Source of the DNA: Membranipora membranacea
Lineage: Eukaryota > Bryozoa > Gymnolaemata > Cheilostomatida > Membraniporidae
Direction: 5' to 3'
DNA length: 64,000 nucleotides
Assembly: GCA_914767715.1 (NCBI GenBank)
Contig: OU612066.1
Span: forward strand, 3,105,001 to 3,169,000
This document shows positions 1 to 64,000 of this stretch, piece by piece (the first letter of the stretch is position 1; the number at the start of each line of letters is the position of its first letter). The position numbers and the translations under genes are program-made. The notes under the pieces were generated by a model, which searched no databases, had not been told where the DNA came from, and was given only the letters and a program-made list of their open reading frames with translations.

Positions 1-1096
1 TATCCGAGCAGACATCTGGGGAACATGATGTTGCACACGCCCCATCTTGTCCAGAACGGATCGACATTTGTGCAGTTCCTCAGTGCAGATTCGATCCTGT
101 CCGAAAAGTCGGTGTATTCAGCAGTGCCATTCAGTCCGAATAGGCTGTTTGGATAGGTAGTGTAAGGTACAACATCGGAACATTCAGCTGGCACCTGGTC
201 GCTGCACTTTTCAGAGCTGAAAAATAACAATACAATGTTATAGTGGCAACATGACTTCATAACAATACACAAATGGCTAACAATCATAAAGTAGACGTTG
301 CGCGCTTGAGAATGCAAAACTGAACGTAAATATCTGCGTCAGCATTGTTGGCACAAATGTGTGCCATTGAACAAAAGAGAGCTCAACTCTGAGGCCATTC
401 GCGGAGAGCCAAAGAGGTTTGAGCCATGGCTGCCACGACAATATGGCCTATGCACCCACCATTCAAGCTCGTCAGCTCCGTTGTGACAGTCGAAGCCGTT
501 GTCGCACACATTCAAGCCTGGTATGCACTGTCCGTTTCCGCAGTCAAACTCTATGTCAGAGCACCGGGTTTCGTTCGTTTCTGGTGCTGTCAGGCATTGC
601 TCCTCAGGCAGCTGCATGCAAATGGACTCGAGGTAGTCTCTGGCCGGGCCTCTGCAACCTTCTCTTATGCCTTCTGCAACAACAATTGAAAAACAGATGT
701 TAATGGTTGAAAAGAGTTTAACGGGTCTATATTCAAGGCAGGCAAGAATTAAGACTTTTCATCTCAACAACAGCTACCCGGTATGGCGTCAGCATGAACA
801 TGGTGCGGCTTGAATTTATCTCCTCGGTAAAACATGCAAGTTTCTCACCGAAGCACGTTTCCTGGCACAGTTGCAACTCGAAGCCAAGCAGACATCTTGG
901 GAACATGATGTTGCACACTCCCCATCTGGTCCAGTATTCATCCAGTCCTGTGCAGTTCATGAGAGCTGCCGTTATGTTATCGGAGAACTGTGTGTATTGC
1001 TCAGTGCCGTTAAGCATGAACAACTTGTTGGGATATGTTGTGTAAGGGACGACGTCAGCACACTCCGCTGGTACTTCATCGCTGCACACCTCCTCA
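1..1096 (-). CDS. Array unit 18 (partial): cut by the window edge in Fz-B
   Basis: Exons: Fz-A 849-1096, LDLa-B 460-673, and Fz-B 1-216, which lacks its last 32 coding bases because the window ends. The frame is still open here and nothing suggests the array stops, so the gene continues to the left. Confidence 0.92.
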
Positions 1097-4000
1097 CTGA
1101 AACGAGAAGACGGTGATAAATGGCAAACATATGAAAAACCTCAACGGCTGCGCACTAAACCGCATGAAATTCGACATGGTTGGCGCTTAGAAAAGATTAC
1201 AGGCGCGCATCAGGAATAAGTTCCAGAATTTGGGAGTTGTCCCGAGAGGTTCCATGCGTTCCATGACATTAACATCTGGAGTTACGTACCATTGAAGCTC
1301 ATCTGCACCGTTGCGGCAGTCGAATTTGTTGTCGCACAGCTGTAAGCCATGGATGCATACACCATCTCCGCAGTCAAACTCGTCTTCAGTGCACTTGCTG
1401 TCGTTCATAGGCAGAGCGGGCAGACAATCCTTCTCTGGCAGCTGCATGCATATCGATTCTAGGTAGTCTCTTGACGAGCCTCTGCAACCTTCACGCACGC
1501 CGTCTGCAAGTGGAGGTAAATTGACAGTTTAGTGTACGTTTGCGCAGCACATGCTCATCAACAATAGGTCATTGACAGTGCGAAAATAGCATCACTATTG
1601 GACCAATTTAAATGCCTATAAACGGCAATGCCATTATCAATAAGTGCCGATCGATCTGTGCTTTTTGACGTATGTCCCGATCCGTGAGAGGAAAACTCAC
1701 CCAAACAAGTTTCCCTGCAAAGCTGCAGCTCATATCCGAGCAGACATCTGGGGAACATGATGTTGCACACGCCCCATCTTGTCCAGAACGGATCGACATT
1801 TGTGCAGTTCCTCAGTGCAGATTCGATCCTGTCCGAAAAGTCGGTGTATTCAGCAGTGCCATTCAGTCCGAATAGGCTGTTTGGATAGGTAGTGTAAGGT
1901 ACAACATCGGAACATTCAGCTGGCACCTGGTCGCTGCACTTTTCAGAGCTGAAAAATAACAATACAATGTTATAGTGGCAACATGACTTCATAACAATAC
2001 ACAAATGGCTAACAATCATAAAGTAGACGTTGCGCGCTTGAGAATGCAAAACTGAACGTAAATATCTGCGTCAGCATTGTTGGCACAAATGTGTGCCATT
2101 GAACAAAAGAGAGCTCAACTCTGAGGCCATTCGCGGAGAGCCAAAGAGGTTTGAGCCATGGCTGCCACGACAATATGGCCTATGCACCCACCATTCAAGC
2201 TCGTCAGCTCCGTTGTGACAGTCGAAGCCGTTGTCGCACACATTCAAGCCTGGTATGCACTGTCCGTTTCCGCAGTCAAACTCTATGTCAGAGCACCGGG
2301 TTTCGTTCGTTTCTGGTGCTGTCAGGCATTGCTCCTCAGGCAGCTGCATGCAAATGGACTCGAGGTAGTCTCTGGCCGGGCCTCTGCAACCTTCTCTTAT
2401 GCCTTCTGCAACAACAATTGAAAAACAGATGTTAATGGTTGAAAAGAGTTTAACGGGTCTATATTCAAGGCAGGCAAGAATTAAGACTTTTCATCTCAAC
2501 AACAGCTACCCGGTATGGCGTCAGCATGAACATGGTGCGGCTTGAATTTATCTCCTCGGTAAAACATGCAAGTTTCTCACCGAAGCACGATTCCTGGCAC
2601 AGTTGAAACTCGAAGCCAAGCAGACATCTTGGGAACATGATGTTGCACACTCCCCATCTGGTCCAGTATTCATCCAGTCCTGTGCAGTTCATGAGAGCTG
2701 CCGTTATGTTATCGGAGAACTGTGTGTATTGCTCAGTGCCGTTAAGCATGAACAACTTGTTGGGATATGTTGTGTAAGGGACGACGTCAGCACACTCCGC
2801 TGGTACTTCATCGCTGCACACCTCCTCACTGAAACGAGAAGACGGTGATAAATGGCAAACATATGAAAAACCTCAACGGCTGCGCACTAAAACGCATGAA
2901 ATTCGACATGGTTGGCGCTTAGAAAAGATTACAGGCGCGCATCAGGAATAAGTTCCAGAATTTGGGAGTTGTCCCGAGAGGTTCCATGCGTTCCATGACA
3001 TTAACATCTGGAGTTACGTACCATTGAAGCTCATCTGCACCGTTGCGGCAGTCGAATTTGTTGTCGCACAGCTGTAAGCCATGGATGCATACACCATCTC
3101 CGCAGTCAAACTCGTCTTCAGTGCACTTGCTGTCGTTCATAGGCAGAGCGGGCAGACAATCCTTCTCTGGCAGCTGCATGCATATCGATTCTAGGTAGTC
3201 TCTTGACGAGCCTCTGCAACCTTCACGCACGCCGTCTGCAAGTGGAGGTAAATTGACAGTTTAGTGTACGTTTGCGCAGCACATGCTCATCAACAATAGG
3301 TCATTGACAGTGCGAAAATAGCATCACTATTGGACCAATTTAAATGCCTATAAACGGCAATGCCATTATCAATAAGTGCCGATCGATCTGTGCTTTTTGA
3401 CGTATGTCCCGATCCGTGAGAGGAAAACTCACCCAAACAAGTTTCCCTGCAAAGCTGCAGCTCATATCCGAGCAGACATCTGGGGAACATGATGTTGCAC
3501 ACGCCCCATCTTGTCCAGAACGGATCGACATTTGTGCAGTTCCTCAGTGCAGATTCGATCCTGTCCGAAAAGTCGGTGTATTCAGCAGTGCCATTCAGTC
3601 CGAATAGGCTGTTTGGATAGGTAGTGTAAGGTACAACATCGGAACATTCAGCTGGCACCTGGTCGCTGCACTTTTCAGAGCTGAAAAATAACAATACAAT
3701 GTTATAGTGGCAACATGACTTCATAACAATACACAAATGGCTAACAATCATAAAGTAGACGTTGCGCGCTTGAGAATGCAAAACTGAACGTAAATATCTG
3801 CGTCAGCATTGTTGGCACAAATGTGTGCCATTGAACAAAAGAGAGCTCAACTCTGAGGCCATTCGCGGAGAGCCAAAGAGGTTTGAGCCATGGCTGCCGC
3901 GACAATATGGCCTATGCACCCACCATTCAAGCTCGTCAGCTCCGTTGTGACAGTCGAAGCCGTTGTCGCACACATTCAAGCCTGGTATGCACTGTCCGTT

Positions 4001-7000
4001 TCCGCAGTCAAACTCTATGTCAGAGCACCGGGTTTCGTTCGTTTCTGGTGCTGTCAGGCATTGCTCCTCAGGCAGCTGCATGCAAATGGACTCGAGGTAG
4101 TCTCTGGCCGGGCCTCTGCAACCTTCTCTTATGCCTTCTGCAACAACGATTGAAAAACAGATGTTAATGGTTGAAAAGAGTTTAACGGGTCTATATTCAA
4201 GGCAGGCAAGAATTAAGACTTTTCATCTCAACAACAGCTACCCGGTATGGCGTTAGCATGAACATGGTGCGGCTTGAATTTATCTCCTCGGTAAAACATG
4301 CAAGTTTCTCACCGAAGCACGTTTCCTGGCACAGTTGCAACTCGAAGCCAAGCAGACATCTTGGGAACATGATGTTGCACACTCCCCATCTGGTCCAGTA
4401 TTCATCCAGTCCTGTGCAGTTCATGAGAGCTGCCGTTATGTTATCGGAGAACTGTGTGTATTGCTCAGTGCCGTTAAGCATGAACAACTTGTTGGGATAT
4501 GTTGTGTAAGGGACGACGTCAGCACACTCCGCTGGTACTTCATCGCTGCACACCTCCTCACTGAAACGAGAAGACGGTGATAAATGGCAAACATATGAAA
4601 AACCTCAACGGCTGCGCACTAAAACGCATGAAATTCGACATGGTTGGCGCTTAGAAAAGATTACAGGCGCGCATCAGGAATAAGTTCCAGAATTTGGGAG
4701 TTGTCCCGAGAGGTTCCATGCGTTCCATGACATTAACATCTGGAGTTACGTACCATTGAAGCTCATCTGCACCGTTGCGGCAGTCGAATTTGTTGTCGCA
4801 CAGCTGTAAGCCATGGATGCATACACCATCTCCGCAGTAAAACTCGTCTTCAGTGCACTTGCTGTCGTTCATAGGCAGAGCGGGCAGACAATCCTTCTCT
4901 GGCAGCTGCATGCATATCGATTCTAGGTAGTCTCTTGACGAGCCTCTGCAACCTTCACGCACGCCGTCTGCAAGTGGAGGTAAATTGACAGTTTAGTGTA
5001 CGTTTGCGCAGCACATGCTCATCAACAATAGGTCATTGACAGTGCGAAAATAGCATCACTATTGGACCAATTTAAATGCCTATAAACGGCAATGCCATTA
5101 TCAATAAGTGCCGATCGATCTGTGCTTTTTGACGTATGTCCCGATCCGTGAGAGGAAAACTCACCCAAACAAGTTTCCCTGCAAAGCTGCAGCTCATATC
5201 CGAGCAGACATCTGGGGAACATGATGTTGCACACGCCCCATCTTGTCCAGAACGGATCGACATTTGTGCAGTTCCTCAGTGCAGATTCGATCCTGTCCGA
5301 AAAGTCGGTGTATTCAGCAGTGCCATTCAGTCCGAATAGGCTGTTTGGATAGGTAGTGTAAGGTACAACATCGGAACATTCAGCTGGCACCTGGTCGCTG
5401 CACTTTTCAGAGCTGAAAAATAACAATACAATGTTATAGTGGCAACATGACTTCATAACAATACACAAATGGCTAACAATCATAAAGTAGACGTTGCGCG
5501 CTTGAGAATGCAAAACTGAACGTAAATATCTGCGTCAGCATTGTTGGCACAAATGTGTGCCATTGAACAAAAGAGAGCTCAACTCTGAGGCCATTCGCGG
5601 AGAGCCAAAGAGGTTTGAGCCATGGCTGCCGCGACAATATGGCCTATGCACCCACCATTCAAGCTCGTCAGCTCCGTTGTGACAGTCGAAGCCGTTGTCG
5701 CACACATTCAAGCCTGGTATGCACTGTCCATTTCCGCAGTCAAACTCTATGTCAGAGCACCGGGTTTCGTTCGTTTCTGGTGCTGTCAGGCATTGCTCCT
5801 CAGGCAGCTGCATGCAAATGGACTCGAGGTAGTCTCTGGCCGGGCCTCTGCAACCTTCTCTTATGCCTTCTGCAACAACGATTGAAAAACAGATGTTAAT
5901 GGTTGAAAAGAGTTTAACGGGTCTATATTCAAGGCAGGCAAGAATTAAGACTTTTCATCTCAACAACAGCTACCCGGTATGGCGTTAGCATGAACATGGT
6001 GCGGCTTGAATTTATCTCCTCGGTAAAACATGCAAGTTTCTCACCGAAGCACGTTTCCTGGCACAGTTGCAACTCGAAGCCAAGCAGACATCTTGGGAAC
6101 ATGATGTTGCACACTCCCCATCTGGTCCAGTATTCATCCAGTCCTGTGCAGTTCATGAGAGCTGCCGTTATGTTATCGGAGAACTGTGTGTATTGCTCAG
6201 TGCCGTTAAGCATGAACAACTTGTTGGGATATGTTGTGTAAGGGACGACGTCAGCACACTCCGCTGGTACTTCATCGCTGCACACCTCCTCACTGAAACG
6301 AGAAGACGGTGATAAATGGCAAACATATGAAAAACCTCAACGGCTGCGCACTAAAACGCATGAAATTCGACATGGTTGGCGCTTAGAAAAGATTACAGGC
6401 GCGCATCAGGAATAAGTTCCAGAATTTGGGAGTTGTCCCGAGAGGTTCCATGCGTTCCATGACATTAACATCTGGAGTTACGTACCATTGAAGCTCATCT
6501 GCACCGTTGCGGCAGTCGAATTTGTTGTCGCACAGCTGTAAGCCATGGATGCATACACCATCTCCGCAGTCAAACTCGTCTTCAGTGCACTTGCTGTCGT
6601 TCATAGGCAGAGCGGGCAGACAATCCTTCTCTGGCAGCTGCATGCATATCGATTCTAGGTAGTCTCTTGACGAGCCTCTGCAACCTTCACGCACGCCGTC
6701 TGCAAGTGGAGGTAAATTGACAGTTTAGTGTACGTTTGCGCAGCACATGCTCATCAACAATAGGTCATTGACAGTGCGAAAATAGCATCACTATTGGACC
6801 AATTTAAATGCCTATAAACGGCAATGCCATTATCAATAAGTGCCGATCGATCTGTGCTTTTTGACGTATGTCCCGATCCGTGAGAGGAAAACTCACCCAA
6901 ACAAGTTTCCCTGCAAAGCTGCAGCTCATATCCGAGCAGACATCTGGGGAACATGATGTTGCACACGCCCCATCTTGTCCAGAACGGATCGACATTTGTG

Positions 7001-10000
7001 CAGTTCCTCAGTGCAGATTCGATCCTGTCCGAAAAGTCGGTGTATTCAGCAGTGCCATTCAGTCCGAATAGGCTGTTTGGATAGGTAGTGTAAGGTACAA
7101 CATCGGAACATTCAGCTGGCACCTGGTCGCTGCACTTTTCAGAGCTGAAAAATAACAATACAATGTTATAGTGGCAACATGACTTCATAACAATACACAA
7201 ATGGCTAACAATCATAAAGTAGACGTTGCGCGCTTGAGAATGCAAAACTGAACGTAAATATCTGCGTCAGCATTGTTGGCACAAATGTGTGCCATTGAAC
7301 AAAAGAGAGCTCAACTCTGAGGCCATTCGCGGAGAGCCAAAGAGGTTTGAGCCATGGCTGCCACGACAATATGGCCTATGCACCCACCATTCAAGCTCGT
7401 CAGCTCCGTTGTGACAGTCGAAGCCGTTGTCGCACACATTCAAGCCTGGTATGCACTGTCCGTTTCCGCAGTCAAACTCTATGTCAGAGCACCGGGTTTC
7501 GTTCGTTTCTGGTGCTGTCAGGCATTGCTCCTCAGGCAGCTGCATGCAAATGGACTCGAGGTAGTCTCTGGCCGGGCCTCTGCAACCTTCTCTTATGCCT
7601 TCTGCAACAACAATTGAAAAACAGATGTTAATGGTTGAAAAGAGTTTAACGGGTCTATATTCAAGGCAGGCAAGAATTAAGACTTTTCATCTCAACAACA
7701 GCTACCCGGTATGGCGTCAGCATGAACATGGTGCGGCTTGAATTTATCTCCTCGGTAAAACATGCAAGTTTCTCACCGAAGCACGTTTCCTGGCACAGTT
7801 GCAACTCGAAGCCAAGCAGACATCTTGGGAACATGATGTTGCACACTCCCCATCTGGTCCAGTATTCATCCAGTCCTGTGCAGTTCATGAGAGCTGCCGT
7901 TATGTTATCGGAGAACTGTGTGTATTGCTCAGTGCCGTTAAGCATGAACAACTTGTTGGGATATGTTGTGTAAGGGACGACGTCAGCACACTCCGCTGGT
8001 ACTTCATCGCTGCACACCTCCTCACTGAAACGAGAAGACGGTGATAAATGGCAAACATATGAAAAACCTCAACGGCTGCGCACTAAACCGCATGAAATTC
8101 GACATGGTTGGCGCTTAGAAAAGATTACAGGCGCGCATCAGGAATAAGTTCCAGAATTTGGGAGTTGTCCCGAGAGGTTCCATGCGTTCCATGACATTAA
8201 CATCTGGAGTTACGTACCATTGAAGCTCATCTGCACCGTTGCGGCAGTCGAATTTGTTGTCGCACAGCTGTAAGCCATGGATGCATACACCATCTCCGCA
8301 GTCAAACTCGTCTTCAGTGCACTTGCTGTCGTTCATAGGCAGAGCGGGCAGACAATCCTTCTCTGGCAGCTGCATGCATATCGATTCTAGGTAGTCTCTT
8401 GACGAGCCTCTGCAACCTTCACGCACGCCGTCTGCAAGTGGAGGTAAATTGACAGTTTAGTGTACGTTTGCGCAGCACATGCTCATCAACAATAGGTCAT
8501 TGACAGTGCGAAAATAGCATCACTATTGGACCAATTTAAATGCCTATAAACGGCAATGCCATTATCAATAAGTGCCGATCGATCTGTGCTTTTTGACGTA
8601 TGTCCCGATCCGTGAGAGGAAAACTCACCCAAACAAGTTTCCCTGCAAAGCTGCAGCTCATATCCGAGCAGACATCTGGGGAACATGATGTTGCACACGC
8701 CCCATCTTGTCCAGAACGGATCGACATTTGTGCAGTTCCTCAGTGCAGATTCGATCCTGTCCGAAAAGTCGGTGTATTCAGCAGTGCCATTCAGTCCGAA
8801 TAGGCTGTTTGGATAGGTAGTGTAAGGTACAACATCGGAACATTCAGCTGGCACCTGGTCGCTGCACTTTTCAGAGCTGAAAAATAACAATACAATGTTA
8901 TAGTGGCAACATGACTTCATAACAATACACAAATGGCTAACAATCATAAAGTAGACGTTGCGCGCTTGAGAATGCAAAACTGAACGTAAATATCTGCGTC
9001 AGCATTGTTGGCACAAATGTGTGCCATTGAACAAAAGAGAGCTCAACTCTGAGGCCATTCGCGGAGAGCCAAAGAGGTTTGAGCCATGGCTGCCACGACA
9101 ATATGGCCTATGCACCCACCATTCAAGCTCGTCAGCTCCGTTGTGACAGTCGAAGCCGTTGTCGCACACATTCAAGCCTGGTATGCACTGTCCGTTTCCG
9201 CAGTCAAACTCTATGTCAGAGCACCGGGTTTCGTTCGTTTCTGGTGCTGTCAGGCATTGCTCCTCAGGCAGCTGCATGCAAATGGACTCGAGGTAGTCTC
9301 TGGCCGGGCCTCTGCAACCTTCTCTTATGCCTTCTGCAACAACAATTGAAAAACAGATGTTAATGGTTGAAAAGAGTTTAACGGGTCTATATTCAAGGCA
9401 GGCAAGAATTAAGACTTTTCATCTCAACAACAGCTACCCGGTATGGCGTCAGCATGAACATGGTGCGGCTTGAATTTATCTCCTCGGTAAAACATGCAAG
9501 TTTCTCACCGAAGCACGTTTCCTGGCACAGTTGAAACTCGAAGCCAAGCAGACATCTTGGGAACATGATGTTGCACACTCCCCATCTGGTCCAGTATTCA
9601 TCCAGTCCTGTGCAGTTCATGAGAGCTGCCGTTATGTTATCGGAGAACTGTGTGTATTGCTCAGTGCCGTTAAGCATGAACAACTTGTTGGGATATGTTG
9701 TGTAAGGGACGACGTCAGCACACTCCGCTGGTACTTCATCGCTGCACACCTCCTCACTGAAACGAGAAGACGGTGATAAATGGCAAACATATGAAAAACC
9801 TCAACGGCTGCGCACTAAAACGCATGAAATTCGACATGGTTGGCGCTTAGAAAAGATTACAGGCGCGCATCAGGAATAAGTTCCAGAATTTGGGAGTTGT
9901 CCCGAGAGGTTCCATGCGTTCCATGACATTAACATCTGGAGTTACGTACCATTGAAGCTCATCTGCACCGTTGCGGCAGTCGAATTTGTTGTCGCACAGC

Positions 10001-13000
10001 TGTAAGCCATGGATGCATACACCATCTCCGCAGTCAAACTCGTCTTCAGTGCACTTGCTGTCGTTCATAGGCAGAGCGGGCAGACAATCCTTCTCTGGCA
10101 GCTGCATGCATATCGATTCTAGGTAGTCTCTTGACGAGCCTCTGCAACCTTCACGCACGCCGTCTGCAAGTGGAGGTAAATTGACAGTTTAGTGTACGTT
10201 TGCGCAGCACATGCTCATCAACAATAGGTCATTGACAGTGCGAAAATAGCATCACTATTGGACCAATTTAAATGCCTATAAACGGCAATGCCATTATCAA
10301 TAAGTGCCGATCGATCTGTGCTTTTTGACGTATGTCCCGATCCGTGAGAGGAAAACTCACCCAAACAAGTTTCCCTGCAAAGCTGCAGCTCATATCCGAG
10401 CAGACATCTGGGGAACATGATGTTGCACACGCCCCATCTTGTCCAGAACGGATCGACATTTGTGCAGTTCCTCAGTGCAGATTCGATCCTGTCCGAAAAG
10501 TCGGTGTATTCAGCAGTGCCATTCAGTCCGAATAGGCTGTTTGGATAGGTAGTGTAAGGTACAACATCGGAACATTCAGCTGGCACCTGGTCGCTGCACT
10601 TTTCAGAGCTGAAAAATAACAATACAATGTTATAGTGGCAACATGACTTCATAACAATACACAAATGGCTAACAATCATAAAGTAGACGTTGCGCGCTTG
10701 AGAATGCAAAACTGAACGTAAATATCTGCGTCAGCATTGTTGGCACAAATGTGTGCCATTGAACAAAAGAGAGCTCAACTCTGAGGCCATTCGCGGAGAG
10801 CCAAAGAGGTTTGAGCCATGGCTGCCGCGACAATATGGCCTATGCACCCACCATTCAAGCTCGTCAGCTCCGTTGTGACAGTCGAAGCCGTTGTCGCACA
10901 CATTCAAGCCTGGTATGCACTGTCCGTTTCCGCAGTCAAACTCTATGTCAGAGCACCGGGTTTCGTTCGTTTCTGGTGCTGTCAGGCATTGCTCCTCAGG
11001 CAGCTGCATGCAAATGGACTCGAGGTAGTCTCTGGCCGGGCCTCTGCAACCTTCTCTTATGCCTTCTGCAACAACGATTGAAAAACAGATGTTAATGGTT
11101 GAAAAGAGTTTAACGGGTCTATATTCAAGGCAGGCAAGAATTAAGACTTTTCATCTCAACAACAGCTACCCGGTATGGCGTTAGCATGAACATGGTGCGG
11201 CTTGAATTTATCTCCTCGGTAAAACATGCAAGTTTCTCACCGAAGCACGTTTCCTGGCACAGTTGCAACTCGAAGCCAAGCAGACATCTTGGGAACATGA
11301 TGTTGCACACTCCCCATCTGGTCCAGTATTCATCCAGTCCTGTGCAGTTCATGAGAGCTGCCGTTATGTTATCGGAGAACTGTGTGTATTGCTCAGTGCC
11401 GTTAAGCATGAACAACTTGTTGGGATATGTTGTGTAAGGGACGACGTCAGCACACTCCGCTGGTACTTCATCGCTGCACACCTCCTCACTGAAACGAGAA
11501 GACGGTGATAAATGGCAAACATATGAAAAACCTCAACGGCTGCGCACTAAAACGCATGAAATTCGACATGGTTGGCGCTTAGAAAAGATTACAGGCGCGC
11601 ATCAGGAATAAGTTCCAGAATTTGGGAGTTGTCCCGAGAGGTTCCATGCGTTCCATGACATTAACATCTGGAGTTACGTACCATTGAAGCTCATCTGCAC
11701 CGTTGCGGCAGTCGAATTTGTTGTCGCACAGCTGTAAGCCATGGATGCATACACCATCTCCGCAGTCAAACTCGTCTTCAGTGCACTTGCTGTCGTTCAT
11801 AGGCAGAGCGGGCAGACAATCCTTCTCTGGCAGCTGCATGCATATCGATTCTAGGTAGTCTCTTGACGAGCCTCTGCAACCTTCACGCACGCCGTCTGCA
11901 AGTGGAGGTAAATTGACAGTTTAGTGTACGTTTGCGCAGCACATGCTCATCAACAATAGGTCATTGACAGTGCGAAAATAGCATCACTATTGGACCAATT
12001 TAAATGCCTATAAACGGCAATGCCATTATCAATAAGTGCCGATCGATCTGTGCTTTTTGACGTATGTCCCGATCCGTGAGAGGAAAACTCACCCAAACAA
12101 GTTTCCCTGCAAAGCTGCAGCTCATATCCGAGCAGACATCTGGGGAACATGATGTTGCACACGCCCCATCTTGTCCAGAACGGATCGACATTTGTGCAGT
12201 TCCTCAGTGCAGATTCGATCCTGTCCGAAAAGTCGGTGTATTCAGCAGTGCCATTCAGTCCGAATAGGCTGTTTGGATAGGTAGTGTAAGGTACAACATC
12301 GGAACATTCAGCTGGCACCTGGTCGCTGCACTTTTCAGAGCTGAAAAATAACAATACAATGTTATAGTGGCAACATGACTTCATAACAATACACAAATGG
12401 CTAACAATCATAAAGTAGACGTTGCGCGCTTGAGAATGCAAAACTGAACGTAAATATCTGCGTCAGCATTGTTGGCACAAATGTGTGCCATTGAACAAAA
12501 GAGAGCTCAACTCTGAGGCCATTCGCGGAGAGCCAAAGAGGTTTGAGCCATGGCTGCCGCGACAATATGGCCTATGCACCCACCATTCAAGCTCGTCAGC
12601 TCCGTTGTGACAGTCGAAGCCGTTGTCGCACACATTCAAGCCTGGTATGCACTGTCCATTTCCGCAGTCAAACTCTATGTCAGAGCACCGGGTTTCGTTC
12701 GTTTCTGGTGCTGTCAGGCATTGCTCCTCAGGCAGCTGCATGCAAATGGACTCGAGGTAGTCTCTGGCCGGGCCTCTGCAACCTTCTCTTATGCCTTCTG
12801 CAACAACGATTGAAAAACAGATGTTAATGGTTGAAAAGAGTTTAACGGGTCTATATTCAAGGCAGGCAAGAATTAAGACTTTTCATCTCAACAACAGCTA
12901 CCCGGTATGGCGTTAGCATGAACATGGTGCGGCTTGAATTTATCTCCTCGGTAAAACATGCAAGTTTCTCACCGAAGCACGTTTCCTGGCACAGTTGCAA

Positions 13001-16000
13001 CTCGAAGCCAAGCAGACATCTTGGGAACATGATGTTGCACACTCCCCATCTGGTCCAGTATTCATCCAGTCCTGTGCAGTTCATGAGAGCTGCCGTTATG
13101 TTATCGGAGAACTGTGTGTATTGCTCAGTGCCGTTAAGCATGAACAACTTGTTGGGATATGTTGTGTAAGGGACGACGTCAGCACACTCCGCTGGTACTT
13201 CATCGCTGCACACCTCCTCACTGAAACGAGAAGACGGTGATAAATGGCAAACATATGAAAAACCTCAACGGCTGCGCACTAAAACGCATGAAATTCGACA
13301 TGGTTGGCGCTTAGAAAAGATTACAGGCGCGCATCAGGAATAAGTTCCAGAATTTGGGAGTTGTCCCGAGAGGTTCCATGCGTTCCATGACATTAACATC
13401 TGGAGTTACGTACCATTGAAGCTCATCTGCACCGTTGCGGCAGTCGAATTTGTTGTCGCACAGCTGTAAGCCATGGATGCATACACCATCTCCGCAGTCA
13501 AACTCGTCTTCAGTGCACTTGCTGTCGTTCATAGGCAGAGCGGGCAGACAATCCTTCTCTGGCAGCTGCATGCATATCGATTCTAGGTAGTCTCTTGACG
13601 AGCCTCTGCAACCTTCACGCACGCCGTCTGCAAGTGGAGGTAAATTGACAGTTTAGTGTACGTTTGCGCAGCACATGCTCATCAACAATAGGTCATTGAC
13701 AGTGCGAAAATAGCATCACTATTGGACCAATTTAAATGCCTATAAACGGCAATGCCATTATCAATAAGTGCCGATCGATCTGTGCTTTTTGACGTATGTC
13801 CCGATCCGTGAGAGGAAAACTCACCCAAACAAGTTTCCCTGCAAAGCTGCAGCTCATATCCGAGCAGACATCTGGGGAACATGATGTTGCACACGCCCCA
13901 TCTTGTCCAGAACGGATCGACATTTGTGCAGTTCCTCAGTGCAGATTCGATCCTGTCCGAAAAGTCGGTGTATTCAGCAGTGCCATTCAGTCCGAATAGG
14001 CTGTTTGGATAGGTAGTGTAAGGTACAACATCGGAACATTCAGCTGGCACCTGGTCGCTGCACTTTTCAGAGCTGAAAAATAACAATACAATGTTATAGT
14101 GGCAACATGACTTCATAACAATACACAAATGGCTAACAATCATAAAGTAGACGTTGCGCGCTTGAGAATGCAAAACTGAACGTAAATATCTGCGTCAGCA
14201 TTGTTGGCACAAATGTGTGCCATTGAACAAAAGAGAGCTCAACTCTGAGGCCATTCGCGGAGAGCCAAAGAGGTTTGAGCCATGGCTGCCACGACAATAT
14301 GGCCTATGCACCCACCATTCAAGCTCGTCAGCTCCGTTGTGACAGTCGAAGCCGTTGTCGCACACATTCAAGCCTGGTATGCACTGTCCGTTTCCGCAGT
14401 CAAACTCTATGTCAGAGCACCGGGTTTCGTTCGTTTCTGGTGCTGTCAGGCATTGCTCCTCAGGCAGCTGCATGCAAATGGACTCGAGGTAGTCTCTGGC
14501 CGGGCCTCTGCAACCTTCTCTTATGCCTTCTGCAACAACAATTGAAAAACAGATGTTAATGGTTGAAAAGAGTTTAACGGGTCTATATTCAAGGCAGGCA
14601 AGAATTAAGACTTTTCATCTCAACAACAGCTACCCGGTATGGCGTCAGCATGAACATGGTGCGGCTTGAATTTATCTCCTCGGTAAAACATGCAAGTTTC
14701 TCACCGAAGCACGTTTCCTGGCACAGTTGAAACTCGAAGCCAAGCAGACATCTTGGGAACATGATGTTGCACACTCCCCATCTGGTCCAGTATTCATCCA
14801 GTCCTGTGCAGTTCATGAGAGCTGCCGTTATGTTATCGGAGAACTGTGTGTATTGCTCAGTGCCGTTAAGCATGAACAACTTGTTGGGATATGTTGTGTA
14901 AGGGACGACGTCAGCACACTCCGCTGGTACTTCATCGCTGCACACCTCCTCACTGAAACGAGAAGACGGTGATAAATGGCAAACATATGAAAAACCTCAA
15001 CGGCTGCGCACTAAAACGCATGAAATTCGACATGGTTGGCGCTTAGAAAAGATTACAGGCGCGCATCAGGAATAAGTTCCAGAATTTGGGAGTTGTCCCG
15101 AGAGGTTCCATGCGTTCCATGACATTAACATCTGGAGTTACGTACCATTGAAGCTCATCTGCACCGTTGCGGCAGTCGAATTTGTTGTCGCACAGCTGTA
15201 AGCCATGGATGCATACACCATCTCCGCAGTCAAACTCGTCTTCAGTGCACTTGCTGTCGTTCATAGGCAGAGCGGGCAGACAATCCTTCTCTGGCAGCTG
15301 CATGCATATCGATTCTAGGTAGTCTCTTGACGAGCCTCTGCAACCTTCACGCACGCCGTCTGCAAGTGGAGGTAAATTGACAGTTTAGTGTACGTTTGCG
15401 CAGCACATGCTCATCAACAATAGGTCATTGACAGTGCGAAAATAGCATCACTATTGGACCAATTTAAATGCCTATAAACGGCAATGCCATTATCAATAAG
15501 TGCCGATCGATCTGTGCTTTTTGACGTATGTCCCGATCCGTGAGAGGAAAACTCACCCAAACAAGTTTCCCTGCAAAGCTGCAGCTCATATCCGAGCAGA
15601 CATCTGGGGAACATGATGTTGCACACGCCCCATCTTGTCCAGAACGGATCGACATTTGTGCAGTTCCTCAGTGCAGATTCGATCCTGTCCGAAAAGTCGG
15701 TGTATTCAGCAGTGCCATTCAGTCCGAATAGGCTGTTTGGATAGGTAGTGTAAGGTACAACATCGGAACATTCAGCTGGCACCTGGTCGCTGCACTTTTC
15801 AGAGCTGAAAAATAACAATACAATGTTATAGTGGCAACATGACTTCATAACAATACACAAATGGCTAACAATCATAAAGTAGACGTTGCGCGCTTGAGAA
15901 TGCAAAACTGAACGTAAATATCTGCGTCAGCATTGTTGGCACAAATGTGTGCCATTGAACAAAAGAGAGCTCAACTCTGAGGCCATTCGCGGAGAGCCAA

Positions 16001-19000
16001 AGTGGTTTGAGCCATGGCTGCCGCGACAATATGGCCTATGCACCCACCATTCAAGCTCGTCAGCTCCGTTGTGACAGTCGAAGCCGTTGTCGCACACATT
16101 CAAGCCTGGTATGCACTGTCCGTTTCCGCAGTCAAACTCTATGTCAGAGCACCGGGTTTCGTTCGTTTCTGGTGCTGTCAGGCATTGCTCCTCAGGCAGC
16201 TGCATGCAAATGGACTCGAGGTAGTCTCTGGCCGGGCCTCTGCAACCTTCTCTTATGCCTTCTGCAACAACAATTGAAAAACAGATGTTAATGGTTGAAA
16301 AGAGTTTAACGGGTCTATATTCAAGGCAGGCAAGAATTAAGACTTTTCATCTCAACAACAGCTACCCGGTATGGCGTTAGCATGAACATGGTGCGGCTTG
16401 AATTTATCTCCTCGGTAAAACATGCAAGTTTCTCACCGAAGCACGTTTCCTGGCACAGTTGCAACTCGAAGCCAAGCAGACATCTTGGGAACATGATGTT
16501 GCACACTCCCCATCTGGTCCAGTATTCATCCAGTCCTGTGCAGTTCATGAGAGCTGCCGTTATGTTATCGGAGAACTGTGTGTATTGCTCAGTGCCGTTA
16601 AGCATGAACAACTTGTTGGGATATGTTGTGTAAGGGACGACGTCAGCACACTCCGCTGGTACTTCATCGCTGCACACCTCCTCACTGAAACGAGAAGACG
16701 GTGATAAATGGCAAACATATGAAAAACCTCAACGGCTGCGCACTAAAACGCATGAAATTCGACATGGTTGGCGCTTAGAAAAGATTACAGGCGCGCATCA
16801 GGAATAAGTTCCAGAATTTGGGAGTTGTCCCGAGAGGTTCCATGCGTTCCATGACATTAACATCTGGAGTTACGTACCATTGAAGCTCATCTGCACCGTT
16901 GCGGCAGTCGAATTTGTTGTCGCACAGCTGTAAGCCATGGATGCATACACCATCTCCGCAGTCAAACTCGTCTTCAGTGCACTTGCTGTCGTTCATAGGC
17001 AGAGCGGGCAGACAATCCTTCTCTGGCAGCTGCATGCATATCGATTCTAGGTAGTCTCTTGACGAGCCTCTGCAACCTTCACGCACGCCGTCTGCAAGTG
17101 GAGGTAAATTGACAGTTTAGTGTACGTTTGCGCAGCACATGCTCATCAACAATAGGTCATTGACAGTGCGAAAATAGCATCACTATTGGACCAATTTAAA
17201 TGCCTATAAACGGCAATGCCATTATCAATAAGTGCCGATCGATCTGTGCTTTTTGACGTATGTCCCGATCCGTGAGAGGAAAACTCACCCAAACAAGTTT
17301 CCCTGCAAAGCTGCAGCTCATATCCGAGCAGACATCTGGGGAACATGATGTTGCACACGCCCCATCTTGTCCAGAACGGATCGACATTTGTGCAGTTCCT
17401 CAGTGCAGATTGGATCCTGTCCGAAAAGTCGGTGTATTCAGCAGTGCCATTCAGTCCGAATAGGCTGTTTGGATAGGTAGTGTAAGGTACAACATCGGAA
17501 CATTCAGCTGGCACCTGGTCGCTGCACTTTTCAGAGCTGAAAAATAACAATACAATGTTATAGTGGCAACATGACTTCATAACAATACACAAATGGCTAA
17601 CAATCATAAAGTAGACGTTGCGCGCTTGAGAATGCAAAACTGAACGTAAATATCTGCGTCAGCATTGTTGGCACAAATGTGTGCCATTGAACAAAAGAGA
17701 GCTCAACTCTGAGGCCATTCGCGGAGAGCCAAAGAGGTTTGAGCCATGGCTGCCGCGACAATATGGCCTATGCACCCACCATTCAAGCTCGTCAGCTCCG
17801 TTGTGACAGTCGAAGCCGTTGTCGCACACATTCAAGCCTGGTATGCACTGTCCGTTTCCGCAGTCAAACTCTATGTCAGAGCACCGGGTTTCGTTCGTTT
17901 CTGGTGCTGTCAGGCATTGCTCCTCAGGCAGCTGCATGCAAATGGACTCGAGGTAGTCTCTGGCCGGGCCTCTGCAACCTTCTCTTATGCCTTCTGCAAC
18001 AACGATTGAAAAACAGATGTTAATGGTTGAAAAGAGTTTAACGGGTCTATATTCAAGGCAGGCAAGAATTAAGACTTTTCATCTCAACAACAGCTACCCG
18101 GTATGGCGTTAGCATGAACATGGTGCGGCTTGAATTTATCTCCTCGGTAAAACATGCAAGTTTCTCACCGAAGCACGTTTCCTGGCACAGTTGCAACTCG
18201 AAGCCAAGCAGACATCTTGGGAACATGATGTTGCACACTCCCCATCTGGTCCAGTATTCATCCAGTCCTGTGCAGTTCATGAGAGCTGCCGTTATGTTAT
18301 CGGAGAACTGTGTGTATTGCTCAGTGCCGTTAAGCATGAACAACTTGTTGGGATATGTTGTGTAAGGGACGACGTCAGCACACTCCGCTGGTACTTCATC
18401 GCTGCACACCTCCTCACTGAAACGAGAAGACGGTGATAAATGGCAAACATATGAAAAACCTCAACGGCTGCGCACTAAAACGCATGAAATTCGACATGGT
18501 TGGCGCTTAGAAAAGATTACAGGCGCGCATCAGGAATAAGTTCCAGAATTTGGGAGTTGTCCCGAGAGGTTCCATGCGTTCCATGACATTAACATCTGGA
18601 GTTACGTACCATTGAAGCTCATCTGCACCGTTGCGGCAGTCGAATTTGTTGTCGCACAGCTGTAAGCCATGGATGCATACACCATCTCCGCAGTCAAACT
18701 CGTCTTCAGTGCACTTGCTGTCGTTCATAGGCAGAGCGGGCAGACAATCCTTCTCTGGCAGCTGCATGCATATCGATTCTAGGTAGTCTCTTGACGAGCC
18801 TCTGCAACCTTCACGCACGCCGTCTGCAAGTGGAGGTAAATTGACAGTTTAGTGTACGTTTGCGCAGCACATGCTCATCAACAATAGGTCATTGACAGTG
18901 CGAAAATAGCATCACTATTGGACCAATTTAAATGCCTATAAACGGCAATGCCATTATCAATAAGTGCCGATCGATCTGTGCTTTTTGACGTATGTCCCGA

Positions 19001-22000
19001 TCCGTGGGAGGAAAACTCACCCAAACAAGTTTCCCTGCAAAGCTGCAGCTCATATCCGAGCAGACATCTGGGGAACATGATGTTGCACACGCCCCATCTT
19101 GTCCAGAACGGATCGACATTTGTGCAGTTCCTCAGTGCAGATTCGATCCTGTCCGAAAAGTCGGTGTATTCAGCAGTGCCATTCAGTCCGAATAGGCTGT
19201 TTGGATAGGTAGTGTAAGGTACAACATCGGAACATTCAGCTGGCACCTGGTCGCTGCACTTTTCAGAGCTGAAAAATAACAATACAATGTTATAGTGGCA
19301 ACATGACTTCATAACAATACACAAATGGCTAACAATCATAAAGTAGACGTTGCGCGCTTGAGAATGCAAAACTGAACGTAAATATCTGCGTCAGCATTGT
19401 TGGCACAAATGTGTGCCATTGAACAAAAGAGAGCTCAACTCTGAGGCCATTCGCGGAGAGCCAAAGAGGTTTGAGCCATGGCTGCCGCGACAATATGGCC
19501 TATGCACCCACCATTCAAGCTCGTCAGCTCCGTTGTGACAGTCGAAGCCGTTGTCGCACACATTCAAGCCTGGTATGCACTGTCCGTTTCCGCAGTCAAA
19601 CTCTATGTCAGAGCACCGGGTTTCGTTCGTTTCTGGTGCTGTCAGGCATTGCTCCTCAGGCAGCTGCATGCAAATGGACTCGAGGTAGTCTCTGGCCGGG
19701 CCTCTGCAACCTTCTCTTATGCCTTCTGCAACAACGATTGAAAAACAGATGTTAATGGTTGAAAAGAGTTTAACGGGTCTATATTCAAGGCAGGCAAGAA
19801 TTAAGACTTTTCATCTCAACAACAGCTACCCGGTATGGCGTTAGCATGAACATGGTGCGGCTTGAATTTATCTCCTCGGTAAAACATGCAAGTTTCTCAC
19901 CGAAGCACGTTTCCTGGCACAGTTGCAACTCGAAGCCAAGCAGACATCTTGGGAACATGATGTTGCACACTCCCCATCTGGTCCAGTATTCATCCAGTCC
20001 TGTGCAGTTCATGAGAGCTGCCGTTATGTTATCGGAGAACTGTGTGTATTGCTCAGTGCCGTTAAGCATGAACAACTTGTTGGGATATGTTGTGTAAGGG
20101 ACGACGTCAGCACACTCCGCTGGTACTTCATCGCTGCACACCTCCTCACTGAAACGAGAAGACGGTGATAAATGGCAAACATATGAAAAACCTCAACGGC
20201 TGCGCACTAAAACGCATGAAATTCGACATGGTTGGCGCTTAGAAAAGATTACAGGCGCGCATCAGGAATAAGTTCCAGAATTTGGGAGTTGTCCCGAGAG
20301 GTTCCATGCGTTCCATGACATTAACATCTGGAGTTACGTACCATTGAAGCTCATCTGCACCGTTGCGGCAGTCGAATTTGTTGTCGCACAGCTGTAAGCC
20401 ATGGATGCATACACCATCTCCGCAGTCAAACTCGTCTTCAGTGCACTTGCTGTCGTTCATAGGCAGAGCGGGCAGACAATCCTTCTCTGGCAGCTGCATG
20501 CATATCGATTCTAGGTAGTCTCTTGACGAGCCTCTGCAACCTTCACGCACGCCGTCTGCAAGTGGAGGTAAATTGACAGTTTAGTGTACGTTTGCGCAGC
20601 ACATGCTCATCAACAATAGGTCATTGACAGTGCGAAAATAGCATCACTATTGGACCAATTTAAATGCCTATAAACGGCAATGCCATTATCAATAAGTGCC
20701 GATCGATCTGTGCTTTTTGACGTATGTCCCGATCCGTGAGAGGAAAACTCACCCAAACAAGTTTCCCTGCAAAGCTGCAGCTCATATCCGAGCAGACATC
20801 TGGGGAACATGATGTTGCACACGCCCCATCTTGTCCAGAACGGATCGACATTTGTGCAGTTCCTCAGTGCAGATTCGATCCTGTCCGAAAAGTCGGTGTA
20901 TTCAGCAGTGCCATTCAGTCCGAATAGGCTGTTTGGATAGGTAGTGTAAGGTACAACATCGGAACATTCAGCTGGCACCTGGTCGCTGCACTTTTCAGAG
21001 CTGAAAAATAACAATACAATGTTATAGTGGCAACATGACTTCATAACAATACACAAATGGCTAACAATCATAAAGTAGACGTTGCGCGCTTGAGAATGCA
21101 AAACTGAACGTAAATATCTGCGTCAGCATTGTTGGCACAAATGTGTGCCATTGAACAAAAGAGAGCTCAACTCTGAGGCCATTCGCGGAGAGCCAAAGAG
21201 GTTTGAGCCATGGCTGCCGCGACAATATGGCCTATGCACCCACCATTCAAGCTCGTCAGCTCCGTTGTGACAGTCGAAGCCGTTGTCGCACACATTCAAG
21301 CCTGGTATGCACTGTCCGTTTCCGCAGTCAAACTCTATGTCAGAGCACCGGGTTTCGTTCGTTTCTGGTGCTGTCAGGCATTGCTCCTCAGGCAGCTGCA
21401 TGCAAATGGACTCGAGGTAGTCTCTGGCCGGGCCTCTGCAACCTTCTCTTATGCCTTCTGCAACAACGATTGAAAAACAGATGTTAATGGTTGAAAAGAG
21501 TTTAACGGGTCTATATTCAAGGCAGGCAAGAATTAAGACTTTTCATCTCAACAACAGCTACCCGGTATGGCGTTAGCATGAACATGGTGCGGCTTGAATT
21601 TATCTCCTCGGTAAAACATGCAAGTTTCTCACCGAAGCACGTTTCCTGGCACAGTTGCAACTCGAAGCCAAGCAGACATCTTGGGAACATGATGTTGCAC
21701 ACTCCCCATCTGGTCCAGTATTCATCCAGTCCTGTGCAGTTCATGAGAGCTGCCGTTATGTTATCGGAGAACTGTGTGTATTGCTCAGTGCCGTTAAGCA
21801 TGAACAACTTGTTGGGATATGTTGTGTAAGGGACGACGTCAGCACACTCCGCTGGTACTTCATCGCTGCACACCTCCTCACTGAAACGAGAAGACGGTGA
21901 TAAATGGCAAACATATGAAAAACCTCAACGGCTGCGCACTAAAACGCATGAAATTCGACATGGTTGGCGCTTAGAAAAGATTACAGGCGCGCATCAGGAA

Positions 22001-25000
22001 TAAGTTCCAGAATTTGGGAGTTGTCCCGAGAGGTTCCATGCGTTCCATGACATTAACATCTGGAGTTACGTACCATTGAAGCTCATCTGCACCGTTGCGG
22101 CAGTCGAATTTGTTGTCGCACAGCTGTAAGCCATGGATGCATACACCATCTCCGCAGTCAAACTCGTCTTCAGTGCACTTGCTGTCGTTCATAGGCAGAG
22201 CGGGCAGACAATCCTTCTCTGGCAGCTGCATGCATATCGATTCTAGGTAGTCTCTTGACGAGCCTCTGCAACCTTCACGCACGCCGTCTGCAAGTGGAGG
22301 TAAATTGACAGTTTAGTGTACGTTTGCGCAGCACATGCTCATCAACAATAGGTCATTGACAGTGCGAAAATAGCATCACTATTGGACCAATTTAAATGCC
22401 TATAAACGGCAATGCCATTATCAATAAGTGCCGATCGATCTGTGCTTTTTGACGTATGTCCCGATCCGTGAGAGGAAAACTCACCCAAACAAGTTTCCCT
22501 GCAAAGCTGCAGCTCATATCCGAGCAGACATCTGGGGAACATGATGTTGCACACGCCCCATCTTGTCCAGAACGGATCGACATTTGTGCAGTTCCTCAGT
22601 GCAGATTCGATCCTGTCCGAAAAGTCGGTGTATTCAGCAGTGCCATTCAGTCCGAATAGGCTGTTTGGATAGGTAGTGTAAGGTACAACATCGGAACATT
22701 CAGCTGGCACCTGGTCGCTGCACTTTTCAGAGCTGAAAAATAACAATACAATGTTATAGTGGCAACATGACTTCATAACAATACACAAATGGCTAACAAT
22801 CATAAAGTAGACGTTGCGCGCTTGAGAATGCAAAACTGAACGTAAATATCTGCGTCAGCATTGTTGGCACAAATGTGTGCCATTGAACAAAAGAGAGCTC
22901 AACTCTGAGGCCATTCGCGGAGAGCCAAAGAGGTTTGAGCCATGGCTGCCGCGACAATATGGCCTATGCACCCACCATTCAAGCTCGTCAGCTCCGTTGT
23001 GACAGTCGAAGCCGTTGTCGCACACATTCAAGCCTGGTATGCACTGTCCGTTTCCGCAGTCAAACTCTATGTCAGAGCACCGGGTTTCGTTCGTTTCTGG
23101 TGCTGTCAGGCATTGCTCCTCAGGCAGCTGCATGCAAATGGACTCGAGGTAGTCTCTGGCCGGGCCTCTGCAACCTTCTCTTATGCCTTCTGCAACAACG
23201 ATTGAAAAACAGATGTTAATGGTTGAAAAGAGTTTAACGGGTCTATATTCAAGGCAGGCAAGAATTAAGACTTTTCATCTCAACAACAGCTACCCGGTAT
23301 GGCGTTAGCATGAACATGGTGCGGCTTGAATTTATCTCCTCGGTAAAACATGCAAGTTTCTCACCGAAGCACGTTTCCTGGCACAGTTGCAACTCGAAGC
23401 CAAGCAGACATCTTGGGAACATGATGTTGCACACTCCCCATCTGGTCCAGTATTCATCCAGTCCTGTGCAGTTCATGAGAGCTGCCGTTATGTTATCGGA
23501 GAACTGTGTGTATTGCTCAGTGCCGTTAAGCATGAACAACTTGTTGGGATATGTTGTGTAAGGGACGACGTCAGCACACTCCGCTGGTACTTCATCGCTG
23601 CACACCTCCTCACTGAAACGAGAAGACGGTGATAAATGGCAAACATATGAAAAACCTCAACGGCTGCGCACTAAAACGCATGAAATTCGACATGGTTGGC
23701 GCTTAGAAAAGATTACAGGCGCGCATCAGGAATAAGTTCCAGAATTTGGGAGTTGTCCCGAGAGGTTCCATGCGTTCCATGACATTAACATCTGGAGTTA
23801 CGTACCATTGAAGCTCATCTGCACCGTTGCGGCAGTCGAATTTGTTGTCGCACAGCTGTAAGCCATGGATGCATACACCATCTCCGCAGTCAAACTCGTC
23901 TTCAGTGCACTTGCTGTCGTTCATAGGCAGAGCGGGCAGACAATCCTTCTCTGGCAGCTGCATGCATATCGATTCTAGGTAGTCTCTTGACGAGCCTCTG
24001 CAACCTTCACGCACGCCGTCTGCAAGTGGAGGTAAATTGACAGTTTAGTGTACGTTTGCGCAGCACATGCTCATCAACAATAGGTCATTGACAGTGCGAA
24101 AATAGCATCACTATTGGACCAATTTAAATGCCTATAAACGGCAATGCCATTATCAATAAGTGCCGATCGATCTGTGCTTTTTGACGTATGTCCCGATCCG
24201 TGAGAGGAAAACTCACCCAAACAAGTTTCCCTGCAAAGCTGCAGCTCATATCCGAGCAGACATCTGGGGAACATGATGTTGCACACGCCCCATCTTGTCC
24301 AGAACGGATCGACATTTGTGCAGTTCCTCAGTGCAGATTCGATCCTGTCCGAAAAGTCGGTGTATTCAGCAGTGCCATTCAGTCCGAATAGGCTGTTTGG
24401 ATAGGTAGTGTAAGGTACAACATCGGAACATTCAGCTGGCACCTGGTCGCTGCACTTTTCAGAGCTGAAAAATAACAATACAATGTTATAGTGGCAACAT
24501 GACTTCATAACAATACACAAATGGCTAACAATCATAAAGTAGACGTTGCGCGCTTGAGAATGCAAAACTGAACGTAAATATCTGCGTCAGCATTGTTGGC
24601 ACAAATGTGTGCCATTGAACAAAAGAGAGCTCAACTCTGAGGCCATTCGCGGAGAGCCAAAGAGGTTTGAGCCATGGCTGCCACGACAATATGGCCTATG
24701 CACCCACCATTCAAGCTCGTCAGCTCCGTTGTGACAGTCGAAGCCGTTGTCGCACACATTCAAGCCTGGTATGCACTGTCCGTTTCCGCAGTCAAACTCT
24801 ATGTCAGAGCACCGGGTTTCGTTCGTTTCTGGTGCTGTCAGGCATTGCTCCTCAGGCAGCTGCATGCAAATGGACTCGAGGTAGTCTCTGGCCGGGCCTC
24901 TGCAACCTTCTCTTATGCCTTCTGCAACAACGATTGAAAAACAGATGTTAATGGTTGAAAAGAGTTTAACGGGTCTATATTCAAGGCAGGCAAGAATTAA

Positions 25001-28000
25001 GACTTTTCATCTCAACAACAGCTACCCGGTATGGCGTCAGCATGAACATGGTGCGGCTTGAATTTATCTCCTCGGTAAAACATGCAAGTTTCTCACCGAA
25101 GCACGTTTCCTGGCACAGTTGCAACTCGAAGCCAAGCAGACATCTTGGGAACATGATGTTGCACACTCCCCATCTGGTCCAGTATTCATCCAGTCCTGTG
25201 CAGTTCATGAGAGCTGCCGTTATGTTATCGGAGAACTGTGTGTATTGCTCAGTGCCGTTAAGCATGAACAACTTGTTGGGATATGTTGTGTAAGGGACGA
25301 CGTCAGCACACTCCGCTGGTACTTCATCGCTGCACACCTCCTCACTGAAACGAGAAGACGGTGATAAATGGCAAACATATGAAAAACCTCAACGGCTGCG
25401 CACTAAACCGCATGAAATTCGACATGGTTGGCGCTTAGAAAAGATTACAGGCGCGCATCAGGAATAAGTTCCAGAATTTGGGAGTTGTCCCGAGAGGTTC
25501 CATGCGTTCCATGACATTAACATCTGGAGTTACGTACCATTGAAGCTCATCTGCACCGTTGCGGCAGTCGAATTTGTTGTCGCACAGCTGTAAGCCATGG
25601 ATGCATACACCATCTCCGCAGTCAAACTCGTCTTCAGTGCACTTGCTGTCGTTCATAGGCAGAGCGGGCAGACAATCCTTCTCTGGCAGCTGCATGCATA
25701 TCGATTCTAGGTAGTCTCTTGACGAGCCTCTGCAACCTTCACGCACGCCGTCTGCAAGTGGAGGTAAATTGACAGTTTAGTGTACGTTTGCGCAGCACAT
25801 GCTCATCAACAATAGGTCATTGACAGTGCGAAAATAGCATCACTATTGGACCAATTTAAATGCCTATAAACGGCAATGCCATTATCAATAAGTGCCGATC
25901 GATCTGTGCTTTTTGACGTATGTCCCGATCCGTGAGAGGAAAACTCACCCAAACAAGTTTCCCTGCAAAGCTGCAGCTCATATCCGAGCAGACATCTGGG
26001 GAACATGATGTTGCACACGCCCCATCTTGTCCAGAACGGATCGACATTTGTGCAGTTCCTCAGTGCAGATTCGATCCTGTCCGAAAAGTCGGTGTATTCA
26101 GCAGTGCCATTCAGTCCGAATAGGCTGTTTGGATAGGTAGTGTAAGGTACAACATCGGAACATTCAGCTGGCACCTGGTCGCTGCACTTTTCAGAGCTGA
26201 AAAATAACAATACAATGTTATAGTGGCAACATGACTTCATAACAATACACAAATGGCTAACAATCATAAAGTAGACGTTGCGCGCTTGAGAATGCAAAAC
26301 TGAACGTAAATATCTGCGTCAGCATTGTTGGCACAAATGTGTGCCATTGAACAAAAGAGAGCTCAACTCTGAGGCCATTCGCGGAGAGCCAAAGTGGTTT
26401 GAGCCATGGCTGCCGCGACAATATGGCCTATGCACCCACCATTCAAGCTCGTCAGCTCCGTTGTGACAGTCGAAGCCGTTGTCGCACACATTCAAGCCTG
26501 GTATGCACTGTCCGTTTCCGCAGTCAAACTCTATGTCAGAGCACCGGGTTTCGTTCGTTTCTGGTGCTGTCAGGCATTGCTCCTCAGGCAGCTGCATGCA
26601 AATGGACTCGAGGTAGTCTCTGGCCGGGCCTCTGCAACCTTCTCTTATGCCTTCTGCAACAACGATTGAAAAACAGATGTTAATGGTTGAAAAGAGTTTA
26701 ACGGGTCTATATTCAAGGCAGGCAAGAATTAAGACTTTTCATCTCAACAACAGCTACCCGGTATGGCGTCAGCATGAACATGGTGCGGCTTGAATTTATC
26801 TCCTCGGTAAAACATGCAAGTTTCTCACCGAAGCACGTTTCCTGGCACAGTTGCAACTCGAAGCCAAGCAGACATCTTGGGAACATGATGTTGCACACTC
26901 CCCATCTGGTCCAGTATTCATCCAGTCCTGTGCAGTTCATGAGAGCTGCCGTTATGTTATCGGAGAACTGTGTGTATTGCTCAGTGCCGTTAAGCATGAA
27001 CAACTTGTTGGGATATGTTGTGTAAGGGACGACGTCAGCACACTCCGCTGGTACTTCATCGCTGCACACCTCCTCACTGAAACGAGAAGACGGTGATAAA
27101 TGGCAAACATATGAAAAACCTCAACGGCTGCGCACTAAAACGCATGAAATTCGACATGGTTGGCGCTTAGAAAAGATTACAGGCGCGCATCAGGAATAAG
27201 TTCCAGAATTTGGGAGTTGTCCCGAGAGGTTCCATGCGTTCCATGACATTAACATCTGGAGTTACGTACCATTGAAGCTCATCTGCACCGTTGCGGCAGT
27301 CGAATTTGTTGTCGCACAGCTGTAAGCCATGGATGCATACACCATCTCCGCAGTCAAACTCGTCTTCAGTGCACTTGCTGTCGTTCATAGGCAGAGCGGG
27401 CAGACAATCCTTCTCTGGCAGCTGCATGCATATCGATTCTAGGTAGTCTCTTGACGAGCCTCTGCAACCTTCACGCACGCCGTCTGCAAGTGGAGGTAAA
27501 TTGACAGTTTAGTGTACGTTTGCGCAGCACATGCTCATCAACAATAGGTCATTGACAGTGCGAAAATAGCATCACTATTGGACCAATTTAAATGCCTATA
27601 AACGGCAATGCCATTATCAATAAGTGCCGATCGATCTGTGCTTTTTGACGTATGTCCCGATCCGTGAGAGGAAAACTCACCCAAACAAGTTTCCCTGCAA
27701 AGCTGCAGCTCATATCCGAGCAGACATCTGGGGAACATGATGTTGCACACGCCCCATCTTGTCCAGAACGGATCGACATTTGTGCAGTTCCTCAGTGCAG
27801 ATTCGATCCTGTCCGAAAAGTCGGTGTATTCAGCAGTGCCATTCAGTCCGAATAGGCTGTTTGGATAGGTAGTGTAAGGTACAACATCGGAACATTCAGC
27901 TGGCACCTGGTCGCTGCACTTTTCAGAGCTGAAAAATAACAATACAATGTTATAGTGGCAACATGACTTCATAACAATACACAAATGGCTAACAATCATA

Positions 28001-31000
28001 AAGTAGACGTTGCGCGCTTGAGAATGCAAAACTGAACGTAAATATCTGCGTCAGCATTGTTGGCACAAATGTGTGCCATTGAACAAAAGAGAGCTCAACT
28101 CTGAGGCCATTCGCGGAGAGCCAAAGTGGTTTGAGCCATGGCTGCCGCGACAATATGGCCTATGCACCCACCATTCAAGCTCGTCAGCTCCGTTGTGACA
28201 GTCGAAGCCGTTGTCGCACACATTCAAGCCTGGTATGCACTGTCCGTTTCCGCAGTCAAACTCTATGTCAGAGCACCGGGTTTCGTTCGTTTCTGGTGCT
28301 GTCAGGCATTGCTCCTCAGGCAGCTGCATGCAAATGGACTCGAGGTAGTCTCTGGCCGGGCCTCTGCAACCTTCTCTTATGCCTTCTGCAACAACGATTG
28401 AAAAACAGATGTTAATGGTCGAAAAGAGTTTAACGGGTCTATATTCAAGGCAGGCAAGAATTAAGACTTTTCATCTCAACAACAGCTACCCGGTATGGCG
28501 TCAGCATGAACATGGTGCGGCTTGAATTTATCTCCTCGGTAAAACATGCAAGTTTCTCACCGAAGCACGTTTCCTGGCACAGTTGCAACTCGAAGCCAAG
28601 CAGACATCTTGGGAACATGATGTTGCACACTCCCCATCTGGTCCAGTATTCATCCAGTCCTGTGCAGTTCATGAGAGCTGCCGTTATGTTATCGGAGAAC
28701 TGTGTGTATTGCTCAGTGCCGTTAAGCATGAACAACTTGTTGGGATATGTTGTGTAAGGGACGACGTCAGCACACTCCGCTGGTACTTCATCGCTGCACA
28801 CCTCCTCACTGAAACGAGAAGACGGTGATAAATGGCAAACATATGAAAAACCTCAACGGCTGCGCACTAAAACGCATGAAATTCGACATGGTTGGCGCTT
28901 AGAAAAGATTACAGGCGCGCATCAGGAATAAGTTCCAGAATTTGGGAGTTGTCCCGAGAGGTTCCATGCGTTCCATGACATTAACATCTGGAGTTACGTA
29001 CCATTGAAGCTCATCTGCACCGTTGCGGCAGTCGAATTTGTTGTCGCACAGCTGTAAGCCATGGATGCATACACCATCTCCGCAGTCAAACTCGTCTTCA
29101 GTGCACTTGCTGTCGTTCATAGGCAGAGCGGGCAGACAATCCTTCTCTGGCAGCTGCATGCATATCGATTCTAGGTAGTCTCTTGACGAGCCTCTGCAAC
29201 CTTCACGCACGCCGTCTGCAAGTGGAGGTAAATTGACAGTTTAGTGTACGTTTGCGCAGCACATGCTCATCAACAATAGGTCATTGACAGTGCGAAAATA
29301 GCATCACTATTGGACCAATTTAAATGCCTATAAACGGCAATGCCATTATCAATAAGTGCCGATCGATCTGTGCTTTTTGACGTATGTCCCGATCCGTGAG
29401 AGGAAAACTCACCCAAACAAGTTTCCCTGCAAAGCTGCAGCTCATATCCGAGCAGACATCTGGGGAACATGATGTTGCACACGCCCCATCTTGTCCAGAA
29501 CGGATCGACATTTGTGCAGTTCCTCAGTGCAGATTCGATCCTGTCCGAAAAGTCGGTGTATTCAGCAGTGCCATTCAGTCCGAATAGGCTGTTTGGATAG
29601 GTAGTGTAAGGTACAACATCGGAACATTCAGCTGGCACCTGGTCGCTGCACTTTTCAGAGCTGAAAAATAACAATACAATGTTATAGTGGCAACATGACT
29701 TCATAACAATACACAAATGGCTAACAATCATAAAGTAGACGTTGCGCGCTTGAGAATGCAAAACTGAACGTAAATATCTGCGTCAGCATTGTTGGCACAA
29801 ATGTGTGCCATTGAACAAAAGAGAGCTCAACTCTGAGGCCATTCGCGGAGAGCCAAAGTGGTTTGAGCCATGGCTGCCGCGACAATATGGCCTATGCACC
29901 CACCATTCAAGCTCGTCAGCTCCGTTGTGACAGTCGAAGCCGTTGTCGCACACATTCAAGCCTGGTATGCACTGTCCGTTTCCGCAGTCAAACTCTATGT
30001 CAGAGCACCGGGTTTCGTTCGTTTCTGGTGCTGTCAGGCATTGCTCCTCAGGCAGCTGCATGCAAATGGACTCGAGGTAGTCTCTGGCCGGGCCTCTGCA
30101 ACCTTCTCTTATGCCTTCTGCAACAACGATTGAAAAACAGATGTTAATGGTCGAAAAGAGTTTAACGGGTCTATATTCAAGGCAGGCAAGAATTAAGACT
30201 TTTCATCTCAACAACAGCTACCCGGTATGGCGTCAGCATGAACATGGTGCGGCTTGAATTTATCTCCTCGGTAAAACATGCAAGTTTCTCACCGAAGCAC
30301 GTTTCCTGGCACAGTTGCAACTCGAAGCCAAGCAGACATCTTGGGAACATGATGTTGCACACTCCCCATCTGGTCCAGTATTCATCCAGTCCTGTGCAGT
30401 TCATGAGAGCTGCCGTTATGTTATCGGAGAACTGTGTGTATTGCTCAGTGCCGTTAAGCATGAACAACTTGTTGGGATATGTTGTGTAAGGGACGACGTC
30501 AGCACACTCCGCTGGTACTTCATCGCTGCACACCTCCTCACTGAAACGAGAAGACGGTGATAAATGGCAAACATATGAAAAACCTCAACGGCTGCGCACT
30601 AAAACGCATGAAATTCGACATGGTTGGCGCTTAGAAAAGATTACAGGCGCGCATCAGGAATAAGTTCCAGAATTTGGGAGTTGTCCCGAGAGGTTCCATG
30701 CGTTCCATGACATTAACATCTGGAGTTACGTACCATTGAAGCTCATCTGCACCGTTGCGGCAGTCGAATTTGTTGTCGCACAGCTGTAAGCCATGGATGC
30801 ATACACCATCTCCGCAGTCAAACTCGTCTTCTTTACAGGGGTGTTTGTAGGGGTTATATTCTAGAGGGAGACAGTTTTCAGTAGGGAGCTGCAGGCAGAT
30901 TGACTGGAGGAGCTCTCTTTCTGTTTCAATCATACAAATGTCTCTCACCCCAGCTGAAACATTTGACATTGATTGACTCAAACTGACATTATGTTATCAG

Positions 31001-34000
31001 CCAATTTAAACCAGGCTAATCCAAATTTTAAATTACTTTGCATTGTTCTTTTTGTAGTTAAGATAGTCAAATCAAATATACTGCTGTTTCTTTTCATACT
31101 TACTAGTCATATCATATCACAAGTCTAAAACCAAAAGTCTAAAATTGAGAACCTACCCAAAAAGAAAGCAGGGACAACATCAGATGAAAGGTGTACAATG
31201 ACTTGCACAGGCCAAATTGCGTCATGAGGAAGGAGGATGCAAGGCAGTGGTACAGGTGTACTTTAGTAGAGCCTTGGTCAGCCTGCCACGTAGCCTTGCC
31301 ACATAGATTAATGGGAACAAACCCAAATGCAGGCAAATTGGATCGAACTTATACCGTGGTTCTGATGTCCCTGATATCCCCGTTTTTACTCCCATTAAAA
31401 GGCATTACGTAACCCTTCTTGTCATCTGAATTCTTGATCATTGAACTACAATATGATTCCCTGAGAAATTATAAACTTCCCAATTAAGTTCTCAATAATG
31501 GTGCAGTGATTTATCTCATTCTGGTTCTATCCACACAATCAGAACTAATCTGTTAATCACTAGAGGGTCAGGCCAATAATAACATACATGGTATTGTCCT
31601 GATGTCATTGGTTCTTCTAAAAATGTATTGTGGGTTACCTCATCTATTAACATGCCCTCGTCTCTCTTCGTTACAAATGTAGATCATGTCAACATCATTA
31701 CGACTGTTTACTCACCGAGACAGCTGTCCTGACAGAGGTGTAGTTCATATCCCAGCAGACATCTCGGGTACACAAGGTTACATACAGACCAGCGAGCTGT
31801 ACAGTTATCTACCTCACACTTACTCAGAGCTGTTCTCATCTCCATCATGAAGTTAGTGTACTGGTCGGTGGTGTTCAAGCTGAACAGTGAGTTTGACATG
31901 GTAGTGTATGGGATGTGATCACTGCATTCTACAGGTACTCCACTGCTACACGTCTCCGAGCTGTGAGAGGGAAATTGATTCAAGCTTAATAATATCATTG
32001 AGCCCTTATTTGGTTATTGAAGGAAAATTTGTACATCAACTTGGATTATATAACTGCACATGTACTATACAAAAGTGGACTGGAATTATACAATGTGGTT
32101 TTATGAGCTCAAGCTGCGACTCGTTTCCTTTGCACACTGCAATTTTCAATATTGTATAACCTCATTTTCACTCTTATGAATTCTTGCTCTATGATATTTT
32201 TCTGCATCAGTCTCAACGCTTATAGATTATACATCTCAGGATACCACATGCATAAAAATGTACAGCCTGGTACATGTCACCTGCACAGGTTGTCATTGAC
32301 TATTGAAAACACTAGAGTTATTGCAACTTGACACATTCAGTTTCTCCCTATAATACAAAGCCTTGTATACCATGTCAGTTCATCAGCTCCATTCAGGCAG
32401 TCAAATCTCCTATCACAGATCGAGAGAGAAGGGATACACTGTCCGTTCCCACAGCTGAACTCATTCTGTCCACAAGAGAATCTATCAACTGTAGCCAGGA
32501 TCTCCTGTACTATATCTACATACATCTCCACATCGATAACCTCTGTAAGATATAACATCCATCAAGTTGCTTTGTGCTCCGCTTTGACATCTAGTTATTT
32601 TTTTAATCAGATTTTGTTTGAAAATTCAAAGTTAATCTGTATGGAGTATGTTGCACATCTTGTCAGGTTCAGGCTCACAGTTTCAACAATAAGACCAAAT
32701 CAGTAAGTACTACAGGGTATAAAAAACAAGTTTCACCAGAATTTCTTATTTTACCACAGTCATCATGATTCACACACCTGTTATTGTAGGTTCTGAGGTT
32801 ATATTCCAGGGGGCGAGCTCATTGTAGATTACAGATGTCATGTTCATTGTGTACTCTATAAGTTGCTGACTACTTATCTCAGTATAAGTTGTATCCAGTA
32901 CTATAACTATCTGCATAGAGACCTCGTTACTCACGGTCACACTGCAGTGGAGAGATACACAGAGATGTGTCAGGGCCAAAAAATAAATAACTATTTGTAT
33001 CTTCATAGTCGGGCGGAAAACCTGATATTGTGCTTATGATACAAATGAGTTACAAGGATCAACCACTTAGGCACAACGAACAACTTACAGTAGATATCTA
33101 GGTTCTTCATTGAGTGAAGTTATCTCACTGATATGTGCATATATTGCATAGTTTAAGTGGAGACGTCTGCATACACATGTAAGGGTTCAGCGCAAGGAAA
33201 ATCATAAATAACTTGGCTGAATTCAATTCACAACCACATAATTTCACGATTTCATAAAAGCCAATGTGAATTGTCGTTGATGATAATCCTATATATATAT
33301 ATATATTAACAGTGTATATACTTTCTGACTCAAGACGAGTCTTACATATGAAGTCTACTGAGCACAGTTGCTACTGGCCTGTCTGTACAAGCTTGTACAG
33401 ACAGGCTGTGTTGTTATATCGTATTAACTTACCTTGCGTTCATGAGACGACAGCCTATAAACACCTCATCCCTGTCGATCTCTGTGTATATTAATTTGAC
33501 CACATCACAGATACCATCAGAAGCTTCCATAAACACCTCACTAGAGTGATTCAACATCTCAACAGAAAAGACCATACGGCTAGTCATCTCCATCATCAAC
33601 ACAACTATAACAACAAAGTCATTGATCAACAGTCAGTATGTCACACACAACTACAATCTCAACGTCAGCCACTACATAAAAAGATATCCCATTCTTTGGA
33701 AAGCTAAGTGGTAAGCTACTTTTCAGGTTGACATAAAACAGTTTAGAGTTTGTCCATTCAACATCATTGAAACAAACAAACTAACCAGCTCACAGCTGTT
33801 TACAACGGCTAGCTAGTTTGATTTCATCCTGTTTGAGAGTATATGAATTAAATATTATGATTATATCGATCCCTGAGTAACATTACACGCAGTATTTCAT
33901 CACTTACCAAGGGTCTCAGGGAGCACTGTGGTGTTGTCTATCATCATTGTAGTAGTTGGGTCAACAGTAGTACCAGGAGGCTCAGAAGTAAACACTGTAG

Positions 34001-37000
34001 TAGTTGTTGGTAAAGTAGTGGATGTTGACGATACAGTTGGGGTCATAGTAGAAGTCAACACTGTGGGTGTGACGCTAGAGGTTGACACAGTTGGTGTGAC
34101 AGTTGATGTTGACTCTGTTGGTGTGACAGTTGATGTTGACTCTGTTGGTGTGACAGGTGATGTTGACACTGTCGGTGTGACACTAGATGTTGACACTGTC
34201 GGTGTGGCACTAGATGTTGACACTGTCGGTGTGACACTAGATGTTGACACTGTTGGTGTGACACTAGAAGTCGACACAGTTGGTGTGACACTTGATGTTG
34301 ACAAAGTTGGTGTGACACTTGATGATGGACCAGTTGTGGTGGAGTTTGGTGATAATGTTGTTGATACTGCCAATGTTGATTCAGATGTTGGAGATGTAGT
34401 TGAGCTCGTTGATGAAGGAGCAGAGGTGGTAGTTGTTGAGGGTGATGGAGTAGTAGTTGGGATGGTTGTTGGAGCTATTGTGAAATCAACTTCATTGAGA
34501 ACATCATCGACTGTCTCGACTGGGACAACTATAACACACCAAACGATAATACTGTTAATATGGTTACTGAGACCTGACATGGTCCAAACATAAATCCGTA
34601 AAAGACTTGAGGACAGCATGAACTCATGGATAAGAGTAGCACGCTTATAAGCTGTCTATCAAGGCAACTACTGCACATTATACTTTGATTGAAGGAGAAG
34701 CCAACATCTTTTATTAGGTTAAAATAATGAACAATCATAGTGTCAGTACTCAGCACATAGTGTCAGTACTCAGCACATAGTGTCAGTACTCAGCACATAG
34801 TGTCAGTACTCAGCACATAGTGTCAGTACTCAGCACATAGTGTCAGTACTCAGCACATAGTGTCAGTACTCAGCACATAGTGTCAGTACTCAGCACATAG
34901 TGTCAGTACTCAGCACATAGTGTCAGTACTCAGCACATAGTGTCAGTACTCAGCACATAGTGTCAGTACTCAGCACATAGTGTCAGTACTCAGCACATAG
35001 TGTCAGTACTCAGCACATAGTGTCAGTACTCAGCACATAGTGTCAGTACTCAGCAGTATTTTGTCAAAAGTCAACAGTAGTGATGGTCAATGTAGGGCCT
35101 TAGGATATTCCTGAGGTCAGGATTGGGCTATATAAGCAGGCGTTGGAAGTTCAGAACTATATCAGCAGTGACATGACTTCAAGTTCTTACCAGTAACAAT
35201 GATAGTAGCCTCGATGACACTTTCTACCTCAGTAACAAGGCCAGTCATTAGAGAGTTAAGTACAAGCGAACTGTAGAAATCAGCAGTGGAAGATTCGGGA
35301 CTGGATGTCGTTGTGTTAGTCGTTGTCGATGTGGTTGTGTTTGTATTTGCTGGTGTTGTGGTTGTAGCTGTGTCAGTGATCACAACAAACACAAATATTG
35401 TCAGGAAGTTAGCCTTGATAGAGCCAGACCTGGAAAATAGAATATCTCATGAGCGCTTGCATTATGTACAGGGTAGCAATGCATGGTTAAGGTATCTGCT
35501 GTAATTCAACCTGCCAGCCTCGGAAAGACATGGACACGGAATAGTATATTTAGTACTCTTCTACATCCAAACTTGAACTTTGAAACTCTGATTGACTTAC
35601 TCGAAGCTAGTGACGACACAGCCCTTATATGCAGATGATAGAGTAGAGTTTTGATATATAGAATCGATAGAGCTACAGAAGTTATCTGCCTCTGCCTGGA
35701 ACTCAGTAGATGAGGAATTCATCAGCTCCTCACTGAATGTCTTGTTCAGTGTAACTGTCGAGTTGTAGGCAGCTGACGGATAGAAAATCAAGTGAACGGA
35801 TCCATAAAATATTTCTTTACAATAGAAAACCAGTAAACAATCAACAGTATCACATAAACCGTTAGCAGTTTCAGTACAAGGTAGTGATTGATCATGAGTT
35901 CTGACCTCCAAGAATCTTATGTCCGCTTTGAACAAATCAATTGTAGCTCATTGAAGCACAAATAATATTTGAATGCTAGCAAAACCTACTGTTCCCTCTT
36001 CATCATTGTTGTGGTATGATTGCAAACAAGGATGATGTAATAACCAACTCACCCACAACTGTAGGAGTCTCTGTTGTTGTGGTCACTGTGGTTGTCGGAG
36101 TTGTAGTCACTGTGGTTGTCGGAGTTGTAGTCACTGTTGTTGATGGAGTTGTAGTCACTGTGGTTGTTGGAGTTGTAGTCACTGTTGTTGTTGATGTAGG
36201 GCCTGTTGTGGTAGGTCCAGTTGTGGTAGGCACTGTTGTGGTAGGGCCTGGTGTTGTCGAGGTTTGAGTAGTAGGATCTTGAGTAGAAGGGTCCAGTGTG
36301 GTGGGGCCAGGAGTGGTAACAACAGTTGTAGGACCCTGTGTTGTCGGGGCCTGTGTTGTCGGGGCCTGTGTTGTCGGGGCCTGTGTTGTAGGACCCTGTG
36401 TTGTCGGGGCCTGTGTTGTCGGGGCCTGTGTTGTAGGACCCTGGGTTGTTGGAGCCGGTGTTGTTGGAGCCGGTGTTGTTGGAGCCGTGGTTGCAGGAGC
36501 TTGTGTGACAGGCTGCTGTGTTATAGGAGCCCGTGTGGTCTCTTGGGTTGGAGGTACAGTTCTCTTTGTCGGAGGTACTGTGACTGAGGCGCCTAAAAGT
36601 TGGACAATTAAAAATGCAATGATTTGTTTGCTACGATGTCTATATATATGAAAAGTATCTAGTATACTAAGAGAATTAAAGCTTCAGGATCTTAATAACA
36701 AAGTACCAGTAACATTGAATTCCATATCTGGAATAGCATCATTAGCTTTCTTTTGCAAAATAACGGGCTTGCAGAAATAGCCAGTCCCTAGTAGCAATCT
36801 AGAAATGCCCAAATCATCGACACTGTAGGGGTATAATTACTGTTTGCAATTTTGTAAACAAGACAATTCTCAGGCTAATTATTCATGCTACTAGGGACAG
36901 CCAATCAGATAACAGTCAGATGGGTCTCTGTGTTTAGTGTACTAACTGTATAACGCTATGATACTATTTCCATTCTATGAGAAGAGTTTAATTCAGTGAC

Positions 37001-40000
37001 CAGTAACTAATATACACTGCTATGTGTGACAAGTAGCACTAACCATCAAATGTTATTGATGAAGTGTCCACATTGTAACCTCCAAACTCATTTCTACCGA
37101 TTACAGTAAGGATCTCAGTCTGCGCCAAAATTGTAATCTCTGATTGTGGTTTATCTCCTCCGGATCGCTGAAAATCCAGCGTATAGGTGACCACCACACT
37201 ACCGGACCTGTCAAACGAAGAACATATTATCGTTATAAACCATTCACTTCCTTCTAATATCACAACACGCAAATGACAATGATTCACCTCACAAAGTAGT
37301 AAAAACATGTAACATGCAACAAGAGCAAGATAGTTTACTTTGGAGTGACAATGCTCGTACTCTATGTTTTGCTCAGCTTCTGATGTATCACTCTTTGGTG
37401 AGCCGCGTGATATCCTTTCCGCTGCTAGCAATATAGATTGAGTACATAGACAAGCCTTAATCAAATTTCATCATTACACAACATATTCCATCTGTCCACC
37501 TATACAAACATTTTTCGCATGGCACAGTAGACCGTTGAAGAGGGCAATATGTGTTCAATTCCCATTTTTCTTGAGTTTCATGGTGGAACATTTTATGATT
37601 ATCAAAAGTTTGCTATCAAAAGAGATAATTTTTTGGTCAGTATTCTGGCTTGTCTTAAATAAGAATGCATTTACTCGCCTGATTCTATCGACAGTACATT
37701 GAGTATAGAGAGAAGACAAATCCGGGTTCCCACTGTATACATCGCTCACCTAAATAATAGAATGTGAACCAATCTTAGTGCATGATGGGTGAGTAGTTAT
37801 CCTTCCCAATACAAGGGCAAACTAGTTGAGGAGAATAATGCCATATGCATGCAAAGAGAGTCTGTACATGTGGTCAAGCCTAAATAAAACATGACTCAGC
37901 AATCTATTGCGAATGTACAGACAAGTTATGTTAGAGCGAGGAGCTCATTCTTACTGTTCTTCTCAAGAAAGCTGCGATGGTATAAAAAATATGATTTGAA
38001 TCTCCCAGTACGAAGCGGATCTATTCACAGAGATCCAATTTCTGTGATGCCTATGCTGTCGTTAAACTTTCTTTCAAAAAACATGAATGAATGTTCTACC
38101 AAATATCCAAATATTTGTTCTTGAACATTGAGTCCGTTTCAGAGCATAGCAGGATAGCTGATCTCTTCTTATTTGATTAGGAGTTTTATATAAGAGTGGG
38201 TTTAATTTGGTGAGAGCAGCGATACTTACTGATTTACAGAAGTCCTGAGTAAATGTTTTATATTCTTCTGAGTTAGGATCCGAGTACTGAGCTAAGAACT
38301 GTATCCCTCTCAATCTCATAGTACCGTTCATCGTAAAAACTACAAGTGGCATCAAATATATCATAGGATTATCATAGCCGCACCCTGCCTCACAAAGGGC
38401 ACGAGGAACCTCAGGCTAAGTATTACTTGCATTAAAAAGATCATGTTTTTGTCTGAGAGCTGCATTTGAAAACAGGCTGCCTATCAGCGACATGTTAGCT
38501 TTCCGATGTTTAGCGCTTAGTGACCTGTCACTTTGCAATAGAAATCTACATCCTTGAAGCACTTATACATATTCTCAAACATTCAAAGTCTAGCTGGCAA
38601 TAATAGAGCTTTATATTATTTTGTCCAAATGTTCTTTTGTGGTTTAACAATATAAATATGCACAGATTTCCTTGAGCAACCCCTTATGTGCCGGCACTAT
38701 CATGTATAATTCACTGTATATATATGACATGTAAACAGGTCTTCAGATACATACCTGAAGTATCGAGTCTACTTCGCGAACCAGCTACAAAATAGAAAAA
38801 TAAGTTCACCATACGTCATATCAGGGAGCAAAAACTGAGAGATAACATGATGAGAAAATTAAGTTCCTTGTTAGAAATCTTTAAGCAGCACACCCTCTCA
38901 AAGGGGCACAGTTTGTTTACTTGCTATGCTGATGGTGTTTGTATAAGGGATATTATTCATGCAAATCAGCAATCACCAGTTTTCTGTTACCTCCCATACA
39001 ATAAATATCATAAGTAAGCACCCTATTTACATTATGTTAAACCTGAGGCCTATCCAAGTAATAAACCACCTCAATATGACAAGCGAGTAAGGGGCAGAAT
39101 GGAACGCCATCGGGTCATCACGAGACACTATTTAAACATGGCTTTGCCCTCAGCATGAGGGTTTATATCTTGTGATGTAATTTGACTAAGCCGGGTGACA
39201 CTGAAACTCAATACAAGCTAGCAGTAATGGTGTTGGGAATGCACTTTTACAGTATTGGGAGTGTTCAGGTTATGAAACTGTGCTGGTCAGGACTATATTA
39301 TATAATTATTCTGAGCCAGGCATGGACAAGGAAGAATACAAATTACAAAGAAAACCTGTTCTCTGATCACAGGATATTTCCATAGATATAGTATACTTGT
39401 ATATACTTGAAAACTAAGTCTCTGGATAATTCAATCAGGCACTCATTTTTAACCATATTCTTGTTACTACAAGCGCATAGCAATCTCGAATAGTGGGGAA
39501 ATACGTAGACAGGCCATCTTATACGGGACAGCGTCAGTAAGCATGGAGGATGTTAACATACCTAGAATAGCGGTGGTTGTGATGGCAGCTATGAGAAGTG
39601 TTATCGCCACGATTACAGAAGCCCAAACACAGTAAGCATTCTGTTGCCTCTTCTTATTAAAGTTATCCCATGCTCTACCATACCATAGCTTATCGCCACT
39701 GCAACAACACAAAAGCGACAAGTCAACGCTGCATACTATGGTAGAAGCAGGCAAACTGAAATGTATTAACTCTATCAACAACAGTATAATCTTTCGTTGG
39801 AAGCAGCAAGAATTATGAATAGACAGTTTTCTGAGCTCTGATTTAGGCCTCAATTCGGAGTTGTCCACTCTCCAGTTTGGTACTTTTAACCCACGCCGCA
39901 TAGGAAAAACGTGCTGAAAAGAGGGTTATCTTGAAAACCGCTTATTATAGGATAAAAATTATTTTTGATTCAGAATCTGCAACATCGAAAACTCATATGG

Positions 40001-42114
40001 ACAAAGTTTGGGAAATAATTTTAGTAATTGGATAGTCAATTATAGCATTTTCTGCCTGTTTTGCGGACAATTTGGCAGAAATTTTCATGAGTTTCATCAC
40101 TAAAATTAAGATCTATCAACATTCAAGTCTCCAATGATTTAGAAACCCTGTCTCACAGGGTTTTTCAATGGTGCAGACTCTGAATCAAAAATAATTTTTA
40201 TCCTATCATATGCGGTTTTCAGGATAACCCTCTTTCAGCAGGTTTTTCCAACGCGGTGTGGGTCAAAAGTACCAAACTGGAGAGAGGACAACTCCGAATT
40301 GAGGCATAAATAAGAGCTCAGAAAACTGTCTATTAGTTGAACAAGGTGAATATATTCTTCACACAGTCGACATCTTTGACTCTCTCACTCATGTGGTATT
40401 AGTCTTGCACCGACAGAAGCACACACTTCCTGTTTGGTGAGCAGCCTTGAAAGTCCTGTCTACTCTCCACAGCCCACAGCTTCACTTACTTTGAATATTG
40501 ATATTTGGTAGGCTGAGATTCGACTATGTAAGCACCGTCGGCCCTCTTATTTGAGAAGTTGGGGTAGCTGACAGGCATCGAGCTGACGACTGGTCTGCTG
40601 CCATAGACAACATCCTGTGGAGTTGTGTAATTTCTCACACCTTCAGTCGCATACTTATGATATCTTTTATCATTACGACGATTTGTGTCCCCTGTTGAGG
40701 ATGTGGAGGACGACTCCTGGGTAAAATTACATCAAACAGTTTTAGGAAGGAAAGTTTACAAGAATGGTTACTAGTTCATATTTGTGTTCTGAGTATATTT
40801 TTGATAACAGAAAATATAGTGTGTATTTTGTCTTCCCTTGGTTTTCTCACTAATTGGGAAATGCAACACTTGACAAGACAAGTAGATAGTTTTCATAAAA
40901 TAGTGGCGCACCAAAACCAGGGTGAGTGATAGAGTGGAACTAATTTACCAACGAAGGAATTGGTTCCTGGAACCAATTATCGCCTTCACACACGCTGACC
41001 CTAGCCGTGTATTTGATCCATATGAATGTTCATCATTTGATTCATTACAGTCATAATTATCACAGTTATTATATTCGAAATAGTTACACAGCTCATGGAA
41101 CTGCAGCGAGGTGATAGGGGAACAGAATCAGTTTTTTCAACAACAACAACTTGCAACATGACACCCTACTTACACGCTGTCTATCTGTGTCACATGGCCT
41201 AGATATTGACTTACATTCTAATAAACATGTGATACATAACTCTGGGTATTGGGTCTGAATTGAGGAATTCATTATTGCGTATAGATCATAATGAGCTTGT
41301 GATAGAAAGCATGGGATCTGAATGAGCTACAAAATGTGTGTGAAACTGAGTTTGTTTTCACATAGGACAAAAGACCTTTAGAAATACTGAATACTAGTAT
41401 TGCTCACATTGTAATCTTATTAGCAAAATAAGGACAGAGAATTTTTAATTGAGTTCTGGATTGTAATTATATCGGATGTCCTGACTGGCACCCCCATAAA
41501 TAATAGAGAGAGTAATCTTTGATAATAAGTTTGAAAGTAAATCTGTACTTCTGCATCCCTGCTTGTATGTTTAAACCCATCCATTAAAATATCCTTCGGG
41601 TTAGTATGTTGTTTGCAGCCTAACTCTTACTGACAGCAGCTAAACAACATTAAATGTTGACTAGTGATACAGGGCTCAGCTATGCCATGCAGGCTTCCTC
41701 TTTCTCTTTCTGCTAACACAGACAACCAGTGTTCTGTGATAAGGTTAATGCAGGCTAATTTGCATGCAGCCAAACAATATTTGTTGCCATTTGTCTGTTG
41801 GTGTTAGTATCACCAAGGTGTAACAACAGTTACTCCTTGGCAGCACAAGAAATGCAAGCTACACAACGTATTCAAGCTGCAGGGCGTAGCATTCTGAGGC
41901 AGTCAAGTTTCAAATTGCAGTGAAACAGCCACTTGGCACAATGCAAAGAAATAGGACGTTATTTGTCCTAGCTGTGGATGTGCCTACACCGTTTCCTATG
42001 CTCTGTATATACCCTCAGATCTACATAATAATGTAAACTTACCTGTAATTCCCCATACCAGGGATCACGAGAAGCCTGAAATATGGCCGGCTTCTTCTTA
42101 TGTTTGGGAGGCAT
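1..42114 (-). CDS. Giant type II membrane protein: SEA/mucin stalk plus Frizzled-CRD/LDLa array (partial, 3' end off window)
   Basis: This is a spliced gene assembled from about 87 exons whose splice phases agree at every junction; it runs right to left and leaves the window inside a Frizzled exon. Domain order is cytoplasmic tail (~115 residues), signal-anchor helix, SEA1, Thr/Pro mucin, SEA2, Ser/Thr mucin, SEA3, LDLa, Fz, then 36 further Fz and 36 LDLa exons. Coding length inside the window is about 19.7 kb (~6,580 residues). The N-terminus lacks a signal peptide, and KKRQQ sits just before the helix, so the tail is cytoplasmic and the rest is extracellular. Fz CRDs bind lipids or Wnt-type ligands, and LDLa domains bind calcium and protein ligands. 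Corin and other type II serine proteases share the membrane topology and domain types, but no protease domain is seen. A mucin-like adhesive or receptor role is inference. The exact first exon and total length are uncertain. Confidence 0.87.
1097..2828 (-). CDS. Array unit 17: two Fz-LDLa modules, FEF and Thr to Ser variants
   Basis: Exons: Fz-A 2581-2828, LDLa-B 2192-2405, Fz-B 1701-1948, LDLa-A 1290-1503. Fz-A has FEF (base 2602) and a private CQESC for CQETC (about 2590) between the sixth and seventh Fz cysteines. Confidence 0.93.
2829..4560 (-). CDS. Array unit 16: two Fz-LDLa modules
   Basis: Exons: Fz-A 4313-4560, LDLa-B 3924-4137, Fz-B 3433-3680, LDLa-A 3022-3235. Common marker class. 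Confidence 0.93.
4561..6292 (-). CDS. Array unit 15: two Fz-LDLa modules, LDLa-A Asp to Tyr
   Basis: Exons: Fz-A 6045-6292, LDLa-B 5656-5869, Fz-B 5165-5412, LDLa-A 4754-4967. The private base at about 4839 turns EFDCGDG into EFYCGDG next to the second LDLa cysteine. This residue is not one of the usual calcium ligands, so the fold should survive. It also shares the silent LDLa-B change of unit 11. Confidence 0.93.
6293..8024 (-). CDS. Array unit 14: two Fz-LDLa modules
   Basis: Exons: Fz-A 7777-8024, LDLa-B 7388-7601, Fz-B 6897-7144, LDLa-A 6486-6699. Marker class gccacgac / caacaattg / gcgtcagc; it corresponds to unit 18. Confidence 0.93.
8025..9756 (-). CDS. Array unit 13: two Fz-LDLa modules, FEF variant
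   Basis: Exons: Fz-A 9509-9756, LDLa-B 9120-9333, Fz-B 8629-8876, LDLa-A 8218-8431. It carries the FEF variant (base 9530) and, in its last intron, cactaaacc (8081). It corresponds to unit 17. Confidence 0.93.
9757..11488 (-). CDS. Array unit 12: two Fz-LDLa modules
   Basis: Exons: Fz-A 11241-11488, LDLa-B 10852-11065, Fz-B 10361-10608, LDLa-A 9950-10163. Common marker class; it corresponds to unit 16 in the higher-order repeat. Confidence 0.93.
11489..13220 (-). CDS. Array unit 11: two Fz-LDLa modules
   Basis: Exons: Fz-A 12973-13220, LDLa-B 12584-12797, Fz-B 12093-12340, LDLa-A 11682-11895. A silent AAC-to-AAT change in the LDLa-B GNGQ codon (near 12657) is shared only with unit 15, four units away. 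Confidence 0.93.
13221..14952 (-). CDS. Array unit 10: two Fz-LDLa modules, FEF variant
   Basis: Exons: Fz-A 14705-14952, LDLa-B 14316-14529, Fz-B 13825-14072, LDLa-A 13414-13627. Fz-A reads GFEFQLC rather than GFELQLC (base 14726), shared with units 13 and 17. Confidence 0.93.
14953..16684 (-). CDS. Array unit 9: two Fz-LDLa modules
   Basis: Exons: Fz-A 16437-16684, LDLa-B 16048-16261, Fz-B 15557-15804, LDLa-A 15146-15359. It mixes marker classes: caacaattg with gccgcgac and gcgttagc, plus the aaagtgg variant (16002) otherwise found only in units 1-3. This is a sign of exchange between distant units. Confidence 0.93.
16685..18416 (-). CDS. Array unit 8: two Fz-LDLa modules, Fz-B Glu to Gln
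   Basis: Exons: Fz-A 18169-18416, LDLa-B 17780-17993, Fz-B 17289-17536, LDLa-A 16878-17091. The private base at about 17412 (ttggatcc for ttcgatcc) changes SDRIES to SDRIQS in Fz-B; it is conservative and away from the cysteines. Confidence 0.93.
18417..20148 (-). CDS. Array unit 7: two Fz-LDLa modules
   Basis: Exons: Fz-A 19901-20148, LDLa-B 19512-19725, Fz-B 19021-19268, LDLa-A 18610-18823. There is one private intron base at about 19007 (ccgtggga instead of ccgtgaga), a few bases beyond the Fz-B donor GTGAGT; coding is unaffected. Confidence 0.93.
20149..21880 (-). CDS. Array unit 6: two Fz-LDLa modules
   Basis: Exons: Fz-A 21633-21880, LDLa-B 21244-21457, Fz-B 20753-21000, LDLa-A 20342-20555. 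Common class, with no difference from unit 5 noticed by eye. Confidence 0.93.
21881..23612 (-). CDS. Array unit 5: two Fz-LDLa modules
   Basis: Exons: Fz-A 23365-23612, LDLa-B 22976-23189, Fz-B 22485-22732, LDLa-A 22074-22287. It belongs to the common class (gccgcgac, caacgattg, gcgttagc); no private change was noticed. Confidence 0.93.
23613..25344 (-). CDS. Array unit 4: two Fz-LDLa modules
   Basis: Exons: Fz-A 25097-25344, LDLa-B 24708-24921, Fz-B 24217-24464, LDLa-A 23806-24019. The intron beside LDLa-B carries gccacgac, otherwise typical of units 10, 13, 14, 17 and 18, combined with caacgattg of the other class. It is therefore a recombinant of two haplotype classes. Confidence 0.93.
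25345..27076 (-). CDS. Array unit 3: two Fz-LDLa modules
   Basis: Exons: Fz-A 26829-27076, LDLa-B 26440-26653, Fz-B 25949-26196, LDLa-A 25538-25751. It has the aaagtgg intron variant (26394) of units 1 and 2 but not ggtcg. The cactaaacc intron variant (25401) is the same one that occurs at 8081 and 1153, exactly 10 and 14 units away. Confidence 0.93.
27077..28808 (-). CDS. Array unit 2: two Fz-LDLa modules
   Basis: Exons: Fz-A 28561-28808, LDLa-B 28172-28385, Fz-B 27681-27928, LDLa-A 27270-27483. The protein is identical to unit 1. It shares with unit 1 the intron changes at 28126 (aaagtgg) and 28420 (ggtcg), which points to duplication of this pair after the rest of the array diverged. Confidence 0.93.
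28809..30540 (-). CDS. Array unit 1 (first in transcript): two Fz-LDLa modules
   Basis: Exons in transcript order are Fz-A 30293-30540, LDLa-B 29904-30117, Fz-B 29413-29660 and LDLa-A 29002-29215. The Fz-A exon starts after tttcag in phase 2 and ends G|GTGAGA in phase 1; the LDLa-B exon starts after ttgcag and ends TG|GTGGGT. The Fz CRD runs over two exons: seven cysteines in the Fz exon, three more (REGC, SIC, EQC) at the start of the LDLa exon, ten in all, with the motif VPYTTYPN after Cys2. LDLa follows with EFDCGNGQCI, CDNGFDC and NGADE (calcium-site acidic residues), and its sixth Cys is completed by the next exon. Sites NGT, NIT and NCT are potential N-glycosylation sites. Intron variants aaagtgg (29858) and ggtcg (30152) are shared with unit 2. 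Confidence 0.93.
30734..30953 (-). CDS. Hybrid LDLa exon at the array boundary
   Basis: This 220-bp exon (acceptor tttcag at 30954, donor TG|GTACGT) encodes the last three cysteines of the preceding divergent Fz domain (DIC, SIC, ENC) and an LDLa domain. Its downstream part, from EDEFDCGDG onward, is identical to array LDLa-A, while the upstream part is diverged and two codons longer. The switch at 30831 is the right-hand edge of the 1732-bp array and lies within codons conserved in every LDLa copy. It therefore looks like an unequal-exchange or conversion breakpoint. Confidence 0.92.
30954..31715. other. Intron, unique sequence
   Basis: This 762-bp intron lies between the divergent Fz exon and the hybrid LDLa exon. 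It shows no coding signal on either strand and no recognisable repeat. It is much longer than the 175-243 bp introns of the array. Confidence 0.7.
31716..31960 (-). CDS. Divergent first Frizzled-CRD exon
   Basis: The 245-bp exon has acceptor ctcacag and donor G|GTGAGT, with phase 2 to 1 like all Fz exons. It keeps the family pattern: Cys pair with VPVEC, IPYTT, NSLFSLNTT, CTARWSVCN, YPRCLLGYELHLC and DSC. It differs from the array copies at many positions and replaces PN by SN after YTT. With the first part of the hybrid exon it supplies ten Fz cysteines; an extra Cys (KCEVDNC) lies in the middle. This appears to be the founder-like, non-homogenised module next to the array. Confidence 0.9.
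32371..32542 (-). CDS. First LDLa exon (no Fz before it)
   Basis: The 172-bp exon has acceptor cttacag and donor TG|GTATAC, phase 1 in and 2 out. It encodes a 25-residue linker and then an LDLa domain with SCGQNEFSCGNGQC, ICDRRFDC and NGADE. As in all LDLa exons here, the sixth cysteine is completed across the splice (TG + C). It follows SEA3 directly and starts the LDLa-Fz alternation. Confidence 0.9.
32778..32941 (-). CDS. SEA domain 3, second half
   Basis: The 164-bp exon has acceptor cactgcag and donor AG|GTGTGT, phase 2 to 1. It encodes SVTVSNEVSMQIVIVLD followed by a helix and the NMT, NIT sequons. Its length equals the second-half exon of SEA1 (37044-37207). At the position where SEA1 has SGSVVV there is no Gly-Ser pair, so self-cleavage is unlikely here. 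The reading frame also continues upstream into a signal-peptide-like stretch (see findings). Confidence 0.82.
33377..33406. repeat. Perfect 30-bp palindrome in SEA3 intron
   Basis: Arms GCCTGTCTGTACAAG and their exact reverse complement meet without a spacer, 27 bp past the SEA3 first-half donor. A related hairpin sharing the outer GCCTGTCT is at 60209-60242, so it may be the footprint of a small foldback element. Confidence 0.9.
33433..33604 (-). CDS. SEA domain 3, first half
   Basis: The 172-bp exon has acceptor gttatag and donor AG|GTAAGT, phase 1 to 2; its length is identical to SEA2's first exon. It encodes a beta strand (MVFSVEMLNHSSEVF), a helix, and IGCRLMNA before the splice. A single pair of cysteines (GIC, GCR) is likely disulfide linked, matching the same pattern in SEA2. 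Confidence 0.8.
33908..34528 (-). CDS. Mucin exon 2: Ser/Thr-rich, 9-residue repeats
   Basis: A single 621-bp exon (207 codons, phase 1 to 1, acceptor gttatag, donor G|GTAAGT) sits between SEA2 and SEA3. It contains about eleven imperfect copies of a 9-residue repeat typified by SSVTPTVST, flanked by irregular Thr/Ser/Pro stretches and several NST/NTT sequons. It has no cysteine. The composition predicts dense O-glycosylation and an extended stalk. The exon's symmetric phase means it can expand, contract or be skipped without a frameshift. Confidence 0.9.
34736..35055. repeat. Minisatellite, 20-bp unit, 16 perfect copies
   Basis: The unit TGTCAGTACTCAGCACATAG repeats without a single mismatch over 320 bp, in the intron between SEA2 and the second mucin exon. 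It is not in frame with anything and is probably polymorphic in length. Confidence 0.98.
35191..35429 (-). CDS. SEA domain 2, second half with Thr-rich insertion
   Basis: The 239-bp exon has acceptor ttttccag and donor G|GTAAGA, phase 2 to 1. It opens with SGSIKANFLTIFVFVV, which matches the SEA strand after the cleavage site and keeps the Gly-Ser pair. A Thr/Asn-rich insertion of about 25 residues then precedes the helix DFYSSLVLNSL. The insertion inside the fold is unusual, since the other SEA second halves are 164 bp. Cleavage is possible but the following IKA is not the canonical VVV. Confidence 0.84.
35601..35772 (-). CDS. SEA domain 2, first half
   Basis: The 172-bp exon has acceptor tccgtcag and donor GA|GTAAGT, phase 1 to 2. 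It encodes STVTLNKTFSEELMNSSST, a helix, and KGCVVTSFE, the last codon split by the intron just before SGS. Cys residues FCSS and GCVV pair as in SEA3. Confidence 0.85.
36053..36592 (-). CDS. Mucin exon 1: Thr/Pro/Gln-rich
   Basis: A 540-bp exon (180 codons, phase 1 to 1, acceptor acttttag, donor G|GTGAGT) joins SEA1 to SEA2. It has two repeat styles: 5-residue repeats TTQAP/TTQGP in the first half and TTTVTTTP-type repeats in the second. There is no Cys and no hydrophobic segment. It is read as an O-glycosylated spacer. The Cys- and Val-rich plus-strand frames here are antisense shadows. Confidence 0.9.
36784..36898. mobile_element. Small MITE with 5-bp target duplication
   Basis: A 115-bp element in the intron between SEA1 and mucin exon 1 has 13-bp terminal inverted repeats (GTCCCTAGTAGCA at left, its reverse complement at right) and is flanked on both sides by AGCCA (36779-36783 and 36899-36903). 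It has no coding capacity. The class is not identified. Confidence 0.8.
37044..37207 (-). CDS. SEA domain 1, second half with GSVVV
   Basis: The 164-bp exon has acceptor tttgacag and donor G|GTTAGT, phase 2 to 1. It starts SGSVVVTYTLDF, the textbook SEA autoproteolysis motif (cleavage between Gly and Ser in known SEA mucins). The remaining strand-helix segment ends FGGYNVDTS. Because this SEA lies right after the membrane helix, cleavage would leave the whole giant ectodomain held only by non-covalent contacts, allowing shedding; that consequence is inference. Confidence 0.9.
37677..37679 (-). other. Non-canonical GC splice donor
   Basis: The phase-2 end of the SEA1 middle exon needs the donor CAG|GCGAGT, with GC instead of GT but otherwise matching the donor consensus. 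The nearby GTAAAT would end the exon in phase 0 and break the frame into SGSVVV. GC-AG introns are a known minority class. Confidence 0.75.
37679..37749 (-). CDS. SEA domain 1, middle exon
   Basis: The 71-bp exon has acceptor tatttag, enters in phase 0 and leaves in phase 2. It encodes VSDVYSGNPDLSSLYTQC and VDRI, with the final Arg codon split. It supplies the segment before the cleavage strand; SEA2 and SEA3 have this fused to their first exon, so SEA1 carries one extra intron. Confidence 0.8.
38230..38339 (-). CDS. SEA domain 1, first exon
   Basis: The 110-bp exon has acceptor cttgtag and donor TCA|GTAAGT, phase 1 to 0. It encodes TMNGTMRLRGIQFLAQYSD, the typical opening strand of SEA, and then NSEEYKTFTQDFCKS, the first helix. 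The Cys in DFC pairs with TQC of the next exon. Confidence 0.85.
38755..38784 (-). CDS. Possible 30-bp microexon
   Basis: A 30-bp stretch is bounded by attttgtag and CAG|GTATGT. Inserted between the membrane exon and SEA1 it keeps the frame (phase 1 to 1), adding GSRSRLDTS. It could be constitutive, an alternative cassette, or chance. Confidence 0.4.
39562..39698 (-). CDS. Signal-anchor (transmembrane) exon
   Basis: The 137-bp exon has acceptor gttgttgcag and donor G|GTATGT, phase 2 to 1. It encodes GDKLWYGRAWDNFNKKRQQ, then a hydrophobic span starting at VWASVIVAITLLIAAI and ending near AIL, about 22 residues. The basic cluster on the N-terminal side and absence of an upstream signal peptide give type II orientation (N-terminus inside). 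Confidence 0.88.
39818..40334. mobile_element. Foldback element with ~170-bp inverted arms
   Basis: The two ends, starting AATAGACAGTTTTCTGAGCT at left and its reverse complement at right, continue as inverted copies for roughly 170 bp with scattered mismatches and a ~170-bp centre. The element sits in the intron between the cytoplasmic and membrane exons. No ORF of its own is convincing, so it is probably a non-autonomous foldback/MITE insertion. Confidence 0.88.
40490..40716 (-). CDS. Cytoplasmic tail exon
   Basis: The 227-bp exon has acceptor ttacccag and donor AA|GTAAGT, phase 0 to 2. It encodes about 75 hydrophilic residues starting ESSSTSSTGD, with nine tyrosines in short motifs such as DVVYGSRP, GAYIVESQP and KYQYS. 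These could be phosphorylation or endocytic motifs, which is inference. It has no cysteine and no hydrophobic run, consistent with a cytosolic segment. Confidence 0.82.
40717..42042. other. First intron, no coding signal
   Basis: This 1.3-kb intron lies between the first coding exon and the cytoplasmic-tail exon. Only a short hairpin (41813-41840) stands out. Confidence 0.7.
41813..41840. repeat. Hairpin repeat, family CCAAGGAGTAAC, copy 1
   Basis: Inverted arms CCAAGGTGTAAC and GTTACTCCTTGG (one mismatch) flank a 4-base loop. Related copies are at 42971-42994 and 45719-45743. Confidence 0.75.
42043..42114 (-). CDS. First coding exon (start codon)
   Basis: This ATG at 42112-42114 opens MPPKHKKKPAIFQASRDPW and ends ELQ|GTAAGT in phase 0, which fits the next exon exactly. 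The frame stays open upstream for about 15 codons (including KDKDIEAAISGGG) to a TGA, with no earlier ATG. Either this is the true start, or another exon is spliced in near 42154. It is basic and hydrophilic, as expected for a cytoplasmic N-terminus. Confidence 0.72.
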
Positions 42115-43770
42115 ACCTCCGCCACTGATAGCTGCCTCTATATCCTTATCCTTACAAAGATACGCAGATAATCACCTCCAGGCTAAAATAGGACAGTCTG
42201 CACCGCAGCCAAGATTAGAGAGTCATTGGTATCAGTTCTACCTCACTCACTCATGAGGAAAAGTCACACCCAGTCTACTGATGTCTGCTGTGACATCACA
42301 CAGTACAAACAAACTACCTCCTTACCTGCCTCGTCTCTCCTTACAAGAATGTGTGCAGATAAGGGGCACGCCTACTCCTATACACTCTTATACACAGCTA
42401 CAACAAGGCAACAGCATGTGCAAATATCCTTAGTCAACAGCATAAACAATACAATATAAATATAGTCAATAACATTATGAGAATAATGCAACTAAAGTGT
42501 GTTATTGTGTTTCAAATGGAAAGGTGAGTTTTCATGTCATAATCCATAATATTAGGTATGCAATTCTATAGTGTAAGAGAACAACAAGACTGTATATAGG
42601 ACAAAATATCAGTGAGATAAATGATAGTAAATGAAACATGGACCAACTGAATGAGCTATACAATACGTACAATATTATCGGATCCCCTTTCTTCAAAAGC
42701 ATTGAAAAACTGGAGAAAGTTTCATTGCATCCTGATTTTGAGCTTTAACTGTGTTTGGATTGAGACCATGCTCATACTTTATTAATCTGATCCTCTCATA
42801 TTGCTACAATCATTTGATGCATAGATAAGTATCATGCCTAGTTAGGCACATCGGCCATTCATTTCATGCAGTTTACGCAAAGGTAGGATCAATACAACAC
42901 AACATTGTCCCAAGGTCGCATTCATGGAGTAGTTTTTAAGTTAATGGAGATATTCATTCCCAAGTGTAAGCAAGGAGTAACAGTTACTCCTTGGTGTAAG
43001 CAATAAAAAATCATGTGAATTAATTTGAAATTATTAATTGCATCAATTTGAATCGATTTGAAATAAACTCTATAACCTAAATTCATCAAGAACCACTGAT
43101 ATGGCATGGGTGTTTTGCTTTGAAGATTACTTTACATTCATAATTATCCTAGTTTACACAAAACATTGTCAATGCAGTCATAGAGTAACTATTGACTTTG
43201 GGACTGTTGTCAGAAATATTATGTATGCATGCTATACATTTCAGCTAATAAGTTCCTCAGTTCCTCAGCAGGCAGAAGGATGTGAGCACTAAGAGTACAG
43301 GAATTGTCCACTCACAGTATGTGATGAGACAACTCTCATTGTTCTGATAGCTTATCACGATGTATGATCAGGGAGCTAGGGACATACTGCCTAGTAGGAT
43401 ATTGTACATACCAAATCTCTTGTAGTACAATAAGTGATATAGCCAATGTACCTAATCTCCACATCAATAGTAGAGTAACCAACTGGCCACCCCTCGAAAA
43501 TCTGACAAATATACCATCTGAAAGAAGAACTGACCAGCCATTGTGTCTCAGACAGCAGCGCGATGCTGCAGGGCTTCTTCATCCTGGGCCTGATAATGTA
43601 TTGAATAATGGGATGAAACCTGTGAAAGTGCTAAAATCATGAAAAAACAGCTATTCGTGTCTGACAAAAGTTTACCCGACTGCATTCAAAATCAGGTTAC
43701 CGAAAATTTGGAGATAACTTCCTTCGGTGTCATAATAAAACAGGTCCTACCTTACCTCGCTTCTTACTCT
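42115..43770. other. Intergenic region upstream of the giant gene
   Basis: This region should contain the promoter of the giant gene and the 3' flank of the small gene beyond it. No TATA box could be assigned with confidence. A weak minus-strand exon candidate near 43,530-43,631 (good donor CTG|GTCAGT) has no partner exons and is not called. Confidence 0.5.
42971..42994. repeat. Hairpin repeat, family CCAAGGAGTAAC, copy 2
   Basis: CAAGGAGTAA-cag-TTACTCCTTG forms a perfect hairpin. The direct repeat gtgtaagcaa stands at both edges (42964-42973 and 42995-43004), like a target-site duplication. Confidence 0.8.
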
Positions 43771-44406
43771 CTAGTCATACTTCAGCACGGTCCATGTAGA
43801 AAGAAATGAGTCGAAAAAACCATCTTTTCCCTCATCTTTGGTCATCCTAAGAAATAAGCAAAACATAAGATTTTGTTCTCAATTGATTATTCCAAGTGTT
43901 GGCCAACACCAATTAAATGACTTTATTGAGATGACGACGGTGACTGGCATAAAATGAATTCTGTCCAATCTCCTGATCTTACTTTGTGCAGAAATATGGA
44001 TAGTGTAACTGCAGCAGCTTACCCACATACATAGTAAAACGCTGCCTCATCTATGAAAATAAAAATCGCCAAAATCTAAGAAGTATTGAAGGAACTTATC
44101 ACTCAGATGAGGCCACCCGGGACAACCACCTGGTTCATAGTCTTAGTGAAAGTTGACAACATACAATGTTACAATTTTCATCCATTCACATATCAAGTAT
44201 GATTGTCAGGCATCAAGGTGCGAGTGATTGATTTTAGCAATTTTTCTACTTATAATATTGTTATGAAACGAGATATCTCTGAGATCATAGAGCCGTCAAT
44301 GATATACAGATCAACACAAATATGTTACCAGTGCCATGAATGACCTCACGTGGTAACTCTGATCTCCGATTGTTTGTTGAACATATCCACTCAGTGTAGC
44401 CATCAT
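43771..44406 (-). CDS. Candidate small spliced gene of unknown function
   Basis: Three pieces are visible. The first exon, 44350-44406, starts MMATLSGYVQQTIGDQ and ends CAC|GTGAGG. A 28-bp exon, 44023-44050 (acceptor ttttcatag, donor GG|GTAAGC), encodes EAAFYYVC. The last exon, 43771-43846 (acceptor tttcttag), encodes MTKDEGKDGFFDSFLSTW and ends LKYD plus TAG. The last two join in frame. A middle exon near 44,110-44,150 (YEPGGCPGWPHL) is likely but its phase does not match the first exon, so the model is incomplete. The protein is small, without signal peptide or recognised domain. Confidence 0.45.
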
Positions 44407-44557
44407 AATCTAGATAATAGCACTATCCTCCAGCGCTAACCGGCCAAATACAAACCAGTGCCAAGACCAAAGCTTATAAACTACCCTTGCTCAGGGGTAT
44501 AACACATTGAGTGGTGGTGGCACACTGTCAAGTATTTTGGGTCAGTCAGGTACTATG

Positions 44558-44610
44558 GCTTCTCGGCCTATTGACTAAGATCGCTTCTCGGCATATTGAC
44601 TTAGATCAAC
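44558..44610 (+). pseudogene. U2 snRNA-like relic, tandem 5' ends
   Basis: GCTTCTCGGCC and ATTGACTAAGATC at 44558-44582 match the 5' end of animal U2 snRNA with about two differences, and a second, worse copy follows at once (44583-44610). The branch-point-pairing GTAGTA and the Sm site are not found downstream, so this is a dead copy or a U2-derived short retroposon, not a working gene. Confidence 0.5.
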
Positions 44611-47425
44611 GTGTCACTGGTAATGGGCGATTAATGCCTGTTTCAGTTTCTGGCAGCTTGCTGCACACCCACGATTAGGAGGTCCTCTATGGCCTCACCT
44701 CTAGGATGCATTCTAGACTTCTAGATTGTAACACACTCTCAGTACGAGGACTTCGGCCAACTTGCGTCCCTATTTAGGTGCAACCCACCCTCTGTTTTGT
44801 CATAAACAGGGGGGCAATGACAACCACAAGAAAGCAAGGGAGACAATCAGCTTGCAAACATATGCCATGCCAGGACATGAAACATGCTCACCCAAATGCT
44901 TGGTGGCAGACTAGTTGGCTATCAGTAAAGTTTAGATATCATATTGATAACAAAAGGGTGATCTGGTTCGATAACTAGGAAGCTTTCTCTGAATCAGTCA
45001 AAGACATGTCATTGTGCTTCTTTAACCACCCAAGGACTGAATACTTTATTATGTGTCACCAAGTCTATATGTGGTGGGACCACAAATATAATAATATATA
45101 TTATTATTATATTGTTAAGTCTATGGGTTAGACTAACATGTTTAACTACAGGCTGTTCAAAAGCATAACATTTCAAATTGGTTTCTATAGACCTCTGATC
45201 ACTCCATCCTTTTTTAGTTGATTGTAACGAGTTGATTTTCTAAGCTTTTTTATATTATGTTCAGCTCATTTCTGCTTCTATGGTTCAAAAAGACATTGTT
45301 CGTTTCACCGTATTTGTCCATTCTTCCTAGGATTTCTTGCAGACGCATTAGCAGCAAACTAAAGTAAACCAACATTTACTAATCTCACTTAGCCGATTCC
45401 CTTTATTTTTTGTTCGGATCTCAAAGTGGCCATTATCATTTACTAAAGATCAGTTAGCTAGATACAAAAAATCTACTAGCATGTACTGCCCTGCAAAATC
45501 TTACAATGCCAGAATCGTCCAGGCTACATCAACCGAGGTACATGGACTTTGAACTTATAAGAACAAAATAGAATGAGCCACAAAGTCAGCAGTTAGTCTT
45601 GTGACGATGAAACGCTGCGCAACTATTATGTGACCATGAGGTAATCAATTCAAAGCCTATCTGATGTAAGATTTTTGCATTTGAGTACAATATAGATTCA
45701 AGTTCATAGTGTGTCTTTCCAAGGAGTAGCAATTACTCCTTGGTCCTACATATTTTACTCAGGGCGTTTCAGCAATGTATTAACCCATTACACTGCAGCC
45801 TTGTCAAACACCTATATCTTGTTCATATCTTGTTCATATTAGTAGGGATTGAAATTCAACCAAATAAACCTGGTATTTACGTATAAATATATATGCGGTA
45901 GCTTTTGCGTGGGTTTAACGGGCAGGCAATTCCGATAAGCAGCTTGCCATAATTAGTTGCTGTTTAATAACTCTTGCCCGACCCTGAACAAGAGATGGTG
46001 TTCTATCCAACTTCAGACTCAGACAAAGACCAAACAACTTCCTTCTTTAATTTGATAGTGTATTCTTCAGCTTCTCTATACATGATAATGATAAATATAC
46101 ACAAAAGTCTTAGATACCCGTTGGACATTGCACCAGGCATCGAGAAAGTTGTTGATAGTTTAGCCAGTTGTTATGTCAGAGATATGGAAACCACCTCATA
46201 TATAATTAGTAGGAAGCTGATCAGCACTGCTGCAGGCTCCCACTGCTAGGTGGTTGTAGCCTTAAAGTTGCGTTTATTAGAAAAATGACATCCATTATCA
46301 CCCACACTCCCATAGTGGAGATATGGTCAAAACAAAATACCATCCCGGGCAGAATTTTAAGTAGAGAGTATGGAGCCGTTAAAGACGGAATTCTGTCCCA
46401 AACTCCTTGATCTAAGTCAATCACGATGAGACAACTCAAAAGTGTCGATTAACTCATTTTCAAAATCAAATCCAGGGGTGACACTGAGCCCATAAGGATA
46501 ATACTATTTAGTGGGCGGTGATTATATCAAATCAGAGATTAATAACCAGTAGGCTACAGCAATGAAGAAGTAGTTTTGTGTCTTGTAATTTATACAAAGA
46601 TTTGAGTTGTCCACTTCTTGCTATGAAAATGTTTATTCAAGGTTAAATTGATAGTACCTTACTGCTGTTTATCTACTATACTGCTCAATCTAGAGTTAAA
46701 ATACTCTTCATATCAAGATCAACATAGAACATATTGATTTAACATATCTTAAATTTAGTTTACACTAAATATCCGAATCGAGTTGGACAAGGAGTAAACC
46801 GAGTTTGATTCGTTTATCTGTAGTTCAAAATACGCAATTTTGAGATTGATTTTCATTCTCAAGATTATAGCCTACAGGCCATGTATGATTGTCATACAGT
46901 AGATTGGTAGTAAGAAAAGTAAGCTATGAAGGGGCGCCCAAAAATTAATAGGTACAGAACCCAACTAAGTACTGTATCATTATGTATATTGCCCTTTACA
47001 ATCAGCTCGAGATAATAATTTCAGAATCAAGATCAATCCATTATCATCTCAAGTTGACTGCCTTCAACTTGAGTTGTCTCATCTCGAGATGTCACTATGG
47101 GCCGCCGTATCTCTACAACAAGTCTTATGAGCCTTCCCGCATCTGTCGCTAGCGACAAGTCAAGGTGTCCTTTCAGAACTGATAAACAAATTGGAATGCA
47201 AAATTAGTGGTATTGTTTCCAGCTGAGGCGCCATATTTAAAATTAGTTGAAGTTACAGAAGAGCACCACTTGTTCTGTATAAGGGCAGTAGATATGCTTT
47301 TAGGTTTTCAATCAATCATGCTACAGTGGGCCTTCACTATTCTGCATATTTACCTATTAGAATTATAGATAGTAGTATTAAGTTTGAGTTCCTTGTTATC
47401 ACAGCTGGAAAGAGGTTAGGGGCAG
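44611..47425. other. Gene-poor stretch
   Basis: This is AT-rich sequence with no convincing exon. Beyond the hairpin at 45719-45743 there is an AT-only palindromic tract near 45086-45115. The plus-strand frame at 45974-46249 has no family resemblance or splice support and is not called. Confidence 0.5.
45719..45743. repeat. Hairpin repeat, family CCAAGGAGTAAC, copy 3
   Basis: CCAAGGAGTA-gcaat-TACTCCTTGG forms a perfect 10-bp-arm hairpin. Confidence 0.8.
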
Positions 47426-47990
47426 GTTACCAGTGGTGTCAGCCAATGGTCAGCTCTCCAGGGAGCTGATACCACAGATGATTCAGCCGGGTTACCACGG
47501 GATTTGAATGCCATGTACGATTGGTCAACACAATGGGGCATGTCTTTTAACAGTAAAAGTGTGTGCATATGCAGATTGGGCTGAAGTCCCCAAAATTAAA
47601 CTTCACTCAAGGAGCGGAACAAATCCCTACATCAGACTGTATGACTTATCTTGGTGTACACATTAAATCCGATATGAAATGGAATAAGCATATATCCAAG
47701 ATTACCGCTAAAACTAACCGCTCCCTAGGAGTGCTACGAAGGAGCCTCAATGGCGCTACAGTCTTAAACCCAAAATAACTGTGTGTAAAACAACTGTAAG
47801 GCCCTTTCTTGAATATGCCTCTCAGGTGTGGTCACTTGACAACATTGGGCTTGTGAATACTATAGAAAACGTACAACAACAAGCTGTGAGATGGCCTTAT
47901 TGTCTTGCAAGGCTTGACAGTGTTGCTGATTGCATGTCCATTAACCCTGTTCTTTCTTCGATGACAGGCGCCGTGAATAAGATATATTGA
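47426..47990 (+). pseudogene. Dead LINE reverse-transcriptase fragment
   Basis: In three frames one can read VTSGVSQWSAL (compare the LINE motif VTSGVPQGSVLGP), DLNAMYDWSTQWGMSFN, YLGVHIKSDMKWNKHI and TTVRPFLEYASQVW, in the order found in Jockey/CR1-type non-LTR reverse transcriptases. The region between the first two motifs is shortened and the catalytic FADD box is missing. Frameshifts occur near 47,553 and 47,778. It is an old 5'-truncated fragment on the plus strand. Confidence 0.82.
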
Positions 47991-50900
47991 TGCAAAGGAA
48001 AACTGAAGCAGGTCTGTTTGAAGTTCAGCTAATTAAAGCTCTGGTTCGACACGCTGTACTATCCATAGGATTGGGAAACTTTTAGTAAGGCTACGGATTG
48101 GGCAAGGTGCTACACACACCTATTAATAGCTAGGCCTATTCCTTTCAATAACAATACAATTTGGGTCTGCTTTGCCTTCTTATTGTTCAACTTGAATTTA
48201 ACCAATCACGATTTAGTAATATAATTTAGCCCCGCCTTTTTCACAAATAACAAAGGAATAGCTGGCCGTACTATGGCTACGACCTGGCCGTACTATGGCT
48301 ACGGATAGAACCAACATGTTGGTTAGCCCATCTGGGGCATCTGGCAGAACTAACCTAGCTATTCTATGCATCTGGCAGAGCTAAAAGTGCCCCAATCTTG
48401 TGGAGAATACGGCGTGTTTAGCCACAGCTTTACTCATACCAGGTTCGGTTCCAATATCAGTGGTAAAGTTATTAGCCACCAACATAATGTTAACCAATGG
48501 AGATTTAGCTTTTACAACAAGATACGTGATGGCGTGGAAGTATACTTTGATGCAAACCCCCCCCCCTAACCATATATGTCTCAGACTAACCATACATGTA
48601 CACACCACTGGTGGGCTATCGGAAAATTTTAATGATCACTCCTGATTACTCTTGGTCTCTGCAACAGGCTCACTGTTCAGTTTATTTATAATTTTCACTT
48701 TTCCTTATGTCATAATGATAAAAAAAATATTCTTTGTAACCTGATTACTGATCACCAGCTCTATAGGGAAAAATTACCCGACATTGCCACTGACAACACT
48801 TAGGCTTCTTGCTACCGCAACAGATGTAACATCAACACTTATATACCATGACCAAAATTATGTATTATTTATGCCCGTTGCCACAGGCTAGGCAAATAGG
48901 ATTAATGGAGTATGTATGTATGTATCACCAATGAACGGGAGAGGGAGTTCATTGGTATCACATGCCTTCGGCAGTGAGAGTGCAAGCCCACAGCAGGCAA
49001 GGCCTCAACCACTGAACTTGAACGATCTACAGAACGTATGTGATTGGTATAGTGGTAGTGCCAAGAAGGGCAGCCAGATAGAGTATTGGCAACACTATCC
49101 AATAAATGTGTTGGCTCTAATCAAAGCCAACATACATGGGCTGGCTATAATACTAGTATGTATAGATAGATGGGCTTTGGATGGCAACACATACACGCTC
49201 TTCAATCAGGCCAATATGCAAATGCAATCACTTAAAACTATGTACCTGCTCACATTATGATAGCTTGTCCGAAGTAACCTGCCATACAATAACTGCCCTC
49301 ACATTCCGTTCAGCAGCTGTAGACATTTGTCTTTTGCTTGATTTTAGGACAAGAGAAAAGCAAACCGACCATGATGCCTGTCTAATTTATTGAGTTTGAC
49401 TCGCCAGAATAATATACTAATTGTTCATTGGCTAATGTAGTATTTCCACAGTTCTAATTGGTGGGATTAATTTGCTGTACATGTCAGGTGGATTTGTTCT
49501 CCTCTTGGAAACATGAGAACATAGCTGTAACTGAATGTCAAATTGTAACCCTGTTTTGTAAATATTCATCTATCCATTTCTTGGCCATTGTTAGGAAGTT
49601 AAATTAATGTGTTCAAGCAATAGCAAACTCACCATGCATTTTTTTGCAGAAAGAGGGTAACTTGTGACCGTCTGCAGACTAGCAAATTATAATGAGCAGA
49701 GCTTATGGCGTAAATATACATGCAGGAACGAGGGAGCCAGATATAGTTTTGAATGTGGATGTAGCTCATTGAATATACTGCTTGGCCGGACGCACCCGGA
49801 CTTAGCATTGTCTAAATTAAGTGGGCATGCTAACAATGAATGGGGCACAGACATGTCTTTTTCACTTTGGTAAGGATAAAGGACTTTAACAATTAATATA
49901 ATTCGCAGGTGATGGTAATTGCCTATGTGAATGATCTGTATGACAACAAAACACACAGCTGAATATTGTCACTATCTCTTAGTAGTAGTAGTTTAGTATG
50001 TTTGATTAGTTTTAATCAAGTGCTTTACTTTTACAGCATTATGCGTAACTTGATCAGGGGGACCAAAGCGCTGAACAAATACTTTCTATGCACTATATTT
50101 GTGTACCTTGTACCTAATAAGGTCTGTTGGCTCTGAGGGTCGACCAGTTTTGCCTCGTGGAATTTGAACAGGAGTGCTGGATTTAATAAAGAAGATTGTT
50201 AAAACAATCAGTCAAAAACAATTATGATCTGTGCATTTGTAACAATATTCTATTGTCATCACACTTTCATTGCTATGCTAGAAAATCTTGATTATGATAT
50301 GTTATGCTATTCATACTTCATTGTTGAAAATAGTTTCTTACACCTGTACTTGCTGCTAAACGTTGCCAATTATTTAGATGCTAGTCCTCTGAGCCTTGAA
50401 TATCTTTGTGGCAGAGGTAGATATGCTCTTATGCTATTGAATCAAGGTTCAAATAGTAGGGAGTATACAAGATCGTGCTTCAGATCAATGACCTTGTTAG
50501 TACAATACTGACAGAGAGTGCCGGTATACTATGTCATATCTTCCACATCACAGGTTTAAACTCAATTGCATGATAAGAAGAATTGTTATTCTGTAGCAAT
50601 TTACTGTGTATGGCGGCCAGATTGGATCTCAAGGTCATATGACATAAAACTTGATGATGTCAGAAGATTCTGTCTAGATCATAACCCAATTATCTAACTC
50701 AATTGTATGACAGGAACTGTTAATTGGCAGCAGTTTACACATGAAATAAACAAGCAATTTTTAGATTTCAAATTTTGATGCTGCAAAGTTGAAAACAAGA
50801 AGTGATTGATATTTTAACTTAGAATCTATAAGATTTGCTAAGTGAAGGAGGTGGCTCTAACCAGTTCACTAGCGCACTCTCAGCATATTTATTAATTTAA

Positions 50901-52070
50901 TGGAACATTCCTGCACACCACTTGCAGTGAACATTTCACTAAAATAGCTGACGACGATAATCACCCCTTGAACTCTCGTATTAAATTAAACACGAACAGA
51001 ACATCTGCTCGTAGAGCAAAAATAGATAAATATAGGCCATCCAAGTGTAGAACAACCAAAAGACAAAATACCTTTTTTGAATTTTATATGCGATTTTTAA
51101 CTAATGCAGCTCAGACTCCTTTTATTTTTTCCATGTATGTGCCGTACATTCGATGCTATCAACCTATCACAGGATGGATATTAGAATTTAGGCAATAAAC
51201 AAACTGCAAACTTCGAACAAACTATTATGCTTTGGTAAGGATACAATTAATGAAGTTTTACTGTTCTTTGAAAGCAAAAATATTTCAATCATTTCTAGCT
51301 GACTTTGTTCTTCGAAATAGTTAAGCTTCTGTATTTGATTTGCATCCTCAGGGCAAAGTTTTTCTTACGCAGCTGTGCCCATGACAACAAATAACTACTC
51401 ATTTAACAGACATTAGTTAGGAGATTTGAATGGAATCAGGACTAACATCAATAGGTATTCGATATTCAAGTATCAATTAAAAGGAAAATAAGTCACTTTA
51501 GGCTTTAGTTTCTCGCACACATGCGGGTTGTTTGCTAGAATTGATGTATTGTATTTTTCGAGTAAAATTTGTGTCACTAGTAGTATGCTTACCTGTAAAT
51601 ATGAGAGCACTACATTGTTAATCATTTGATTGAATGTCTAGACAGAGAGACATTGCGACGACACAAACCAACACAATTATGAGATTATGTTGACTTAATC
51701 ATGTCACCACTTAATCATGTCAACACTATGTTTCCATGGGTCGAATGACATTCACATCCTATCCAATGGATTTGGCTTGTTATGTAATCAAAACACAATA
51801 CAATAACAATAGGATCCGAACAAATTCGGTTTGTGAATGCGAACAACCTACTGAAATTGAAATTGAATAGCTTAATTGTTTCCATGTGCCGAGAAAAAGG
51901 GCTAAAATCGTGTATATGCGCATTTGTACGGAGCATGGAAAAATAGCTCAAGCGCCTGTGTTTAAAAACAATTTTAATTAGCCCGTAACCACTCATAATG
52001 AAAGCTTGAAAGACAGCTAAACCTACTACAAGGGGTCCCAGCAATGGGCCATGTAAGGTCAGTAACCCTA
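47991..52070. other. Gene-poor stretch
   Basis: No supported gene is seen. It contains a 22-bp-period tandem duplication (CTGGCCGTACTATGGCTACG at 48262 and 48284), and a dispersed-repeat copy near 50,555-50,740. The longest frame (48916-49260, plus) has no recognised domain and is not called. Confidence 0.5.
50555..50740 (-). repeat. Dispersed repeat R, minus copy
   Basis: The reverse complement shares ATCATGCAATTGAGTT, CAGTAAAT, ATGACCT and TGACATCATCAA blocks, in the same order, with the plus-strand copy at 62805-62950. A partial tandem of the same block occurs inside it. Confidence 0.65.
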
Positions 52071-52755
52071 AAGGTGTGGCTACATGTCACGATGTAATCA
52101 CAGGCCGATGGCATGTCTAGACATGCTAGGCCGATCTCACACTGCTACACAGGCCTATGAGTTAGTACTCGATGGTTTAGTGAGTTATAGTGGGGTAATA
52201 AATCAGGTGCCTATATTGACCAATTAACTCCCTCAGTTCAATCGATTGACCAATGATATTTAATGGGCGTGTTAACAAATGACCGGATATGTCATATTAA
52301 ATCCGGGTCTTTGTCACTTAGAATCTTCACCAAATAAAATTTCATTCTTCTGTAAAATTGATTTTCCTATGCTATACTATGGATGTCATGTCAGGACAGC
52401 TTCCATTTCCAAGTGATACAGCTATTACCTTCCATATTTTCACTACAGCACCACTCCTATCTTTGTAGTTATGGTCTTTTTTATCATAAATAGGAGGATG
52501 TGATTTAACTACAGATATTATCAACTCCTCCATTTTTGATAGCCTGTCACAATTTGATAGATGACGTGTTTAACCGCGTAATTATTTAAGCAAGCAATCA
52601 ACAACCAATCAGCATAGAGGATCGTCTAGATCACTCGGGCAAAAGACCAACAAGTTGGATGTCCACTTAACACGAGTAATCACTCGTGCAGATCCACCGA
52701 TTAACCACTCGTGACCCCAAATCGATGTAAAAATCGTGACATGTAGCCACACCTT
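52071..52755. mobile_element. Inverted-repeat DNA transposon (non-autonomous), copy 1
   Basis: A 685-bp element has perfect terminal inverted repeats of about 23 bp, beginning AAGGTGTGGCTACATGTCAC on both ends. It is internally near-identical over its length to the copy at 61865-62558. Right-hand flank is TTAA and left-hand CTAA, suggesting TTAA target use. It has no transposase ORF. Inner sub-terminal repeats contain CACTCGTG. Confidence 0.92.
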
Positions 52756-54246
52756 AACACGTACGCTGTGTTTCATAGGGTGGCAATGGTGGATTGGAAT
52801 GTGCTGTGGGATTGTTGATTGTTCCAGCCCCCAGCACCCTCGGGTGTATACCTCTCCTAGCCCGCAACCACACATATTATGAAAGGAAACACATGATAAC
52901 ACTCTCTGAGAAGAATGCTGTGTGTACAGCCTCTGCTTACAGCTGAAATTGCTAGCGTAATGAATTACGTTGTGTTAAACATTGTCCAGCTCATATCTCA
53001 ATTTTTACTTATGAATCCCTATGCTCAGTACCAAGATCTGCACATATTTTGGTAACCTTCCCTTTATCATAATAGGTGGATTGCATTTGAGTATTCATAG
53101 ATCAGTTTCTTGCTAAAATCTGTAATCAAAGGGTAACCCAAGTCTGTCTATTGGCAAGCCCTTGGGCTAACCAAACCCATGACCTCCAACGCATGCGCGC
53201 TAAGCGACTGACAATTTTAATGTATGCCACCAACTCTTAAATCCATCTTATTCTTGGTAGCATGCTTCTGCATCAAATAATAGAAGCAAATAAAATATAA
53301 TCTATTTTAGCCACAATTTCAATATTGAAAGATGCATACTCGTTTTTGTCGACTAAATAAGCCATCATAAAATCTTTCCGAACCCACAGAGTCAGAAAAT
53401 TGTGGAGGCATGTGTCATATGAGATTGTAATAATAATAATAACCATTCAATTCAAGGTTACACTAGCTTGATATGCACTTCTAGGAGCTTGGCTTGGGAG
53501 GCTCTACTGGTCGTGAAGCCAGTCAATTGAAGAGTATAAAACTCATGCACTCTCCCGATAATCAGACGTTTGACAAAGGTAAAAAAACCTATATGCACAT
53601 GGAAATTACAACTAAACTATACATGAATAAAAAATCTTGTTGAAATATTACACATTGAAATAAGATGGGGAAACCAATCAAGACCCATTGTGCCTAAGAC
53701 TTATTTCCACATTTGATGTTGAATGATGATATTTTCTGCTAAACTACTGAATTCGAATCAGCACCATTGATAATTTATTTCATGATCAGAATATTTTGTA
53801 AAATGTAGTATTAACAATTTATAATCTTTGGTATTAACAGTATTAGGCTACCTGTAGAGGATTATAATTGTACTTATTGCATTTGAGACAGGATTATTGT
53901 GCCTCATACATCAATTGAATTGAAAGCTTGTTATAGAAGAGGCTTTGTAAAGACAAAGAGAGTATAGCAAAGGCTAAGGTCTCTGGTTTATTGCGCATAA
54001 CCTTCAGAAAAGACAGATAATTCATAATAATGTATTATCTGATATTCAATCAGACTTTCATTTCAAAAGAATTTCACATGTTTTCAGAAATGACCATCCT
54101 CCTGCCCTAATTGCAAAATAACTTATATGTTACATATGATATAAACCATATTCAATTGTCTTTTTTTTTGTAATAAGTAAATATAATATAACTACAACTA
54201 CAATGGAAGTGAAAAAATTAAAATAAAAGTTGGTCTTGGAACTCAC
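52756..54246. other. Stretch without supported gene
   Basis: Any exons downstream of the signal-peptide exon at 54247-54331 should lie here or further left, but no clear one was found by eye. Confidence 0.4.
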
Positions 54247-54331
54247 CATATATGTTGAATTTGTCCGTAGCTGTTGAAAGCACAAAACAGCAGTGTAATG
54301 TAAAATATATCAGGTAGTAAGACACACGCAT
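54247..54331 (-). CDS. Signal-peptide first exon of an unidentified gene
   Basis: An ATG at 54329-54331 opens MRVSYYLIYFTLHCCFVLST, a basic start followed by a hydrophobic core typical of a secretory signal, then ATDKFNIY and a strong donor G|GTGAGT (phase 1). The downstream exons were not found, so function is unknown. Confidence 0.55.
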
Positions 54332-57300
54332 TGTCAGCGTGATTCGCCAAGCTTATGTTCTTGCAACACTCAAAAGACTGCAGTCTAACTTTAGCTCAAC
54401 AGTGAGCTTATTTATGTATCTGACTGCATTGGTTGCAAGCTTGCTTATGGCAATATTCAAGGCGAGTAGTGATTTTTATATTGCTCAATTTTCATACACC
54501 TTTACGTTAGCCTTGTCACTCGCCCAGCCCTTTTGTTTTGGGGATCCCCCCAAACCAAATAATTAGCCGCACAGATCTGTGCCTTTCTTTGCGACATATA
54601 GACTTCAATGGCGATTAACCCACCTGCGATAACTTGAGCAGTTGTTGTCCGATTTGGACATTTGAGCTATCATTCGAAGGGTTTTTCAATGGGTCATTGT
54701 ACATTTTGTCTTTCATGAGGGTTGACCCAAAATTTTTATCACTTTTGGGGGAAAAAGGGTATTTTTAGGGTAAAAAAACATGCCTTTAACCCACCTGATT
54801 TAATTTCTTTCCTGTGGAACTTATCACTATGGATGTTTCTCAGATGGTAGAAAACATATTTATCTTCTGTACATTTTTAATCTTATGCCATCTGATATAA
54901 TATTAAAGGGGTGAGAGGCTTTCATAGTTGAGTAACATCCATTTTTCATGATAAATTTTCTAGCCATTATTTGGGCAATGATAATTTATATTGTAGCACG
55001 CCTGCCTATCGAATGCATTATATGCTGTAATTGAAGCGGTGTGTTAATTCATGGCCCATTGAGCACTTGTTGATCCTTGTTGGTCCTTGATCACACTTGC
55101 AGAGCATGCTAGATGCAGCTAGTAACTGCCTATTTTGAAAGACTGTCCAGTGGTGATAATCATTCTACAGTATTTAGGCCGGCTGCTCAGGGAAGAACTT
55201 AAATTGCTCCAGCAATCACTGATACTGGATAGGGAAGTTGCTATAAATTGAGAACAATCGTATTCTGACTTGCTGACATAGATTGAATCGGATTTTATGA
55301 ACTAGGAAGTATGTATGTTTTGTATGGGATGGCTCTTCTTACTAAATACAGTACACCACCGGGCAATCATATCGAGTCTCATGATGATCTCAGATCAGCG
55401 GAGGATGTACCAATTGCAGGGTAAGTACAATGACAAACTGAATCAAATGTTAGGGCAGTCGAATCGCAGGCCTACTATTAAATTGTATTTTAATATAGAA
55501 GTTACCTCAATTAAACATTTATTGATAGTCATCATTCTTTACATGAGCATCGACACCATATAATATGATGTATCCAACTGAGAAGTGAAGCTGTTGCTGC
55601 CAGATCGCAATTTCGCATGTATGTAGAGAACAAACATAAACAGGTTCAGATCCTGCCTTTTTCACAGTGACAGTGCCACTCATAAGCTCTAGTCTAAATA
55701 CAAAGTTGCTAAAAGGATGCTTATCCATTTTATGAGCCTTAACAAATCAATTTGTTTTTTTTTACTGGTATGAACTTGTAGCGGTAGTGTCCATCTTGTT
55801 GTTATTAAGGGCATTGACATCTCCCGGGCATCCATGCTATGATGAACATATCGTTGCTCTCTTCATGGTTAGTTACATTTTCTTGCTTTTTTTTTCCATT
55901 TTTAAATGTTATGATGATGGGTATTTCATATATCTTTAGGCTGAGGACATGAGGCTCGGAAGAACTTCAGGCGCAGCTGCAATCACTAAAAATTTCCGAT
56001 ACACTCGGCCTTGCATATAAGGGTATGTAATCAAACTACAAAGCAGAAAACTTCTGTAGAGGTATTTTCTCCTGCAACATATCTTTTCACATTTGAAATT
56101 GGTCTCCATTATAGGATTATTTTGATTTAACTTGTAACACAGTTCTCTGGATTTTATAGAGAGACCAGGTTAATGGGAACATTGTAATGCTGGTAATTTT
56201 AGAAAAAGTGGCAATGGCTGAATACTGTTTACCACTCCTTTCCAATTTAACTATTGTGATCACCTACATCTGTGGGATGCAGATAGCGGTGTTCTATCCA
56301 GATTTCAACTTGATCCCTGCTGTAGATTGATGTTGTTTACTCTAGTGGAGAAATTGGCTTTGCGTCTGAATATTTCTAAAACCATTTATGCGAATTCGTT
56401 TTTGTTTCTATCAGCAATTGAAAAACTTTATTTACATTTCATGAAGCCCTGACACCATTCGTAAATAAGTATTGGTTATCGTCTGCGGGTGGAAAAATCA
56501 TCAGGCATTTGTTTTTTGTGATCAAACTCATCTACGATCCGGTGCTTGTTAATTGGATCTAACATGACATAGATAAACCTCTGTTAAATCCCGACTAAAG
56601 CTCCCTTATCAGTAATTTGTGGACAGAGGAATTAAAAAAAATTTAATCCAGTTTCCGTTGTACCATGAAAAAAAGCCACAGAGCTATATCTGTCTCAGAG
56701 AAGAGAAAATCACAATTATTTTTGAATGATATACATAAATAAAAGAGCCCTCAGGTCTATTTCTGTTAATTAGGGGAGAGTTTGTTGGCATCCTTTGATC
56801 GTTTTCCAATAACAGTTTGGCTATTACAGTTCAACAGGAATCATGCTGAGATAATATAGTAAATATTTGACTTTCTTTTCATGGTGGTTGAGCAATTTAA
56901 TAATACCTCTCTGTCAAATAGACACACTATCTATTTTTTTTTTGCAGCTACTAAGATTATAAGAAGTTAGGTCTGGGTATTATTTAACTTTGGGTGCTTC
57001 ACTTACTATTGTTGAGATTTATAAATAACTTGACAGACCGCTGGGGAGATTTCTATCATGTTGAAAGCGAGAGGACACGCACACGAAAACTGTGTGTAGT
57101 CCAATGGTCAATGCCCGTGAGAATTTTTTCTGCACATCTTTTGAATGAACTGGTGAGGTAATTCCTTGTATGATGTTGTTTTTTATAGATTGAGATTTTA
57201 GTGGACATCTTATATGACTGGACCTATTGCGTTTTGAAAAAACAGTACTGTGCAAGAGCCGAGATCGATTACTCTATCGCCTAAACAAAGCCTTTATAGT

Positions 57301-58122
57301 GCTTCCCGATGAATGACTTCATCTCAAGATGCTGCTCGAACGACCCCTATGCCTGGCTCTGTTTTTTTGCAAGTGGCCATACTTTTGTTGCATAAAAGAC
57401 ACTTCTTCAAGGGATTAGGCTGTGTTTTCTTTGCTCGATGTTAGCTGTCCTACAAAACTTGCTCAATGAAAATATGAAAATGGTTTTGCAACTTATTATA
57501 TTACCATGACTTCCTTATTAGCAGGTACTGCCAGTTATTGAGCTAAACTTTCTCTTGAAGTATATAAATATATATGTATATATATAGTTTTTTATCCATA
57601 TTCAATATTCTATTTTCTCCATATTCAGCAAATAAATCTTAGTATTATAGAGTCAGACAACGATATTCTCGAGTTTTGATTCAGATTTAGTTTTGTCATG
57701 TTAACTCTAGAACAAGATTAATCCAATTGACTGCATTCCTGTTGCTCCCTTCCACTGGTAACGGCGCAGGCCTGCAAAGCCTGCGGCGTGACCAGTGGAT
57801 TGGGATCGACTTGGAATGCAGGCAAATGGACCAAGCTTGGTCTATGTCAACCCTGATGATAGGAGTTGGTGATATGAGGGATTATCATTTGTCATGTAGT
57901 TTAGATTTACCACGAGGTTTGGCATGTTAGTCTGACTAGACAAGGGGAAAGGGGGTCAGTATTTTTGATACCGTATACCTATGACTGGCCTGCCACTAAT
58001 TGTTTGCTGCTAGGCTGTGCGTTTTCTTTAGCCACAACCTTGGCTGGAATCAAGGCAACACTGTCACCGGGTAGGAAGACAGTTTGATTCTGTTTTGTCC
58101 CATTGAAGATTGGTATCTTAGC
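54332..58122. other. Stretch without supported gene
   Basis: The composition is AT-rich with poly-T runs and a TATATA tract near 57560-57590. No frame shows domain similarity or convincing splice sites. Confidence 0.5.
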
Positions 58123-58537
58123 AGAGACTATAGATATCTATATCTATATCTATAGTCTCTGATCTTAGTTTAATGGTCACTGCTTGCTCATAGTATCATC
58201 AGAGACTATAGATATTAGTCTCTGGTATCATACCACAGTTTGCCAGACAAAAGCAAACATTTCTCAATGTCACCAATCTTTGGTACTGATTTTAGTAACT
58301 CTTGAAGATGCTGCGATACAACAAACATCATTTCCTTGAATACATTGCCTGCAATCAGAAACCACAACTTAACCACATAGGCAGTAGACATCATGCTTGC
58401 GGTCTGGTAATTGATAAAACTGGTAGTAAATGTTTGATGAACTATCATTCAATATCTACAAGCAAGACATGGTGTGATATCATTAGGGAATAAATTTGTA
58501 TTACGTCCAGAGACTATAGATAATATCTATAGTCTCT
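58123..58537. repeat. Cluster of three AGAGACTATAGAT hairpins
   Basis: Hairpins with arms AGAGACTATAGATAT (58123-58160), AGAGACTA (58201-58223) and AGAGACTATAGATA (58509-58537) lie in the same 415 bp. They look like solo ends or footprints of one foldback family; the outermost two could be the termini of a single element. Confidence 0.8.
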
Positions 58538-59285
58538 GTTACGGCTGAAGCTTTGTCTAGCCAATGCTGAGATTTACAACGGCAGCAGCGTACACAATAA
58601 AAGAGATTTCAATCAAGCAGCCTCAAAAACTAGCATAGTGTAGGACTATAACTGATTTATACCTATCGGCGAGGGGGATATATCCCTAGGTGGTAGGGGG
58701 GAAGAAAAAAGGTTTTCCTTAGTAATTCTTCACTCTTTTCATAAATGTTTTTAAAATAACTATTATGGGCTGAGTAATAAAGTACTTTTATCACAATAAA
58801 TAAGAAATAAGTTTTCTTTTGAATTTTCTAGCTAACAATTCCGAAATTGTTAGCAGTTATCTTCTTACTTTTCGGTTACAGACAACTCCTAAATTATAAA
58901 AAAAGTTTTTGCATAGATTGTTCATCCTGCAAAGAAGCCATCCCTGGGGGGCCAGGTAGAGGTTACATGCCTCAACTCATGGCAAACTATATGACAGTAG
59001 GCCTTCAATGATGTTCATAATATCATAAGCAGATTGTAATGATAATGTTCAATGAGTGCGAAGACTGAAATACTATATCATTGCCCTTGTTTTTACAAGA
59101 TTAAGTACTCAACCATTAGATCGTTGTCATGAATACTGCTCAGTTTATTTGATTCAGGTATCTAAAATAACCATATTAAAAAACTTTAGATTTGCTGATA
59201 TGAATTCGAAACATCAAAGCACAAATATAGACTAATACGTGATGAAGGAGAGGCATGCAGTACATTTACGAAAATGTGAAATGAA

Positions 59286-61283
59286 TCATGAAGGCAGGGG
59301 TAGTTTTTGATTTATGGTAGAGCTGTTGCGTTGTAGTGATAGTGTAACTGTTGTGCCAGCTGGATGTGTCATTACACTCTCTGAAAGTGTGTCCCTCTAT
59401 AAAAGAAATAAATAACGAAAATTAATATATTGCAGACAGCAAACTACTGGCACATCCTCTTGGACTGAAGGTGTGGTCCTGAGTGATAAACATTCAGATA
59501 AGACACACTGAGAGCAGCCAAAACATTGCTTCTGTATGTCTACTACCACACTCATAGGAACCACTACGGTTAAATACAATCTCAGAGTGACCATACGTAG
59601 ACACCTCAGTAGATCATTTTTTGTGTACATACAAACTCAGCAAGGATCTACTGAGAAGTGTTAGTGTCACCATGACTGCTTTGCACAGGTTGCAACTGCT
59701 TTGGATTTCACTGAAAGTGGCAACGTTATGATCACCTCTGTCGTACAAACAGCATTGTAGTCTTAAACATCGCAAGACAAAGTTCAGTTGCATGGGGAAC
59801 AGATTATTAGCATGGTCAACAAATCATCATAATCATAGCCTAAGGTATCATGTATCTACGAGTATTTATAGTCAATTTGTAATGCCTATGCTTCTATAAA
59901 CACAAGAATATTGATAATTGACTCACCTTAAAGCTGACTGCGGGAGGTACGACGCTATATCATTGAGGATTTGGTGATGTGCCTCAACTGACAGACCTGG
60001 AGAGAAGTCGAATAAAAATGTCAATATCATCGAAATGTATTACAAGCAGACTGTGAGGTGCCAAGCAGTCATGTTGTGGATGGTTCAGAAACTAATTTAT
60101 TGCCATGGTGTTGGACCATCTATAACCGACCGCTAGTCATGTTCCAGTTTACTCGTATGTTTCAGCAAAAAAAGCGCTTGAAATTACTGCTTCAATTAGG
60201 TATTAGGTTAGCCTGTCTTGAAAAGTTTGTCAAGACAGGCTAGTATGTATTAGGTGAGCACACACAGAACTCATTGTCAACACCTATAAGGCACATTCAC
60301 ATGAAGCGTGTAGTATAACATACTGGTATTACGTATATTGGCCAGTTTGTTAAAACAGCATCTAATAAAGAAGCGCTGAGAAGTTGAAAGGTGGCAGATA
60401 CCATCGGTAACGATTGGGCTAATAGCTGAGAAATATGTTGGTGATATGTGGTAGGACTATTGTCATCAAGGTATATCTTACCTACTTACTTCAAGGGTAA
60501 AATCTTCAGCTGGTAAAGGTGCCAGCAAAACATGTGTGTTCGATAGTGTTCAAACCGCATTTCACCATATTCTTGATGACCGTAGCTTGTGTCATCAGGA
60601 CCTGCAAGTAGCAAATTGTCAGAAAACAGTTATATCAACGCTGAGCACAATGATCACCGAAGAAACCCCAGTAGGAGATACAAACAGGCCTTACTTGTAA
60701 ACATCATATGCTACAAGGATTTGGACAACAGCTGAGGTGATGTTATTAGTAGTGGCAGTCTCCACACCACCTATGCTCTCTGCATGGTTGAGGGTTACTA
60801 GCGGACAGATATTTGAGGCTACAGTCTGCACCTACTAGTACATGGGCCCACTACCAATGAGACAGTCCCTTGTCATTTTCCCACATTGCAGTTCATGTGC
60901 AGGTCAAGAGATTTTCACTTGGAGGGAATTGAGTGGGATCAAGGACCAGTACCATGTTTTTACTCCCCAGTGACTATATATGTACCTATCTATGTCACTC
61001 TGTCTGTGTCAATAAAGCCCACAGTACAGTTCATTTTTTATACAGCTGATTTCCAATGAGACTATCACTCACCCTCTGCATTGTGGTCAGCTTTACTGGG
61101 TAAAAATAAATAGGAAGATAGATAGATAGAAGATGGATAGAGTGTGTATAGCTAGCACAAGGACCATAGATAGTTAGTATCTAAAATACCCTTGGCTAGC
61201 AGTAGGAACTTACCACATATTTTGTTGTCAGCCTCTGGATCTTGGATTTCTAGTCTCATCTTAATGCTGTCCATCACAGCTTC
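59286..61283 (-). CDS. Candidate multi-exon gene of unknown function (3' end present)
   Basis: Eight likely exons: 61214-61283 (MDSIKMRLEIQDPEADN), 61073-61095 (23 bp), 60695-60831 (VQTVASNICPLVTLNH...), 60490-60601 (DDTSYGHQEYGEMRFEHY...), 59927-59996 (LSVEAHHQILNDIASYLPQ), 59671-59737 (GDHNVATFSEIQSSCNLC), 59509-59604 (STYGHSEIVFNRSGSYEC...) and 59286-59396, ending QKLPLPS and TGA. Phases agree for the first three and for the last four, but both junctions of the 60490-60601 exon are out of frame, so an exon is missing or a boundary is wrong. The exons at 60490 and 59509 share YGH and a following MF-W. No family is recognised; an upstream start is not identified. Confidence 0.45.
60209..60242. 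repeat. Hairpin TAGCCTGTCTTG
   Basis: Thirteen-base perfect arms (60209-60221, 60230-60242) flank an 8-base loop. It shares the outer GCCTGTCT with the palindrome at 33377-33406. Confidence 0.85.
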
Positions 61284-61649
61284 TTCATTACATTAGGCAT
61301 ATAGAAACAGGGTCATACTGTATCCCGTGCACTCACCCATAACAGCCTGCCCAAGCTAGTGATATTGTGTGTGTTAAAAGTTGGCAGATAAATTTTACAA
61401 AATAATCCACACTTCTTCTCAGCAAATTTATGTTTTCTAGTTGTTGATACATTACAAAAATGACACCTTGATTTTAGAAGTAATTAAATTTGAATATATT
61501 TGCCTGTGGAAGGAAAACATAATTGAGAAAAATTGAATTTATAGCTTTGTTTCTACAAAATTGAGAAAATTCTCAATTTTGTAACATTCGGAGTTGCTCT
61601 CTCGATCACTTTTCTCAATTTTTCTCAACTTTCATATAAGAACTGTCTA

Positions 61650-61700
61650 GGGCCATGTTCACTGCTTAGGGCGCGCAAGGTCCTGGGTTCAACTCCCAGG
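61650..61700 (+). repeat. tRNA-derived (SINE-like) B-box segment
   Basis: CCTGGGTTCAACTCCCAGG (61682-61700) forms a tRNA T-arm with the Pol III B box GGTTCAACTCC, after gcttagggcgcgca, which resembles an anticodon arm. No acceptor stem or matching D-arm is seen, so it is not a tRNA gene; a SINE head is the likelier reading. Confidence 0.35.
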
Positions 61701-61864
61701 TAGAGAAGGGATTTTTGTGATTGAGGTAAAAGCTTCATAACTTCTCATCTTGGACAACGATCTGACCTTAACTACACTGTGGTATGCCAAGGCTACCATT
61801 ACGCTCTATGACTTTTGTTGTTTTTCTTGGATTTTCTATTATTATTTTTTTTCTAGCAACACTC

Positions 61865-62558
61865 TTAAGCTGTAGCTCCACGAGACGATGTAATCACAGG
61901 CCGATGGCATGTCTAGACATGCTCAGCCGATCTCACACTGCTACACAGGCCTATGAGTTAGTACACGATGGTCTAGTGAGTCATAGTGTGGTCATAAATC
62001 AGGTGCCTAGATTGACCAATGAACTCCCTCAGTTCAATCGATTGACCAATGATATTTAATGGGCGTGTTAACAAATGACCGGATATAGATGTCATATTAA
62101 ATCCGGGTCTTTGTCACTTTGAATCTTCACCAAATAAAATTTCAGTCTTCTGTAAAATTGATTTTCCTATGCTATACTATGGATGTCATGTCAGGACAGC
62201 TTCCATTTCCAAGTGATACAGCTATTACCTTCCATATTTTCACTACAGCACCACTCCTATCTTTGTAGTTATGGTCTTTTTTATCATAAATAGGAGGATG
62301 TGATTTTACTACAGATAATATCAACTCCTCCATTTTTGATAGCCTGTCACAATTTGATAGATGACGTGTTTAACCGCATAATTATTGAAGCAAGCAATCA
62401 ACAATCAATCAGCATAGAGGATCGTCCAGATCACTCGTGCAAAAGACCAACAAGTTCGATGTCCACTTAACACGAGTAATCACTCGTGCAGATCCACCGA
62501 TTAACCACTCGTGACCCCAAATCAATGTAAAAATCGTCTCATGTAGCCATAGCTTTAA
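61865..62558. mobile_element. Inverted-repeat DNA transposon, copy 2
   Basis: It is the same orientation and body as copy 1. The ends are more diverged (left AGCTGTAGCTCCACGAGACG) but still inverted repeats of each other, and both flanks read TTAA (61865-61868, 62555-62558), the target preference of piggyBac-type elements. No coding capacity. Confidence 0.9.
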
Positions 62559-62804
62559 GGGCTTGGATAAGTCAAGAACCGCTGAAAATTATTGAATGAA
62601 AGGTGGACATAACATAGAGACATATATTTGATGAGAAATTAAAAAGATTAGTTTTTTTAAATTATGTAATACTTGGTAATAACGCTAAATAAGTGACAAG
62701 CATTTTGTTGTTTCAATTGTTGATATCGTGAGAGCCAAACATGTAAGAATCAAACAAACCGGCAAATGAGGGTTTCTCTGAATGCCCGATTTCATGGTGA
62801 CATT

Positions 62805-62950
62805 GAATTTGATGTCACATGACCTCAAGATCCGATATGGCTGCCATGAACAGTAAATGGCTGCCGATCAACAGTTCTTATCATGCAATTGAGTTAAAAC
62901 TTGGAATACAGGGGATATGACATTTACCGAATCTGATGACATCATCAAAC
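62805..62950 (+). repeat. Dispersed repeat R, plus copy
   Basis: Contains TCACATGACCTCAAGATCC, ATCATGCAATTGAGTT and CCGAATCTGATGACATCATC; matches the inverted copy near 50.6 kb and, at its end, 63640-63658. Confidence 0.65.
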
Positions 62951-63554
62951 GGTCATCACGGGGAAAAACGGGCTATCTGCGGTTTATAAAATTCACGGGA
63001 AAACATGTTTTTTCAGAATTTCTAATAAACATTGAAATTAAATTGGAGGTGCATTAATATGCGAAAAATTAAGACAATTCATTGGGTGTTAATTAATTAT
63101 TCATCAAACAAAACATCATCAACATCAAATGATACCGCAAAAGCATTCAGATTTGGCCCGATCCACCGGCAAAAATGGTCAACATGCATCAATTGTCATT
63201 TAAAACGAGTCATTGTTAACAAGCGCAGTCATTAGAATCGTAATTGCATTTTTCAAATGAATCCATTCACAGTCAATTGAGCATGGTTTTCATTGTATTT
63301 GAGAAAAATACTTTTTTATGAAACTTTTTGCTCGAAGCTTTTTTGTCTAATTGTATAACAAAATAAGTTTCAAACTAGTTTTTTTCGACTTTGTGGTAGG
63401 AGTTTCAGAGACTTTTCGATACCGTCGGAAAGCTGAAAAATAGCTGAATTTCCATAAAAAATAAAATCAATTTGTGAAAAAATTACAGATAGACCCTTTT
63501 TGCTTGTGATTACCGTTTGCCGATCACCGATTACCGATTTTTGCACAATCCTGA

Positions 63555-63665
63555 GATCCAAAATTGCAGGCATAAATAGGAAGTGGCTTCTGATAGGCAG
63601 TTCATATCAATCAGGATATGGAGTATTTGATACATGCCGAATCTGATGACATCATGAATTGTTGG
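63555..63665 (+). repeat. Dispersed repeat R, second plus copy (partial)
   Basis: Shares TGCCGAATCTGATGACATCA, the CAGTTCATATCAATCAGG block and GAGATCC with the copy at 62805-62950, which lies about 700 bp to the left. Confidence 0.55.
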
Positions 63666-64000
63666 TTGTATGACTTCATACTTACTTGCAGATATTAATT
63701 ATGACTGCTTTCAGTTGTCATTGTTCTTAGGTAAAAGTATTACTCAAATTGAAAAGAAACATTAGTCCAGGGAAAGATACCAAATATAAAAATATGTGAC
63801 ACTGTCATAGAACAAATATGTATGCAGTCTGCAAGAAATAAATAGTACACTTCAATTACACTCACATTATTCAATCATTATGTATTGCATATGCCAGAAC
63901 TGGGCTAGTATGAAAATACACAGAACAAAGACTGGATGCAAAGTAGTGTTAGAGAACCGCAATGTAGGTAAATCTGCCTGCAAGGCGGCCGGTACACTGC
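63666..64000. other. Right-edge stretch
   Basis: No gene or repeat is recognised here. Confidence 0.5.

Follow-up and report, generated by a model that had tools for sequence, protein, structure and literature searches.

Corin is a type II membrane protein whose Fz and LDLa domains lie in separate blocks, in the order Fz, five LDLa, Fz and three LDLa, and which in addition has an SRCR and a protease domain. To our knowledge, the known Frizzled (Fz) domain proteins have a single Fz domain or a few. The membrane protein MFRP is described as a glycosylated, lipid-binding, single-pass type II protein with one Fz, two LDLa and two CUB domains; what has been reported is lipid binding by the entire protein, and a test of the Fz domain alone is not among the results of that report considered here (PMC12036977). 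MUC1 combines mucin tandem repeats with a SEA domain that contains the self-cleavage motif GSVVV (PMC9564314). Large intragenic coding repeats are found in LPA, in which the kringle IV-2 (KIV-2) array is built from 5.6-kb units with two short exons per domain, occurs in 1 to about 40 units and accounts for up to 70% of the protein (PMC11462820). DMBT1 is predicted to carry 7-20 SRCR domains per molecule, and its copy number mutates at a rate in the order of 1-2% per generation (PMC4946147).

The window analysed here is a stretch of 64,000 nucleotides from the bryozoan Membranipora membranacea. A gene predicted on its minus strand, which its introns and domain set suggest to be of animal origin, begins at an ATG at position 42114 and continues through 16 unique exons to an array whose units measure 1732 bp and comprise four exons; the span of 1-42114 on this strand proposed in a first-pass annotation is correct, with the array open at the window edge. 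The spliced model consists of 87 exons (16 unique and 71 from the array) and encodes 6580 residues in 19742 nt without a stop, the reading frame being still open at the left edge of the window (position 1). An in-frame stop lies 20 codons 5' of the ATG with no in-frame ATG in between. Splice junctions are of the GT-AG type throughout with the sole exception of a GC donor after E6, and within the array AG acceptors are present in all 71 exons and GT donors in all 70 complete ones. The domains follow each other in the order tail, one helix, SEA1, mucin, SEA2, mucin, SEA3 and LDLa, after which come Fz-LDLa pairs:

42043..42114, minus strand: E1, 24-residue beginning of the cytoplasmic tail including the start codon (ATG, GT donor)
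40490..40716, minus strand: E2, cytoplasmic tail (AG/GT, open in phase)
39562..39698, minus strand: E3, juxtamembrane basic stretch and predicted transmembrane helix from residue 124 (peak hydropathy of the model)
38755..38784, minus strand: E4, linker of 10 residues (AG/GT, open in phase)
38230..38339, minus strand: E5, first part of SEA1 (Pfam SEA on spliced E5-E7)
37679..37749, minus strand: E6, middle of SEA1 (GC donor)
37044..37207, minus strand: E7, end of SEA1 with the GSVVV motif near the exon start (from sequence)
36053..36592, minus strand: E8, mucin-like Thr/Pro-rich segment 1 (composition; 15-bp and 24-bp repeats)
35601..35772, minus strand: E9, first part of SEA2 (Pfam SEA on spliced E9-E10)
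35191..35429, minus strand: E10, second part of SEA2 with a Thr-rich insert (Pfam SEA on spliced E9-E10)
33908..34528, minus strand: E11, mucin-like segment 2 (composition; 27-bp repeat)
33433..33604, minus strand: E12, first part of SEA3 (Pfam SEA on spliced E12-E13)
32778..32941, minus strand: E13, second part of SEA3 (Pfam SEA on spliced E12-E13)
32371..32542, minus strand: E14, first LDLa (Pfam Ldl_recept_a, best of four stretches in the joined piece)
31716..31960, minus strand: E15, N-terminal part of Fz1, a single-copy module (ten-cysteine spacing together with E16, an eleventh cysteine being extra)
30734..30953, minus strand: E16, C-terminal part of Fz1 and LDLa (equals the array from 30831 down)
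1..30540, minus strand: array with a unit length of 1732 bp; 17 units are full (30540 to 1097) and a further 1096 bp follow
Module X of each unit: exon of 248 bp (Fz-X N-terminal part), intron of 175 bp, exon of 214 bp (Fz-X C-terminal part and LDLa), intron of 243 bp
Module Y of each unit: exon of 248 bp (Fz-Y N-terminal part), intron of 197 bp, exon of 214 bp (Fz-Y C-terminal part and LDLa), intron of 193 bp

The intron between E10 and E11 contains a perfect 20-bp minisatellite of 16 copies (100% match, 34736-35055), and that between E2 and E3 a foldback element which is 78% self-complementary (39818-40334). Ten reading frames from the right flank of the window had no Pfam match (10 of 10), including one at 47718-47990 that by eye resembles a fragment of a retrotransposon reverse transcriptase. 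The flank also holds a repeat of about 690 bp in two copies (52065-52755 and 61861-62555) which are 95% identical and, read by eye, have imperfect terminal inverted repeats, so that the element looks like a MITE-type DNA transposon. Rfam and tRNA scans of the window gave no match.

The 17 full units vary at 12 of 1732 positions, introns included, and differ pairwise by 0-8 bases of 1732 (99.5-100% identity) without any indels, which implies that the amplification or homogenisation is recent. Introns are about as uniform among the units as exons. Five of the 12 variable sites are exonic and four of these five changes alter a residue, which leaves selection on single copies unsupported. Modules X and Y share 71% amino-acid identity over the Fz-LDLa module; dN/dS is 0.16 at a dS of 1.36 over this module and 0.11 at a dS of 1.63 over the Fz part only, and comparison with the Fz1-LDLa module gives 0.23 for X and 0.22 for Y (the latter with the LDLa stretch shared with the array included and the Fz-only dS saturated), all of which are rough figures at such high, nearly saturated dS and yet well below 1. 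The introns of X and Y cannot be aligned apart from a 12-bp match, and together with the low dN/dS this points to long-term selection on the modules as protein. The old divergence of X and Y combined with the uniformity of the units suggests a recent multiplication, within the gene, of an old Fz-LDLa pair. The dozens of Fz-LDLa domains previously remarked upon are thus indeed found in the window, but they stem from a single, very recent expansion of an old block of two modules. The array has the design of a multi-exon coding VNTR, with near-identical intragenic units that contain introns and remain in frame. Its GC content (1-30831) lies above that of the rest of the gene, in the introns too (0.431 against 0.374), a possible cause being gene conversion biased towards GC in the course of homogenisation.

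Units that are 99.5-100% identical and free of indels would also be expected if only a few X-Y blocks were real and the assembler had looped through them or merged alleles. However, exact repeats did not exceed 3943 bp at any of six shifts examined, and a block of four units comes back slightly altered: units 11-13 differ from units 15-17 at 1, 0 and 1 positions, and unit 14 is identical to the truncated unit 18 at all nine variable sites that the latter covers. As a simple loop would yield long exact blocks, the 3943-bp maximum argues against a plain loop, and although the count itself could still be wrong, an assembly artefact is considered unlikely.

Of the 37 Fz domains that start in the spliced model, 36 are complete and the window edge cuts one; the cysteine-acid motif of LDLa occurs 37 times. 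Acidic residues of LDLa domains serve as calcium ligands. In the spliced piece, four stretches pass the gathering cut-off of Pfam LDLa (PF00057; E 4.4e-35), and ten unspliced reading frames taken from the gene and array gave LDLa in three, SEA in two and no match in five. One common ten-cysteine spacing is present in all 36 complete Fz modules and matches that of FZD8 (sequence as entered) at C1-C2 (7) and C6-C7 (3); Fz1 carries an eleventh cysteine beyond this pattern. At the level of Pfam the similarity is limited. Module Y alone matches Fz (PF01392) with an E value of 0.0008 and 20.4 bits, under the gathering cut-off of 32.1, and no match was returned for module X alone, for Fz1 alone, for X or Y together with its LDLa, or for a 502-residue piece holding Fz1, X and Y; none of the three module types reaches the cut-off. 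A profile built from seven known Fz domains, six of whose sequences were entered by hand, scores X at 20.7, Y at 21.2 and Fz1 at 11.1 bits. Shuffles with fixed cysteines reach the score of the module in 0 of 1000 cases for X and Y and in 4 of 1000 for Fz1, and full shuffles in 0 of 1000 for each. When ROR2 and MuSK are removed, the resulting five-Fz profile scores X at 8.7, Y at 9.1, ROR2 at 7.0, MuSK at 5.8 and Fz1 at 1.7 bits, none individually significant, with reversed modules and LDLa pieces as controls below 0. Profiles with one member left out give MuSK 27.9, ROR2 30.6 and corin 107.3 bits, all above X and Y on the full profile. On our reading of these scores, X and Y would be Fz relatives about as distant from classical Fz domains as MuSK and ROR2, without close kin in the profile, and Fz1 would join them through its identity of 52-56% with X and Y over the Fz part. 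PDB sequence searches with module X (best E 0.26) and with a three-module profile (best E 1.1) found no Fz chain, both hits being taken as chance, and a profile-profile comparison covers 47 columns with a probability of 40% and an E value of 0.0003, which is suggestive only. Since the Fz match is weak and below threshold, 'Fz-like' is the safe name. The earlier count of at least 37 Fz domains holds for starts, 36 of which lead to complete domains with the ten-cysteine spacing and one to a cut domain, but the domains are divergent and better called Fz-like. Their description as identical does not hold, as every array copy is of type X or type Y, which are 71% alike, and Fz1 forms another type.

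The strongest hydrophobic segment of the model comprises 19 residues from residue 128 (hydropathy 2.55) and follows a basic stretch, with KKR in its N-flank and two arginines in its C-flank. Three weaker hydrophobic segments (1.41-1.61) are all located in SEA regions, and the stretch between the N-terminus and the helix has no segment exceeding 1.4. Membrane anchoring and a type II topology are predicted from this arrangement; the arginines after the helix weaken the charge argument for type II and, along with the hydrophobic segments in the SEA regions, keep the topology at the level of a prediction. The two mucin-like segments consist of about 49% Ser+Thr and 19% Pro (residues 276-455, with 15-bp and 24-bp DNA repeats) and about 56% Ser+Thr (residues 591-800, with a 27-bp DNA repeat).

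Two of the three SEA domains, SEA1 and SEA2, pass the gathering cut-off of Pfam SEA (PF01390, 26.4 bits). Spliced E5-E7 (SEA1) matches with an E value of 3.2e-12 and 47.0 bits compared to 0.011 for the frame around E5 alone, and spliced E9-E10 (SEA2) with 4.4e-13 and 49.7 bits compared to 1.7e-9 for the frame around E9 alone, which indicates that exon joining rebuilds these domains; spliced E12-E13 (SEA3) reaches 1.2e-4 and 22.6 bits, under the cut-off. Pfam thus confirms SEA domains in the stalk as described in the first-pass annotation, which nevertheless overlooked the self-cleavage motif GSVVV of SEA1. As GSIK in SEA2 and ASVT in SEA3 occupy the same place, SEA1 is the best candidate for cleavage, and if it does self-cleave, the ectodomain may be held non-covalently. 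The first exons of SEA2 and SEA3 both measure 172 nt (35601-35772, 33433-33604), the last exons of SEA1 and SEA3 both measure 164 nt (37044-37207, 32778-32941), and a phase-2 intron lies just 5' of the cleavage position in all three SEA domains, which are therefore probably related by duplication.

Corin and other type II transmembrane proteases have building blocks and topology in common with this protein, which might accordingly be a corin-like serine protease with an expanded exosite region and a trypsin domain past the window edge. The window ends within the array, and neither a protease nor an SRCR domain was reported in the pieces scanned. Corin is furthermore not known to have mucin segments or three SEA domains, and a corin-like protease is regarded as improbable, to the same degree as an assembly artefact.

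It is highly probable that one giant type II gene encodes both the SEA-mucin stalk and the Fz-LDLa array. In addition to the rise of the SEA1 and SEA2 scores on exon joining, this reading is based on LDLa domains whose last cysteine codon is completed across a splice: the codon of the sixth cysteine is split after TG, with C or T to follow, at the E14/E15 and E16/array junctions and inside the array, and the first base of E15 completes the sixth cysteine of the E14 LDLa. Phase was among the criteria by which the borders of E1-E16 were set manually, so that phase agreement alone is not independent proof. The single-gene, type II SEA-mucin-Fz-LDLa reading of the first-pass annotation hence fits the checks that were run and is supported in part, but the phase match is not independent and the topology is a prediction. 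The shift in GC content at the array (about 48% against 38-40%) would suit two adjacent genes, one for a SEA-mucin membrane protein and another for a separate Fz-LDLa repeat protein. This arrangement is very unlikely, however, given that E14-E16 already hold LDLa-Fz-LDLa in single copy, that the split cysteine codons continue from E14 through E16 into the array, and that the array edge (30831/30832, the mismatches against the first unit ending at 30832) falls within an exon, E16. A gene split at the array edge is rejected on account of this position. An untranscribed, coding-derived satellite, which would account for introns as uniform as exons and for the four nonsynonymous changes among five exonic variants, is the least probable reading since every array exon in the window (71 of 71) has an open frame and intact splice sites.

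The best overall explanation, held with moderate confidence, is a type II SEA-mucin protein with a recently amplified Fz-like/LDLa rod that would act as a sheddable trap. One gene would give rise to a type II protein composed of a basic tail, a single helix, a stalk in which two mucin segments separate three SEA domains, an LDLa and the Fz-like/LDLa rod, in which the old X and Y block appears to have been multiplied recently to at least 17 full copies and a part. The units are nearly identical in sequence, and unequal crossing-over or gene conversion may be the process that keeps them so. It is proposed that self-cleavage of SEA1 between the G and the S of GSVVV would leave the mucin stalk and rod held only non-covalently, that calcium-bound LDLa domains would function as spacers between the Fz-like domains, and that each Fz-like domain would make a weak lipid or glycoconjugate contact. 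Copy number would then set avidity and length, and the whole protein could serve as a sheddable, high-avidity, multivalent surface trap. A role as a trap, as opposed to adhesion or lipid/Wnt sequestration, is a tentative suggestion from the domain content. More doubtful, and rather unlikely, is a hypervariable self-shedding Fz-LDLa rod whose length would differ between individuals and provide size-coded recognition or capture, perhaps for microbe capture or self/non-self adhesion, the Fz domain having turned from a Wnt-binding head into a repeat module. If the overall explanation is true, dozens of Fz domains alternating with LDLa on a SEA-mucin stalk would represent the use of Fz as an avidity module and, beyond LPA and DMBT1, a further example of protein size tuned by intragenic tandem duplication. 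Copy-number polymorphism, SEA shedding and ligand binding by Fz become directly testable.

Like corin, the protein is predicted to be type II and contains Fz and LDLa domains, but where corin has two Fz and eight LDLa in blocks, Fz and LDLa strictly alternate in the array and are carried on a SEA-mucin stalk. By domain order, it is not a corin. MFRP likewise spans the membrane once in type II orientation and combines LDLa with Fz, but has one Fz, two LDLa and two CUB domains, and mucin and SEA are absent from the description cited (PMC12036977). Mucin repeats and a SEA domain with GSVVV are shared with MUC1 (PMC9564314). MUC1 is of type I, whereas here the helix lies near the N-terminus, ahead of SEA and mucin, and the stalk is oriented as in a type II protein and carries Fz-LDLa; by topology the protein is not a MUC1-type mucin. 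As a gene design, and for the one sequence at hand, the locus resembles LPA kringle IV-2 in being an intragenic array of near-identical multi-exon units with two short exons per domain, with the difference that the LPA unit of 5.6 kb encodes one kringle domain and the present unit of 1.7 kb two Fz-LDLa modules (PMC11462820). Tandem ligand-binding domains, variable in number in DMBT1, are a feature in common with DMBT1/SALSA (PMC4946147), the domains of which are SRCR and which is secreted (PMC5435793), the descriptions cited making no mention of a SEA stalk. Relatives sought by pattern scans gave 7 and 80 matches in viral_contigs and 4 and 35 in genome_contigs, none of which was confirmed. Searches of open-access PubMed Central for Fz with LDLa, SEA, mucin or repeats found no protein of such design, MFRP being nearest, and those for tandem or multiple Fz domains found no paper. 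The protein design had been called undescribed, which agrees with these searches; the existence of comparable intragenic coding VNTRs had been overlooked. The gene design is known from LPA and DMBT1 and the domain set from corin and MFRP, whereas the combination did not turn up in these searches.
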